Shown here piece by piece: positions 1 through 42,402 of a stretch of 42,402 nucleotides of DNA; the first letter of the stretch is position 1; each line of letters opens with the position of its first letter. The notes below the pieces were generated by a model. That model saw only the letters and a list, made by a program, of their open reading frames with translations, searched no databases and was not told the origin of the DNA. The position numbers were made by a program, and so were the translations under genes. Source of the DNA: Thiomonas intermedia (lineage in GTDB: Bacteria; Pseudomonadota; Gammaproteobacteria; Burkholderiales; Burkholderiaceae_C); contig NZ_CP020047.1 in the NCBI RefSeq assembly GCF_002028405.1, forward strand, positions 1-42,402, given 5' to 3'.

Positions 1-681
1 ATGGCGACAAAGAAAGCAGACACCCCGGCCGCGCCGGTCAAGGTGGCCCGCATCTACATGCGGGTCAGCACTGACGCGCAGGACTTGGCCCGGCAAGAGG
101 CCATCGCCACGTCGGCCAGGGCGGCGGGCTACTACGTCGCCGGCATCTACCGCGAAAAGGCGTCGGGCGCTCGCGCGGATCGCGTCGAGCTGCTGCGCAT
201 GATTGATGATCTGCAACCCGGTGAAGCCGTGGTTGCGGAGAAAATCGACCGCATCAGCCGCTTGCCCCTGGAAGACGCCGAAAAGTTGGTGGCCTCGATC
301 CGCGCGAAGGGCGCACGTCTGGCGGTGCCCGGCATCATCGACCTGGGCGAACTGGCGGCCGGCACGCAGGGCGTGGCCCGCATCGTCCTCGAGTCGGTGC
401 AAGACATGCTCTTGAAGCTGGCCTTGCAAATGGCGCATGACGACTACGAAGACCGGCGCGAACGCCAGCGCCAGGGCATCGAATTGGCGAAGGCTGCGGG
501 CCGCTACGCCGGCCGCACGCCTGACACGGCCATGCACGAACGCATCGCGGCACTGCGAGCGGGCGGCAACAGCATCGCGGAAACCGCGAAGCTGGCCGGG
601 TGCAGTCAAAGCCAAGTCAAGCGCGTGTGCGCGCTGCTGCGGGCGCACGCTGGCGACAAAGGCGAGCTGGCCAGGACGTGA
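1..681 (+). CDS. Serine recombinase (resolvase/invertase family)
   Basis: Small serine site-specific recombinase of 226 residues, expected to resolve plasmid multimers. Residues 15-25 hold the family start YMRVST with nucleophile Ser23; KIDRISRLPLED (about 81-92) fits the conserved catalytic-domain region; the C-terminal part (about 180-210, AETAKLAGCSQSQVKRV) reads as a helix-turn-helix. If the molecule is circular the frame stays open upstream: ATG at 42376 would add nine residues. The start at base 1 has an AAAGG Shine-Dalgarno-like stretch about 8 bases before it across the join, and a likely promoter at 42340-42367 lies too close for the upstream ATG, so base 1 is preferred. Its stop codon lies inside a 44-bp repeat element (650-693). 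No cognate res site was identified. Confidence 0.9.
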   Translation: MATKKADTPAAPVKVARIYMRVSTDAQDLARQEAIATSARAAGYYVAGIYREKASGARADRVELLRMIDDLQPGEAVVAEKIDRISRLPLEDAEKLVASIRAKGARLAVPGIIDLGELAAGTQGVARIVLESVQDMLLKLALQMAHDDYEDRRERQRQGIELAKAAGRYAGRTPDTAMHERIAALRAGGNSIAETAKLAGCSQSQVKRVCALLRAHAGDKGELART

Positions 682-693
682 GGCTGTCACCAT
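650..693. repeat. 44-bp palindrome-ended element, copy 1
   Basis: Ends CTGGCGACA and TGTCACCAT; core contains GAGCTGGCCAGG. It spans the 3' end and stop codon of the resolvase gene, so it supplies the last coding residues. Confidence 0.75.
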
Positions 694-712
694 CGCAAGA
701 CAGCTTCAGCGC
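694..712 (+). repeat. Solitary iteron-like sequence
   Basis: CGCAAGACAGCTTCAGCGC matches the oriV iterons at 33746-33877 in 17 of 19 positions and directly abuts 44-bp element copy 1. It is far from oriV and may be an extra RepA binding site or a relic. Confidence 0.55.
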
Positions 713-713
713 G

Positions 714-736
714 AAAAAAAACCCGGTCGAACCGGG
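714..736 (-). terminator. Rho-independent terminator of the leftward small-gene operon
   Basis: Read on the minus strand, CCCGGT, a 3-base loop and ACCGGG are followed by eight T. It sits just past the stop of the 758-997 gene. Confidence 0.75.
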
Positions 737-757
737 CAAGACATCGGCATTCTGCGG

Positions 758-997
758 TCACTCGAAGCCGGCCGGGGCATCGAAGAACGAAGGGCCGGGC
801 ACGGCCTGGACGTACTCGAAGGCATAGCCGAAATCGTCGTCATGATCTTGCCCGGACGTGTCGCCCGCCTTGAGCCGTGCAAGCACGGTTTCAAGCTGGG
901 CGACGATGGCGGCTTTGTCGCTGTGCCGCGTGCCCTGTAGCTTGATCGTCAGTTGCTGCAAGGGGTAGGCGTGCGCGATCCAGTTTTCATTGCTCAT
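758..997 (-). CDS. Hypothetical protein, 79 aa
   Basis: I do not recognise this gene. It encodes a small acidic soluble protein beginning MSNENWIAHAYPL, with an Asp-rich stretch (GQDHDDDFGYAFEY) near residues 50-62. The start at 997 is chosen because GGAGA lies about 7 bases upstream; a longer reading to 1063 would overlap the upstream gene and lacks such a site. It is the last gene of the leftward run of small genes from 3572 and is followed by a clear terminator. No signal peptide or membrane segment is visible. Function unknown. Confidence 0.6.
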   Translation of the reverse strand: MSNENWIAHAYPLQQLTIKLQGTRHSDKAAIVAQLETVLARLKAGDTSGQDHDDDFGYAFEYVQAVPGPSFFDAPAGFE

Positions 998-1022
998 TGG
1001 TGGTTCTCCTGTGGTTGGTGGG

Positions 1023-1400
1023 TCAAAGACCGGGCGGGCAATCTGGCGACGACAGCGAGACAACGGCCTTCACCTCGCCATTGCAAAACGGGCTGTTCTT
1101 CATCTTGTAGGCGCGCGTCATCTTGACGGCGGCCGTCTTGTCGTTCTTGATGCGCTGCTCGATGTCGCGCAGCTCGGACAGCTTGGCCGGCGACGGCTCC
1201 GGGAACGCCTTTCGCCAGTCGCTGGCGAACTCGCTCACGGCGGCGTCATTCATGGCCTGTAGGCCGGTCAAGATGGCGTCCTGGCTCTCGATGCGCTGCG
1301 CTGCATAGCGGGCCTGCTCGGCGCGCTCGTCCGACCCGCCAAGGTCAACCAGCGCGGCAACCGCGACGAAGGCCAGGACAACCAAAATCAGTTTGAACAT
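1023..1400 (-). CDS. Membrane-anchored hypothetical protein, 125 aa
   Basis: Not recognised. Residues 2-18 (LILVVLAFVAVAAL) form one hydrophobic segment, so the protein is probably anchored in the inner membrane or exported, with the remaining charged, helical region (about 22-125) in the periplasm. Two Cys lie near the C-terminus (PFCNGE, SPDCPPGL) and could pair. The start is supported by GAGG about 8 bases upstream. It lies between a lipoprotein gene (1411-1635) and the 79-aa gene in the same leftward run, which suggests a cell-envelope role, perhaps surface or entry exclusion, but that is a guess. Confidence 0.65.
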   Translation of the reverse strand: MFKLILVVLAFVAVAALVDLGGSDERAEQARYAAQRIESQDAILTGLQAMNDAAVSEFASDWRKAFPEPSPAKLSELRDIEQRIKNDKTAAVKMTRAYKMKNSPFCNGEVKAVVSLSSPDCPPGL

Positions 1401-1410
1401 GGGCGGAACC

Positions 1411-1635
1411 TCACTTCTTCTTCCAATCGACGTAAGAGGGGCGAATCACGATGTTCGGATTGAACATCAGGCCGCGCGGGGTGACATTGACGCCCAGCGA
1501 ACCGGACACGGGCAGGCCGCCAATGTTGTGCATGCGGTAGCCGGTGCCGCCGTAGTAGTACGGGCCGCCGTTCGTGGCGCAGCCACTGAGAACGGCCAGC
1601 AGCAGGGGCAGGGCGATCATGCGCAGGGTCTTCAT
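1411..1635 (-). CDS. Small lipoprotein, 74 aa
   Basis: A predicted lipoprotein: residues 1-19 are a short signal peptide ending in the lipobox LSGC, giving a mature protein starting at Cys19. The mature part is rich in Gly and Tyr (GGPYYYGGTGYRMHN) and ends in KKK. A good ribosome site (GGAGA, about 10 bases upstream) supports the start at 1635. Function unknown; small plasmid lipoproteins next to transfer genes often act in exclusion or outer-membrane assembly, but nothing here shows which. Confidence 0.7.
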   Translation of the reverse strand: MKTLRMIALPLLLAVLSGCATNGGPYYYGGTGYRMHNIGGLPVSGSLGVNVTPRGLMFNPNIVIRPSYVDWKKK

Positions 1636-1653
1636 GGTGTTGGCTCTCCTGAG

Positions 1654-1929
1654 CTAAAGCGCGCCTTGGCCGGGCTGCCAGTCCGTCATATCGACGGTGA
1701 CAACCCGAAAGCCGATGTCGCGCAGCAATTTAAGGGCGGTGCCGGGGTCACTGAAAGCGCGGGCCGTGGTGTCCGAATGGCGCACCAAAACAACCCGGTC
1801 GCCGCCCTTCGTATCGGCCACGGCATGAAAGCGTTTGCCGGTCGCCACGACTCGCGCGGCGGCCAAGCCGCCCGCGTGAAACGTCGTGCGAAGCTGTTCA
1901 AGGGTCATCGACTGCATGGCGCGGTTCAC
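1654..1929 (-). CDS. Small conserved plasmid protein, possibly ParC-like
   Basis: About 84-91 residues. The pattern MTLEQLRTTFHAGGL at the start and FSDPGTALKLLRDIGF near residues 60-76 recalls the small partition-associated ParC-type proteins of IncP-like plasmids; this is recognition by eye and weak. Three starts are possible: GTG at 1929, overlapping the upstream stop as GTGA, and ATG at 1917 or 1908. The last gives the family-like MTLEQ start but none has a strong ribosome site, so translational coupling to the upstream gene is likely. No membrane segment. Confidence 0.55.
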   Translation of the reverse strand: MNRAMQSMTLEQLRTTFHAGGLAAARVVATGKRFHAVADTKGGDRVVLVRHSDTTARAFSDPGTALKLLRDIGFRVVTVDMTDWQPGQGAL

Positions 1930-2192
1930 TCGGTCGGGTTCACGGTTTCAACGATCAAATCCGCCAGCTCGGCGGTGAAGGTCGCGGGCTTGCCGGTGGC
2001 GCTCTCGAAGGCTCCCAGCTCCCACGACAGGGGCGCGGCGGTGCTGCCGTTCAAGTTGTCTTCCATGACGCCAAGGCATTCCATGCGGCACGCCTCGGCG
2101 TTCACGTCGGGCCGGGCCTGGGCGGCCAGGAACGCGGCGAAACGCTCCGCGCCGGTCGGGGTGAAGTCGTGTATCTGCTGATAGGTTTCCAT
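1926..2192 (-). CDS. Hypothetical protein, 88 aa
   Basis: Not recognised. A soluble acidic protein beginning METYQQIHDFTPTGAERF, with two Cys-containing positions (ACRMECLG, about 34-41). A strong AGGAGG ribosome site lies about 8 bases before the ATG at 2192, which fixes the start. Its stop overlaps the GTG of the next gene (1929). Part of the leftward cluster of small genes. Confidence 0.6.
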   Translation of the reverse strand: METYQQIHDFTPTGAERFAAFLAAQARPDVNAEACRMECLGVMEDNLNGSTAAPLSWELGAFESATGKPATFTAELADLIVETVNPTE

Positions 2193-2212
2193 CGTCTTGC
2201 CTCCTGAGTGGG

Positions 2213-2350
2213 TTAGCGGCGCGACACGGACAATTCCGCGTCGTCCGGTACGTCGTACTTGCTGAACGCGGCGAGCCGCGCCAGTGCTTCGGTTTCCTCG
2301 TTGACGGTGCCGACATAGCGGCCGTCCACGTACACATTCCATTCCTTCAT
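2213..2350 (-). CDS. Very small hypothetical protein, 45 aa
   Basis: Reads MKEWNVYVDGRYVGTVNEET and ends SVSRR. The first 20 residues look like a compact beta-hairpin followed by a helix. Its ATG overlaps the stop of the upstream 142-aa gene as ATGA, the usual sign of translational coupling, which is the main support for it being real. Function unknown. Confidence 0.55.
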   Translation of the reverse strand: MKEWNVYVDGRYVGTVNEETEALARLAAFSKYDVPDDAELSVSRR

Positions 2351-2775
2351 TGCATTGCCCTTGCTTTGGTGACTGGTGCATCGAGGCCTGGCGGCGTTTC
2401 TGTCGCCAAGTCGAGTAGATCGAGCTGGGGCAGCTTCGCGCGGGCCTTGGCGGCCTTGCGCTCGGCCTTCTGCTGTTCCCACTTGCGCGACGACTCGCGC
2501 AGCTCGGCGGCGTACTGCTCGCGGTGCGCGCGGTCGCGTGCATCCTGCCGGGCGCGCAGCGTCGGCAAGAGCAAGCGGCGAAAACAGGGGTTCCAAGTGA
2601 ACACCGACCACCACGCGCCGTTATGCGGGCGATAGGCCGGGTTCGTCTCGGCGCACTTGCGCCAGAACGCCACCAGTCGCGCCCGCTCGGCCAGAAGGTC
2701 GATGCCCTGGCCGCGCCGCAATGCCTGCCGGCGTGCCCGCACGGCCTTTGCTTCGGTGGTGTCTGCGTAGCGCAT
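2347..2775 (-). CDS. Hypothetical basic protein, 142 aa
   Basis: Not recognised. A strongly basic, helical protein: an Arg-rich N-terminus (AVRARRQALRRGQG), an aromatic stretch (NGAWWSVFTWNPCFRRLLLP, about 52-71), then a long charged helix (about 75-115) rich in Arg, Lys, Glu and Ala. AAGGGG lies upstream of the ATG at 2775. Its 3' end contains 44-bp element copy 2 (2366-2409), so the last residues (ETPPGLDAPVTKARA) may be element-derived and not part of the ancestral protein. DNA or RNA binding is possible from composition only. Confidence 0.55.
   Translation of the reverse strand: MRYADTTEAKAVRARRQALRRGQGIDLLAERARLVAFWRKCAETNPAYRPHNGAWWSVFTWNPCFRRLLLPTLRARQDARDRAHREQYAAELRESSRKWEQQKAERKAAKARAKLPQLDLLDLATETPPGLDAPVTKARAMQ
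2366..2409. repeat. 44-bp palindrome-ended element, copy 2
   Basis: Ends TTGGTGACT and TGTCGCCAA, core GCATCGAGGCCTGGCGGCG. Almost the same as the copy in virD4 (21808-21851), differing at only a few positions. Inside the 3' end of the 142-aa gene. Confidence 0.75.
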
Positions 2776-2784
2776 GGCGGCCCC

Positions 2785-3021
2785 TTAGTAGCCCTGTTTC
2801 GACAGCTCGGCCGTGACGGCCTTGCTCACGATTTCGGCCTGCGCGTCGGTGAAGGTCGAGCGGATCGCATTCAGCGCAGCAGCGGCGGCCATCGCCTTGG
2901 CGAAGTCGGCGCGCAGCTCGCGCACGGCCTTGGTTTCGCCCGTCTCGGCCAGACGGCGGTAAATGTTGGCCCACTCGCCCCACGTCGGGGTTATGTCGAT
3001 GGTGTTCGGGGTCTGGCTCAT
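2785..3021 (-). CDS. Hypothetical protein, 78 aa
   Basis: Not recognised. Begins MSQTPNTIDITPTWGEWANI and continues as an Ala-rich amphipathic helical protein (AVRELRADFAKAMAAAAAL). GGAGA about 8 bases before the ATG at 3021 supports this start over an upstream one at 3060. A related layout (short N-terminal tail, then W-x-x-W and helices) is seen in many small plasmid proteins of unknown role. It lies between the 142-aa and 46-aa genes on the same strand. Confidence 0.55.
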   Translation of the reverse strand: MSQTPNTIDITPTWGEWANIYRRLAETGETKAVRELRADFAKAMAAAAALNAIRSTFTDAQAEIVSKAVTAELSKQGY

Positions 3022-3046
3022 GGCGGCTTCTCCGGTGTGGTTCGAT

Positions 3047-3060
3047 TTGGTCATGGACAA
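3047..3060. promoter_or_regulatory. Degenerate copy of the TTGGTCATGACCAA palindrome
   Basis: TTGGTCATGGACAA has two mismatches to the perfect palindrome, but the flanks (AT before, ATTTCG after) match the copy in parB at 30458-30477, suggesting a shared origin. Confidence 0.4.
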
Positions 3061-3077
3061 ATTTCGCGGCGCTGCGC

Positions 3078-3218
3078 TTAGGCGGCTGCGCGCTCGTCGT
3101 CTTCCAGCAGGTCAAGCAACCGGCCGAAGTCGCGCATGGTCATCAACGGCACCTTGCAGGGCTTGCCCGTCGCAAAGGCAAGTCGAATCTGTTCGGCAAT
3201 CTTGTTAATATCCGGCAT
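3078..3218 (-). CDS. Very small hypothetical protein, 46 aa
   Basis: A 46-residue frame starting MPDINKIAEQIRLAFATGKP and ending LLEDDERAAA. It is short, but has a GGAAG ribosome site about 7 bases upstream, lies in line with the other leftward genes and has typical amphipathic helix composition. Function unknown. A hairpin (CCCCGG ... CCGGGG, 3256-3282) lies in the gap before it. Confidence 0.5.
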   Translation of the reverse strand: MPDINKIAEQIRLAFATGKPCKVPLMTMRDFGRLLDLLEDDERAAA

Positions 3219-3305
3219 CGCTTCACTTCCTTAGAACTGGTGGTTGGCGGTCACTCCCCGGATGGTTGCAGCCATGCCGGGGAATCTTGTTTCTGCGTCC
3301 TGGGC

Positions 3306-3572
3306 TTACTCGGCGGCGGTGTCGAGCTGGCCGTCGAAGTCGTTTTCGATCAGACTTTCAAGGTCTTCAATGACCTGTTCAAGCGCGGCAATCGCGGCGT
3401 CTGCCTTCTCGCCTTTCTCGCCCTCGCCGAACGATTCCGGCATGTTGTCGCGGTACTCCTGTTCGTCGTCGCGGATCGCCTCCACGTCGGTCTTGATGTT
3501 CTCGGCTTCGGACAGCAGGACGGCAATGCGGCCCTTGATGTTCTCGATCTGCTTGCGGCGCTCGTTGTTCAT
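3306..3572 (-). CDS. Coiled-coil hypothetical protein, 88 aa
   Basis: A small acidic, almost entirely helical protein: two heptad-like segments (about 5-35 and 55-85) rich in Ile, Leu and Glu are joined by a polar turn (DNMPESFGEGEKGEK). AAGGAG lies 8 bases before the ATG at 3572. It is the first gene of the leftward small-gene run, directly downstream of an operator-type promoter at 3610-3628, so it is probably under the plasmid-wide repressor. Composition suggests a dimerising partner protein; function unknown. Confidence 0.65.
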   Translation of the reverse strand: MNNERRKQIENIKGRIAVLLSEAENIKTDVEAIRDDEQEYRDNMPESFGEGEKGEKADAAIAALEQVIEDLESLIENDFDGQLDTAAE

Positions 3573-3609
3573 GGCTGTAGCTCCTTACCAAATTGCCCGT
3601 TGTGTGATT

Positions 3610-3628
3610 CCATTATATACCATCCTGG
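3610..3628 (-). promoter_or_regulatory. 19-bp operator over the -10 of the leftward small-gene operon
   Basis: On the minus strand CCAGGATGGTATATAATGG, with TATAAT inside. Same family as the sites at 6043, 9193, 15043, 25880 and 36453. The -35 is poor (TGTTTT). Confidence 0.65.
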
Positions 3629-3680
3629 TAGATGAAAACACACAAACGCGGCTTTATTTCTGCCTAAACGTGGTGGCCGG

Positions 3681-4229
3681 TTAGGCGTACCACGACACAC
3701 TAAGCGGCCGACCATCCCACTTGCTGAGACTGCCAGGGGCCGTCTTGCCACCAGTGAGGCAGTGCAGGCCGGCCGCGCGGTGCGTGGCCTCCTTGGCGGT
3801 CGCCTGGAACTGGCCCGGCTTCGCAATGGCTCGGCCGCTCATGCTGCCCGCTCCGCTCTCGGTGACTTCCTTTTCGATCTGGCGCACGACGGCCGACCGG
3901 CCAGACGGCACGCGGACAACCTCGAAAAAATCGACGTTGGTTTGCTCGTAGCCCCAGCACGAATAAACGATGTCGCCCACGGCCAAGCCATGCCCGGTTT
4001 CACGGCGGGCGCGCTTCCAGTCTTCCGCCTCGGTTTGCTGCTTCACGAAGTCGGCAAGGTTCGCGTCCCGGCGTTCTTCGCTCGGGAAGGCATAGAACCG
4101 GGCCGGCTTGCTCTGGCGGCCCTTGTAGGCCACAAATGCCGGGCCTCGGTCGCTCTGGTAGCAGTAGGCGACGACGGCAGCGGCGGGGAATTCGCGGGTT
4201 TCGGCGTTGGCTGGAATGAAACGGGTCAT
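3681..4229 (-). CDS. Hypothetical plasmid protein, 182 aa
   Basis: Not recognised. Soluble, mixed alpha/beta: MTRFIPANAETREFPAAAVVAY opens a beta-rich part with aromatic residues (AYCYQSDRGPAFVAYKGRQ), followed by a charged helix (SEERRDANLADFVKQQTEAEDWKRARR, split across about 50-76) and a segment with VGDIVYSCWGYEQTNVDFF. The C-terminus (SKWDGRPLSVSWYA) is aromatic. A strong AAAGGAG site supports the start at 4229. It lies just downstream of the 100-aa gene that carries the duplicated leader, and probably shares its transcript. No signal peptide. Confidence 0.65.
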   Translation of the reverse strand: MTRFIPANAETREFPAAAVVAYCYQSDRGPAFVAYKGRQSKPARFYAFPSEERRDANLADFVKQQTEAEDWKRARRETGHGLAVGDIVYSCWGYEQTNVDFFEVVRVPSGRSAVVRQIEKEVTESGAGSMSGRAIAKPGQFQATAKEATHRAAGLHCLTGGKTAPGSLSKWDGRPLSVSWYA

Positions 4230-4249
4230 GGTCTAGGCTCCTTTGGCGG

Positions 4250-4552
4250 TCAAACGATGTAAGAGGGCAGGGCGGCATCGGGGTCGATAGGCCCGGCCAT
4301 CAGCTCGTTGGTTTCGTTGTCGTACACCTCGACCCAATAGCCCTGACGCCAGAAATTCCGCGCGTGCCCGTTGGCCTTGGTGCGATCAATGGCGACGTGG
4401 TAGTCATGCAGATTGCCGCGCTCGGCGGTGTTTTCCGGGTTCGTGACACTGGCCTCGATGCGGTAGCTCTTGAGGTTTTGGGCTTCAACACTTGCTTTGC
4501 TAGATGCTTGAGCCGGGGTGTTTTGCTTTTGAATTTGTGATTGGTGCGTCAT
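4250..4552 (-). CDS. Hypothetical protein with leader duplicated from the ArdC-N gene, 100 aa
   Basis: The first 19 residues (MTHQSQIQKQNTPAQASSK) and all upstream DNA to 5041 are identical to the start of the ArdC-N/DUF3560 gene (36472-37821); after Lys19 the two proteins are unrelated. The remainder (about 25-100) is a small domain with NLHDYHVAIDRTKANGHARNFWRQGYW and ends LPSYIV. The sharp switch from identity to no similarity shows recombination placed one promoter and N-terminus in front of two genes. Start chosen at the shared ATG. Function unknown; shared expression with the antirestriction-like protein is likely. Confidence 0.65.
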   Translation of the reverse strand: MTHQSQIQKQNTPAQASSKASVEAQNLKSYRIEASVTNPENTAERGNLHDYHVAIDRTKANGHARNFWRQGYWVEVYDNETNELMAGPIDPDAALPSYIV

Positions 4553-5041
4553 GTCGGTATCCGCCTTTCGTTGTGTGAACTTGCTTCGCTGAGTGCCTTT
4601 CGCCGTGAAGCCCGTAGGTGGGCCGGACAGGACAGCGCGGAAAGGGAGAAACCGGAAGCCGCAGCGCAAGGGAGCGCAGCGAGTGCGAACGGGTGAGGAT
4701 TTCAGGGCGCAGCCCGGCCCTTGGAGCGATGGCATGGCCGGACTACCGTTTAGGGCAGGCGAAAGGTATTCAGCGAAGCCGCACAACCCGCAGCAAGGCG
4801 GCCTGGACGTGACCACGGCCTAATTCAGCGGGAACCGCTGTAACAGGCGGGCAGCGCCCGCCTTGGGGTGTTCAAGGGCGTAAGCCCGGTGGCAGTCTCG
4901 GAACGAGTCTGCCGGTGTCCCTGGAACGCGGCGATTCATCGCGGCGTGGCCTGGAAGGGCAAAGCCCGGTGATGGTGACAACAGATCCGCCGGCGCCGGC
5001 GGGATCTGTCACCAAGGCGGCGGGCCTGGGTCTTTGGTGAC
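4491..5041. repeat. 551-bp direct repeat, copy A
   Basis: Appears identical base for base to 37760-38310 (offset 33269). Includes the first 19 codons of the 100-aa gene, its leader, and 44-bp element copy 3. The right end falls inside copy 4 of the 44-bp family. Confidence 0.9.
4972..5015. repeat. 44-bp palindrome-ended element, copy 3
   Basis: Ends ATGGTGACA and TGTCACCAA; the core is the perfect palindrome GCCGGCGCCGGC with flanking AGATC/GATCT. The same element occurs at 38241 and, inverted, at 25672. Confidence 0.8.
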
Positions 5042-5077
5042 AAAAAGGAGCTGGCCAGGTCGCCGCGGTGTCTCCAA
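5034..5077. repeat. 44-bp palindrome-ended element, copy 4
   Basis: Ends TTGGTGACA and TGTCTCCAA, core GGAGCTGGCCAGG. Nearly identical to copy 20 (38363) and inverted copy 13 (25611). The 551-bp duplication ends at its eighth base. Confidence 0.75.
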
Positions 5078-5146
5078 GGCGGCAACGGGTGCGGGAGTCA
5101 GGGCATGTGGATTTATGGACAATCCGGCGCGGCCGGATTCCGTGCT

Positions 5147-5198
5147 AACCGCTGCGCGGTTCCCTGGTGACAGGGCGATGGACAACCGCGCAGCGGTT
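5147..5198. repeat. Perfect 15-bp inverted repeat
   Basis: AACCGCTGCGCGGTT at 5147-5161 and its exact reverse complement at 5184-5198, 22 bases apart. A smaller inverted repeat (AATCCGGC/GCCGGATT, 5121-5139) lies just before. Confidence 0.7.
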
Positions 5199-5330
5199 GC
5201 CCACACCCTGCCAACAGGTCGCCCGTTGCCCACAAGCTCCACAAGCCGCAACTACTATTTTTTATAGTTTTCCAAGGCAAGAAACCGAAGACCGGCGCGT
5301 CAGGCAGGTGTCAAGGAAATGGTGCCGGCT

Positions 5331-5372
5331 TTGGTGACAGAACTGGCTTTTTTGTCGTCTTTTGGTCGCCAA
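5331..5372. repeat. Palindrome-ended element, copy 5 (42 bp)
   Basis: Ends TTGGTGACA and GGTCGCCAA; the only copy that is 42 and not 44 bp. Its T-rich core differs from the others. Confidence 0.55.
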
Positions 5373-5387
5373 AACGCTATAATTTGG
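5369..5387 (+). promoter_or_regulatory. 19-bp operator with -10, between two 44-bp elements
   Basis: CCAAAACGCTATAATTTGG with TATAAT at 5378-5383. Overlaps the end of element copy 5 and the start of copy 6. What it transcribes is unclear; the next rightward gene starts at 5671. Confidence 0.45.
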
Positions 5388-5427
5388 CGACAGGAAGGGG
5401 CAACCAGGGCGGTAGGGCTGTCGCCAA
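5384..5427. repeat. 44-bp palindrome-ended element, copy 6
   Basis: Ends TTGGCGACA and TGTCGCCAA (perfect inverted 9-mers). Confidence 0.7.
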
Positions 5428-5457
5428 GGTGCCGCCCAGCGCGCGGAGTCGCGCAAC

Positions 5458-5550
5458 CGAGAGGGATTGAAGCCCGAAGGGGTCGAGACTTGGAACAAGG
5501 CTCGATGCGCAGCACGAAAGCCCGTACCCGGCACGGCCGGGGCGAGCATG
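5458..5550. repeat. 93-bp direct repeat, copy A
   Basis: Identical to 38572-38664 (offset 33114). Contains GAAGCCCGAAGGGGTCGAGA and a GC-rich palindromic end (GGCACGGCCGGGGCGAGC). Non-coding in both places. Confidence 0.85.
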
Positions 5551-5600
5551 CTACTTGAGGCTTGCAACATTTTTTCGACCGGATTACTTATGAACGACTA

Positions 5601-5619
5601 CCAAAATACATCGTTTTGG
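5601..5619 (+). promoter_or_regulatory. 19-bp operator upstream of the 5671 gene
   Basis: CCAAAATACATCGTTTTGG, with perfect CCAAAA/TTTTGG arms; a -10 (TAAAAT, 5623-5628) lies just downstream. Confidence 0.55.
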
Positions 5620-5670
5620 CTTTAAAATAGGATGCTTTCAGACATGACCGCACCCAACGACAGGACACAC

Positions 5671-6039
5671 ATGAATCGAACCCCATGTAGTCCCGCCAAC
5701 AGCATTTTGGAGGGCGATCTAGAACTGGCCGTGCAGCAGCAGACGTTAAAAAAACTGACCATTGCTGAGACACCGGACGGCTTCTATGTCGTAGCTCAAT
5801 TGAAATGGGCGGGAAACAAAGAGTGGTATCTGACTACTCGCCGCGAACGCGATCAACCCAGGCTTTTCAAGGACTTGAAGCGCCTGAACGATCATCTGAA
5901 AACGGCTTACCCAACGGATAGCGTAGAGATTTTGAGAAACCAACAGTTACCGCCAGCAGGCGAACCACCGGCCCCTGTGACCGCTGTACCACAACCGGAA
6001 AAGAAGGCCAAGAAGACTACCAAAAAAGGTGATCTATGA
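5671..6039 (+). CDS. Hypothetical protein preceding the transfer operon, 122 aa
   Basis: Not recognised. The core (about 20-85) is a compact domain with aromatic residues (GFYVVAQLKWAGNKEWYLTTRR, split) and RLFKDLKRLNDHLK; the tail (about 95-122) is Pro-rich then very basic (KKAKKTTKKGDL). Start at 5671 is preferred over 5632 or 5644 because AGGA lies 6 bases upstream and the -10 at 5623 leaves no leader for the earlier starts. It ends just before the operator/promoter of virB1, so it is the first rightward gene of the transfer region. A small nucleic-acid-binding or replication-accessory role is possible from the basic tail only. Confidence 0.6.
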   Translation: MNRTPCSPANSILEGDLELAVQQQTLKKLTIAETPDGFYVVAQLKWAGNKEWYLTTRRERDQPRLFKDLKRLNDHLKTAYPTDSVEILRNQQLPPAGEPPAPVTAVPQPEKKAKKTTKKGDL

Positions 6040-6042
6040 TTA

Positions 6043-6061
6043 CCAAGATATGCTATTATGG
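6043..6061 (+). promoter_or_regulatory. 19-bp operator/extended -10 promoter of virB1-topA
   Basis: CCAAGATATGCTATTATGG; TGCTATTAT is an extended -10 (6051-6059). No good -35. Repression through the operator is inferred. Confidence 0.65.
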
Positions 6062-6096
6062 TTCCCGTCAAGATGTGACGAATTGGAGACGGAACC

Positions 6097-6858
6097 ATGT
6101 TGGAATTTCTGGCACTCGCGCAAGAGTGCGCCCCGACGGTAGCGCCGCAGACTATGGCGGCCGTCGTCAACGTCGAGTCGAGCTATAACCCCTACGCAAT
6201 CGGCGTTGTCGGCGGGCGGCTCGCTCGGCAACCCAAGAGCCGCGAAGAAGCCGTAGCGACGGCGCAGCAGCTCGAAAACGATGGTTGGAATTTTTCGCTG
6301 GGCGTTGCGCAGGTCAACCGCTACAACCTGCCGAAGTACCAAATCACCTATGAGCAAGCGTTCGACGCTTGCACCAGTCTTCGGGTCGGCTCGAAGATTC
6401 TCGAAGACTGCTACGTTCGCGCCTCCAAGCGCACGCCAGAGCCACAAGCCGCGTTGCACGCGGCTTTCTCCTGCTACTACTCGGGAAACTTCACTCGCGG
6501 CTTCAAGCCCGACGTGGCCGGCAAACCCAGCTACGTGCAAAAGGTGCTTGCCAGCGCCGGGGTGCAGCCGCAGGCAATCCCTGTAGTCCCGTCGATCCAG
6601 ACGGGCAGCGGCCCCAAGCCGCAGTTTGACAAGGCGGCCGGCGCAGCGGCCCCGGCTGCTCTCAAAGCTCAACCCGCACAACCGGCCGCATTGCCTTCGG
6701 ACAATGCGCCGGTTTTGCTGCGTCCGAAAACTGCCGACAGCGGGGCGGCGAAGCTGCAACCGTTGGCGACTGGCGCAGCTCCTGGCCAGCCCGAAGGTGT
6801 CGCCAATGAAGCACCGGCCGACAAGCCCGCGCCGGCCAGCTCGGCCATAGTTTTCTAA
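6097..6858 (+). CDS. virB1: VirB1-type lytic transglycosylase
   Basis: Peptidoglycan-cleaving enzyme that opens the wall for assembly of the type IV secretion channel, 253 residues. The SLT fold is visible: VVNVESSYNPYAIGVV with catalytic Glu27, FSLGVAQVNRYN (about 67-78) and the C-terminal AAFSCYYSGN motif of the family. Residues about 165-253 are a Pro/Ala-rich tail; it contains 44-bp element copy 7 (6763-6806), so part of the tail may be element-derived. No cleavable signal peptide is obvious; the start has GGAGA upstream. First gene of the operon with topA. Confidence 0.92.
   Translation: MLEFLALAQECAPTVAPQTMAAVVNVESSYNPYAIGVVGGRLARQPKSREEAVATAQQLENDGWNFSLGVAQVNRYNLPKYQITYEQAFDACTSLRVGSKILEDCYVRASKRTPEPQAALHAAFSCYYSGNFTRGFKPDVAGKPSYVQKVLASAGVQPQAIPVVPSIQTGSGPKPQFDKAAGAAAPAALKAQPAQPAALPSDNAPVLLRPKTADSGAAKLQPLATGAAPGQPEGVANEAPADKPAPASSAIVF
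6763..6806. repeat. 44-bp palindrome-ended element, copy 7 (inside virB1)
   Basis: Ends TTGGCGACT and TGTCGCCAA, core AGCTCCTGGCCAGC. Encodes LATGAAPGQPEGVAN in the disordered tail of VirB1. Confidence 0.65.
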
Positions 6859-6867
6859 GGGGGATTT

Positions 6868-9183
6868 ATGAAATTGATGGTCGTTGAAAGCCCGAACAAA
6901 ATCAAAAAGCTGGAATCCATTCTCGGCAGCGATTGGAAGGTCATGGCAAGCGTGGGCCACATCCGCGACTTGCCGCGCAATGACCTGGGCATCGAGCAAC
7001 CGGGCTTCACGCTGAACTATGAGTTCATCCCGCCCGCGACGGTGCAGGGCCGCACCTTTCCGGGTGGCGAAGAACGGGTTGCACGCATCCGCAAGGAAGC
7101 GCGCAATGCTGAAATGGTGTACCTCGCCAGCGACCCGGATCGTGAAGGCGAAGCCATCGCGTGGCACCTGAAAGAAACGCTCGGCCTGGACGAATCCGAG
7201 TACATGCGCGTCACCTTCGACGCCATCACGCCCGACGTGATTAAGGCGGCCTTGAACAAGGCCCGCAAGATCGACTATGACCTTGTGCATGCCCAGGAAG
7301 CGCGCCGCGCCCTGGATCGCATGTACGGCTATCTGGTGTCGCCGCTGCTCTCCGACATGCTGGGCATGTCGTTGTCGGCCGGCCGGGTGCAAAGCCCGGC
7401 CGTGCGCCTTGTGGTCGATCAGGAACGCCGCATCAAGGCGTTCAAGAAGACAAGCCATTTCGGCGCGGTCGTGGCCTTCGATGGTGAGTCCTGGCAAGCC
7501 GAATGGAACACGAAGCCGTTCGTCAGCGAAGACAAGCCCTATGTGCTCGATGAAGCCCTGGCAAACCGTGCGGCGGCTTGCCGCCAGTTCCGGGTAACGG
7601 ACGCGGACAGCGGCCCGGCGAAGCAGTCGCCGCCGTCGCCGTTCTCCACGTCCTTGCTGCTGCAAGCGGCAAGCGTGAGCCTGAAACTTGACCCGGAAGT
7701 GACGGCGAAGCTCGCGCAAAAGCTGTTTGAACAGGGCGTGATTACCTACATCCGCACCGACAGCGTGAATTTCAGCGACGAAGCGAACGCGGAGATTCGC
7801 ACCTTCGCCCAGGGCAAGGGCTGGGCGCTGCCGGACAAGCCGCGCAAGTTCAAGGCGAAGGGTGACGCGCAAGAGGCGCACGAAGCCATCCGGCCGACGC
7901 ATATCGACGTGGAAGAAGCCGGGGAAGACGACAAGCAACGCGCCCTTTACCGGCTGATCTGGCAACGGTCGGTTGCCTCGCAACTGGCCGATGCCAGGTA
8001 CAAGGTGAACACCGTCACGCTGGAAGCCACGGACGGCGCGGAAACCTTCGAGTTCAAGGCCAAGGGCCGCGTACTCGTTGAACAGGGTTGGCGCGTGCTG
8101 ACCGCCAAGGACGCGGTGAAGGATGAGGAAGCCGGCGACGGCGACGAAGACGACGCCAGCGGCGGCAAGGTGCCCTTGCTCGATGTCGGATCGGCCAAGC
8201 AAGCCGATTCCGGCAAGCTGCTGCGCAAGGAGACGAAGCCGCCCGCGCGCTTCACCAAGGCCAGCTTGATTGCCAAGCTCGAAGCCGAAGGCGTAGGGCG
8301 GCCGTCCACCTACCCGGCCATCATGCAAAACATCATGGGCAAGGGCTACTTGGGCGAAGTGAAGCGGTTCCTTGAACCCACGGAAACCGGCGTGCTGCTG
8401 GTCGATCAGTTGGTGAAGGCCGAATTTGCCTTCATCGAACTGGCCTTCACGCGCGGCCTGGAAGAAGAACTTGACGTGATCGCCGATGGCAATTGCGGCT
8501 ATGTCGAGGTGGTCGAACCCGCGTTCGTCCAGTTGCAGGCCGATATTGAGGCCGTAGGCAGCAGCGGGGCCATGAAGCCGCGCTTCCCTTGCCCGAAGTG
8601 CGAAAGCGGCCTACGGCGCTATTCGCCGGCCGGGAAGACGCCTTTCTGGTGCTGCACGAACGCCGAGTGCAAGACCTTCATGGACGACGTGGACAACAAG
8701 CCCGTTGAACGCAAGACCTACGCCTGCACGAAGTGCGGCACCGGCACCATGCGCCGGTTCAAGCGCAAGACGGGCGGCGGCTTCCTGTGGGCCTGCTCCA
8801 CTGAGGATTGCAAGCACTTCATGGACGACGACAAGGGCAAGCCCGTCGAACCCACGGTGCATACCTGCCCGAAGTGCAAGGCGGCACCCTTGCGGCGCTA
8901 CCAGAAGAAGGACAAGGAAACCGGCAAGCCGAAGGGCGGCTTCGGCTGGTTCTGCACGGGTGAGGACTGCAAGACGTTCTTGGACGACGAAAAGGGCAAG
9001 CCTGTCGCCGTGAAAACGGCACCTTGCCCGCTCTGCTCGAAGCCGATGTATCGGCGCAAAGGGCAGTACGGCTACTGGTGGGGTTGCAGCGGCTTCAAGG
9101 AAGGCTGCAAGAACATCATGGATGACGACAAGGGCAAGCCCGTCAAGCGAGCGCCCAAGAAAGCCGTCGCCAAGAAAGCCTAA
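6868..9183 (+). CDS. topA: Type IA DNA topoisomerase
   Basis: Single-strand-passing topoisomerase of 771 residues. TOPRIM motifs are VVESPNK (Glu7) and SDPDREGEA (Asp89, Asp91, Glu93); the active-site Tyr294 lies in GVITYIRTDS. Four C-terminal Cys4-type zinc ribbons follow (about 570-765), each ending near a FMDD- or IMDD-like turn. The length is near that of chromosomal TopA and not the longer IncP TraE (topoisomerase III). It lies 9 bases after virB1 and before the virB2 promoter; the family would relax supercoils generated during transfer or replication. Ends in a Lys-rich tail. Confidence 0.92.
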   Translation: MKLMVVESPNKIKKLESILGSDWKVMASVGHIRDLPRNDLGIEQPGFTLNYEFIPPATVQGRTFPGGEERVARIRKEARNAEMVYLASDPDREGEAIAWHLKETLGLDESEYMRVTFDAITPDVIKAALNKARKIDYDLVHAQEARRALDRMYGYLVSPLLSDMLGMSLSAGRVQSPAVRLVVDQERRIKAFKKTSHFGAVVAFDGESWQAEWNTKPFVSEDKPYVLDEALANRAAACRQFRVTDADSGPAKQSPPSPFSTSLLLQAASVSLKLDPEVTAKLAQKLFEQGVITYIRTDSVNFSDEANAEIRTFAQGKGWALPDKPRKFKAKGDAQEAHEAIRPTHIDVEEAGEDDKQRALYRLIWQRSVASQLADARYKVNTVTLEATDGAETFEFKAKGRVLVEQGWRVLTAKDAVKDEEAGDGDEDDASGGKVPLLDVGSAKQADSGKLLRKETKPPARFTKASLIAKLEAEGVGRPSTYPAIMQNIMGKGYLGEVKRFLEPTETGVLLVDQLVKAEFAFIELAFTRGLEEELDVIADGNCGYVEVVEPAFVQLQADIEAVGSSGAMKPRFPCPKCESGLRRYSPAGKTPFWCCTNAECKTFMDDVDNKPVERKTYACTKCGTGTMRRFKRKTGGGFLWACSTEDCKHFMDDDKGKPVEPTVHTCPKCKAAPLRRYQKKDKETGKPKGGFGWFCTGEDCKTFLDDEKGKPVAVKTAPCPLCSKPMYRRKGQYGYWWGCSGFKEGCKNIMDDDKGKPVKRAPKKAVAKKA

Positions 9184-9192
9184 ATTTGCTTG

Positions 9193-9211
9193 CCAAGATG
9201 GTATATTTTGG
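9193..9211 (+). promoter_or_regulatory. 19-bp operator upstream of virB2
   Basis: CCAAGATGGTATATTTTGG, with GCCAA/TTGGC outer arms (9192-9212). A second -10 (TATAAT, 9224-9229) follows, so two nested promoters may serve the virB2-virB6 operon. Confidence 0.65.
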
Positions 9212-9347
9212 CGTTGGTTATCGTATAATGTGGGGAACGCAATCAGGGGGAGCTATCGACCATGCAATGACGCGGCTACAACTTTCAAACCGGATAGGCG
9301 GGCCGGACAACCCGCCGACACTGACTAACAACTTTTGGAGTTTTCAC

Positions 9348-9656
9348 ATGCAAGCAACGATCAACAACAACAGCACCGCCAAGGCGCTTTCCATCATGGC
9401 CGTGTTCCTGGGCCTCGCTCTCATGGCCGCCGAACCTGCGTTCGCGCAAGGCGGCTTGGACAAGGTGAATACCTTCGTGGAAAACGTGCTGGTCGTCCTG
9501 CGCGGTATCTCGATTGGTGTCGTCACCATCGCCATCATGTGGGCCGGCTACAAGTTCCTGTTCAAGCACGCCGACATGGCCGAGTGCGGCAAGATTTTGG
9601 CCGGTGGTCTGCTGATTGGTGGCGCGGCCGAGCTGGCCGGCTACCTGCTGGGTTAA
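9348..9656 (+). CDS. virB2: VirB2 major pilin (TrbC/VirB2 family)
   Basis: Pilin precursor of 102 residues. An N-terminal signal (about 1-34, cleavage after AFAQ likely) is followed by two hydrophobic segments (about 46-66 and 82-101) joined by a short basic/polar loop (KFLFKHADMAECG), the standard VirB2 layout. The start at 9348 has GGAG 8 bases upstream; a longer frame from 9186 runs through the promoter and is rejected. First gene of the channel operon; translated before VirB3. Confidence 0.93.
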   Translation: MQATINNNSTAKALSIMAVFLGLALMAAEPAFAQGGLDKVNTFVENVLVVLRGISIGVVTIAIMWAGYKFLFKHADMAECGKILAGGLLIGGAAELAGYLLG

Positions 9657-9665
9657 GGGGCGGGT

Positions 9666-9989
9666 ATGTCGGCACCAATGGAAGAATTCGATCCGCGCGA
9701 CCCGCTGTTTAAGGGTTGCACGCGGCCGGCGATGATGTTCGGCGTGCCATTGGTGCCGCTGGCCGCCGTCTCGGTCGTGGTGATCCTCCTGAGCGTTTGG
9801 ACGACGGTGTTTTTCGCGGCCACGCTCGTTCCCATCATCTTGACGATGCGACAAATCGCCAAGTCGGACGATCAGCAGTTCAGGCTCTTGGGCCTGAAAC
9901 TGCTGTTTCGCGGCGTCAACTACAACCACAACGCGAAGTTCTGGAAGGCATCGGCCTACAGCCCCTTCGCGTTCAAGAAACGCAAGTGA
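9666..9989 (+). CDS. virB3: VirB3 inner-membrane channel protein
   Basis: 107 residues, typical of VirB3. The sequence MEEFDPRDPLFKGCTRPAM opens with the family's DPLFKGxTRP motif, and two membrane segments span about 23-43 and 46-62. It anchors near VirB4 at the inner membrane. Nine bases after virB2 and six before virB4. Confidence 0.92.
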   Translation: MSAPMEEFDPRDPLFKGCTRPAMMFGVPLVPLAAVSVVVILLSVWTTVFFAATLVPIILTMRQIAKSDDQQFRLLGLKLLFRGVNYNHNAKFWKASAYSPFAFKKRK

Positions 9990-9995
9990 GGCGAT

Positions 9996-12476
9996 ATGTC
10001 TGCACAACCTAAATATCTCAAGCAAGTAAGCAATGAAAGGGCGGTCGCGCCCTTTGTGCCGTACAGCAGCCACGTTTCGCCGAACACCATCGTCACCAAA
10101 GACGGTGACTTCATGCGTATCTGGAAACTGAGCGGCATCAGTTTCGAGACGGCCGACGCGGAAGACATGCTTCTGCGCAAGGATCAACTGAACACGTTGT
10201 TTCGCTCCATCGGGTCGAACCACGTCGCGCTGTGGTCGCATAGCGTTCGCCGCCAGACTTCGGACAGGCTCAAATCGACGTTTGAGAACAATTTCTGCCG
10301 CGACTTCGACAAGAAGTATTTCGACAGCTTTGCCGGCTATCGCATGATGGCAAACGAGCTGTATTTGACGGTCGTTTATCGCCCCATGCCGTCGCGCATG
10401 GACAAGGCGATGGCGAAGACGGCCCGCCGCTCGCACGCTGAAATCATGAACGATCAGCGCGCGGCAATCCGCAAGCTGGACGAAGTGGCCTATCAGATCG
10501 AATCCAGCATGCGCCGCTATGGGCTGGAAGAACTGACCACCTACGAAGATGAAAACGGCGTGCTTTGCTCGCACGCTTTGACCTTCTTGAACTTCCTCAT
10601 TTCTGGCGAATGGCAGAAAGTGCGCGTGCCATCGGCACCGCTGAATGAATACCTGGGCACTGCCTGGGTGTTCGTCGGCACCGAGACGATTGAAATTCGC
10701 TCGCCGACCAAAACCCGCTATGCGCAGTGTGTGGACTTCAAGGACTACACCGCGCACACGGAGCCGGGGATTCTCAATGGCTTGATGTACGAGGATTACG
10801 AGTACGTCGTCACGCAGTCCTATAGCTTCATGGCGAAGCGCCAGGGCAAAGAGTTTCTGGAAAAGCAAATGAAGCAGCTCCAGAACGCCGAAGACGGCAG
10901 CGCGACGCAGATTCAGCAGATGAAGACCGCCATCGACCAACTGATTCAGGGCGAGTTCACGATGGGCGAATATCACTATTCGCTCATGATCTTTGGCGAC
11001 TCGGTGGAAAAGGTGCGCCGCAACACCACGTCGGCCATGACGATCATTCAGGATCGCGGCTTTTTGGCCGCCCTGGTCGCCACGGCCACCGATTCCGCGT
11101 TCTATGCCCAACTGCCTTGCAATTGGTCGTACCGGCCACGCATCGCGGGCCTGACCAGCAAGAATTTTGCGGGCCTCTCGTCGTTCCACAACTTCACGGC
11201 CGGCAAGCGTGACGGCAACCCTTGGGGCGATGCCGTGACGCTGTTCAAGACGCCTTCGGGCCAGCCGCTGTACTTCAATTTTCACTACTCGAAGGGCGAC
11301 GAAGACGCCTACGACAAAAAGCTGCTCGGCAATACCCGCATGATCGGCCAGTCCGGCGCGGGTAAAACCGTGATGCTGAACGCGCTGCTGGTCGAGTCGC
11401 AGAAGTTCAAGACCAATGCGCCGATGGGCTTCACGACGGTTTTCTTCGACAAGGACGAAGGCGCGAAGCTGTGCATCAAGGCCATCGGCGGCAAATATCT
11501 GTCGGTCAAGAATGGCCGGCCGACTGGCTTCCAGCCGATGCAAATGGAGCCGACCGAATCCAACATCCTTTTCCTCGAAAAGCTGATTAAGGTTCTGGTG
11601 TCCGGCGAACACAACCGCGTTACCACGACGGATGAACATCGCATCAGCCATGCGGTGCGAACCGTCATGCGGATGCCTCGCCAGCTTCGCCGGCTCTCTA
11701 CCGTGCTGCAAAATATGACCGAAGGCACGGACAAGGAAGACCGCGAAAACAGCGTGGCAAAGCGCCTGTCGCGGTGGTGCTACGACGACGGCCGGGGCAA
11801 GCAAGGCCCGCTCGCGTGGGTGCTGGATTGCCCGAACGATGAAATCGACTTCACCACGCATAACAACTACGGCTTCGACGGCACCGACTTTCTCGATAAC
11901 GCCGACGTTCGCACGCCCATTTCGATGTACCTGCTCCATCGCATGGACACGATCATCGACGGCCGCCGCTTCATGTACTTCATGGATGAGGCGTGGAAGT
12001 GGGTCGATGACGAAGCGTTCTCGGAGTTCGCCGGCAACAAGCAATTGACCATCCGCAAGCAAAACGGCCTGGGCGTGTTTGCGACACAAATGCCCAGCAG
12101 CTTGTTGAAGTCGAAAATCGCATCGTCCCTGGTGCAACAGGTGGCGACTGAAATCTACCTTCCTAATCCGAAGGCCGACTTCATCGAATACACCGAAGGG
12201 TTCAAATGCTCGGTCGCGGAGTTTGAAATCATCCGCAGCATGGGCGAGGAAAGCCGGATGTTCCTTATCAAGCAAGGCCACACGTCCATGATTGGGCGTC
12301 TTGATCTTGGCGGCTTTGATGATGAGCTGGCTATTTTGTCGGGCAGTCTCGATAACAACGAACTGCTGGATGAAGTCATTGCCGAGGTTGGCGACAACCC
12401 CGACAACTGGCTTCCAGTGTTCCACGAGCGCCGCAAGGCTCGCGTGGCGTCTTCAAAACTCCAAGTGGTGAGGTAA
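9996..12476 (+). CDS. virB4: VirB4 secretion ATPase
   Basis: Large ATPase (826 residues) that powers pilus formation and substrate movement. Walker A is GQSGAGKT with Lys457; Walker B is MYFMDEA (about 657-663). The N-terminal half is the VirB4/CagE domain, and the C-terminal half the RecA-like P-loop domain. Length is normal for the family. The start ATG at 9996 follows GAGG. A long open frame on the opposite strand (9285-12425) is a coding shadow. Confidence 0.95.
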   Translation: MSAQPKYLKQVSNERAVAPFVPYSSHVSPNTIVTKDGDFMRIWKLSGISFETADAEDMLLRKDQLNTLFRSIGSNHVALWSHSVRRQTSDRLKSTFENNFCRDFDKKYFDSFAGYRMMANELYLTVVYRPMPSRMDKAMAKTARRSHAEIMNDQRAAIRKLDEVAYQIESSMRRYGLEELTTYEDENGVLCSHALTFLNFLISGEWQKVRVPSAPLNEYLGTAWVFVGTETIEIRSPTKTRYAQCVDFKDYTAHTEPGILNGLMYEDYEYVVTQSYSFMAKRQGKEFLEKQMKQLQNAEDGSATQIQQMKTAIDQLIQGEFTMGEYHYSLMIFGDSVEKVRRNTTSAMTIIQDRGFLAALVATATDSAFYAQLPCNWSYRPRIAGLTSKNFAGLSSFHNFTAGKRDGNPWGDAVTLFKTPSGQPLYFNFHYSKGDEDAYDKKLLGNTRMIGQSGAGKTVMLNALLVESQKFKTNAPMGFTTVFFDKDEGAKLCIKAIGGKYLSVKNGRPTGFQPMQMEPTESNILFLEKLIKVLVSGEHNRVTTTDEHRISHAVRTVMRMPRQLRRLSTVLQNMTEGTDKEDRENSVAKRLSRWCYDDGRGKQGPLAWVLDCPNDEIDFTTHNNYGFDGTDFLDNADVRTPISMYLLHRMDTIIDGRRFMYFMDEAWKWVDDEAFSEFAGNKQLTIRKQNGLGVFATQMPSSLLKSKIASSLVQQVATEIYLPNPKADFIEYTEGFKCSVAEFEIIRSMGEESRMFLIKQGHTSMIGRLDLGGFDDELAILSGSLDNNELLDEVIAEVGDNPDNWLPVFHERRKARVASSKLQVVR

Positions 12477-12481
12477 TCAGC

Positions 12482-13204
12482 ATGAAAATGAAAAAGGTTC
12501 TTCTCGGCGTCACGCTGTCGGCGCTGATGTCTTCGGCAGCGTTCGCGCAAATTCCCGTCACTGACGGCGCATCCATCGCGCAAAGCATCGCCCAGCAGGT
12601 CGAAACGATTGCGAAGTGGAAGATGCAGTATGACCAAATGATGAGCCAGATCGAACAGGCCAAGCAGCAATATGAATCGCTGACTGGCTCGCGCGGCCTG
12701 GGCACGATCATGAACAATCCCGCGCTGCGGGATTACCTGCCGAACGACTGGCAGGGTGTCTATGACGCCGTGAAAAACGGCGGCTATGACGGTCTGAGCG
12801 GCACGGCCAAGGCCGTGTACGACGCGAACAAGATTTTCGATAGCTGCGAGCGCGTCAGTGCAGGCGATCAGCGCAAGGCGTGCGAAGCGCGGGCCGTGAA
12901 GGCATCGCAGGACAAGGGCTTTGCCCTGGACGCCTACGACAAGGCCAAGGGCCGGATCAACCAGATTGACCAGCTCATGGCCAAGATCAACGACACGTCC
13001 GACCCGAAGGCCATCGCCGAACTGCAAGGCCGGATCGCGGCCGAACAGGCGAACATCCAGAACGAGCAAACGAAGTTGCAGCTCTATGCGATGGTCGCGC
13101 AGGCCGAAGAAAAGGTGCAGGCCCAGCGGCAACGCGAGATTCAGGCCAAGACCTGGGCAGCAAAGAAGCCCATTCAGGTGCAACCGCTGTCGTTCAGCAA
13201 CTAA
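12482..13204 (+). CDS. virB5: VirB5 minor pilin/adhesin
   Basis: 240 residues: signal peptide 1-22 (ALMSSAAFA), then a long helical protein with the VirB5-type stretch QVETIAKWKMQYDQMMSQIEQ (about 39-59) and a coiled-coil C-terminal half. Two Cys (DSCERVSAGDQRKACEA) probably form a disulphide in the periplasm. VirB5 sits at the pilus tip. Six bases after virB4. Confidence 0.9.
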   Translation: MKMKKVLLGVTLSALMSSAAFAQIPVTDGASIAQSIAQQVETIAKWKMQYDQMMSQIEQAKQQYESLTGSRGLGTIMNNPALRDYLPNDWQGVYDAVKNGGYDGLSGTAKAVYDANKIFDSCERVSAGDQRKACEARAVKASQDKGFALDAYDKAKGRINQIDQLMAKINDTSDPKAIAELQGRIAAEQANIQNEQTKLQLYAMVAQAEEKVQAQRQREIQAKTWAAKKPIQVQPLSFSN

Positions 13205-13209
13205 GCCAG

Positions 13210-13253
13210 TTGGCGACAGGAGCCGCGCCACCTGGTGCGGCTTCTGTCACCAT
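13210..13253. repeat. 44-bp palindrome-ended element, copy 8
   Basis: Ends TTGGCGACA and TGTCACCAT. The arms extend inward (GCCGCGCCACC/GGTGCGGC), so the RNA could form a long hairpin between virB5 and eex. Confidence 0.75.
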
Positions 13254-13307
13254 AACCCGATGACGATGGGCAGCACGCCCGCTGTCCCCAAATAGGAGAT
13301 TCACCGA

Positions 13308-13604
13308 ATGAAAAAACTGACCGTTTTGCTGGTTGTAGCGGGCACGCTGTCGATGTTGGCCGGGTGCAAGGAAGACAAGCCGGAAACGCCGGCCGAAGTC
13401 GTTCAAACCGTGGACTGGTACAAGGCCCACAAGGCCGAACGCGCCGAAGTCCTGGCGAAGTGCAAAGCGAACCCCGGCGAGCTGGCCGCCACGCCCAATT
13501 GCGTGAACGCCAGCCGCGCCGATTCGTCCTCCACATGGAGCGCGAAGGGCGGCGGCATAAGCCCGGTCAAGCCACTGACGGCTGACGACATCAACAAAAA
13601 ATAG
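13308..13604 (+). CDS. eex: Entry-exclusion lipoprotein, EexN family
   Basis: 98-residue lipoprotein that blocks redundant transfer into a cell already holding the plasmid. Signal peptide with lipobox LAGC (Cys20). The mature part shows the EexN pattern VDWYKAHKAERAEVLAKCKANPG (about 39-61, split) and a second conserved Cys in ATPNCVNA. Located between virB5 and virB6, as in pKM101-type systems. Good GGAG ribosome site. Confidence 0.88.
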   Translation: MKKLTVLLVVAGTLSMLAGCKEDKPETPAEVVQTVDWYKAHKAERAEVLAKCKANPGELAATPNCVNASRADSSSTWSAKGGGISPVKPLTADDINKK

Positions 13605-13614
13605 GCGGGGAATC

Positions 13615-13896
13615 ATGGAATTTATGAGTATCCAGCCCGTCGCTCTTGAGCTGTTTTTAGCGATGAAATTCCTATTCGCTACAGGCGTCACGCTCTATAT
13701 CGCATTGACGGGCTATGCGTTGTCAACGGGCGCTATCGACGCGCCCTTTTGGTCGTTCGTTCTTGCCTCCTTCAAGGCAATCTTCTTCCTGTTCTTGTGC
13801 CTTGAAGCGGTCAAGGTCATTACATCCATCGGCTGGGCGACGAAGGTTGTTCGCGCTCTATCTCGCATCCAACCACAACATAAGTCAGGGAGTTGA
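13615..13896 (+). CDS. Truncated VirB6 paralogue, 93 aa
   Basis: Clear relative of the N-terminus of the next gene: LFATGVTLYIALTGYALSTG aligns with VVLTGVTLYITMTGYAISTG in VirB6, followed by A(I/V)xxPFW(S/T)FV in both, and further hydrophobic residues. The protein has two or three membrane segments (about 10-35 and 48-68) and then ends in a short basic tail (SRIQPQHKSGS). It stops four bases before virB6, in the same operon and with a ribosome site, so it is probably expressed. It may be a degraded duplicate or a small channel partner; the amino-acid divergence with kept residues favours a retained protein. Confidence 0.75.
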   Translation: MEFMSIQPVALELFLAMKFLFATGVTLYIALTGYALSTGAIDAPFWSFVLASFKAIFFLFLCLEAVKVITSIGWATKVVRALSRIQPQHKSGS

Positions 13897-13899
13897 ACT

Positions 13900-14982
13900 A
13901 TGGACCCGATGGTTTTTCAATTCATTGGCGAGACGGTCAAGAACGCGACGGATGCCTTCGTGCAACCGGCCGCGTCCAGCCTCATGTTCGCCCTGCAAAT
14001 GGTCGTGCTGACAGGGGTAACGCTCTACATCACCATGACCGGGTACGCGATTTCGACGGGTGCCGTCGAATCGCCGTTTTGGACGTTCGTAAAGCAGTGC
14101 TTGAAGATCATCATCATTGCGTTCTTCGCCTTGACCGCTGACGGCTACATCAGCGGCGTGATGAGTGCCATCAACGGCCTGGAAGGCGGCTTGTCGCAGG
14201 CGATGAACTCCAGCGGCGGCACTCCGATGAACATCTATCAAGTGCTGGATCAGTCGATGGGCAAGGGCTTCGAGCTGGTCGGCATCTGCTTCCAGCGCGC
14301 CGACGAAGCCGGCTGGAATTTCGGCTCCGTCCTGGGCTGGGCCATCGCCGGTATCGTGGTGGCGGCTGGCACGGTACTGGTCGCCATGCTCGGCGGCGCG
14401 GTCGTCATCGTGGCGAAGTTCTCGCTTGCGGTGATGTTTGCCCTTGGGCCTCTGTTCATCGTGGCTTTGATGTTCCCGGCCACGGCCCGGTTCTTCGATA
14501 GCTGGTTCTCCCAGGTCATGAACTACGTGCTGACCATCGTCATCATGGCAATCGTGATGACCTTCGCCATGAAGGCATACGACGCATTCATTGCCGGTGC
14601 TGACTTCTCCGGCGATGGTGACAGCAACCCGATGTTTGCAGCCTTGCAAATCGGCGCGCTGACGGGCGTTCTCTGCTGGATCATCCTGCAAGCGGGCGGC
14701 ATGGCTTCCGGGCTGGCCGGTGGCGTCTCGATGGCCGCTATGGGCATCCGTCACTTGATGTCGCCGATTTCTGGCGGTCTGAACGCCGCGAAGACGGCGG
14801 GCAACATCGCCAACCCGATGACCACGCGGCGCGACATGCAATCGGGGATGATGGTCACGGCTCGCCGGGCAAACCATCTGGTCGCCGGGAACACGATGTG
14901 GAACCCAGCCTATCGGCAGCACGTCATGCAGAACATGGGCAAGAACTGGGGCAAAGCCACTGGCGGTTCTGTCAAGCAATAA
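13900..14982 (+). CDS. virB6: VirB6 polytopic channel protein
   Basis: 360 residues with about five to six membrane segments (about 28-50, 60-78, 148-165, 170-200, 210-235, 245-265), the TrbL/VirB6 layout. It forms part of the inner-membrane channel. The region between about 80 and 140 is the periplasmic loop. The C-terminal 90 residues are polar. GGAG precedes the start. The gene ends the operon, followed by a strong terminator at 14993-15029. Confidence 0.93.
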   Translation: MDPMVFQFIGETVKNATDAFVQPAASSLMFALQMVVLTGVTLYITMTGYAISTGAVESPFWTFVKQCLKIIIIAFFALTADGYISGVMSAINGLEGGLSQAMNSSGGTPMNIYQVLDQSMGKGFELVGICFQRADEAGWNFGSVLGWAIAGIVVAAGTVLVAMLGGAVVIVAKFSLAVMFALGPLFIVALMFPATARFFDSWFSQVMNYVLTIVIMAIVMTFAMKAYDAFIAGADFSGDGDSNPMFAALQIGALTGVLCWIILQAGGMASGLAGGVSMAAMGIRHLMSPISGGLNAAKTAGNIANPMTTRRDMQSGMMVTARRANHLVAGNTMWNPAYRQHVMQNMGKNWGKATGGSVKQ

Positions 14983-14992
14983 GAGCGAAAAG

Positions 14993-15029
14993 GCCGTCCT
15001 GTTTTACCAAAAACAGGGCGGCTTTTTTT
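14993..15029 (+). terminator. Rho-independent terminator after virB6
   Basis: GCCGTCCTGTTTT pairs with AAAACAGGGCGGC with one G:T, followed by seven or eight T. Confidence 0.85.
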
Positions 15030-15042
15030 CGCCCGCCGATAA

Positions 15043-15083
15043 CCAAGATAGGGCACTTTGGCCGCAAAGATAGTATAATCTGG
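15043..15083 (+). promoter_or_regulatory. Tandem 19-bp operators upstream of virB7
   Basis: Two sites 22 bp apart: CCAAGATAGGGCACTTTGG (15043-15061) and CAAAGATAGTATAATCTGG (15065-15083), the second with -10 TATAAT at 15074-15079. The only tandem pair in the window. Confidence 0.65.
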
Positions 15084-15118
15084 CCTGCACCTGTCAACAT
15101 CAATGAAGGACTCCGCTC

Positions 15119-15283
15119 ATGAAGCAAGCATTTGTCGTCTTGTTGGTCGTCGCCCTCGCAGGCTGCGCGACTAACAAAGCGGTCTTGCCTTCTCTCGAAG
15201 GCAAGCCCCGCGTCAAGATCAACCAGCAAGCGCCCGTTCCTGCGGCTCCTGCACCAGTCACCAACGAAACCAAAGGGGAGTAA
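15119..15283 (+). CDS. virB7: VirB7 lipoprotein, 54 aa
   Basis: Small outer-membrane lipoprotein: MKQAFVVLLVVALAGCATNK carries a signal peptide with lipobox LAGC (Cys16), followed by a short Pro-rich tail. AAGGA lies 8 bases upstream. Its place immediately before virB8 and its size fit VirB7/TraN-type proteins that stabilise VirB9 in the core complex. It begins the second half of the channel operon. Confidence 0.85.
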   Translation: MKQAFVVLLVVALAGCATNKAVLPSLEGKPRVKINQQAPVPAAPAPVTNETKGE

Positions 15284-15288
15284 CAAGC

Positions 15289-15999
15289 ATGTTCGGAAAG
15301 AAACCTGGGGTGGAAACGCCCACTGACGAAAAACCTGTCTTCGAGCAGGCGATCAATTGGGAGTCCTCGCGGGTGCTCTCCGTTGAAAAATCCGAACGCC
15401 GGGCGTGGCGCGTTGCCTTCGCTTCGGTCGGTATTGCTGTCCTGGCGATTGCCGCCATCGCCATGATGATGCCGCTCAAAGAGTCGGTGCCTTACGTCAT
15501 CCGCGTGGACAACACGACGGGCGTTCCTGACATCGTGACGGCCATCACCGACAAGGCGGTGACGGGCGATGAGGTCATGGATAAATACTGGCTCGCCCAA
15601 TACGTGCGCGCCCGCGAAACCTACGACTGGTACACGCTGCAACGCGACTACAACACGGTCGGCCTGCTGTCCTCGGCGAACGTGGGCCAGGGCTATGCCC
15701 AGCTCTTTGAAGGCAAAGACGCCCTGGACAAGACCTATGGCAAGACGGTTCGCGCGACGGTTGAAATCCTGAGTGTGGTTCCGACCGGCAAGAACACCGG
15801 AACCGTTCGCTTCATCAAGACGACGAAGCGCGTCGATCAGGAAGGCGCACCGGGCACGGTGACGAAGTGGGTCGCCACGGTGGCCTATGAGTACCGCAGC
15901 ACGGCGCTTATCAAGGAAAGCGCCCGACTGGTGAACCCCTTCGGCTTTCAAGTGCTGACCTACCGCGTTGACCCTGAAATGGTGGGGAGCGTCCAATGA
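15289..15999 (+). CDS. virB8: VirB8 inner-membrane assembly factor
   Basis: 236 residues: short cytoplasmic tail, one membrane segment (about 38-60, VAFASVGIAVLAIAAIAMMM), and the periplasmic VirB8 domain with ARETYDWYTLQRDY (about 105-118). It nucleates the channel and contacts VirB9, VirB10 and VirB6. GGGGAG precedes the start; its stop overlaps virB9 by four bases. Confidence 0.94.
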   Translation: MFGKKPGVETPTDEKPVFEQAINWESSRVLSVEKSERRAWRVAFASVGIAVLAIAAIAMMMPLKESVPYVIRVDNTTGVPDIVTAITDKAVTGDEVMDKYWLAQYVRARETYDWYTLQRDYNTVGLLSSANVGQGYAQLFEGKDALDKTYGKTVRATVEILSVVPTGKNTGTVRFIKTTKRVDQEGAPGTVTKWVATVAYEYRSTALIKESARLVNPFGFQVLTYRVDPEMVGSVQ

Positions 16000-16868
16000 A
16001 ACGACTCGCCTTGATTCTTGCGCTCTCGGCGGCCTTCGGTGCCGCCCACGCGGCCGACGTGCCGCAAGGCTCGAAGTTCGACAACCGCATCCAGTACGTG
16101 AACTACAACCCCGGCGACGTGGTTGTAGTGCGTGCGGTGGCCGGCCTTGGTGCCCGCGTCGTATTCGCTCCTGGCGAAACAATTCTGGATGTCGCCTCGG
16201 GCTTTACCCAAGGCTGGGAATTCTCGGATCGCCGGAACATCCTCTACATCAAGCCGAAGTCGGTCGTCGTCGGCCAGGGCGTGCCAGCGATGGCACCGGA
16301 AGCGGGGAAGTGGGACACCAACTTGATGGTGACGACGAACCTTCGCATGTACGACATCGACCTGCACTTGCTGCCCAGCAACAACAGCGGCAAAGCGCCT
16401 GCGAACCGTGTCGCCTACCGCGTTGAATACCGCTATCCGGCCGACGAACTGGCGGCGGCAAAGGCGCTGGCTGAAAAGAATCGCGCACAAGCGAAGCTCG
16501 ATGCCAAGCCCGAACCTCGGAACTGGAATTACTCGATGCAGATCGGGGACGCCTCCGAGAACATCGCGCCGACGATGGCCTACGACGACGGCCGTTTCAC
16601 CTACTTGAAGTTCCCGAACAACCGGGACTTCCCTTCGGCGTTCTTGGTGGCTGCTGACAAGACGGAAAGCCTTGTGAACAGCCATATCGACCCGGCCGTG
16701 CCGGACACGTTGGTTCTGCAACGTGTGTCGAAGGAAATGGTTCTGCGCCTCGGTAACGCGGTCGTGGGTATCTACAACGACAGCTTCGACCCTGACGGCG
16801 TGCCAGCCAATCAGGGCACGACGGTTCCGGGCGTGAAGCGCGTCATCAAAGCCGGGGAGATCAACTAA
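15996..16868 (+). CDS. virB9: VirB9 outer-membrane core component
   Basis: 290 residues with a signal peptide (1-19, ending AAHA). The N-terminal region contains KFDNRIQYVNYNPGDVV and the C-terminal region FTYLKFPNNRDFPSAFLV, both typical of VirB9. Overlaps virB8 as ATGA and virB10 as TAATG, so the three are translationally coupled. Confidence 0.94.
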   Translation: MKRLALILALSAAFGAAHAADVPQGSKFDNRIQYVNYNPGDVVVVRAVAGLGARVVFAPGETILDVASGFTQGWEFSDRRNILYIKPKSVVVGQGVPAMAPEAGKWDTNLMVTTNLRMYDIDLHLLPSNNSGKAPANRVAYRVEYRYPADELAAAKALAEKNRAQAKLDAKPEPRNWNYSMQIGDASENIAPTMAYDDGRFTYLKFPNNRDFPSAFLVAADKTESLVNSHIDPAVPDTLVLQRVSKEMVLRLGNAVVGIYNDSFDPDGVPANQGTTVPGVKRVIKAGEIN

Positions 16869-18028
16869 TGAGCAATCAAAACAATCCTGAACAGGCCGTT
16901 GATTCGCTGCCGGGCGAAGAACGCGGCATGCCCAGCGTCAACGAAACCGGGCCATCGACCGCGAAGCGCGGCTTGATCGTCATCGTCATTCTGTTGATCC
17001 TGTGCGCGGCCGGTGGCGTCGGCTACTGGAAGTACAAGAAGAACGCGGCCAAGGCCAGCGAGTCGGCGGCGCAAAAGAATTTGCAGCTCTCCAGCGCCGT
17101 ACCAGCTCGCACGTTCCAAGAGCCGCCCGCGCCGAAAGAGGCACCGCCTCTGCCGGGCGCTGCGCCCGTTGTGCCGGCCCCATCGGGTGCGGCCCCTATC
17201 GGGGTAGCCCCGGCCCTTCCTGGCGCGTCTGGCGGCCCCGTAGCGTCCAATGGCAAGCCTGTTCCGCCCCTGGACAAGTCGGGTTCCTCTCTCATGGCCG
17301 TTGCAAGCAAGACGAACGCGGGCGGCAGTGAAGGCGGGCAACCGGGCGCGGGTGCAGGTGCCGGCAGCGGCGGCGACCTGGGCGCTTCGGGCGGCATGGC
17401 TGAAATGCTGACTTCGACGCGGACTGGCACGCGCAAGGCCGGCATGCTCGGCAACCGCAACTTCATCTTGGCGAAGGGCAGCTTCATCGACTGCGCCTTG
17501 CAAACGCGCCTGGATTCCACGGTGCCCGGCATGACTGCGTGCGTCATCACGCGCAACATCTACAGCGACAACGGCAAGGTGCTGTTGATCGAACGCGGTT
17601 CGACCGTGACGGGCGAATACAAGGCCAACATGCGCCAAGGCATGGCCCGCATCTTCGTGCTGTGGAGCCGCATCAAGACGCCGAACGGTGTCGTCATTCC
17701 CCTGGACTCGCCCGGCACCGACCAGCTCGGCGGCGGCGGTGTTCCCGGCTACATCGACAACCACTTTTGGCAACGCTTCGGCGGTGCGCTCATGCTGAGT
17801 TTGGTTGATGACGTGGCACGCGGTCTTACCTCCAACACCGGCAGCGGCGGCAACAGTCAGTTCAATTTCAACAGCACTGGCGATGCCACCCAAAACATGG
17901 CGGCGGAAGCGTTGAAGAACACCATCAACATTCCGCCAACCCTCTACAAAAACCAAGGCGAGCAAGTCGGTATCTACGTTGCCCGCGACTTGGACTTTTC
18001 GAGTGTTTACGATGTCGCAGCGCAATAA
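16868..18028 (+). CDS. virB10: VirB10 core-complex scaffold
   Basis: 386 residues spanning both membranes. One membrane segment lies at about 37-56 (GLIVIVILLILCAAGGVGYW), followed by a long Pro/Gly/Ala-rich linker (about 75-175) and the C-terminal beta-barrel domain (about 190-386) with KGSFIDCALQTRLDS and the DNHFWQRFGGALMLSLVDD antenna region. VirB10 senses ATPase activity and opens the outer-membrane pore. Its 3' end overlaps the start of virB11 by 17 bases. Confidence 0.95.
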   Translation: MSNQNNPEQAVDSLPGEERGMPSVNETGPSTAKRGLIVIVILLILCAAGGVGYWKYKKNAAKASESAAQKNLQLSSAVPARTFQEPPAPKEAPPLPGAAPVVPAPSGAAPIGVAPALPGASGGPVASNGKPVPPLDKSGSSLMAVASKTNAGGSEGGQPGAGAGAGSGGDLGASGGMAEMLTSTRTGTRKAGMLGNRNFILAKGSFIDCALQTRLDSTVPGMTACVITRNIYSDNGKVLLIERGSTVTGEYKANMRQGMARIFVLWSRIKTPNGVVIPLDSPGTDQLGGGGVPGYIDNHFWQRFGGALMLSLVDDVARGLTSNTGSGGNSQFNFNSTGDATQNMAAEALKNTINIPPTLYKNQGEQVGIYVARDLDFSSVYDVAAQ

Positions 18029-19079
18029 CAGCAACGAATACATCGCTTCCGTTGACCGGGCCGCCTCGGTCAATTACCACCTTGAATTTGCCAAGGAATG
18101 GATGGAAGACCCGACCATCACGGAAATCTGCGTGAACCGGCCGTTTGAGGTTTTCTGCGAGCGGCAAAACGTATGGGAACGGCACGAAGTGCCGGGCCTG
18201 ACGCAAGATCACTTGCTGTCGCTGGCTACGGCCACGGCCAAGTTTTCGAGCAACGACGTTTCGGAAAACCGGCCGATTCTCTCGGCCATCATGCCGGGCG
18301 GTGAGCGCGTGCAAATCGTGCTGCCGCCTGCTTGCGAGCATGGAACGGTATCGGTCACGATTCGTAAGCCGTCATTCAATGTTCGCACCCTGGACGACTA
18401 CGACAAGCAAGGCTTTTTCAAGCACATCAAGCCGCTGACTGGCGACTTGACGGAGCAAGAAACGGAACTGGTGCGACTCAAGGAAGACGGGAACTACATC
18501 GACTTCCTGCGCCGGGCCGTCCAGCTCGAAAAGGTCATCGTGGTGGCCGGCGAAACCGGCTCGGGCAAGACCACCTTCATGAAAGCCTTGATGCAGGAAA
18601 TTCCTGCTGACCAGCGCATCATCACGATTGAGGACGTGCCCGAACTGTTCTTGCCCAGCCATCCGAATCACGTCCACCTGTTCTATCCCAGCGAAGCGAA
18701 GGAAGAAGATAACGCGCCGGTCACGGCCGCCGCGCTTCTGAAAAGCTGCCTGCGGATGAAACCCACGCGCATCTTGCTTGCCGAGCTGCGCAGCGGCGAG
18801 ACATTCGACTTCATCAACGTGGCCGCCTCGGGCCACGGTGGCAGCATCACAAGCTGCCATGCCGGATCGTGCGACCTGACGTTTGAACGGCTGGCCTTGA
18901 TGGTCTTGCAGAACCGCCAGGGCCGCACACTGCCTTACCCGGTGATTCGCCGGCTGCTGTATCTGGTGGTGGATGTCGTGGTGCATGTCCACAACGATCT
19001 AACAGGCGGTGCAGGCCGGCACATTACCGAACTCTGGTATGACCCGATGATGAAGCGCGCACCGGCTCCGAAGGACTAA
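18012..19079 (+). CDS. virB11: VirB11 hexameric ATPase
   Basis: 355 residues. Walker A is GETGSGKTT with Lys186; downstream are the VirB11 boxes ITIEDVPELF, LRMKPTRILLAELR (Walker B region) and SGHGGSITSCHAG (His box). It drives pilus assembly and substrate transfer from the cytoplasmic face. Start at 18012 (MSQRNN) is preferred to 17979 because it keeps the usual short N-terminus, with GAGTG upstream. Last gene of the virB7-virB11 run. Confidence 0.95.
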   Translation: MSQRNNSNEYIASVDRAASVNYHLEFAKEWMEDPTITEICVNRPFEVFCERQNVWERHEVPGLTQDHLLSLATATAKFSSNDVSENRPILSAIMPGGERVQIVLPPACEHGTVSVTIRKPSFNVRTLDDYDKQGFFKHIKPLTGDLTEQETELVRLKEDGNYIDFLRRAVQLEKVIVVAGETGSGKTTFMKALMQEIPADQRIITIEDVPELFLPSHPNHVHLFYPSEAKEEDNAPVTAAALLKSCLRMKPTRILLAELRSGETFDFINVAASGHGGSITSCHAGSCDLTFERLALMVLQNRQGRTLPYPVIRRLLYLVVDVVVHVHNDLTGGAGRHITELWYDPMMKRAPAPKD

Positions 19080-19138
19080 GGGGCATGCGGGCGAAGGCCA
19101 TCAGCCAGGATCAGCGCGCCTTGTGCGCGCTGTTTGCG

Positions 19139-19182
19139 TTGGTGACAACGGATCTTCCTCGATCGCGTGATTCTGTCGCCAT
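19139..19182. repeat. 44-bp palindrome-ended element, copy 9
   Basis: Ends TTGGTGACA and TGTCGCCAT, core TCCTCGATCGCGTGATTC. The 368-bp duplication begins at its 18th base. Confidence 0.75.
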
Positions 19183-19523
19183 CGGGAACCCTCCGCGCTT
19201 CGCTTGGGCAACCGCTTCGGTTGCATCCCGCGTCGGTTCTTGCCCGACTGTCTGCGGGGGCAGGCGCTGCGGGCGTTGCCCTTGTCCTACCCCCTTGCCG
19301 ATAGGCTCTATGGCCTCCATCAGCATCAAGGGTGAAGGCTTCGCCCGCCATCCTCACCCGTTCGGTGCTCGCCCTGCGGGCTGCGCTCCGCGTGCGGCCT
19401 CCGGTGTCGCCCTTGACGCCGATTCCAGCCAGGACACGGCCACGGCCCCGACGTGGACGGGAACGAAAAACCCGGCGCGCTGGCCGGGTCGGTTTGGTGA
19501 CGGCCGCGAGCTGGCCAGGTCGT
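19156..19523. repeat. 368-bp direct repeat, copy A
   Basis: Appears identical to 33955-34322 (offset 14799). Starts inside element copy 9 and ends inside copy 10. Contains a leftward terminator-like hairpin (19466-19489). Non-coding. Confidence 0.9.
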
Positions 19524-19537
19524 CGCATCGTCACCAA
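19494..19537. repeat. 44-bp palindrome-ended element, copy 10
   Basis: Ends TTGGTGACG and CGTCACCAA, core CGAGCTGGCCAGGTCGT. Shares its first 30 bases with copy 17 (34293), then differs. Confidence 0.75.
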
Positions 19538-19561
19538 TCAACTGACCGGCAATCCTCGCCA

Positions 19562-19605
19562 TTGGCGACAACTCTCTGCAACCTGGTGGCGTGGCCCGTC
19601 ACCAA
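19562..19605. repeat. 44-bp palindrome-ended element, copy 11
   Basis: Ends TTGGCGACA and CGTCACCAA, core CAACCTGGTGGCG. Lies 22 bp before virD4. Confidence 0.75.
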
Positions 19606-19626
19606 TGCGCGATAAGGACTCAACTT

Positions 19627-22131
19627 ATGGAAATGCCAAAGTGGCTTAAATGGGTGTTGGGCGTGGTGGTGTTCATCGCCGCCACGGTCGGCGCTGTCTG
19701 GCTGGCCGGCTTCTTCTTCTTCGCTTTCAGCAAGACGAACCCGTTCGGCAAAACCGACTTCTCGACGTGGTGGACGTACTGGCAGTTTTACCAAGCTGAC
19801 CCGGTGATTGCGAAGCGCCTCAAGGTGTCGGGCATCGTGGCCGCCGTGGTGGCCTACGGTGCCCCCATCGTGGCACTGATTGCCGCTATGCGCGAAGTGC
19901 GTTCGCTGCATGGTGAAGCCCGCTTCGCCAATGCCGGCGAGATTGAAAAGGCTGGGCTGTTCGGCAATACCGGCATCATCATCGGCAAGCTGAAAAACCG
20001 CTTCTTGATGTTCGCGGGCATGCAGTTCGTCTTGCTGGCCGCGCCGACTCGCTCGGGCAAGGGCGTCGGAATCGTGGTGCCGAACCTGCTCAACTACAGC
20101 GAATCGGCCGTCGTCCTCGATGTGAAGCTGGAAAACTTTCTCATCACGTCGAAGTTCCGGGCCAAGCACGGCCAGGAAGTGTTTTTGTTCAATCCGTTTT
20201 CCAAGGATGGGCAAACGCATCGCTACAACCCGCTGGGCTACATCAGCGACGATCCACGCCAGCGCGTGACGGAAATCTTGGCAATCGGCTATGCCCTGTA
20301 TCCGGGCGGCGGCAAAGACACGTTCTTTGACGATGCGGCTCGAAACCTGTTCCTGGGCCTGTGCCTCTACCTTTGCGAAACGCCGGCATTGCCGCGCACC
20401 ATCGGCGAGCTGCTGCGCCAGTCCTCGGGCAAGGGCCAGCCCATCAAAAAGTATCTGCAAGACCTGATTACCGCCCGGAATTTCAGGGAAGAAACCACCA
20501 TTGACGACGACGGCGAAGAAGTCGTGACGCTGGTTCCGATTGAGCAATGGGACGGCGAAGGCTTGCCGCCGCTGTCGATGGAATGCGTTGACGCACTGAA
20601 CCGCTTCACGTCCACGTCGGACAACACCTTGTCGAGCATCCTGGCATCGTTCAACGTGCCGTTGACCATTTGGGTTAGCCCGCTGGTCGATGCCGCTACG
20701 GCCGCGAACGACTTCGACGTTCGGGACGTGCGCAAGAAGCGCATGACGATCTACATCGGCATTCCGGCAAACAAGCTGGCCGAAGCCGAGTTGCTGATTA
20801 ACCTGTTCTTCTCGCAGTTGATTAACCTCAACACCGACGATCTGCTGCACTCGAAACCTGAGCTGAAATATTCCTGCCTGCTGCTCATGGATGAGTTTGC
20901 CGCGCCCGGCCGAATCGGCATCATCGACAAGGCAAACGCCTACATGGCCGGCTACGGTCTGCGGCTGCTGACCATCATCCAGTCGCCCGGCCAGATCGAG
21001 GCCGAACCACGCAAGGGCTATGGTCGTGAAAGCGCGCGCACGCTGATAACGAACCACGCTTGCCAGATCATCTACACGCCACGCGAGCAAAAGGACGCGA
21101 ACGAGTATTCGGAAATGCTCGGCACCTACACGTTCAAGGCCAAGGGTCTAAGTCGCCAGCTCGGCGGCAAGGCGGCCGGTGGTCGAAGCGAATCCGAGTC
21201 GGATCAAAAGCGGGCGTTGCTCATGCCGCAAGAACTCAAGGAAATGAGTCAGCGGCAACAGATCATCAACCTTGAAAACACCAAGCCCATCAAGTGCGAA
21301 AAGATCGCCTACTTTCAGGATCACGTCTTTATCGACCGCCTCAAGTCGGTTGCGCCGTCGCTGGCAAAGCTCGGCAAGAAACTGCCGACGAAAAAGCAGC
21401 TTGAAGACTCTTGGGGTTCCGGTGAATGCGCCGTCGATGTGCCATACCTGAACCTTGATCTGCATGAAGCGGTCGTGCAGGCCCGCACGCGCGAACTGAA
21501 GCCGGCCGACGTGGCGAAGGGCATCGACCTTCGCACGCTGGCCCTGGACTTCTCCAAGGTGCCATTGCCCGAAGGTGCAGGCATCGAGCCGGAACAGGTG
21601 GAAGCGTTCGTTGACGGCTTCTTTGACGCCCTGGACGCGACAAACAGCTACGACGACAGCGAAGCGCCGGAAGTGGATGAAGACGGGGCCAGCGAACGCC
21701 CAAGCGATGACGAACTTGCGGCGCTGGATGCGCAGGCGGCCGACGACGACGGGCAGGAAGTCGCGGTGAATAGCATTGAGCCGGCCGACGACGAACCGGC
21801 CGACGAATTGGTGACAAGTGCATCGAGGCCTGGCGGCGCTTCTGTCGCCAAGCCTGAAACGCACGCGGAACCTGAACCCGAACCGGATCACGGCCTTGGT
21901 CATGACCAAGCCGACATTGAGCCGGACGGGCCTACGGACGAAGACCTTGCCGCAATGATGGAAGACTTCACGCCACCCGATGACGGGATGATGGATGAAG
22001 CCGACATGCTGGCCGCACTGGATGAAATGGAAGCGGTGCCGGAGTATGTCGAGGAAGCCGAAAATGACGCGCCAATACTCGATTTGAGCGTGCTTGACAA
22101 GCCCCTTCCTTCAATCAAAAATGCGGAATAG
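19627..22131 (+). CDS. virD4: VirD4/TraG coupling protein
   Basis: Type IV coupling protein (834 residues) that brings the relaxase-DNA complex to the channel. Two N-terminal membrane segments (about 8-35 and 58-82), Walker A PTRSGKGVG with Lys145, Walker B LLLMDEFAAPGRIG. The C-terminal 170 residues are an acidic, low-complexity extension. It contains 44-bp element copy 12 and, 43 bp further on, the palindrome at 21895-21910. AAGGA lies 8 bases before the ATG at 19627; a longer start at 19591 would run through the element region. Confidence 0.94.
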   Translation: MEMPKWLKWVLGVVVFIAATVGAVWLAGFFFFAFSKTNPFGKTDFSTWWTYWQFYQADPVIAKRLKVSGIVAAVVAYGAPIVALIAAMREVRSLHGEARFANAGEIEKAGLFGNTGIIIGKLKNRFLMFAGMQFVLLAAPTRSGKGVGIVVPNLLNYSESAVVLDVKLENFLITSKFRAKHGQEVFLFNPFSKDGQTHRYNPLGYISDDPRQRVTEILAIGYALYPGGGKDTFFDDAARNLFLGLCLYLCETPALPRTIGELLRQSSGKGQPIKKYLQDLITARNFREETTIDDDGEEVVTLVPIEQWDGEGLPPLSMECVDALNRFTSTSDNTLSSILASFNVPLTIWVSPLVDAATAANDFDVRDVRKKRMTIYIGIPANKLAEAELLINLFFSQLINLNTDDLLHSKPELKYSCLLLMDEFAAPGRIGIIDKANAYMAGYGLRLLTIIQSPGQIEAEPRKGYGRESARTLITNHACQIIYTPREQKDANEYSEMLGTYTFKAKGLSRQLGGKAAGGRSESESDQKRALLMPQELKEMSQRQQIINLENTKPIKCEKIAYFQDHVFIDRLKSVAPSLAKLGKKLPTKKQLEDSWGSGECAVDVPYLNLDLHEAVVQARTRELKPADVAKGIDLRTLALDFSKVPLPEGAGIEPEQVEAFVDGFFDALDATNSYDDSEAPEVDEDGASERPSDDELAALDAQAADDDGQEVAVNSIEPADDEPADELVTSASRPGGASVAKPETHAEPEPEPDHGLGHDQADIEPDGPTDEDLAAMMEDFTPPDDGMMDEADMLAALDEMEAVPEYVEEAENDAPILDLSVLDKPLPSIKNAE
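21808..21851. repeat. 44-bp palindrome-ended element, copy 12 (inside virD4)
   Basis: Ends TTGGTGACA and TGTCGCCAA. Encodes LVTSASRPGGASVAK in the disordered C-terminal tail. Closest relative is copy 2 at 2366. Confidence 0.75.
21895..21910. promoter_or_regulatory. Palindrome CTTGGTCATGACCAAG (candidate ParB/KorB site)
   Basis: Perfect 16-bp palindrome inside virD4, encoding LGHDQ. The same 14-bp core occurs beside oriT (29449) and in parB (30458). Confidence 0.6.
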
Positions 22132-22187
22132 GCATTGAATTTGGTCGTCGCTTTTTAAGCGGCGACTAATGCGGGCGCAGCCCAAGA

Positions 22188-22215
22188 GTGACTTTATCGA
22201 GAGTCACATTTTTTT
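22188..22215 (+). terminator. Terminator after virD4
   Basis: GTGACT, an 8-base loop, AGTCAC, then ATTTTTTT. A second hairpin (GTCGTCGCTT/AAGCGGCGAC, 22144-22166) lies just upstream. Confidence 0.7.
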
Positions 22216-22232
22216 ATCGTTAGGAGCCAATC

Positions 22233-22928
22233 ATGAATGAACGCACTGCCGGTTCTCCGGCTGTTCAACGTACTGCCAGCAACACCAAAGTTGTCGGCGG
22301 CTACTTGCACAAGATTGAAGAAGTGCCGAAGGAAGTTCGGGACTACGCAATCAACAAGCTGAACCCGGTTGATGCTGCCGGGGAACGCATCAAAGACGCC
22401 CAGGGCAACAACATCACCGCCCGCATTTCCACCGCAAAGGAAAACGGCAGCTACTACGGCCCCGTCATCCTGAACAATGAAAAATTCCTTGTTCAAGCGG
22501 TCGGCAAAGAACGGCTCTCGGCCGTGGTTCATCACAAAGACGACGTGGCTCTGCAAGGCGCTTCGCTTGCCCTGCTGGATGCCAAGAAGACGATGAACGG
22601 CACCAATGTTCAAGTCCACTACACCGGGGATAAGGCGAAGGCTTATCACTGGTCGGACAAGAGCAAGCAAGCGGCCGATCCTGGCAAGGACGCGCCAGAG
22701 AAAGCACCCCAGCAAGCGCCTGTGAAGGAAGCCATGAAGGCCGAAGACTTCATGAAGCAGGCCGCCGACTACGCCAAGGAAAACATCAAGAACACGAACC
22801 AGCGTGAGGCGTTCTTGAAGCACCTGGGCAACGTCACCGAACAGGCTTTCAACAAGCAGCCGGAAGCCACCAAATCCACGCCCGCGCCTGTGCAGGCTAA
22901 ACAAGCCGATACCGGCATCGAACGATAA
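22233..22928 (+). CDS. Hypothetical protein with a possible KfrB-like module, 231 aa
   Basis: Conserved in style with proteins encoded next to relaxase or coupling genes. Residues about 70-145 (SYYGPVILNNEKFLVQAVGKE, then VVHHKDDV, then NVQVHYTG) resemble the small beta-rich KfrB-type domain that recurs in the third gene of this cluster; the match is by eye. The C-terminal part (about 155-231) is charged and helical. No signal peptide or membrane segment. AGGAG lies 8 bases before the ATG. Probably co-transcribed with the 730-aa gene 11 bases downstream; role in DNA processing or establishment is inferred from position only. Confidence 0.6.
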   Translation: MNERTAGSPAVQRTASNTKVVGGYLHKIEEVPKEVRDYAINKLNPVDAAGERIKDAQGNNITARISTAKENGSYYGPVILNNEKFLVQAVGKERLSAVVHHKDDVALQGASLALLDAKKTMNGTNVQVHYTGDKAKAYHWSDKSKQAADPGKDAPEKAPQQAPVKEAMKAEDFMKQAADYAKENIKNTNQREAFLKHLGNVTEQAFNKQPEATKSTPAPVQAKQADTGIER

Positions 22929-22939
22929 GGAGCGGGATC

Positions 22940-25132
22940 ATGGCAGACACTTTTGATGTGGTTGTAGGCGCAAACAAAACGCGGTACGCGAGCGCCAAAG
23001 AAGCCGGCGCGGCCTTTTTCGAGGCCGACATTACGCAACGCCCTGGCGTTATTCATGGCATGCCGGCTGGCCCCGGTACTGGCCCTGGTGGTAGCGGCCG
23101 TTTCATGGCCGAAACCGCCGTGCATGGCGAGTACGAAGACGGCAGCAAGCGCTACGTGAAGGGCTTGCCCTACTCCGACAAGGAAGCCGACAAGGACTTT
23201 CGCGCGGGCTATGTCGAAGCCCTGGACAAGTCGGTCAATGAACGCCTCAAGGCGGCCGATTGGGACGCCGCGAAGCCGGCGCACCAGTCGGCAGCACCGA
23301 AGCTCGATCCCCGCCTTTATGACGATCTGGAACAGCTCTCGAAGAACGATTTCGAGAAAGCCGCCAAGGCTTGGGAAGAACACGCGCCGAAGGGCACTAC
23401 CGGCCCTACCTTCGTTGATCGTGAATGGAAGCGTCAGAACGATGAAGCGAAGCAGATTGCGGCCGTGCTGGATGCGTCTGAACGCGGCCCGGCTTATGGC
23501 GTCATGACCTTGAACGACAAAACGGTTACGTCGATCCGCTTCGAGCGCAGCGAAAAGGACGGCGAACAGGCGTTCAACGTCTCGTTCCATATGGGCAACA
23601 AGACCGTGGGCAAGCTCAAGGACATTGACGCCGACACGCTGGCCGACTCGGTGGGCGACAAGAACGCCAAGGCCATCATGGAGCATGGCGAAGCCAAGGG
23701 ATCGTTGAAGGGCGAAGCCCTGATGAACGAATACGGCATGACGCCGGAAGAAAGCGCCCGGCGCGCGGCCATGAAGGAAGCCCGCAAGGCCGTCGAGTTG
23801 ATCCAGCTCGAACAGCTCGAACCTGACGCGGCCGACGAAAAAAACATGGTGGAGCCGGTCAAGGAAAAAGAACTTGAAGTGATCGACGGCAAGGAAGCCG
23901 TCGCCCGCGCGAACCTGCTTCGCCAACGGGAACGCGAGCAACTGGCCCGCGAACAAGAAGCCCTCGGCATCAAGGCCGAAGGCAAGCGCATCGACGTTGA
24001 AAACCTGTCCGAAAAGGCGCTGGAACAGGACGACGCGAACGACATCGCCGAACGGACTGGTGGCACCACTGACCGGGATTCGCAGCAGTTCACGGAACGC
24101 GAGAAAAACCGGCAAGTGGAATTGATGGAACAGGTTCATAGCCAATTCCGCGTTGCCGGGGCGAAGTTCTACTTCAAGGATCAGCCGGGCAAGCTCGCCA
24201 TGAAGGACAAGGGCGAACGCATGGTGTCGGCCTCCAACGATGACCGAGTGGCAAAGGCTATGGCGACGATGGCCGAAGCCAAGGGCTGGAAAACCATCAA
24301 GGTTTCCGGCCATCCCGACTTTCAGCGGGAAGTCTGGATGGAAGCCAGCTTGCGCGGCATCGAGGCGCGCGGCTACAAGCCCACGGAACAGGATTTGAAG
24401 CTGCTCGAAGACAAGCGCGAACGTGCCATGCACAACACCGTTGAGCGTGACCAGACGGCCCGCGAGCGCAAGCCGGAACAGCAGCGCCAAGACGCCGGCC
24501 GCAAGACAGATTCAGCGCGCCAGGAACGCCCCGTAGCGGCCGACAAGGCCGAAGGCAAGGGGTTGGCAGGGCAGGCGGTCGAAACGGCCGCCAAGGTGGC
24601 ATTGCGGGCCTACGCTGGCCGGGTTCTTGAACACGGCGCGGCGAACTTCAACCATGACCCGAAGGAAAAGCCGAACTACTTCGTGAAGCTGGCAACCGAC
24701 CAGGGCGAAAAAACGGTTTGGGGCGTCGATCTGAAACGCGCCATGTCCGAAGGCAAGGTGAAGGCCGGCGACGATGTGAAGCTGGAATATCGCGGCAATA
24801 CGCCTGTCACCGTGGAAGCTCTGAAACGGGACAAGGCCGGCAACGTCATCGGCAAAGAGGAAATCACGACGAACCGCAATCAGTGGGACGTGCAAAAGTC
24901 GGACAAGGCAAAGGTCGCCGAAGCCGTCGCCTCGGCTTTCATCGACTCCAAGGTGAAAGACCCTGCGCAACGTGAAGCCTTGAAAGCCGCTGTCGGCGCT
25001 CGCATGGCCGAACGTGAAAAGGCCAACAAGGTGCCAGCCGTGCCCGTGTACGACAAGGCAGCACCTGCCAAGTCGCAGCAGCCGGAACGCACCGGGCCAG
25101 TGGTCGAACGCAACGCGGAGCGCACCCGATGA
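22940..25132 (+). CDS. Large polyvalent protein with LPD7-like domain, 730 aa
   Basis: A long charged protein without relaxase motifs. Residues about 395-495 match the LPD7 pattern: YFKDQPGKLAMKDKGERMVS, then AMATMAEAKGWKTIKVSG and FQREVWMEASLRGIEARGY. LPD7 is known from TraI-like and polyvalent proteins brought into recipients. The N-terminal 120 residues and the Glu/Lys-rich middle (about 240-360) are not recognised; a C-terminal beta-rich part (about 575-640, NYFVKLATDQGEKTVWG) resembles the KfrB/TraI C-terminal module. An iteron-like sequence lies in the coding region (24500-24518). Ends overlapping the next ATG as ATGA. Confidence 0.65.
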   Translation: MADTFDVVVGANKTRYASAKEAGAAFFEADITQRPGVIHGMPAGPGTGPGGSGRFMAETAVHGEYEDGSKRYVKGLPYSDKEADKDFRAGYVEALDKSVNERLKAADWDAAKPAHQSAAPKLDPRLYDDLEQLSKNDFEKAAKAWEEHAPKGTTGPTFVDREWKRQNDEAKQIAAVLDASERGPAYGVMTLNDKTVTSIRFERSEKDGEQAFNVSFHMGNKTVGKLKDIDADTLADSVGDKNAKAIMEHGEAKGSLKGEALMNEYGMTPEESARRAAMKEARKAVELIQLEQLEPDAADEKNMVEPVKEKELEVIDGKEAVARANLLRQREREQLAREQEALGIKAEGKRIDVENLSEKALEQDDANDIAERTGGTTDRDSQQFTEREKNRQVELMEQVHSQFRVAGAKFYFKDQPGKLAMKDKGERMVSASNDDRVAKAMATMAEAKGWKTIKVSGHPDFQREVWMEASLRGIEARGYKPTEQDLKLLEDKRERAMHNTVERDQTARERKPEQQRQDAGRKTDSARQERPVAADKAEGKGLAGQAVETAAKVALRAYAGRVLEHGAANFNHDPKEKPNYFVKLATDQGEKTVWGVDLKRAMSEGKVKAGDDVKLEYRGNTPVTVEALKRDKAGNVIGKEEITTNRNQWDVQKSDKAKVAEAVASAFIDSKVKDPAQREALKAAVGARMAEREKANKVPAVPVYDKAAPAKSQQPERTGPVVERNAERTR
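24500..24518 (+). repeat. Iteron-like sequence inside a gene
   Basis: CGCAAGACAGATTCAGCGC resembles the oriV iterons (16 of 19 positions). Encodes RKTDSAR in the 730-aa protein. Confidence 0.5.
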
Positions 25133-25539
25133 GCGGCCCGACGACGGCACCAGTGGACGGCCGCAGGGAATTGAAGCCCGAAGGCCACGAACTGCTTTTG
25201 ATCGCCAACGAATCGCGCTTGCTCGATAAGGTGGTGGACGGCGCTTGGCAGTCGAATTACATCGGCTCGCGCGGCGGCCTTCCCAAAGGCTTGTATGACT
25301 TGACCGGCGCGGAACGGCCGGGCAAGACAGGGGCCACAAAGTCCTTTGAAGGCAACGTGCTGCACGTTGATAAAAAGCATGTGTATCAGCTCCAATCCAA
25401 CGACAAAGGCAAGTCGAACATGGTTCGGCATGATCTTGCGTTGTACAAGGCACCGCCCGCCATCGGCACGATGACGAAGGTTGACTATGTGCGCGGCGCT
25501 GGGCAGGTCGTCGGCCGGGAGCAAACGCTAGAACGCTGA
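25129..25539 (+). CDS. KfrB-domain protein, 136 aa
   Basis: Residues about 70-130 read as a KfrB domain: SFEGNVLHVDKKHVYQLQSN, then MVRHDLALYKAPPAIGTMTKVDYVRGAG (split). KfrB proteins are known from IncP plasmids, where they act with KfrA in plasmid stability; the function here is inferred from the domain. The ATG overlaps the upstream stop (ATGA), so it is translated with the 730-aa protein. The last gene of the virD4 cluster, followed by a terminator. Confidence 0.7.
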   Translation: MSGPTTAPVDGRRELKPEGHELLLIANESRLLDKVVDGAWQSNYIGSRGGLPKGLYDLTGAERPGKTGATKSFEGNVLHVDKKHVYQLQSNDKGKSNMVRHDLALYKAPPAIGTMTKVDYVRGAGQVVGREQTLER

Positions 25540-25555
25540 CGCTGAATCTGTCTTG
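25539..25555 (-). repeat. Solitary iteron-like sequence, inverted
   Basis: Reads CAAGACAGATTCAGCGT on the minus strand, 15 of 17 against the oriV iterons; just after the stop of the KfrB-domain gene. Confidence 0.5.
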
Positions 25556-25567
25556 AAAATCGAAAAG

Positions 25568-25595
25568 CGCCTTGTCACACAAGGCGTTTTTCTTT
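25568..25595 (+). terminator. Terminator of the virD4 cluster
   Basis: CGCCTTG, a 5-base loop, CAAGGCG and TTTTTCTTT. Confidence 0.85.
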
Positions 25596-25610
25596 TGTGC
25601 GGTCTGCGTC

Positions 25611-25654
25611 GTGGTGACACCGCGGCAACCTGGCCAGCTCGCTTTTGTCGCCAT
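25611..25654. repeat. 44-bp palindrome-ended element, copy 13
   Basis: Ends GTGGTGACA and TGTCGCCAT. Core CAACCTGGCCAGCTC is the reverse complement of that in copies 4 and 20. Confidence 0.75.
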
Positions 25655-25671
25655 TCCTGGCGGCCTTCTCG

Positions 25672-25715
25672 ATGGTGACAGATCCCGCCGGCGCCGGCGG
25701 ATCTGTTGTCACCAA
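25672..25715. repeat. 44-bp palindrome-ended element, copy 14
   Basis: Ends ATGGTGACA and TGTCACCAA. Exact reverse complement of copies 3 and 18 through the core. Confidence 0.8.
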
Positions 25716-25743
25716 TCCGCACCGCCCGCCCTGCCCGCCTTCC

Positions 25744-25787
25744 TTGGTGACAAAACCCGCGCCCTGGTCGGCCCGGGTTGTCGCCAA
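25744..25787. repeat. 44-bp palindrome-ended element, copy 15
   Basis: Ends TTGGTGACA and TGTCGCCAA; core CGCGCCCTGGTCGGCCCGGG. Third in an array with copies 13 and 14, spacers 17 and 28 bp. Confidence 0.75.
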
Positions 25788-25837
25788 TGCTCTGTTCAAG
25801 TCATTTGCGCCGTGGCTGGGAATGCACACCACGGATG

Positions 25838-25856
25838 CGCAAGACAGTTTCAGCGC
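25838..25856 (+). repeat. Solitary iteron-like sequence
   Basis: CGCAAGACAGTTTCAGCGC differs from an oriV iteron (33768-33786) at one base. Lies just upstream of the promoter of the OmpA-like gene. Confidence 0.65.
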
Positions 25857-25865
25857 GCCTTATGA

Positions 25866-25898
25866 TTACAAAGTGCTTGCCAAGATATATAATCTTGG
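25866..25898 (+). promoter_or_regulatory. Promoter with the most symmetrical 19-bp operator
   Basis: Operator CCAAGATATATAATCTTGG (25880-25898) has perfect 7-bp arms. -10 TATAAT (25888-25893) and -35 TTACAA (25866-25871) are 16 bp apart. Drives the OmpA-like and trbM genes. Confidence 0.75.
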
Positions 25899-25930
25899 TT
25901 CTACAACAAACCACATATCGGAGTCACACA

Positions 25931-26491
25931 ATGCGCAAATTGGTCGTTCTTTCCAGCATCCTAGCTTTGGCCGCGTGTTCATCGCCGCCAAAGCCGCCAG
26001 TGGTGGACGGGTCAAATCGTCACGCCGTCAACACTCCCGAGACAGCCGAAACGATTGCACTTCGTGCAAAGCTCGCGCAGGCAGAAGAAAAACTTCGCGT
26101 CGAACAGGCCCGGCCGGTGATTTCACCGGCCGTTTTGCAGCCTGCCCCGCCGCCGCCTGCACGCTCTCGCACGTTCAGCGTGCATTTCCCCTACAACGGC
26201 ACGAATTTCAATCTGAGCGCCGACGACAGCGCGCAACTGCTGCCGCTGCTCGCCAAAGCGCGCCGAATCGAGGTTCGCGGACGCACGGACGGCCAACGTC
26301 CCAGCACTGCGGACGAAAAAATAGCCCTGAATCGCGCCCTGGCTGCGCAACGGTTCTTGATCGGGCAAGGAGTTTCACCGGCCATCATTTCGGTCAACTA
26401 CGTGTCGGCCGGTGATTACGTTGCGGATAACTTTTCAGCGGTCGGACGCTCGCTGAATCGCCGCGTGGACATCGAAGTTTTTAACCAGTAG
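25931..26491 (+). CDS. OmpA-family lipoprotein, 186 aa
   Basis: Signal peptide with lipobox LAAC (Cys16), a Pro-rich and helical linker (about 20-75), then an OmpA-like peptidoglycan-binding domain (about 85-186) with VRGRTDGQRPS, NRALAAQRFLIGQGV and RSLNRRVDIEVF. Such proteins hold an outer-membrane lipid anchor to the wall; some conjugative plasmids carry one near the transfer genes. GGAG lies 8 bases before 25931, which is preferred to the longer frame from 25778 that would cover the promoter. Co-transcribed with trbM. Confidence 0.85.
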   Translation: MRKLVVLSSILALAACSSPPKPPVVDGSNRHAVNTPETAETIALRAKLAQAEEKLRVEQARPVISPAVLQPAPPPPARSRTFSVHFPYNGTNFNLSADDSAQLLPLLAKARRIEVRGRTDGQRPSTADEKIALNRALAAQRFLIGQGVSPAIISVNYVSAGDYVADNFSAVGRSLNRRVDIEVFNQ

Positions 26492-26504
26492 GAGGAAGAT
26501 TTTC

Positions 26505-27083
26505 ATGAAACGTCTCGCCATCACATCCGCGCTCGCCGCGATGTTCATCACGGCAGCGCCCGCGCATGCCGATGATGGCCTTTTCACGGGTGACGTGCGG
26601 CTCGCGTGCGAAGCCGTGCTTTGCCTGTCGTCGGGAACCCGGCCCAGCGAATGCACGCCGTCGATTCAGAAGTATTTCAGCATCACGGCAAAGAAGCTGT
26701 CGGACACGATCAAGAAGCGCAAGAGCTTCTTGAACCTCTGCCCGGCCGCAACGCAAGACGCGAAAATGGTCGCCCTGGTGGACGCGATCACCAACGGCGC
26801 AGGCCGTTGCGATTACGCCTCGCTGAATTCGACTCTGCGCGTGTGGAACAGCTACGAAGACGGCGCGGGCTACATCAGCAATGCCCTGCCTTCGTACTGC
26901 ACGGCCTACAACGGCAACGCCTACACCGACATCAAGGCACCGCGCTATGTCGGCGTGCCTGAGCGCGGCGGCTATTGGGTCGAGGCCGACAAGTACGACG
27001 CAGCCCTTGCGGAATACAACCAGCGCATTGCAGCCGAAGACGCAGCACGGCGCGCGAACGACTACGGCGGCGGCGGCTCCTGA
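26505..27083 (+). CDS. trbM: TrbM-family mating protein
   Basis: 192 residues with a signal peptide (1-22, ending AHAD). The mature protein has the TrbM pattern CEAVLCLSSGTRPSEC followed by a second Cys-containing stretch (LNLCPAA) and ends in a Gly-rich tail. TrbM is part of the IncP mating-pair region; its exact role is unknown. AGGAGG precedes the start, 13 bases after the OmpA-like gene. Confidence 0.85.
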   Translation: MKRLAITSALAAMFITAAPAHADDGLFTGDVRLACEAVLCLSSGTRPSECTPSIQKYFSITAKKLSDTIKKRKSFLNLCPAATQDAKMVALVDAITNGAGRCDYASLNSTLRVWNSYEDGAGYISNALPSYCTAYNGNAYTDIKAPRYVGVPERGGYWVEADKYDAALAEYNQRIAAEDAARRANDYGGGGS

Positions 27084-27122
27084 ACCTCCGTGACTGGCCC
27101 AGCTCGCGGGCCGACAACCCAA

Positions 27123-27157
27123 GGGGAAAGCGGGCAACCGCTCTCCCCTGTTTTTTT
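27123..27157 (+). terminator. Terminator after trbM
   Basis: GGGGAAAGCGG pairs with CCGCTCTCCCC (one mismatch), then TGTTTTTTT. The following gene starts only 15 bases later, so it may have read-through or its own promoter. Confidence 0.8.
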
Positions 27158-27171
27158 AGGATGGGCTAACT

Positions 27172-27651
27172 ATGGAATCAGCAGATAACGAAACATCGGG
27201 CGGCATACCGTTCAATCAATATCGGCTGTCGTGGGTGGCATACGTCCGGGCCGTGGTAGTGTTCTTCTTCCTCTCGGCCCTGGCCGTCGCCCTGGGCGCG
27301 CTGAATCAGTCTTTGAGCGTCGTTGCCGTCCTGGCAGCACTGGCGATATTCGCCTATCAGGTGCTGTACCTGCGCAGCATGATCCTGTTCACCAACGATG
27401 ACGGCGTTTGGCTCTTTCGCGGTGTCCTGCCCTGGAACAAAGGCATCATCGGCGTGAAATGGCGGGACATCGAGGACGCCGTTTTCTTCACCGGCTTTGT
27501 GAGCTGGGCTTTCAACTCCTATTCGATCCGCGTCGGCCATCGCTTCACGAAGGCCAGCGAACTGACAATTGCGAACGTGAGGGACGGCCGCAACGCTGTC
27601 GCCCATATCAACGAAGTCCACCGGGCCAGATTGGGCGATTCGTACCGCTGA
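27172..27651 (+). CDS. Two-segment membrane protein, 159 aa
   Basis: Not recognised by name. Two hydrophobic segments (about 23-43 and 48-68) are followed by a soluble part with MILFTNDDGVWLFRGVLPW and VKWRDIEDAVFFTG, a pattern similar to bacterial PH-like membrane proteins. Weak ribosome site (AGGATGG). It is the last rightward gene, convergent with the relaxase, and is closed by a terminator shared with it. Confidence 0.65.
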   Translation: MESADNETSGGIPFNQYRLSWVAYVRAVVVFFFLSALAVALGALNQSLSVVAVLAALAIFAYQVLYLRSMILFTNDDGVWLFRGVLPWNKGIIGVKWRDIEDAVFFTGFVSWAFNSYSIRVGHRFTKASELTIANVRDGRNAVAHINEVHRARLGDSYR

Positions 27652-27673
27652 AAAGGGAGAAACGCAAAAAAGA

Positions 27674-27698
27674 AACGCGGATGATCCGCGTTTTTTTT
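27674..27698 (+). terminator. Terminator between convergent genes
   Basis: AACGCGGAT, one base, ATCCGCGTT and a run of T; A residues upstream make it possibly bidirectional. Confidence 0.8.
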
Positions 27699-27705
27699 CG
27701 CCTGC

Positions 27706-28800
27706 TTACCGGGTCTGCTCGTCGCCCGGATTCGCCCTGCCCTGCTCCTGGCGTTGCGGCTGCTTTGGCTCCGTCTCGCGCTCGGCGGTCTGGCCGCCAG
27801 TGCCGCGCAGGCTCTGCACAAGCGCGTCATGCTTCGTCACGACTGGCGGCATGGTCTGCACCAGTCGAACGATGTTGAGGGCAATTTGCTTGTCCTCTGG
27901 CTCGCCGGTCGCCAGCGCCCGCGCGATCTGGCCGTATGCCTTCTGCGTGTCCTTCCGGGCTGCGCTGATATTGTCTTGCGCTGGGTTGGCGCGCTTTTTG
28001 CCTGTCTTCACCTCGGCTTCGGCGTCCTGCTTTCTCGCCCTGGTGACGCGGGCCGGCTCCTGGCGCTTGCCCTGCTGGAATTCGGCGTCAATGTGACGCA
28101 CGGCCTGTTTCTCGGCCTTCTGCACCACACCCCGCGCCCGGCGCGGTGTCGCATTCGCTTCTATGCCCTGGTCGCGCAATTTCTCGGCGAACTGTTCTCG
28201 CCAATACTGCAAGTCGCCCTTCCTCGGGTTCAAACGGATGCCGTCATTGCCAACTGCCTTGACGGCAAGGTGAACATGCGGGTGCTTCTCGTCGTCATGG
28301 GCGGCGAAAACATACTGGTGGTTGCCGAACTCCTGCTTGGCGAACTCTCGCGCGGCGTCCTTGACGGCCTGCCGGTCGGTGCCGGGCGGCATCGACAAAA
28401 CGATGTTGAAGGCTTCCTTGCGCTTCTCGCCTTCGTAGGGAATGCCAATTTTTCCCTTTGCCCATGAGTCGCGCACGTCGCGCACGGCCTCCATGCCCTG
28501 GTGGATGTCGCCGTTTTCGTCCTCTATCTCCACCTCGCCATTGCGCGATATGTAGTCCATGTGCGCTTTGATGTGCTTCATGTTCTTGCCGCCGCCCGAG
28601 ATTTTCACCATGACTTCGGCCGTCTTCTTGGCCGTCCTGGCTACCTTCTCTTTCGTGGCTGGCCCGCTCGGTGGCGAAGGCTTCGCGGCCCTGGTGGTGC
28701 CACCGCTGCGGATGTTGCGGCCCTTCGACCCCTTGACCGGCGAATAGTGAAGGCGCTCGCCCCAATCCTTGATGATGCCGTCGATTACGGTCTTGCTCAT
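27706..28800 (-). CDS. Relaxase, VirD2-like (MOBP type)
   Basis: Nicks oriT and pilots the strand. Residues 62-180 hold the relaxase motifs: HIKAHMDYISRNG with likely catalytic Tyr83, and the metal-binding HDDEKHPHVHL (His168, His173, His175, His177). 364 residues; the C-terminal half (about 230-364) is basic and charged, probably the secretion and DNA-binding region. The start at 28800 overlaps the mobC stop as ATGA. MOBP type is inferred from the motif order and from the TATCCTG/C nick-like site next to mobC. Confidence 0.92.
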   Translation of the reverse strand: MSKTVIDGIIKDWGERLHYSPVKGSKGRNIRSGGTTRAAKPSPPSGPATKEKVARTAKKTAEVMVKISGGGKNMKHIKAHMDYISRNGEVEIEDENGDIHQGMEAVRDVRDSWAKGKIGIPYEGEKRKEAFNIVLSMPPGTDRQAVKDAAREFAKQEFGNHQYVFAAHDDEKHPHVHLAVKAVGNDGIRLNPRKGDLQYWREQFAEKLRDQGIEANATPRRARGVVQKAEKQAVRHIDAEFQQGKRQEPARVTRARKQDAEAEVKTGKKRANPAQDNISAARKDTQKAYGQIARALATGEPEDKQIALNIVRLVQTMPPVVTKHDALVQSLRGTGGQTAERETEPKQPQRQEQGRANPGDEQTR

Positions 28801-29336
28801 TCGATGTTCCACCGTTCAAGGCTGGCACGAATGGCGGTGCTGACTTTCTCCGTATGCGCGTCGATGATCCCGCGCAGCCGTTCGATTGATTCAATCGTGA
28901 CGGAATCGCGCCGCCCCTCGTTCATGGCCTTGGCTACTTGGTTGAGGTTGCGCCCGATGGCAAGCAACTGATAGTTCGACTCGCCCAGCGCGTCGATTTC
29001 CTTCATGCCGAACTGTGGTTCGCGCGTGAGGCCCGCCCGGATCGCGTCAATGATCCACCGACGTTGTGAACAACGCTCAAGGTTGGCGCGCTCCTGCACG
29101 GCCGCCTTTTCGGATTTGGTCATGAGGATTTCAAACCGCACCTTGGGTTCGTCGTCGGGCGCTTCGCCCGTCTGACGCAAGGGCGGCGGTGGATTCTTGG
29201 CCGCCTTCGCTAACTGCTGCTCGATGGCCTCTTTCAGAGCTGCGCCGGGCTTTTTCCCCAGGGCTTCGCAATAGTCCGACCACGGTTTCTTCAACGCACC
29301 CAGGTACAGGTTCAGATAAGGGTTCTCTTTCTCCAT
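28797..29336 (-). CDS. mobC: MobC-family relaxosome accessory protein
   Basis: 179 residues. The C-terminal half carries the MobC motif LLAIGRNLNQVAKAMNEG (about 125-142); the middle (about 65-110) includes FEILMTKSEKAAVQERANLE and resembles a ribbon-helix-helix DNA-binding region. It helps the relaxase bind and open oriT, which lies immediately upstream. Coupled to the relaxase gene. Probably transcribed from the promoter overlapping the nick region. Confidence 0.87.
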   Translation of the reverse strand: MEKENPYLNLYLGALKKPWSDYCEALGKKPGAALKEAIEQQLAKAAKNPPPPLRQTGEAPDDEPKVRFEILMTKSEKAAVQERANLERCSQRRWIIDAIRAGLTREPQFGMKEIDALGESNYQLLAIGRNLNQVAKAMNEGRRDSVTIESIERLRGIIDAHTEKVSTAIRASLERWNIE

Positions 29337-29398
29337 AACGGGCTTCCAAGGTCAATGACAACAAAAGTGGGGGGGAACAAAGCGCGGACTACGCGCGT

Positions 29399-29427
29399 AC
29401 TATACCGGCGATTAGCCTATCCTGCAA
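29399..29427 (-). promoter_or_regulatory. Promoter of mobC-relaxase overlapping oriT
   Basis: On the minus strand -35 TTGCAG, 17 bp, -10 TATAGT. Overlap with the nick region would let relaxosome binding repress it. Confidence 0.6.
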
Positions 29428-29448
29428 TAGCCCACACCCCCCACACTT

Positions 29449-29462
29449 TTGGTCATGACCAA
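29449..29462. promoter_or_regulatory. Palindrome TTGGTCATGACCAA beside oriT
   Basis: Perfect 14-bp palindrome, also found in virD4 and parB. Candidate ParB/KorB site. Confidence 0.6.
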
Positions 29463-29553
29463 GCGTTTTTTGCTCTTGGGATTGAAAACGTGGTCTTGAA
29501 AGCGCCCGGTAGAACCATCTGTGCGGGATTTCAGGCACGGATTGTTCTCGGGC

Positions 29554-29579
29554 AAAAAAAACCGCCAAAACTTGGCGGT
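29554..29579 (-). terminator. Terminator of the ssb-korA-parA-parB-DUF192 operon
   Basis: On the minus strand ACCGCCAA, 3-base loop, TTGGCGGT and a run of T. Confidence 0.8.
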
Positions 29580-29600
29580 GTCGGTCACGTCTAATGCGGC

Positions 29601-30077
29601 CTACTCCGTAGGCCGGCATTCCTCTTTCAGCAGCCGGGAACCGACTGCAAGCCCTCTACGCTGGAACTGGCCCTGTGCGAGTTCAAGCGCGTACTTGGCG
29701 GGCTTCATCGACAAATGGTATTCGTCGGAATGGGGCGTCATGTCCTCGATGGCAAACAAAGTTCCATCCTCGGACACAAACGCGATAGATAACGGAATTC
29801 GGGTGTCTCGCATCCAGAAGGCCAGCTTGCCCGGTGGGTCAAAGGCGAACAACATTCCCGGCCCGGCATCGTCGCGGTTGGAAAGTCCTTTCGCCTGCTG
29901 GGCCTTCGTTCGTGCAACGGGAACGCCGCGAAGCTGGACGTTCCCGGTAAAAGACAGGTCGCATACTTCGGCCACGTCGGCGGCTTGCGCTTGCTGCCTG
30001 CTGGCAGCAAACGCAAGCAACGCACCGGCCACGATCAAGCCGGCAGCGCCTTTCAGGATCGCCGGTTTCATGGTCAT
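29601..30077 (-). CDS. DUF192-family exported protein
   Basis: About 158 residues with a signal peptide (LKGAAGLIVAGALLAFAAS). The DUF192 signature is visible: KGLSNRDDAGPGMLFAFDPP, then FWMRDTRIPLSIAFVSEDG and IEDMTP. DUF192 proteins are small, exported and of unknown function. The ATG at 30077 overlaps the parB stop (ATGA); an alternative start at 30071 has a better-spaced GAGA. Last gene of the partition operon. Confidence 0.8.
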   Translation of the reverse strand: MTMKPAILKGAAGLIVAGALLAFAASRQQAQAADVAEVCDLSFTGNVQLRGVPVARTKAQQAKGLSNRDDAGPGMLFAFDPPGKLAFWMRDTRIPLSIAFVSEDGTLFAIEDMTPHSDEYHLSMKPAKYALELAQGQFQRRGLAVGSRLLKEECRPTE

Positions 30078-31219
30078 TTCTCGGCTTCGGTCAGCAGGTT
30101 GATTTTGCAAGCGCCCGCATCTACCTCTTGATCGCCGCCGCCATCCTCGAAGCGAATGTGAATCAGGCCGGCAGTGGTAGGGCGACGATTCAGCAAAACG
30201 GCCGCCGAACGCCCGTCGAACTCCACCAGCAAAAGCGGCTTGCTCATGCGGTCGGGATCGGACACGGCCCGGCCCTTGGGCCAGCTTGTCAGCTCGCCGG
30301 TATCACGCCCGCCGTCGCCTTCCTCGCCAGCGCCTACACCTTCGCCCTGGTCGTTTTCGCCGCCCTTCTTGCCGGCCGGCTTGGTCTTGCTGCCTTCGCC
30401 TTCGGCTTCACCAGCGCCGCCACCGTTGCCGCCCTGGCCTTCGCCAGCGCCGCCCGGAATTTGGTCATGACCAAATTTCGAGGCTTCGCCGTTACCCGCC
30501 TGCTCGCCGCTCTGCTGGCCTTCGCCAGCAGCGGGAGCCGGGGCGGGCTTCTTCTTGCCCTTCAACTCGTCGGCCAGATCGGCAACGGTCTTGCGCGTGA
30601 TTTCCATCGCATCGGCGCACCATGCTTCGACTTGCTCGGGGAACTTCTCATGCAAGCCGCGCAGCTCGTACAGGGTTTTAGGCGACGTGCATTTGCCGTT
30701 GCTGTATGCGTCTTCGATGCACGCGGGCGGGTCGATCAAGGCAAGGTGCTGGGTGATGATCGCGCCGTCTTTGCCCAGGTTCTTTGCGATGGCCTTCTTC
30801 TGGTCGCCAGCGTCCAAACGCTTCTTGATGAAAAGCGCAAGCTCCATCGGCTTCAAGTCGTCGCGCTGGATGTTCTCAATGACTTGATCGTAGTCATCGT
30901 GCGCTTCGTCAACGAATGCCGGGATCGTCGCCCGTCCAGCCGCAAGCGAGCCACGATAGCGGCGCGCGCCAAAGTTCAACATCCACTTGCCGGGCTTGCT
31001 CGGATGGGTGCGAACCGATACCGGCGTTTTGACGCCTCGCGCCCGAACGCTGTCGGTCATTTCCTGCATGGCCTCGGGCGTGAACTCCTTGCGCGGCTGG
31101 TCGGGGTCTTCCTCGATGTCGGCAAGGGGAATGTCCAGCGGCTTGCCGGTCGGCTGGGCCGCCCCGGCCACGGCCGGGGCAGTGGGCTTTTCTTCCAGGG
31201 CGGAAAGGTCGAGTGCCAT
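30074..31219 (-). CDS. parB: ParB/KorB-family partition and regulatory protein
   Basis: 381 residues. The N-terminal ParB part includes DPDQPRKEF, GARRYRGSLAAG and ENIQRDDLKPMELA; a helix-turn-helix lies at about 137-162 (DQKKAIAKNLGKDGAIITQHLAL). The region after it (CTSPKTLYELRGLHEKFPEQVE) resembles KorB, so it may be a dual partition and repressor protein. Residues about 225-320 are a Gly/Glu/Pro-rich linker containing palindrome 30458-30477 (FGHDQ). Binds DNA with ParA as partner. Adjacent to parA with three bases between stop and start. Confidence 0.9.
   Translation of the reverse strand: MALDLSALEEKPTAPAVAGAAQPTGKPLDIPLADIEEDPDQPRKEFTPEAMQEMTDSVRARGVKTPVSVRTHPSKPGKWMLNFGARRYRGSLAAGRATIPAFVDEAHDDYDQVIENIQRDDLKPMELALFIKKRLDAGDQKKAIAKNLGKDGAIITQHLALIDPPACIEDAYSNGKCTSPKTLYELRGLHEKFPEQVEAWCADAMEITRKTVADLADELKGKKKPAPAPAAGEGQQSGEQAGNGEASKFGHDQIPGGAGEGQGGNGGGAGEAEGEGSKTKPAGKKGGENDQGEGVGAGEEGDGGRDTGELTSWPKGRAVSDPDRMSKPLLLVEFDGRSAAVLLNRRPTTAGLIHIRFEDGGGDQEVDAGACKINLLTEAEK
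30458..30477. promoter_or_regulatory. 20-bp palindrome inside parB
   Basis: AATTTGGTCATGACCAAATT, perfectly symmetrical, in the linker-coding part of parB. Longest of the family. Confidence 0.65.
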
Positions 31220-32011
31220 TTATTGAACCTCCATGATTGAAGCGATTTTTTCAAATACCGGCTTGATCTGCGTCCACGCATCGCGGCCGCTGGTCTTACC
31301 GAGTTTCCAAACTGGCACGCCTGCGGCCTGGGCTTCGGGCACGGCCGTAGTCTTCTTAATCGCGGCAAAACCTGCATCCATCGGGATCAGTAGCTTGGCG
31401 AAGTGCGTCGAAAGCTCGCGGAAGTTATCGCGCTGGAAGGGCGTCGGCTCCACCAGATTCGGCAGGATGCCAATCAATTCCAACTTGGGATTGATCGCGG
31501 CCTTGATCTTGCGAATGCCGATGGTGTCGTGATTGAGCAAGTCGCCGATACCGTCGATGGCCTCCTGGTTCAATTGCAGCGGCGACAGAACGTAGTCGCT
31601 GACCACCAGCGACGAAAGCTGTCGAATGTCCGGGTTCGGGTTGGTGTCGATGATGCAAACATCGAAGTCGTTATGCACGGCTTGCAGAAACGATTGCAGG
31701 TTCGACGCGAAGCTGTTGTGCCTGTCGGCCTGCTTTTCCATTTTCAGCAGCTCGGCGTTATCAGCCGCCACCAAGACAAATTCAGCGTCTTCCACGCCGC
31801 CGACCTTGTGAGTCAAAAGGCGGCTGGCCGGCATCTGCGACACGGTGGCAATGCCTCCGGTCTTGATCGCCTTCGAGCTGTTGCGTTGGTGGTCGAAGTC
31901 GATCACCAAAACGCGCTTGCCCATGATGAGGTGGAAAAAGTAGGCCAACTGGACGGCCACGGCCGACTTGCCCACGCCGCCCTTTTGGTTTGCGAGAACT
32001 GTAGTTTTCAT
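31220..32011 (-). CDS. parA: ParA/IncC-family partition ATPase
   Basis: 263 residues starting directly with the deviant Walker A: MKTTVLANQKGGVGKSAVAV (Lys10, Lys15). VLVIDFDHQRNSS and CIIDTNPNPDIRQL are the further ParA motifs. It lacks an N-terminal DNA-binding domain, so it is a small (type Ib or IncC2-like) ParA. It moves plasmid copies with ParB. An iteron-like sequence overlaps the coding region (31771-31788). Overlaps the KorA-like gene by four bases. Confidence 0.92.
   Translation of the reverse strand: MKTTVLANQKGGVGKSAVAVQLAYFFHLIMGKRVLVIDFDHQRNSSKAIKTGGIATVSQMPASRLLTHKVGGVEDAEFVLVAADNAELLKMEKQADRHNSFASNLQSFLQAVHNDFDVCIIDTNPNPDIRQLSSLVVSDYVLSPLQLNQEAIDGIGDLLNHDTIGIRKIKAAINPKLELIGILPNLVEPTPFQRDNFRELSTHFAKLLIPMDAGFAAIKKTTAVPEAQAAGVPVWKLGKTSGRDAWTQIKPVFEKIASIMEVQ
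31771..31788 (+). repeat. Iteron-like sequence inside parA
   Basis: CCAAGACAAATTCAGCGT; 15 of 17 positions match the iteron core CAAGACACTTTCAGCGT. Confidence 0.4.
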
Positions 32012-32406
32012 GCCCGAATGCTCCTTAAAAAAGTCCGAACTGTTGTCGGTGAAGTGGATACGCCGTTTTCTTTGAGAAACGCCACGATCTGGTCAACCGT
32101 GTAACCCTTGTCCCGAAGGGTCTGCATCTGCGCGGAATACGGCTCAAGTGCTGAACTCGCCAATTTGGGTTTTTCCCGGCTCATGAATTCTTCAATGCGC
32201 AGGTCTTCGGCCTTGGCGAGAAAACGGCCACGAATCACGTTCGCTTGCTGCGGTGACATCGTGTGTGCCGCTGCCGCCTCGGACAGCGACACACCTTCAA
32301 CGATCAACGCTTTTGCAACGCCCAAGGAACGCTCTGACCATCTTTTGCATTTGGACGCCACGCGCTCAAATTGCGCGGCATCCATCCTTGGGGCAGGGGA
32401 TGTCAT
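32008..32406 (-). CDS. korA: KorA/TrfB-family transcriptional repressor
   Basis: 132 residues. The stretch WSERSLGVAKALIVEGVSLS followed by HTMSPQQANVIRGRF (about 22-62) matches the TrfB/KorA helix-turn-helix region. The C-terminal part (about 93-132, LRDKGYTVDQIVAFLKENGV) is longer than in RP4 KorA and looks like a second helical DNA-binding-like module. It is the best candidate to bind the 19-bp CCAAGAT operators, by inference. Encoded between ssb and parA, coupled to both. Confidence 0.75.
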   Translation of the reverse strand: MTSPAPRMDAAQFERVASKCKRWSERSLGVAKALIVEGVSLSEAAAAHTMSPQQANVIRGRFLAKAEDLRIEEFMSREKPKLASSALEPYSAQMQTLRDKGYTVDQIVAFLKENGVSTSPTTVRTFLRSIRA

Positions 32407-32409
32407 GAG

Positions 32410-32769
32410 TTATTCACCCGCCCGGCTGAACTGGTCGCGCTTCTCTTTGCCCGGCGCACCGAATGCGAAGTCTTCCACGATGAAGTTGTAGCCGTACACG
32501 GTTTCGCCGTTCTTCTCGTAGTCGTTGTTTTCGACGCGGTAATCAATGATGAGTTGATCGCCCTTCAAGGCGTTCTTTGCGATGGCCTCGGCTTTCGCGC
32601 GGAAGGCGGTGAACTGGATCGCAACGGCACGTTCGCGGGTCTGGCCGGTGTCCTTGTCCTTGCCTGCGTACTCGTTCGCAATCAAGGTGAAACGCGCCAC
32701 GGCGCGGTCGCCAGTGCCGGTTACGGTGGCCGGCCGGGCAAGGTTGCCGACAAAAACATTCTTCTGCAT
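32410..32769 (-). CDS. ssb: Single-stranded DNA-binding protein
   Basis: 119 residues: OB fold with MQKNVFVGNLARPATVTGTG, RFTLIANEYAG and GYNFIVEDFAFG. Shorter than chromosomal SSB and lacking the acidic DDIPF-like tail that recruits host proteins; it ends in SRAGE. GGAG precedes the ATG at 32769; a longer frame from 32943 crosses the promoter and is rejected. First gene of the korA-parA-parB operon. Confidence 0.9.
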   Translation of the reverse strand: MQKNVFVGNLARPATVTGTGDRAVARFTLIANEYAGKDKDTGQTRERAVAIQFTAFRAKAEAIAKNALKGDQLIIDYRVENNDYEKNGETVYGYNFIVEDFAFGAPGKEKRDQFSRAGE

Positions 32770-32814
32770 GGTGTAGCTCCTTCGGTTCGCGCGGCCAGGA
32801 TTGACCGTAAGCAC

Positions 32815-32866
32815 ATTATAACACCCATAAAACAAACGATGCAACAAGGATAAAACAGAATAAAAC
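32815..32866 (-). promoter_or_regulatory. Promoter of the ssb operon with direct repeats
   Basis: On the minus strand TTGCAT, 18 bp, TATAAT (-10 at 32815-32820). Three ATAAAAC direct repeats (plus-strand starts 32827, 32850, 32860) overlap and precede it. Confidence 0.6.
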
Positions 32867-32887
32867 AAATGAGAAACCGCAAAGGGC

Positions 32888-33937
32888 AGGGCAAACCCTA
32901 GTAATAAGCGGCTTTTGCGGCAATCGTCAGCAGCAGGCACCACGGAAAACCGCCATGCGAACGCAAACGGCCATAGAACGCGATTTAAGCGCCTTTCGCC
33001 CTTGCCGCACCCTCGGTATCGGGACGGTCAAGAAAGGGCCGTGGCGGGCCTCCTGCGCAGGCTACGGGGCACAATCGAGGGCAGGGCAAGCCCCTTCTTC
33101 CTGATAGACGGTTTTTTGCGGCCTCTCGATCACCACGAACCTTTCCGGCATGGCGCGCACACGCGCCGGGCTGAGCGGGCGGCCGACTTGTCGGCCGGGC
33201 GTGATTTGTCCCGGTCTTAGCGCCCCGCAGGGGTGGCCGCTTGCGGCCATGCCGGCCGGCTTGCCGGTCGGGACGCTTAGACCATGCCTTACCTCGGCCG
33301 TCGAACTGCAACGCGCGGCAAGTGCCGCGCTTCGTTCTTCACGTCCTGGCCGTAGGCCAGCCGTTAGATGCCTTCTGGCTGTTTGGCTGTTGGTTTTGGA
33401 TTTCCTCGGCCTGTGTGCCCAGGTGATGCCTGTTCCTGGCTGCGGCGGTGGTGCCGCACCGCGCGGCAAGTGCCGCGCTTAGATCGGCATGGCCGAAGGC
33501 CATCCATTGTTCAGGCCGGCGCGAAGCGACGGGGCGCAGGGAGCGAAGCGACCGGAGGGTAGGCGGTGATTGCCGCGCTTCGCGGCAGCTTTTTCGACGT
33601 TGTTCACAACGGCGGCGGCTCCAACTACTAGGTATATTTTTTAAAGGAAAAAAAAACCTAAAGGCAAGAACTACAGGGGGGAAGCCACACGACGGCCAGA
33701 ATAGCCAATGCTGGTAAGGCTTTGCGCGCTTTTTGGGCTTCGGATCGCAAGACACTTTCAGCGTAAACGCAAGACAGTTTCAGCGTAACGCGCAAGACAC
33801 TTTCAGCGTGCGTTTCTGTGGATAGCGGATTTAATGCCTTACGAATCAACGGCTTGCGTGCAAGACACTTTCAGCGTGGATAACTTTCGTCATCCACAAG
33901 GTTATGCACAAGCAAGCGCCAGAATTGGGCGTCTTGG
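32888..33937. other. Probable oriV region, gene-free
   Basis: About 1 kb without a credible gene. GC-rich hairpins (GCGCGGCA-AG-TGCCGCGC at 33313-33330 and 33461-33478, and 33573-33589) precede an AT-rich segment (33631-33660), four iterons (33746-33877) and four DnaA-like boxes (33817-33825, 33875-33883, 33889-33897, and TTATGCACA at 33902-33910). The repA gene lies about 5 kb away. Confidence 0.75.
33746..33877 (+). repeat. Four 19-bp iterons of oriV
   Basis: CGCAAGACACTTTCAGCGT at 33746, a copy with one change at 33768, a perfect copy at 33791, and TGCAAGACACTTTCAGCGT at 33859. The first three are spaced 22 and 23 bp, two helical turns; the fourth is 68 bp on. Likely RepA binding sites. 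Confidence 0.85.
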
Positions 33938-33981
33938 TTGGTGACGGCGGCCTGTCCTCGATCGCGTGATTCTGTCGCCAT
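33938..33981. repeat. 44-bp palindrome-ended element, copy 16
   Basis: Ends TTGGTGACG and TGTCGCCAT. Identical to copy 9 from the 18th base on. Confidence 0.75.
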
Positions 33982-34322
33982 CGGGAACCCTCCGCGCTTC
34001 GCTTGGGCAACCGCTTCGGTTGCATCCCGCGTCGGTTCTTGCCCGACTGTCTGCGGGGGCAGGCGCTGCGGGCGTTGCCCTTGTCCTACCCCCTTGCCGA
34101 TAGGCTCTATGGCCTCCATCAGCATCAAGGGTGAAGGCTTCGCCCGCCATCCTCACCCGTTCGGTGCTCGCCCTGCGGGCTGCGCTCCGCGTGCGGCCTC
34201 CGGTGTCGCCCTTGACGCCGATTCCAGCCAGGACACGGCCACGGCCCCGACGTGGACGGGAACGAAAAACCCGGCGCGCTGGCCGGGTCGGTTTGGTGAC
34301 GGCCGCGAGCTGGCCAGGTCGT
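33955..34322. repeat. 368-bp direct repeat, copy B
   Basis: Same as 19156-19523. Lies between oriV and kfrA. Confidence 0.9.
34265..34288 (-). terminator. Terminator of the kfrA transcript
   Basis: On the minus strand ACCCGGC, 6-base loop, GCCGGGT and TTTTT. The same hairpin is present in the other repeat copy (19466-19489), where no leftward gene needs it. Confidence 0.7.
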
Positions 34323-34336
34323 GAAGCTGTCGCCAA
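34293..34336. repeat. 44-bp palindrome-ended element, copy 17
   Basis: Ends TTGGTGACG and TGTCGCCAA. Directly abuts the stop codon of kfrA. Confidence 0.75.
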
Positions 34337-35371
34337 TCAATCCTTGGCGGTGCCGCCCTTGCCTTTCGGGGCGGGGGAGGGCTTCAACGCGGCCAACAAG
34401 CCGGCGTTTTGGGTCTTGGTGGCTTCCAGCTCGCCGCGCAGGGCTGCGGCTTCCTCGCGGGCTGTGGCGGCCTCTGAGCGGGCCTTGTCGCGCTCCGTCT
34501 CTGCCTTCGTCATGCGCTCGGCGCTGCGGTGGACTTCTTCGGCCGCGCGCTTGCGCTGGTCGGCGTGCGCCTGCTCGGCGGCCTCGGCCTTGGCCGTGAC
34601 GCCGGCAAGGGCGGCTTGTGCCTTGGCCGTTTCGCCCTGGGCAGCGGCCAGACTGGCGGCCAGCTTGACGCCTTCGGCTTCGGCCAGCTCCTGGCGCTGC
34701 TGGGCCTTGTCGCGCTCGGTGCGCAGGCGATCAGCATCGGCGCGCAGGCTGTCGGCCGTCGCCTTGGCCTGGGCTGCGGCGGTTTCGGCCTCGGCGTGTG
34801 CGTGGTCGAGTTCGGCGCGCAGCTCGGCGGCCCGGCGCTCGATTTCCTCGGCCCGTTGCTTGGCAAGGGCGGCGTCCTGCTCGGCGGCCAGCCGGGCGCG
34901 GCGCGTCTCGTCTAGCTCCTGGGCGGTCGCCTGGGCTGCTGCTGCGGCGGCCGTGGCTTGGCGTTCCAGCTCGGCAATGCGCGCCTGGGCGGCGTCCAGC
35001 TCGGCGGCCTGGGCCTCGAAGGCTTCGGACTGTTCGGCCGATAGCTGGATGAGGTCGCTTTTCTCGGTTTCAAAGGCCACCTTGGCCGCGTCTAGCGATT
35101 CGTTCGCCAGTTGCTGCGCCGTCTCCCAAAGGCTTTGCCCCATGCTCTGCACCACGCCATGCAGTTCCACCGGCAACGGCTCGCGCACGGCCTGAACCTG
35201 CTTGCGCTGGTTCTGCCGCCATTCCTTCATGGCCTCCACCACGTTGTTCATGCCGGCGCGGCTCTCCTGGCGCACAGCCTCCACGCTCGGGAACTCGCCG
35301 GTTTCGCTGGCCGCGTGCAGGGCGTCGGCGGCGGCAAAGATGCGCTCTTTGATGTCTTGGGATAGGGCCAT
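34337..35371 (-). CDS. kfrA: KfrA-type DNA-binding coiled-coil protein
   Basis: 344 residues. The N-terminal part (about 1-60) holds EFPSVEAVRQESRAGMNNVVEAMKEW (split), typical of the KfrA DNA-binding domain; about 80-320 is one long Ala/Glu/Arg-rich coiled coil. KfrA of IncP plasmids autoregulates and helps segregation. The tail (KPSPAPKGKGGTAKD) is basic. The promoter region is a run of TAC/TAT-like triplets (35397-35440). Terminates at 34265-34288. Confidence 0.88.
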   Translation of the reverse strand: MALSQDIKERIFAAADALHAASETGEFPSVEAVRQESRAGMNNVVEAMKEWRQNQRKQVQAVREPLPVELHGVVQSMGQSLWETAQQLANESLDAAKVAFETEKSDLIQLSAEQSEAFEAQAAELDAAQARIAELERQATAAAAAAQATAQELDETRRARLAAEQDAALAKQRAEEIERRAAELRAELDHAHAEAETAAAQAKATADSLRADADRLRTERDKAQQRQELAEAEGVKLAASLAAAQGETAKAQAALAGVTAKAEAAEQAHADQRKRAAEEVHRSAERMTKAETERDKARSEAATAREEAAALRGELEATKTQNAGLLAALKPSPAPKGKGGTAKD

Positions 35372-35396
35372 TTTGCGAACTCCTTCGGATTGGGTA

Positions 35397-35440
35397 GGAA
35401 TAATAATAATTATACTACTACTATTACTACTACGCTACTT
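35397..35440 (-). promoter_or_regulatory. kfrA promoter in a triplet-repeat tract
   Basis: AATAATAATAAT followed by TACTACTACTATTACTACTAC. On the minus strand TATAAT (35409-35414) is a good -10. Could be the autoregulatory KfrA site. Confidence 0.5.
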
Positions 35441-35473
35441 AAAAAAAGGGCCGGTGGTGTCCCGGCCGGGTGG

Positions 35474-35770
35474 TCACTGGTCGGCGCGGATGCGCTCAAA
35501 CATCGGCAGCAGGCGGCCCGCTTCGGCGCGGCCTTCGGGCTGGCAAGCAAAGGCCGGCACATTCAGCAGCAGGCGGGCACGGTGCAGGATGTCGTACAGG
35601 TCGAGCGGCGAAGCGTAGCGGCCTGGGGCGGTCAGCAGCTCGACGGCCATCGTGCCGGCAATGAGGTCATCGACGGGCAGGGCGCGGCCGTCAATGACGG
35701 CACGCAAAGCCAAAGCGCCCGCGTCCAGCGATTGGCGCATCCATTCTTGGGGTTCAAGCATCTTGTGCAT
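35474..35770 (-). CDS. Hypothetical protein, 98 aa
   Basis: Not recognised. Soluble helical protein beginning MHKMLEPQEWMRQSLDAGAL, with LYDILHRARLLLNVPAFACQ (about 59-78). Start at 35770 is chosen to leave the upstream gene free. It lies between kfrA and the 130-aa gene and probably shares their transcript. Confidence 0.6.
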   Translation of the reverse strand: MHKMLEPQEWMRQSLDAGALALRAVIDGRALPVDDLIAGTMAVELLTAPGRYASPLDLYDILHRARLLLNVPAFACQPEGRAEAGRLLPMFERIRADQ

Positions 35771-35811
35771 GGGGTCGTTCTCCCTGTGGCTGTTGCTGGT
35801 GTCTGTGGTGG

Positions 35812-36204
35812 TCAGTTGCCGGCCAGATAGCGGCGGGCTTCGCGCAGTGCCTCGGCGATGCGGCGCACGCGACATTCAAGGGCCGAATGCTGCGCGGCCA
35901 GTCGGTCGTATTGCTCGGCGCGCACGATGCCGGCGCGGGCCTCCTCGATCCGCTCGGAGTCGCAGCCGACGTAATCGCGGCGGCGCGGCTCGCCGTTCTT
36001 CTGCGGGTACAGCAGATAGAAGTATTTCGGCTGGCCGTCCGAACCCTTGCGCCAATGCTCCGTTGCGTAGATCAAGCCCGCCTTTTTCAGCGCGGCCATG
36101 CCGGCGACAACCTCGGCAATCTCGCCTTCCAAGGTGTCGATCAGGCCGGGCACGTCGGCCGCCAGCTTCGCCAGCTCGGCCGTGTGGTTCTTCTTCGTTG
36201 CCAT
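35812..36204 (-). CDS. Hypothetical protein, 130 aa, KfrA neighbourhood
   Basis: Not named with confidence. An N-terminal helical part (AELAKLAADVPGLIDTLEGE) is followed by a small aromatic region with KYFYLLYPQKNGEPRRRDYVG (about 60-80) and a C-terminal helix. The pattern of helix, short aromatic DNA-contact-like stretch and helix is seen in small plasmid regulatory proteins, but no family is assigned. It follows the 60-aa membrane gene by three bases. Confidence 0.6.
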   Translation of the reverse strand: MATKKNHTAELAKLAADVPGLIDTLEGEIAEVVAGMAALKKAGLIYATEHWRKGSDGQPKYFYLLYPQKNGEPRRRDYVGCDSERIEEARAGIVRAEQYDRLAAQHSALECRVRRIAEALREARRYLAGN

Positions 36205-36207
36205 TCT

Positions 36208-36390
36208 TTAACCTCCAAGTAAGGCGCTTTTCGCTGCCGCCAGCATCACGGCCAGCGTGACGGTTCCAGCCATCGCCACCAGAAAAGCCAGGGCGAAAAA
36301 CTGGACGTACACAAGCCCGGTTCCGATTGCCATCACGGCACGAAGCACGCGAAGGGCAAGGGTCACGATCAGGTCATCTATGAATTTCAT
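36208..36390 (-). CDS. Small membrane protein, 60 aa
   Basis: Two hydrophobic stretches (about 8-30 and 31-55: LVYVQFFALAFLVAMAGTVTL) make it an integral membrane protein. It is the first gene downstream of the 36453-36471 operator promoter. Function unknown; may be a small toxin or exclusion factor, but nothing indicates which. Confidence 0.55.
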   Translation of the reverse strand: MKFIDDLIVTLALRVLRAVMAIGTGLVYVQFFALAFLVAMAGTVTLAVMLAAAKSALLGG

Positions 36391-36452
36391 GGCTGGTTCT
36401 CCCGGTGGGTTCCTAGCCGGATTTCCCGGCTAGTTTGGTCACTTCCAACTGT

Positions 36453-36485
36453 CCAAATTATACCATCTTGGTTAGTGCGCGTCAC
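36453..36485 (-). promoter_or_regulatory. 19-bp operator and promoter of the 36390-35474 genes
   Basis: On the minus strand CCAAGATGGTATAATTTGG with -10 TATAAT, and a weak -35 GTGACG 17 bp upstream inside the end of the ArdC-N gene. Confidence 0.7.
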
Positions 36486-37821
36486 CAACTTTGGCAACAT
36501 TAAAACGCTCTATCACCTGCTTGGCTGCCCAGATTCCGGCGTTGTTCAACTGCCGCACCCACGCGCCCCGACTTGGCGACCATTTGAAGGCTTCACGCTT
36601 CAAGATGGCGCGGGTTGCCTCGTCCGGCTTGCCGTCGAAAATGAACATCACGCGGTTTTCGGTGGTGTCCTCGCGGTAGGTGTAGCCGTCGCCGGCCTTC
36701 TCCACGTCGGCCCGCTGGCTGCGCTTCTCCAGCTCGGCAATGCGGCCCTTGATGCGGGTCATGTTGGCGTTGTTGTTCGACAAGGCATAGGACGGGAAAC
36801 CGACACGGCGGGCAAAGTCCGGCTTGATCGCCTCGGCCGCCTGGGCTTCGGTGAAGCCAAGGGCCACAAGGGCGGCGGTCTGCGTTTCCGGTGTTTTGTT
36901 CGCACGAATGGCCTTGTTCGCGGCCTTCATCATCTCTTGCGACTTCTCGGCGCTTGCCAGCTCGGCGCGCAGCTTCTTGATGGCGTCCGGGTCATCGCTG
37001 GAAATGCCACCAGTGCCCACGCTCGCGGCCTTCTGTGCGTAGTGCGCTGCCTTGTCCTGGGCGGCAAAGGCTTTGCCGAAGGTGTTGTGAATCCGGTTGC
37101 GATAGTTGCGGTCGCGGCCTTCGCTGTGGTGCCCGACAAGGATCGGTTGCCCGAAGGGGATCACCTCGGCCATACCACGCGCCCGGCTATACAGTGCCCG
37201 GCTTTCGTCCTGGGCCTTGCCTGCACGCGCTTCGTACCGTTCGCGCTTGGCCTCAATGCGTGCCTCGTAGGCGTTCAATTCGCGCGGTTCGTCGGCCGCT
37301 GCCGGCTCGGCCTGCTCGATCACGGCCACGGCTTGCGCTGCTGCCTGCTCGGCGGCCTCCGGCGCTGCTTCTGGTGCTTCGGCTTCCTCGGTCACGGCGT
37401 CGGCGCTGGCCTTCTCGTCGGTCGGTTCGCCTCCGATTTCCTCGGTCTGTGAAACGTGAAAAACGGTCGTGGTCTTAACCTTCTTCACCGGCACTTCGTC
37501 GCCTGTCTCGCGGTCTTTCTTGGTGCAAGGAATCACGGTCACAATCTTGACGCCATGCTGTCCCTTCTTCACCACGCGGCCCAGCGCCTTCCACGCATTG
37601 AAGGTAAACACGTTCACGCGCGGTTCAACGTCGGCCATGTCGATGCCCATCGCGGCGAACCCGTCGAAGATCGCTTGATAGTTCGCAAGGCTTTCACCAG
37701 ACACGGCATTTTCAAGGGCTTTCTGTTGCAGCTCGGCCTTTGGTTTTTGGCTGTTGAACCTTGCTTTGCTAGATGCTTGAGCCGGGGTGTTTTGCTTTTG
37801 AATTTGTGATTGGTGCGTCAT
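36472..37821 (-). CDS. ArdC-N/DUF3560 fusion protein, 449 aa
   Basis: N-terminal ArdC-type ssDNA-binding domain (about 35-105: FTFNAWKALGRVVKKGQHGVKI), an acidic Ala/Glu-rich linker (about 130-185), then a DUF3560 region (about 185-330: EARIEAKRERYEARAGKAQD and PILVGHHSEGRDRNYRNRI). The end (about 385-449) includes FKWSPSRGAWVRQLN. The usual ArdC metalloprotease domain (HExxH) is absent. ArdC protects incoming DNA from restriction; here that role is inferred from the first domain only. Starts in the 551-bp repeat. Confidence 0.8.
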   Translation of the reverse strand: MTHQSQIQKQNTPAQASSKARFNSQKPKAELQQKALENAVSGESLANYQAIFDGFAAMGIDMADVEPRVNVFTFNAWKALGRVVKKGQHGVKIVTVIPCTKKDRETGDEVPVKKVKTTTVFHVSQTEEIGGEPTDEKASADAVTEEAEAPEAAPEAAEQAAAQAVAVIEQAEPAAADEPRELNAYEARIEAKRERYEARAGKAQDESRALYSRARGMAEVIPFGQPILVGHHSEGRDRNYRNRIHNTFGKAFAAQDKAAHYAQKAASVGTGGISSDDPDAIKKLRAELASAEKSQEMMKAANKAIRANKTPETQTAALVALGFTEAQAAEAIKPDFARRVGFPSYALSNNNANMTRIKGRIAELEKRSQRADVEKAGDGYTYREDTTENRVMFIFDGKPDEATRAILKREAFKWSPSRGAWVRQLNNAGIWAAKQVIERFNVAKVGDAH

Positions 37822-38310
37822 GTCGGTATCCGCCTTTCGTTGTGTGAACTTGCTTCGCTGAGTGCCTTTCGCCGTGAAGCCCGTAGGTGGGCCGGACAGG
37901 ACAGCGCGGAAAGGGAGAAACCGGAAGCCGCAGCGCAAGGGAGCGCAGCGAGTGCGAACGGGTGAGGATTTCAGGGCGCAGCCCGGCCCTTGGAGCGATG
38001 GCATGGCCGGACTACCGTTTAGGGCAGGCGAAAGGTATTCAGCGAAGCCGCACAACCCGCAGCAAGGCGGCCTGGACGTGACCACGGCCTAATTCAGCGG
38101 GAACCGCTGTAACAGGCGGGCAGCGCCCGCCTTGGGGTGTTCAAGGGCGTAAGCCCGGTGGCAGTCTCGGAACGAGTCTGCCGGTGTCCCTGGAACGCGG
38201 CGATTCATCGCGGCGTGGCCTGGAAGGGCAAAGCCCGGTGATGGTGACAACAGATCCGCCGGCGCCGGCGGGATCTGTCACCAAGGCGGCGGGCCTGGGT
38301 CTTTGGTGAC
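37760..38310. repeat. 551-bp direct repeat, copy B
   Basis: Same as 4491-5041. Contains the first 19-20 codons and leader of the ArdC-N gene. Confidence 0.9.
38241..38284. repeat. 44-bp palindrome-ended element, copy 18
   Basis: Identical to copy 3; part of the 551-bp repeat. Confidence 0.8.
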
Positions 38311-38346
38311 GCGGCCGCGTCCTCGATCGGCTGTTTCTGTCACCAC
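38303..38346. repeat. 44-bp palindrome-ended element, copy 19
   Basis: Ends TTGGTGACG and TGTCACCAC, core TCCTCGATCGGCTGTTTC. The 551-bp repeat ends at its eighth base. Confidence 0.75.
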
Positions 38347-38362
38347 GCCGGGACGGCTCTTT

Positions 38363-38406
38363 TTGGCGACAAAAAGGAGCTGGCCAGGTTGCCGCGGTGT
38401 CTCCAA
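38363..38406. repeat. 44-bp palindrome-ended element, copy 20
   Basis: Ends TTGGCGACA and TGTCTCCAA. Almost identical to copy 4. Confidence 0.75.
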
Positions 38407-38421
38407 GCGGTCGGCTTGCCG

Positions 38422-38465
38422 GTGGTGACAAATGTTGGCCACCTGGTGCGGCGCAGCGTCACCAA
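38422..38465. repeat. 44-bp palindrome-ended element, copy 21
   Basis: Ends GTGGTGACA and CGTCACCAA, core GGCCACCTGGTGCGGC. Last of four in tandem, spacers 18, 16 and 15 bp. Confidence 0.75.
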
Positions 38466-38571
38466 GTGGCCGCCTGAACCGCTGTCCACATATCCACGGG
38501 CGCAAAGGTCACTACTAAGACCGTCGCGGCGGTGGGTATGTGGTCAGGGGACTAGCGCCGGGACGGCGCAA

Positions 38572-38664
38572 CGAGAGGGATTGAAGCCCGAAGGGGTCGA
38601 GACTTGGAACAAGGCTCGATGCGCAGCACGAAAGCCCGTACCCGGCACGGCCGGGGCGAGCATG
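38572..38664. repeat. 93-bp direct repeat, copy B
   Basis: Same as 5458-5550; ends two bases before the nuc stop codon. Confidence 0.85.
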
Positions 38665-38665
38665 G

Positions 38666-39130
38666 CTATTTGGTTCTGCGGAAAAGCCAGGGTTCAACCG
38701 GCGCAGGATCAGCCCAAAGGCCACGACGTGCGGCGCGGGCCTGTGCTTCCAACTGGATCAACGAACGGTCGGTGACGTACTGACGGTAGGCCCACGCCAT
38801 GCCCTGGTCGATCATGGCCGCGTTCACGTTCACGCCACCGACAAAGACGGTGCCCAATGTGCGGCCGTAACGATCCGGGCCGGCCTCGGCGACGGTGACG
38901 GCCTGCCGGAAGACCATCGCGGAAAGTGCTTGCCGCGAACGGTTTCCGAAGGCTTGCTTGCGCTCCGGGGCGTCGATCTGCGCCAAGCGGACGCGAACCG
39001 GGCGGTTCTCTACCAGCACGTCGATGGTGTCGCCGTCGATCACGCCGACGACTGAGCCGGAAAAATCAGCCCACGCGGCCGAACTGACGGCCAGCAGGGC
39101 GCATGCAAAAAAGGTGCGAAGGGCGCGCAT
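38666..39130 (-). CDS. nuc: Exported thermonuclease-like protein (SNase family)
   Basis: 154 residues with a signal peptide (1-21, ending SSAAWAD). The Staphylococcus nuclease pattern is clear: VIDGDTIDV, RLAQIDAPERKQAFG and DRYGRTLGTV, with catalytic-type Arg48, Asp53, Glu56 and Arg90. It probably degrades DNA in the periplasm or helps entry. Its ATG overlaps the repA stop (TGATG), so it is translated with RepA. Common in PromA-like plasmids. Confidence 0.88.
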   Translation of the reverse strand: MRALRTFFACALLAVSSAAWADFSGSVVGVIDGDTIDVLVENRPVRVRLAQIDAPERKQAFGNRSRQALSAMVFRQAVTVAEAGPDRYGRTLGTVFVGGVNVNAAMIDQGMAWAYRQYVTDRSLIQLEAQARAARRGLWADPAPVEPWLFRRTK

Positions 39131-40530
39131 CAGAAACCAAGCCCCTTTTGAATCGGCGTCGATTTGTAGGCGACGTGGGGCGGGCTGGGATACATCACCA
39201 GTCCGTTGACGCCATCGGAAACCTTGGCCTGCGGGTAGATGACCAGAACGTGTTTCAGCTCACGCAGAAAGGCGCGCTTGAAGTCGCGCAAACCCTGCTC
39301 GGTCATGGCGTAGCCGGAACCGAACTGCCCGGCCAGGGCAACCCAGGGAATCGTTGTGCGCTTCGATAGGTAGCTCATGCGGTAGGTGAGCCAGACGTAA
39401 ATATCGAGGGCAAGCGGCGACTGGCGAAGGCCGCGCACGGCCCGCATGTCGAAGGGCAAGACGTGTTCGATGCACTCTTTGAAAAACGGCTCCGACAGCA
39501 TCAGCGACGATTGCCATTGCCCGGCTTCTTCCGGGTTCTGCGGCGTCCACCAATCCACCTTGTCGGCCAGCAGCACGTTTTGCAGGACGAACGAATCTTT
39601 GCCTTCGTAGTGGCATGAAATGACGGAGCTAAAAAGCGTCGTCATGGCGTGTTTCAGGCGCGTGATGTCGCCGCGCTTCCCGCCTGTGTTGTGCAAGCCC
39701 AGCTCGGCCAGATAGGACGCCAGATTGTTGCCAAGCGATAGAACGCGCTCGCGTTTCTGCGCAACCTCGGTGCAAACCCATGTCAGCAGCAGCCGGGGAA
39801 GGGTGCCGTATGGCAAGCCCTGCGGGTGCGCGGTCATCATGGTCAGCGTGAAGTCGCCGTTGCGGCGGACAAAGCGGAAATCGGCCGTCTTGCGGTGCGG
39901 CAAGGTCGCAATGGCAAGGGAGCGGGTCATGAAGCCAAGGGAGCCGGCGCTTTTCGCGTCCTGGGCCTCGATGGCAAGGTGCGTTTCGATCAGCTCGCGC
40001 ACGCGCTCCGGTATCTCGCTGTTTCGGTAGTCGAAGACTGCCGACATGGGAACCATCGCGCCCGACGAACCGAGTTCGTCGCGTTTGGTGCCGCGCCGGG
40101 CCGTTTTGCGGGCCGTGGCGGGCTTTTCTGGCTCGGCAGGTACTGCCGGGGCGGCGGCTGGCTTCGCCGCCTCTGGCGGCGCTGGCTGGGCTTTCATGGC
40201 GGCCTGCGCCTTCGCCTGGATCGGGCCGAAAATGTCGCCCATCGACTGGAAGCCTTCAACGCGCACGGTCGGCGGCTCTGGCTCCCGCACGATGATGTTC
40301 GGCTTGCTTGGATGCCAGCGAACATGCGCGTCAGCCATGCGCTTTGCCTTCTCGGGCTGCATGCCGCCCTTTATCAAGCTCTGCTTCATCGTTGCGCCTT
40401 CGACGGCCGCCTGCCGAATGGCGGCAGTCTTGGCCGCCAGAATGGCGGCGTCTTCGGGGTCAAGCCCCGCGCGCACTAGGTCTTCTCTATACGCGGCTTC
40501 ATCGAATGTGGTAGTCTTAGCCGAAGTCAT
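39130..40530 (-). CDS. repA: Replication initiator with RepA_C domain
   Basis: 466 residues. The C-terminal half (about 205-466) is the plasmid RepA_C region: VLSLGNNLASYLAELGLHNTGG, FFKECIEHVLPFDMRAVRGL and LDIYVWLTYRMSYLSKRTTI, DNA-binding winged-helix-like segments. The N-terminal part (about 1-160) is helical with an Ala/Pro-rich linker (PAPPEAAKPAAAP). Binds iterons at oriV; here four at 33746-33877. Start at 40530 (MTSAKTT) with AAGGGA upstream; a longer frame from 40689 is rejected. Lies in a possible transcript with the Fic genes. Confidence 0.88.
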   Translation of the reverse strand: MTSAKTTTFDEAAYREDLVRAGLDPEDAAILAAKTAAIRQAAVEGATMKQSLIKGGMQPEKAKRMADAHVRWHPSKPNIIVREPEPPTVRVEGFQSMGDIFGPIQAKAQAAMKAQPAPPEAAKPAAAPAVPAEPEKPATARKTARRGTKRDELGSSGAMVPMSAVFDYRNSEIPERVRELIETHLAIEAQDAKSAGSLGFMTRSLAIATLPHRKTADFRFVRRNGDFTLTMMTAHPQGLPYGTLPRLLLTWVCTEVAQKRERVLSLGNNLASYLAELGLHNTGGKRGDITRLKHAMTTLFSSVISCHYEGKDSFVLQNVLLADKVDWWTPQNPEEAGQWQSSLMLSEPFFKECIEHVLPFDMRAVRGLRQSPLALDIYVWLTYRMSYLSKRTTIPWVALAGQFGSGYAMTEQGLRDFKRAFLRELKHVLVIYPQAKVSDGVNGLVMYPSPPHVAYKSTPIQKGLGF

Positions 40531-40560
40531 TAGGCCCGTCCCTTTAAGTGGTTTGATGGC

Positions 40561-40594
40561 AAAAGCCGGCAGATTCGCCCATCTGCTGGCTTTT
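40561..40594. terminator. Hairpin between the membrane gene and repA
   Basis: AAAAGCCGGCAGAT pairs with ATCTGCTGGCTTTT around a 6-base loop. T-run is stronger rightward; leftward only four T, so it may attenuate and not stop transcription into repA. Confidence 0.55.
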
Positions 40595-40600
40595 TTCTTT

Positions 40601-40861
40601 TCAGCGGCCGGCCCGCTGCGATTCGTGGGTGAAGAACACCCAAAACAGGGTTCCAAGGAACCACGCCAGCGGCAAGCCGATGGCCGCATACAGCGACAGC
40701 GAAGCCCAGCGGGGCAAGAACCAATCGGCCGCGAACATGGGCACCAGCAGCAGGCCCAGCGACACCACGACGGGCAAATCCTCGGTCTTTCGGCAGTAGG
40801 CCGAAACCGCCTCGATCACCAGCATGGCGTAGGCTTTCCAGATTGCGTAAATGCGGGACAT
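40601..40861 (-). CDS. Small membrane protein, 86 aa
   Basis: Two to three hydrophobic segments (about 8-20, 30-46 and 51-75: LYAAIGLPLAWFLGTLFWVFF). A very good AAAGGAGG ribosome site lies 6 bases before the ATG at 40861. Not recognised. Located between the Fic gene and repA on the same strand. The open Fic frame runs through this region in another frame, but the codon pattern and ribosome site favour this reading. Confidence 0.65.
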   Translation of the reverse strand: MSRIYAIWKAYAMLVIEAVSAYCRKTEDLPVVVSLGLLLVPMFAADWFLPRWASLSLYAAIGLPLAWFLGTLFWVFFTHESQRAGR

Positions 40862-40869
40862 AGAACCTC

Positions 40870-41874
40870 CTTTGACGTTGGGAAAACTGCGTTGCTTCAT
40901 CGGTCAGGCCGGCGTCAGGCGCGGGGCGCACCGGCTGCGCAACCTCTTTTTGAGTCTGAGCCGACTCGCGGCCCTGGGAAAAATTTGCCGTCTCCCCAGC
41001 GTTCAAGCGGTTCTGAACGTGGTTCATGACCGACTGAATGCCGGCCTCCTGCGCTTCGGGCTTGCCCGGCATCTTCGATGCGAAGTAGGTCGCCGCCGTG
41101 TGCATCGTCTTGTATGCCTCTTGCAGCTCGGGATGCTCTTTCAACGCTTCGCGTTCGCTCAACTGCTCGAAGGCAACGGCGCGGCTCGGCCGTACTGCAT
41201 CGCGCAGCAGATCGGGCAAGGCGCGGTTGCCCTCTAGCCTGTCCTGCGTGTGCAGGATTTTCCGCATGGTGTTTTCGTGTTGAACGTGCGGCTTCGCCAG
41301 TTCGTTCACGCTGCGGTCGCGGGCGATATACAGCAGATCGCGCCGACATCGCTACGGCCGAACCGCTCCCAATCGACTTCATAGCCCGCTTCCTTGGCAA
41401 GCTGTTTGGTGAAGGTGCGAAGCGTGCGGCTGTTGCCGTCGCTGAACGGGTGAACATAGTCCAGCTCGGTGTAAATCTTGGCGAGCCGCGCCGTGAATTC
41501 CGGCGTCTTCAAGCCGCGCAGCTCGTCGGGCTTGGCCGCTTCAAGCGCCTTGTCGAGTCGGGCCGTGGCGGCATCGTCCATGCGCGAATACGCGACATAA
41601 AACGGGCCGTCCACGGTCGATAGCCGCGCTGTTTCATCCAGTCCAAGCCATCGGCAACCGGCTTGCGAAACTCGCCCGGCGTCACGTCATCGAAGCCAGC
41701 GCCCGGCAAGTCCTGGAAGATGCGGCGATTGACTTCCTTCAAGTGGGCGGCGTCGAAGTTGCCGCGCACCGGGTCTAGCTCAAGCTCGACAACCCGCCTG
41801 AACGTGTAATCGGCTTCGAGCTGCTGCCGCTGCTCGGCCGTCAACGCATTAGCGGCTGTGGGCTTGTTCTGCAT
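40870..41874 (-). pseudogene. fic: Fic-type toxin gene with two frameshifts
   Basis: AMP-transferase-like Fic toxin broken into three frames. Frame 1 from ATG 41874 gives the N-terminus (MQNKPTAANALTAEQRQQLE). A missing A in a run near 41632-41634 shifts the frame before the flap STVDGPFYVAYSRMDD. The middle contains the intact core HPFSDGNSRTLR (41417-41452). A missing base near 41338-41341 shifts again before the C-terminal part beginning LLYIARDRSVNELAKP. Restoring one base at each place gives one continuous protein of about 335 residues; the third frame stays open to 40530, so the original stop is uncertain. Real inactivation or sequencing error cannot be told apart here. Confidence 0.85.
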
Positions 41875-42202
41875 CGGGCTTCACCTGAACAAAATCGGCA
41901 AGCTGGATGTCGCCATTGATGAATTGGCGTGCGCCCGTCTCGGCGGCTTTGGAAGGCTTGAAGCCTTCCAAGCCTACGGACGAACGGGCGAAGTTCACGG
42001 CGGCTTCGCGGCGGCGGCTCTCGGCCGGGGAAATCACATCGTTGGCCGGGCTGTGGCCGCGCTCACGCGATTGGTTGACATAGGCCCGCATGAATTCGCG
42101 CAGCACCTGGGCGGCGGGGCGGTCTTCCAGCAAAGCGGCGTCGGAAAACTCGGCGCGCAATTCCGGCTCAACGCGGAACGTCATTTGCACTTCTTTGGAC
42201 AT
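41849..42202 (-). CDS. Fic antitoxin (FicA/VbhA-type)
   Basis: 117 residues. N-terminal ribbon-helix-helix-like part (about 5-45, VQMTFRVEPELRAEFSDAAL) should bind the operator palindrome at 42259-42292. The C-terminal part has the Fic-inhibitory helix with the S-xxx-E-G motif (SVGLEG, Ser75, Glu79, Gly80), which blocks the toxin ATP site in class I Fic pairs. Intact, while the toxin is frameshifted. Overlaps the toxin start by 26 bases. Start at 42202 preferred to 42220 (TTG). Confidence 0.82.
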   Translation of the reverse strand: MSKEVQMTFRVEPELRAEFSDAALLEDRPAAQVLREFMRAYVNQSRERGHSPANDVISPAESRRREAAVNFARSSVGLEGFKPSKAAETGARQFINGDIQLADFVQVKPDAEQAHSR

Positions 42203-42232
42203 GGCGTGTACCTCTTTCAAAATTTGGCAAAT

Positions 42233-42244
42233 TGGCTTATAAGC
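42233..42244. promoter_or_regulatory. Palindrome GGCTTATAAGCC
   Basis: Perfect 12-bp palindrome (14 with flanking T/A) between the promoter and the antitoxin start. Could be a second regulator site. Confidence 0.45.
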
Positions 42245-42252
42245 CAGCCTCT

Positions 42253-42292
42253 ATTTTAATGTATGGGCATTGCATCGTCAATGCACATACAT
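42253..42292 (-). promoter_or_regulatory. Promoter and operator of the Fic toxin-antitoxin operon
   Basis: On the minus strand -35 TTGACG (42276-42281), 17 bp, -10 TAAAAT (42253-42258). A 14-bp inverted repeat (ATGTATGGGCATTG / CAATGCACATACAT, one mismatch, 6-base loop, 42259-42292) covers the -35 and spacer, as expected for antitoxin autorepression. Confidence 0.8.
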
Positions 42293-42339
42293 GGCTATTT
42301 AGGGTGGCTAACAACAGGGTAGCCAATTTAGATCGGGCT

Positions 42340-42367
42340 TTGCATTCTTGGCCGGGCCGCCTACAAT
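42340..42367 (+). promoter_or_regulatory. Probable resolvase promoter
   Basis: TTGCAT (42340-42345), 16 bp, TACAAT (42362-42367), pointing out of the window end towards base 1 if circular. TGGCTA/TAGCCA repeats (42305-42325) lie upstream and could be part of a res or operator site. Confidence 0.55.
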
Positions 42368-42402
42368 TGGTCAAGATGGCTATACCCAAAAAGGCTAAGA
42401 CG

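What the first reader, a model, noticed from the sequence alone, without database searches (positions are those of the whole stretch)
650..38465. Dispersed family of 21 fixed-length 44-bp elements
Twenty copies are exactly 44 bp and one is 42 bp. All run from about TTGGYGACR to about YGTCRCCAA around a 26-bp core with recurring palindromic centres (CTGGCCAG, GCCGGCGCCGGC, CACCTGGTG, CGATCG). Starts: 650, 2366, 4972, 5034, 5331 (42 bp), 5384, 6763, 13210, 19139, 19494, 19562, 21808, 25611, 25672, 25744, 33938, 34293, 38241, 38303, 38363, 38422. Both orientations occur. Constant length with variable cores is unlike ordinary REP sequences or operators; a recombination site, MITE-like unit or nucleoprotein site are all possible. 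I know no named family that fits.
Basis: seen in the sequence. Interest (0 to 1): 0.88.

Follow-up and report, generated by a model that had tools for sequence, protein, structure and literature searches.

The report
Dispersed 44-bp plasmid docking sites
A conjugative plasmid carries about twenty fixed-length paired DNA motifs, mostly between its genes, and plasmids of other kinds that carry such arrays nearly always encode the same small protein of unknown function, which points to an undescribed plasmid-wide protein-DNA control system.

Summary
Confirmed: the window, a PromA-beta conjugative plasmid, has 20 copies of TGGYGAC-N28-GTCRCCA (42 bp; 44 with edge bases) and one 40-bp version; shuffles give none. 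Twelve PromA plasmids of four subgroups have 15-24 copies, each with exactly one 40-bp copy; in 10 of 10 compared plasmids the short copy (41 bp in one) precedes a -10-like box near the transfer operon. Sites are mostly intergenic (67 of 78; 9 expected) with class-specific cores. Arm pairing is not conserved, so they look like double-stranded protein sites. KorB, KfrA and KorA fail co-occurrence. One gene fits: orf131 (35812-36204, minus), 130 aa, no known family. In 399 genomes, the six with 6 or more exact copies are the six with strong orf131 matches (some by construction). Plasmids then picked by orf131 (Comamonas, Diaphorobacter, Vibrio, an IMG/VR contig) carry arrays; Vibrio keeps 42 bp with one arm base changed (TGGTCAC). 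In six plasmid contigs of about four types, not in the window, an element overlaps the orf131 3' end. Best reading: dispersed operator-like docking sites of an undescribed protein. Binding and function are untested; structure prediction never ran. Two draft genomes have two or three elements without orf131.

The parts
650..693 (.). 44-bp element, core CTGGCCAG; overlaps the stop codon of the resolvase gene
2366..2409 (.). 44-bp element, core ATCGAGGCCTGG; inside a minus-strand ORF near its 3' end
4972..5015 (.). 44-bp element, core GCCGGCGCCGGC
5034..5077 (.). 44-bp element, core CTGGCCAG
5331..5372 (.). the single short variant (40 bp arm to arm) with AT-rich core; TATAAT follows at 5378-5383, 5 bp after its end
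5384..5427 (.). 44-bp element directly after the -10-like box, upstream of the trbA-like/tra operon
6763..6806 (.). 44-bp element inside traA near its 3' end
13210..13253 (.). 44-bp element, traF-traG spacer
19139..19182 (.). 44-bp element, core CCTCGATCG, traM-traN spacer; left end of long repeat A
19494..19537 (.). 44-bp element, core CTGGCCAG; right end of long repeat A
19562..19605 (.). 44-bp element, core ACCTGGTGG, before traN
21808..21851 (.). 44-bp element inside the 3' part of traN
25611..25654 (.). 44-bp element, core CTGGCCAG, traP-traQ spacer
25672..25715 (.). 44-bp element, core GCCGGCGCCGGC
25744..25787 (.). 44-bp element, core CCCTGGTC
33938..33981 (.). 44-bp element, core CCTCGATCG; long repeat A, second copy
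34293..34336 (.). 44-bp element abutting the kfrA stop codon
38241..38284 (.). 44-bp element, core GCCGGCGCCGGC, 5' of the ardC-orf61-orf131-kfrA gene run
38303..38346 (.). 44-bp element, core CCTCGATCG; no equivalent in pSFA231 and pYKCT011-2
38363..38406 (.). 44-bp element, core CTGGCCAG
38422..38465 (.). 44-bp element, core CACCTGGTG
35812..36204 (-). orf131: 130-aa orphan protein, proposed binder of the elements
   Evidence: no usable family match
19138..19537 (.). long direct repeat A, first copy; identical stretch 19156-19523 starts and ends inside elements
33937..34336 (.). long direct repeat A, second copy; identical stretch 33955-34322

Best explanation
The 44-bp elements are double-stranded docking sites for the product of the orphan gene orf131 (window 35812-36204, minus strand). 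Shown: arrays of arm-spacer-arm sites of constant 41-42 bp length in plasmids of several different backbones; near-perfect co-occurrence with orf131 homologues, tested in both directions; a changed arm in the plasmid with the most divergent homologue; mostly intergenic positions. Inferred: an Orf131 oligomer contacts the two TGGYGAC arms, 35 bp or about 3.3 helical turns apart, so spacing is rigid, while a secondary contact reads the class-specific core. Inferred function: a plasmid-wide regulator that autoregulates its own gene run (four sites lie 5' of ardC-orf61-orf131-kfrA in the window; sites lie between orf131 and the replication gene in the Comamonas and Diaphorobacter plasmids) and holds the transfer promoter through the one off-register site beside its -10-like box; the clusters elsewhere act as silencing or insulating nucleoprotein blocks between operons.
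For: Array and geometry. Association: searches scanned the same 399 genomes; the six with 6 or more exact sites (22, 21, 18, 9, 7, 6) are the six with strong orf131 matches (E 1e-65 to 1e-37); the other 393 have 0-4 sites and no match beyond a 37-residue fragment at 1.8e-4. Array first, gene second: G560 (array, orf131), G649 and G712. Gene first, array second: Comamonas 10 sites, Diaphorobacter 9 at 42 bp plus 2 at 41, IMG/VR contig L207 6 at 41 bp, Vibrio 7 exact TGGTCAC-N28-GTGACCA; 20 shuffles of each of these four reach at most 2-3 copies of any such 6-mer pair, against 5-8 observed. Of 52 pYKCT011-2 gene products used as stand-ins for the window's genes, orf131 alone is found in 11 of 11 element plasmids, and it is in 0 of 5 without. 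An element overlaps the orf131 3' end in the G560, G712, G649, Comamonas, Diaphorobacter and Vibrio contigs. Intergenic: 67 of 78 in five plasmids, 9.1 expected. Arm positions 5 and 40 vary independently, with C-A in 29 of 153 (Fisher p 0.11). A TAnAnT box follows the short variant in 10 of 10 plasmids with a clear variant, read by eye, no control.
Against: No binding datum exists. No DNA-binding fold was recognised in orf131 by sequence and its structure could not be predicted. G746 contig C4 has three good elements and G463 two or three, with no orf131 found in either draft genome. The profile A2 used contains the window, the G560 sequence and a gamma-plasmid sequence nearly identical to those of G107 and G422, so those four matches are by construction, and G712's protein is identical to G560's; the independent match there is G649. 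G560, G712 and Comamonas share one plasmid type, so the discriminating cases outside PromA are about five. The 11-of-11 count includes plasmids chosen because they encode orf131, and orf131 was searched with more queries than other genes. The element overlap with the orf131 3' end is not seen in the window or pSB102. Most sites are not at recognised promoters, so the regulatory role is inferred; in pMRAD02 and pXAC47 no element lies within about 3 kb of the ssb-korA-incC-korB genes. The element-free comparison plasmids were scanned in part (47 of 55, 49 of 57, 40 of 58 and 40 of 71 kb; RA3 whole).
Confidence: 0.6

Rival explanations
1. Orf131 binds the elements, but the system serves plasmid architecture, segregation or nucleoid tethering (a single-protein system somewhat like StbA of R388, recalled) rather than transcription.
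For: Sites are spread round the plasmid; neighbours in clusters are 45-75 bp apart in 78 of 83 pairs; most lie away from recognised promoters; the Comamonas plasmid has no annotated ParA or ParB but has the array.
Against: Other element plasmids already carry IncC/KorB and a separate KorB-type palindrome; a conserved off-register site sits at a promoter-like box before the transfer operon; no single centromere-like cluster.
Confidence: 0.22
2. The elements are operators of KorA, the two-HTH regulator of the partition operon (window 32008-32406, minus).
For: KorA has two HTH-like parts that could give a bipartite site; in 369 class-level genomes KorA and high element counts coincide in the same 2.
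Against: G560, G649 and G712 have 9, 7 and 6 exact sites; two-HTH KorA was not found in G649 and G712 at E 1e-5 nor in G560 at E 10, apart from an N-terminal-only match. The Comamonas annotation lists no KorA. Distant near-full-length KorA relatives in G695, G420 and G680 come without arrays. No element near the korA genes in pMRAD02 and pXAC47.
Confidence: 0.05
3. KorB/ParB or KfrA sites.
For: Both are DNA-binding plasmid proteins encoded in the window.
Against: A different 14-bp palindrome TTnGTCATGACnAA lies in korB and next to mobC and recurs 12 times in an Acinetobacter ParB plasmid without an array; korB is in 8 of 11 element plasmids. KfrA_N is not found in pSB102, pMRAD02, pUSA011 and the Agrobacterium plasmid, which have 16-23 elements, and is present in RA3, which has none.
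Confidence: 0.03
4. Recombination or cassette-boundary sites: crossover in the cores moves or duplicates element-bounded blocks.
For: Long repeat A is identical from inside one element to inside the next (19156-19523/33955-34322); Vibrio blocks also appear bounded by elements; 10 of 68 alignment-breakpoint bins lie at elements, 2.3 expected.
Against: Those 10 bins come mostly from two clusters; ordinary homologous exchange between repeated 44-mers predicts the same; positions are conserved over deep divergence; parA-type recombinase is in 9 of 11 element plasmids, not all.
Confidence: 0.06
5. RNA-level elements: terminators or protein-binding hairpins at gene ends.
For: Inverted repeats often near gene ends (26 of 78 within 80 bp after a stop, 7.6 expected); GC-rich palindromic cores.
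Against: Pairing across the arms is not maintained; several inner palindromes are off-centre; no Rfam match in window, L209 and L211.
Confidence: 0.02

Closest known systems
KorB/O_B and KorA/O_A global repressor operators of IncP-1 plasmids (site forms recalled)
   Same: A dozen or so sites (recalled) spread over a conjugative backbone, some at promoters
   Different: 12-13 bp palindromes bound by HTH proteins; here a 42-bp arm-spacer-arm site. O_B and full O_A forms were not found in 12 plasmids, the proposed binder is an orphan protein, and KorB has its own separate candidate site
ArdK operators of R388 (KorA family; PMC9723621, passages read)
   Same: Plasmid regulator with paired half-sites at several promoters
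   Different: Close TTGACA direct repeats at five genes' promoters; not 42-bp inverted arms
KfrA operators of R751 and RA3 (PMC7821693, passages; PMC7783346, listing only)
   Same: Long repeat-type site of a plasmid coiled-coil DNA-binding protein
   Different: Described at the kfrA promoter; KfrA_N not found in four element plasmids, and RA3 has no elements
[quoted passage not shown]
   Same: Same kind of plasmids; in the window the long repeats contain elements
   Different: The 44-bp unit, its fixed spacing and its spread to other backbones were not seen in the listings and passages; the original pTer331 and PromA papers are not held

Membership tests
KorB/ParB partition or operator site | Co-occurs with the korB gene | tested here: not met
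   korB in 8 of 11 element plasmids; Comamonas has no ParB listed but has elements; Acinetobacter and Iodobacter with ParB/KorB have no array in the 47 and 49 kb scanned
KorB/ParB partition or operator site | No better candidate site in the same plasmid | tested here: not met
   TTGGTCATGACCAA within korB, near mobC and in traN
KfrA operator | KfrA_N protein encoded by the plasmid | tested here: not met
   not found in 4 element records at E 0.01
KorA operator | Two-HTH KorA encoded | tested here: not met
   G560, G649, G712
MITE or other mobile repeat | Non-orthologous insertion, empty sites with target duplications | tested here: inconclusive
   positions recur across subgroups (against gene tables); units are gained or lost inside clusters; junctions not inspected for duplications
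MITE or other mobile repeat | Related transposase or transposon ends | not tested
   no such search was made
REP-like chromosomal palindrome | Many chromosomal copies | tested here: not met
   18 exact copies in the window and 18 in the whole genome
Replication iterons | Clustered direct repeats at oriV matching the RepA iteron | tested here: not met
   the PromA iteron is a different 17-mer (PMC9499019 passage; repeat family D6)
Dispersed regulator binding site | Physical binding of the cognate protein | not testable with these tools
   genetic association only

The most novel reading that the evidence does not exclude
The cores are an address code: Orf131 holds the common arms while the core class decides which sites pair, so same-class sites in different clusters bridge and fold the plasmid into a set architecture that controls replication, transfer and the separation of operons. 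Clusters hold different classes (5 of 46 clusters from 10 plasmids repeat a class, 20.4 expected; none of 5000 permutations was as low; plasmids are related and classes are by my text rule), and the same classes recur across clusters and across distant plasmids.
Probability: 0.12. Interest if true: 0.92.

Novelty: new variant of a known kind. Interest (0 to 1): 0.78.

Why it matters
PromA plasmids are mostly cryptic, broad-host-range and widely distributed (PMC9499019 passages), and the passages I saw do not say how their backbone genes are controlled. This gives them a candidate master site and a candidate protein, found also in plasmids with other replication and transfer systems, hence a portable control module. 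It offers a direct test: one small protein, one synthetic 44-mer. The fixed spacing with class-specific cores is unusual and could reveal a new DNA-binding fold and a new way to organise plasmid DNA.

Tried and rejected
KorA was an early favourite (co-occurrence in PromA, two HTH-like parts). It fell when G560, G649 and G712 showed arrays without it. KorB: separate palindrome. KfrA: not found in four element records. TrbA-like gene: present in Acinetobacter, which has no array in the part scanned. IncP O_B forms: none in 12 plasmids; an O_A core TTAGCTAA occurs once in each of the two beta-2 plasmids. RNA hairpin: arms do not covary, no Rfam match in window, L209 and L211. ssDNA-promoter idea for the long repeat: fold z-scores -0.76 and -1.11, nothing special. 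Helical phasing of neighbouring sites: weak (lowest Rayleigh p about 0.02, at period 11, of three periods, uncorrected). Iodobacter: no analogous array among the top inverted pairs found de novo in 49 of 57 kb. KorA in viral contigs: none. Core classes were assigned by my own text rules; the window site 38423 and the like pTer331 site were labelled B but look like class A, which would lower the number of repeated-class clusters. In one search HSPs under 150 bp, mostly overlapping HSPs, and indels in alignments under 1000 bp were left out. pSB102 was analysed over its first 50,000 of 55,578 bases (43,435) and pALTS28 over 50,000 of 60,911. In writing up I lowered the main confidence from 0.62 to 0.60, because four of the six matches are members or near-copies of members of the profile and a fifth is identical to one.


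Full report
What was checked. All 21 sites are at the coordinates given. The invariant part is TGGYGAC-N28-GTCRCCA. Exact 7-mer arms occur at 42 bp 18 times and at 40 bp once, with seven single values elsewhere between 14 and 120 bp; 30 first-order shuffles give no site at 0 or 1 mismatch. The window is the second contig of its genome, and the genome total of 18 exact copies equals the window's, so none is on the chromosome. Its first 25 kb are 99.9% identical to pALTS28 and 93-97% to pSFA231, pIPO2T and pTer331 over the parts aligned; pALTS28 is PromA-beta-1 in PMC9499019 (passage).

Conservation. Twelve PromA plasmids including the window, covering alpha, beta-1, beta-2, gamma and delta, hold 15 to 24 copies at 42 bp (at most one arm mismatch) and each has exactly one 40-bp copy (pSB102 and pALTS28 read over 50 kb each). 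Further relatives: pMRAD02 16 plus one 40-bp copy, pXAC47 11 plus one, an Agrobacterium plasmid 19 plus one (47 of 64 kb), pUSA011 17 plus two 41-bp copies, one in the promoter position, and a Stenotrophomonas plasmid with 8 copies at 41 bp and 2 at 42. In 10 of 10 plasmids with a clear short variant a TAnAnT hexamer starts 6 bp after the arm (TATAAT at 5378-5383 in the window); the Stenotrophomonas candidate is unclear, and this was read by eye. An Acinetobacter and an Iodobacter plasmid with related transfer genes show no array in 47 and 49 kb scanned.

Anatomy. Over five plasmids 67 of 78 sites are wholly intergenic, against 9.1 expected, and 5 are wholly coding against 63.8. Core words fall into a few classes (GCCGGCGCCGGC, CTGGCCAG, CCWGG, CGATCG/TCGA, CTGCAG) at nearly fixed positions in 182 distinct 44-mers, many from close relatives. 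Palindromic 6-mers are at observed/expected 1.70 inside the window's elements and 0.48 outside; in two of nine plasmids the inside value is only about 1 (0.94 and 1.03), still above the outside value. Arm positions 5 and 40 vary independently: T-A 84, C-A 29, T-G 24, C-G 16, Fisher p 0.11, which argues against pairing in RNA. Neighbouring sites are 45 to 75 bp apart in 78 of 83 pairs and tend to be of different classes: 5 of 46 clusters repeat a class, 20.4 expected by permutation (plasmids are related, so this is descriptive).

Which protein. A presence table of 14 plasmids left few genes common to element plasmids and missing elsewhere. KorB has its own candidate palindrome TTnGTCATGACnAA inside korB and beside mobC, and other ParB plasmids have other short dispersed palindromes. 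KfrA_N is not found in pSB102, pMRAD02, pUSA011 and the Agrobacterium plasmid and is present in RA3, which has no elements. KorA looked good until the family-level scan. In the same 399 genomes, exact element counts are 22, 21, 18, 9, 7 and 6 in G107, G422, G000, G560, G649 and G712, then 4 or fewer (reversed-pattern control at most 4). Strong two-HTH KorA is only in the first three; nine other genomes have weak, partial or distant matches, and all nine, rescanned, have 0 or 1 exact site except G560 with 9. The orf131 profile strongly matches exactly those six genomes, plus one 37-residue fragment at 1.8e-4 in G523. That profile contains the window, the G560 protein and a near-copy of the G107 and G422 proteins, and G712's protein equals G560's, so G649 is the independent match there; the weight lies in the 393 genomes without a strong match. 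G560's array was seen before its orf131: it sits on a contig with a distant secretion system (VirB11 27% identical), with orf131 49% identical and an element overlapping its stop. G649's plasmid has 12 sites at 42 bp and 6 at 41 bp at up to one mismatch.

Prospective test. tblastn with orf131 returned 65 plasmid records. Outside the set already seen I fetched three: Comamonas (TrfA and Trb type, no KorA, KorB or ParA annotated; same plasmid type as G560 and G712), Diaphorobacter and Vibrio alginolyticus (F-type transfer). All three carry arrays: 10 sites; 9 plus 2; and, in Vibrio, found without using the known arm, TGGTCAC-N28-GTGACCA in 7 exact copies, 10 with up to two mismatches, with at most 4 at any other spacing from 30 to 59. 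The one orf131 relative found in IMG/VR is on a 10-kb contig with 6 sites at 41 bp, one just 5' of the ORF and three over its 3' part. Twenty shuffles of each of these four sequences reach at most 2 or 3 copies of any 6-mer pair, against 5 to 8 observed. The Vibrio protein is the most divergent (29% to the window protein) and has the only array with a changed consensus arm, as expected of a co-evolving pair, though this is one case. RA3 has neither gene nor array. In one search orf131 alone of 52 gene products is in 11 of 11 element plasmids and in 0 of 5 without; the next are traQ (9 of 11; 1 of 5) and parA (9 of 11; 1 of 5).

Results against. G746 contig C4 has three good sites and no orf131 in a draft genome, and G463 has two or three likely sites without it. 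Comamonas, Diaphorobacter, Vibrio and L207 were chosen for orf131, so the 11-of-11 count is partly by construction. The overlap of an element with the orf131 3' end holds in six contigs of about four plasmid types but not in the window or pSB102. orf131 has no family in Pfam, NCBIfam, PHROGs or PDB sequences at usable scores (weak coiled-coil-like matches only), and structure prediction never started.

How it may work. A centre-to-centre arm distance of 35 bp that tolerates 41-42 bp overall but little else suggests a rigid oligomer bridging both arms (inference). Four sites sit 5' of the ardC-orf61-orf131-kfrA gene run in the window; in Comamonas and Diaphorobacter sites lie between orf131 and the replication gene; one off-register site sits at a promoter-like box before the transfer operon. 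I therefore favour a global autoregulated regulator with silencing clusters, and hold architecture or segregation as the main alternative. Long repeats end inside elements (identical stretch 19156-19523/33955-34322; Vibrio blocks), which homologous exchange between elements explains without a dedicated recombinase.

What is in print. [quoted passage not shown] passages of PMC9499019 describe the 17-bp iterons; PMC9723621 describes ArdK sites; PMC4175270 describes the RA3 MobC site and names a KorB site near mobC. The listings show no paper that I could identify as describing the 44-bp element (one search listed 15 of 4,371 papers holding such short words, so it says little); the original pTer331 and PromA papers are not held and may mention it.

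Noticed in passing
window 21896-21909, 29449-29462, 30461-30474: Three copies of TTGGTCATGACCAA, one inside korB and one beside mobC: probable KorB/ParB site of PromA plasmids (TTCGTCATGACGAA in the alpha, gamma and delta plasmids read; TTAGTCATGACTAA-like 12 times in an Acinetobacter plasmid).
   Followed up: partly
window 693-717, 24499-24523, 25837-25861: Solitary RepA iteron-like 17-mers away from the 33767-33882 group, two of them next to elements; in pSB102, the Agrobacterium plasmid and pUSA011 a similar word directly precedes the short-variant site.
   Followed up: no
window 4474-5041 and 37742-38310: Long direct repeat B gives ardC and another ORF nearly the same 5' end and upstream region (99% over 570 bp), ending in an element arm.
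   Followed up: partly
window 40908-41342: The longest tblastn piece of the pYKCT011-2 Fic protein here covers only residues 179-323, so the fic gene beside yacA may be interrupted or shifted; not examined.
   Followed up: no
L139 and L207: Element arrays with 41-bp rather than 42-bp spacing; the G649 and Diaphorobacter plasmids mix both.
   Followed up: partly
G746:C4 6111, 12825, 14219: Three elements of one core class, two of them flanking a kfrA homologue, on a contig without orf131: the clearest exception to the association.
   Followed up: partly
L141 (Iodobacter) and L144 (Paraburkholderia): Other ParB plasmids carry their own dispersed short palindromes: TTGGAA-n-TTCCAA 9 times and TTTCGC-n4-GCGAAA 10 times in the parts scanned.
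   Followed up: no
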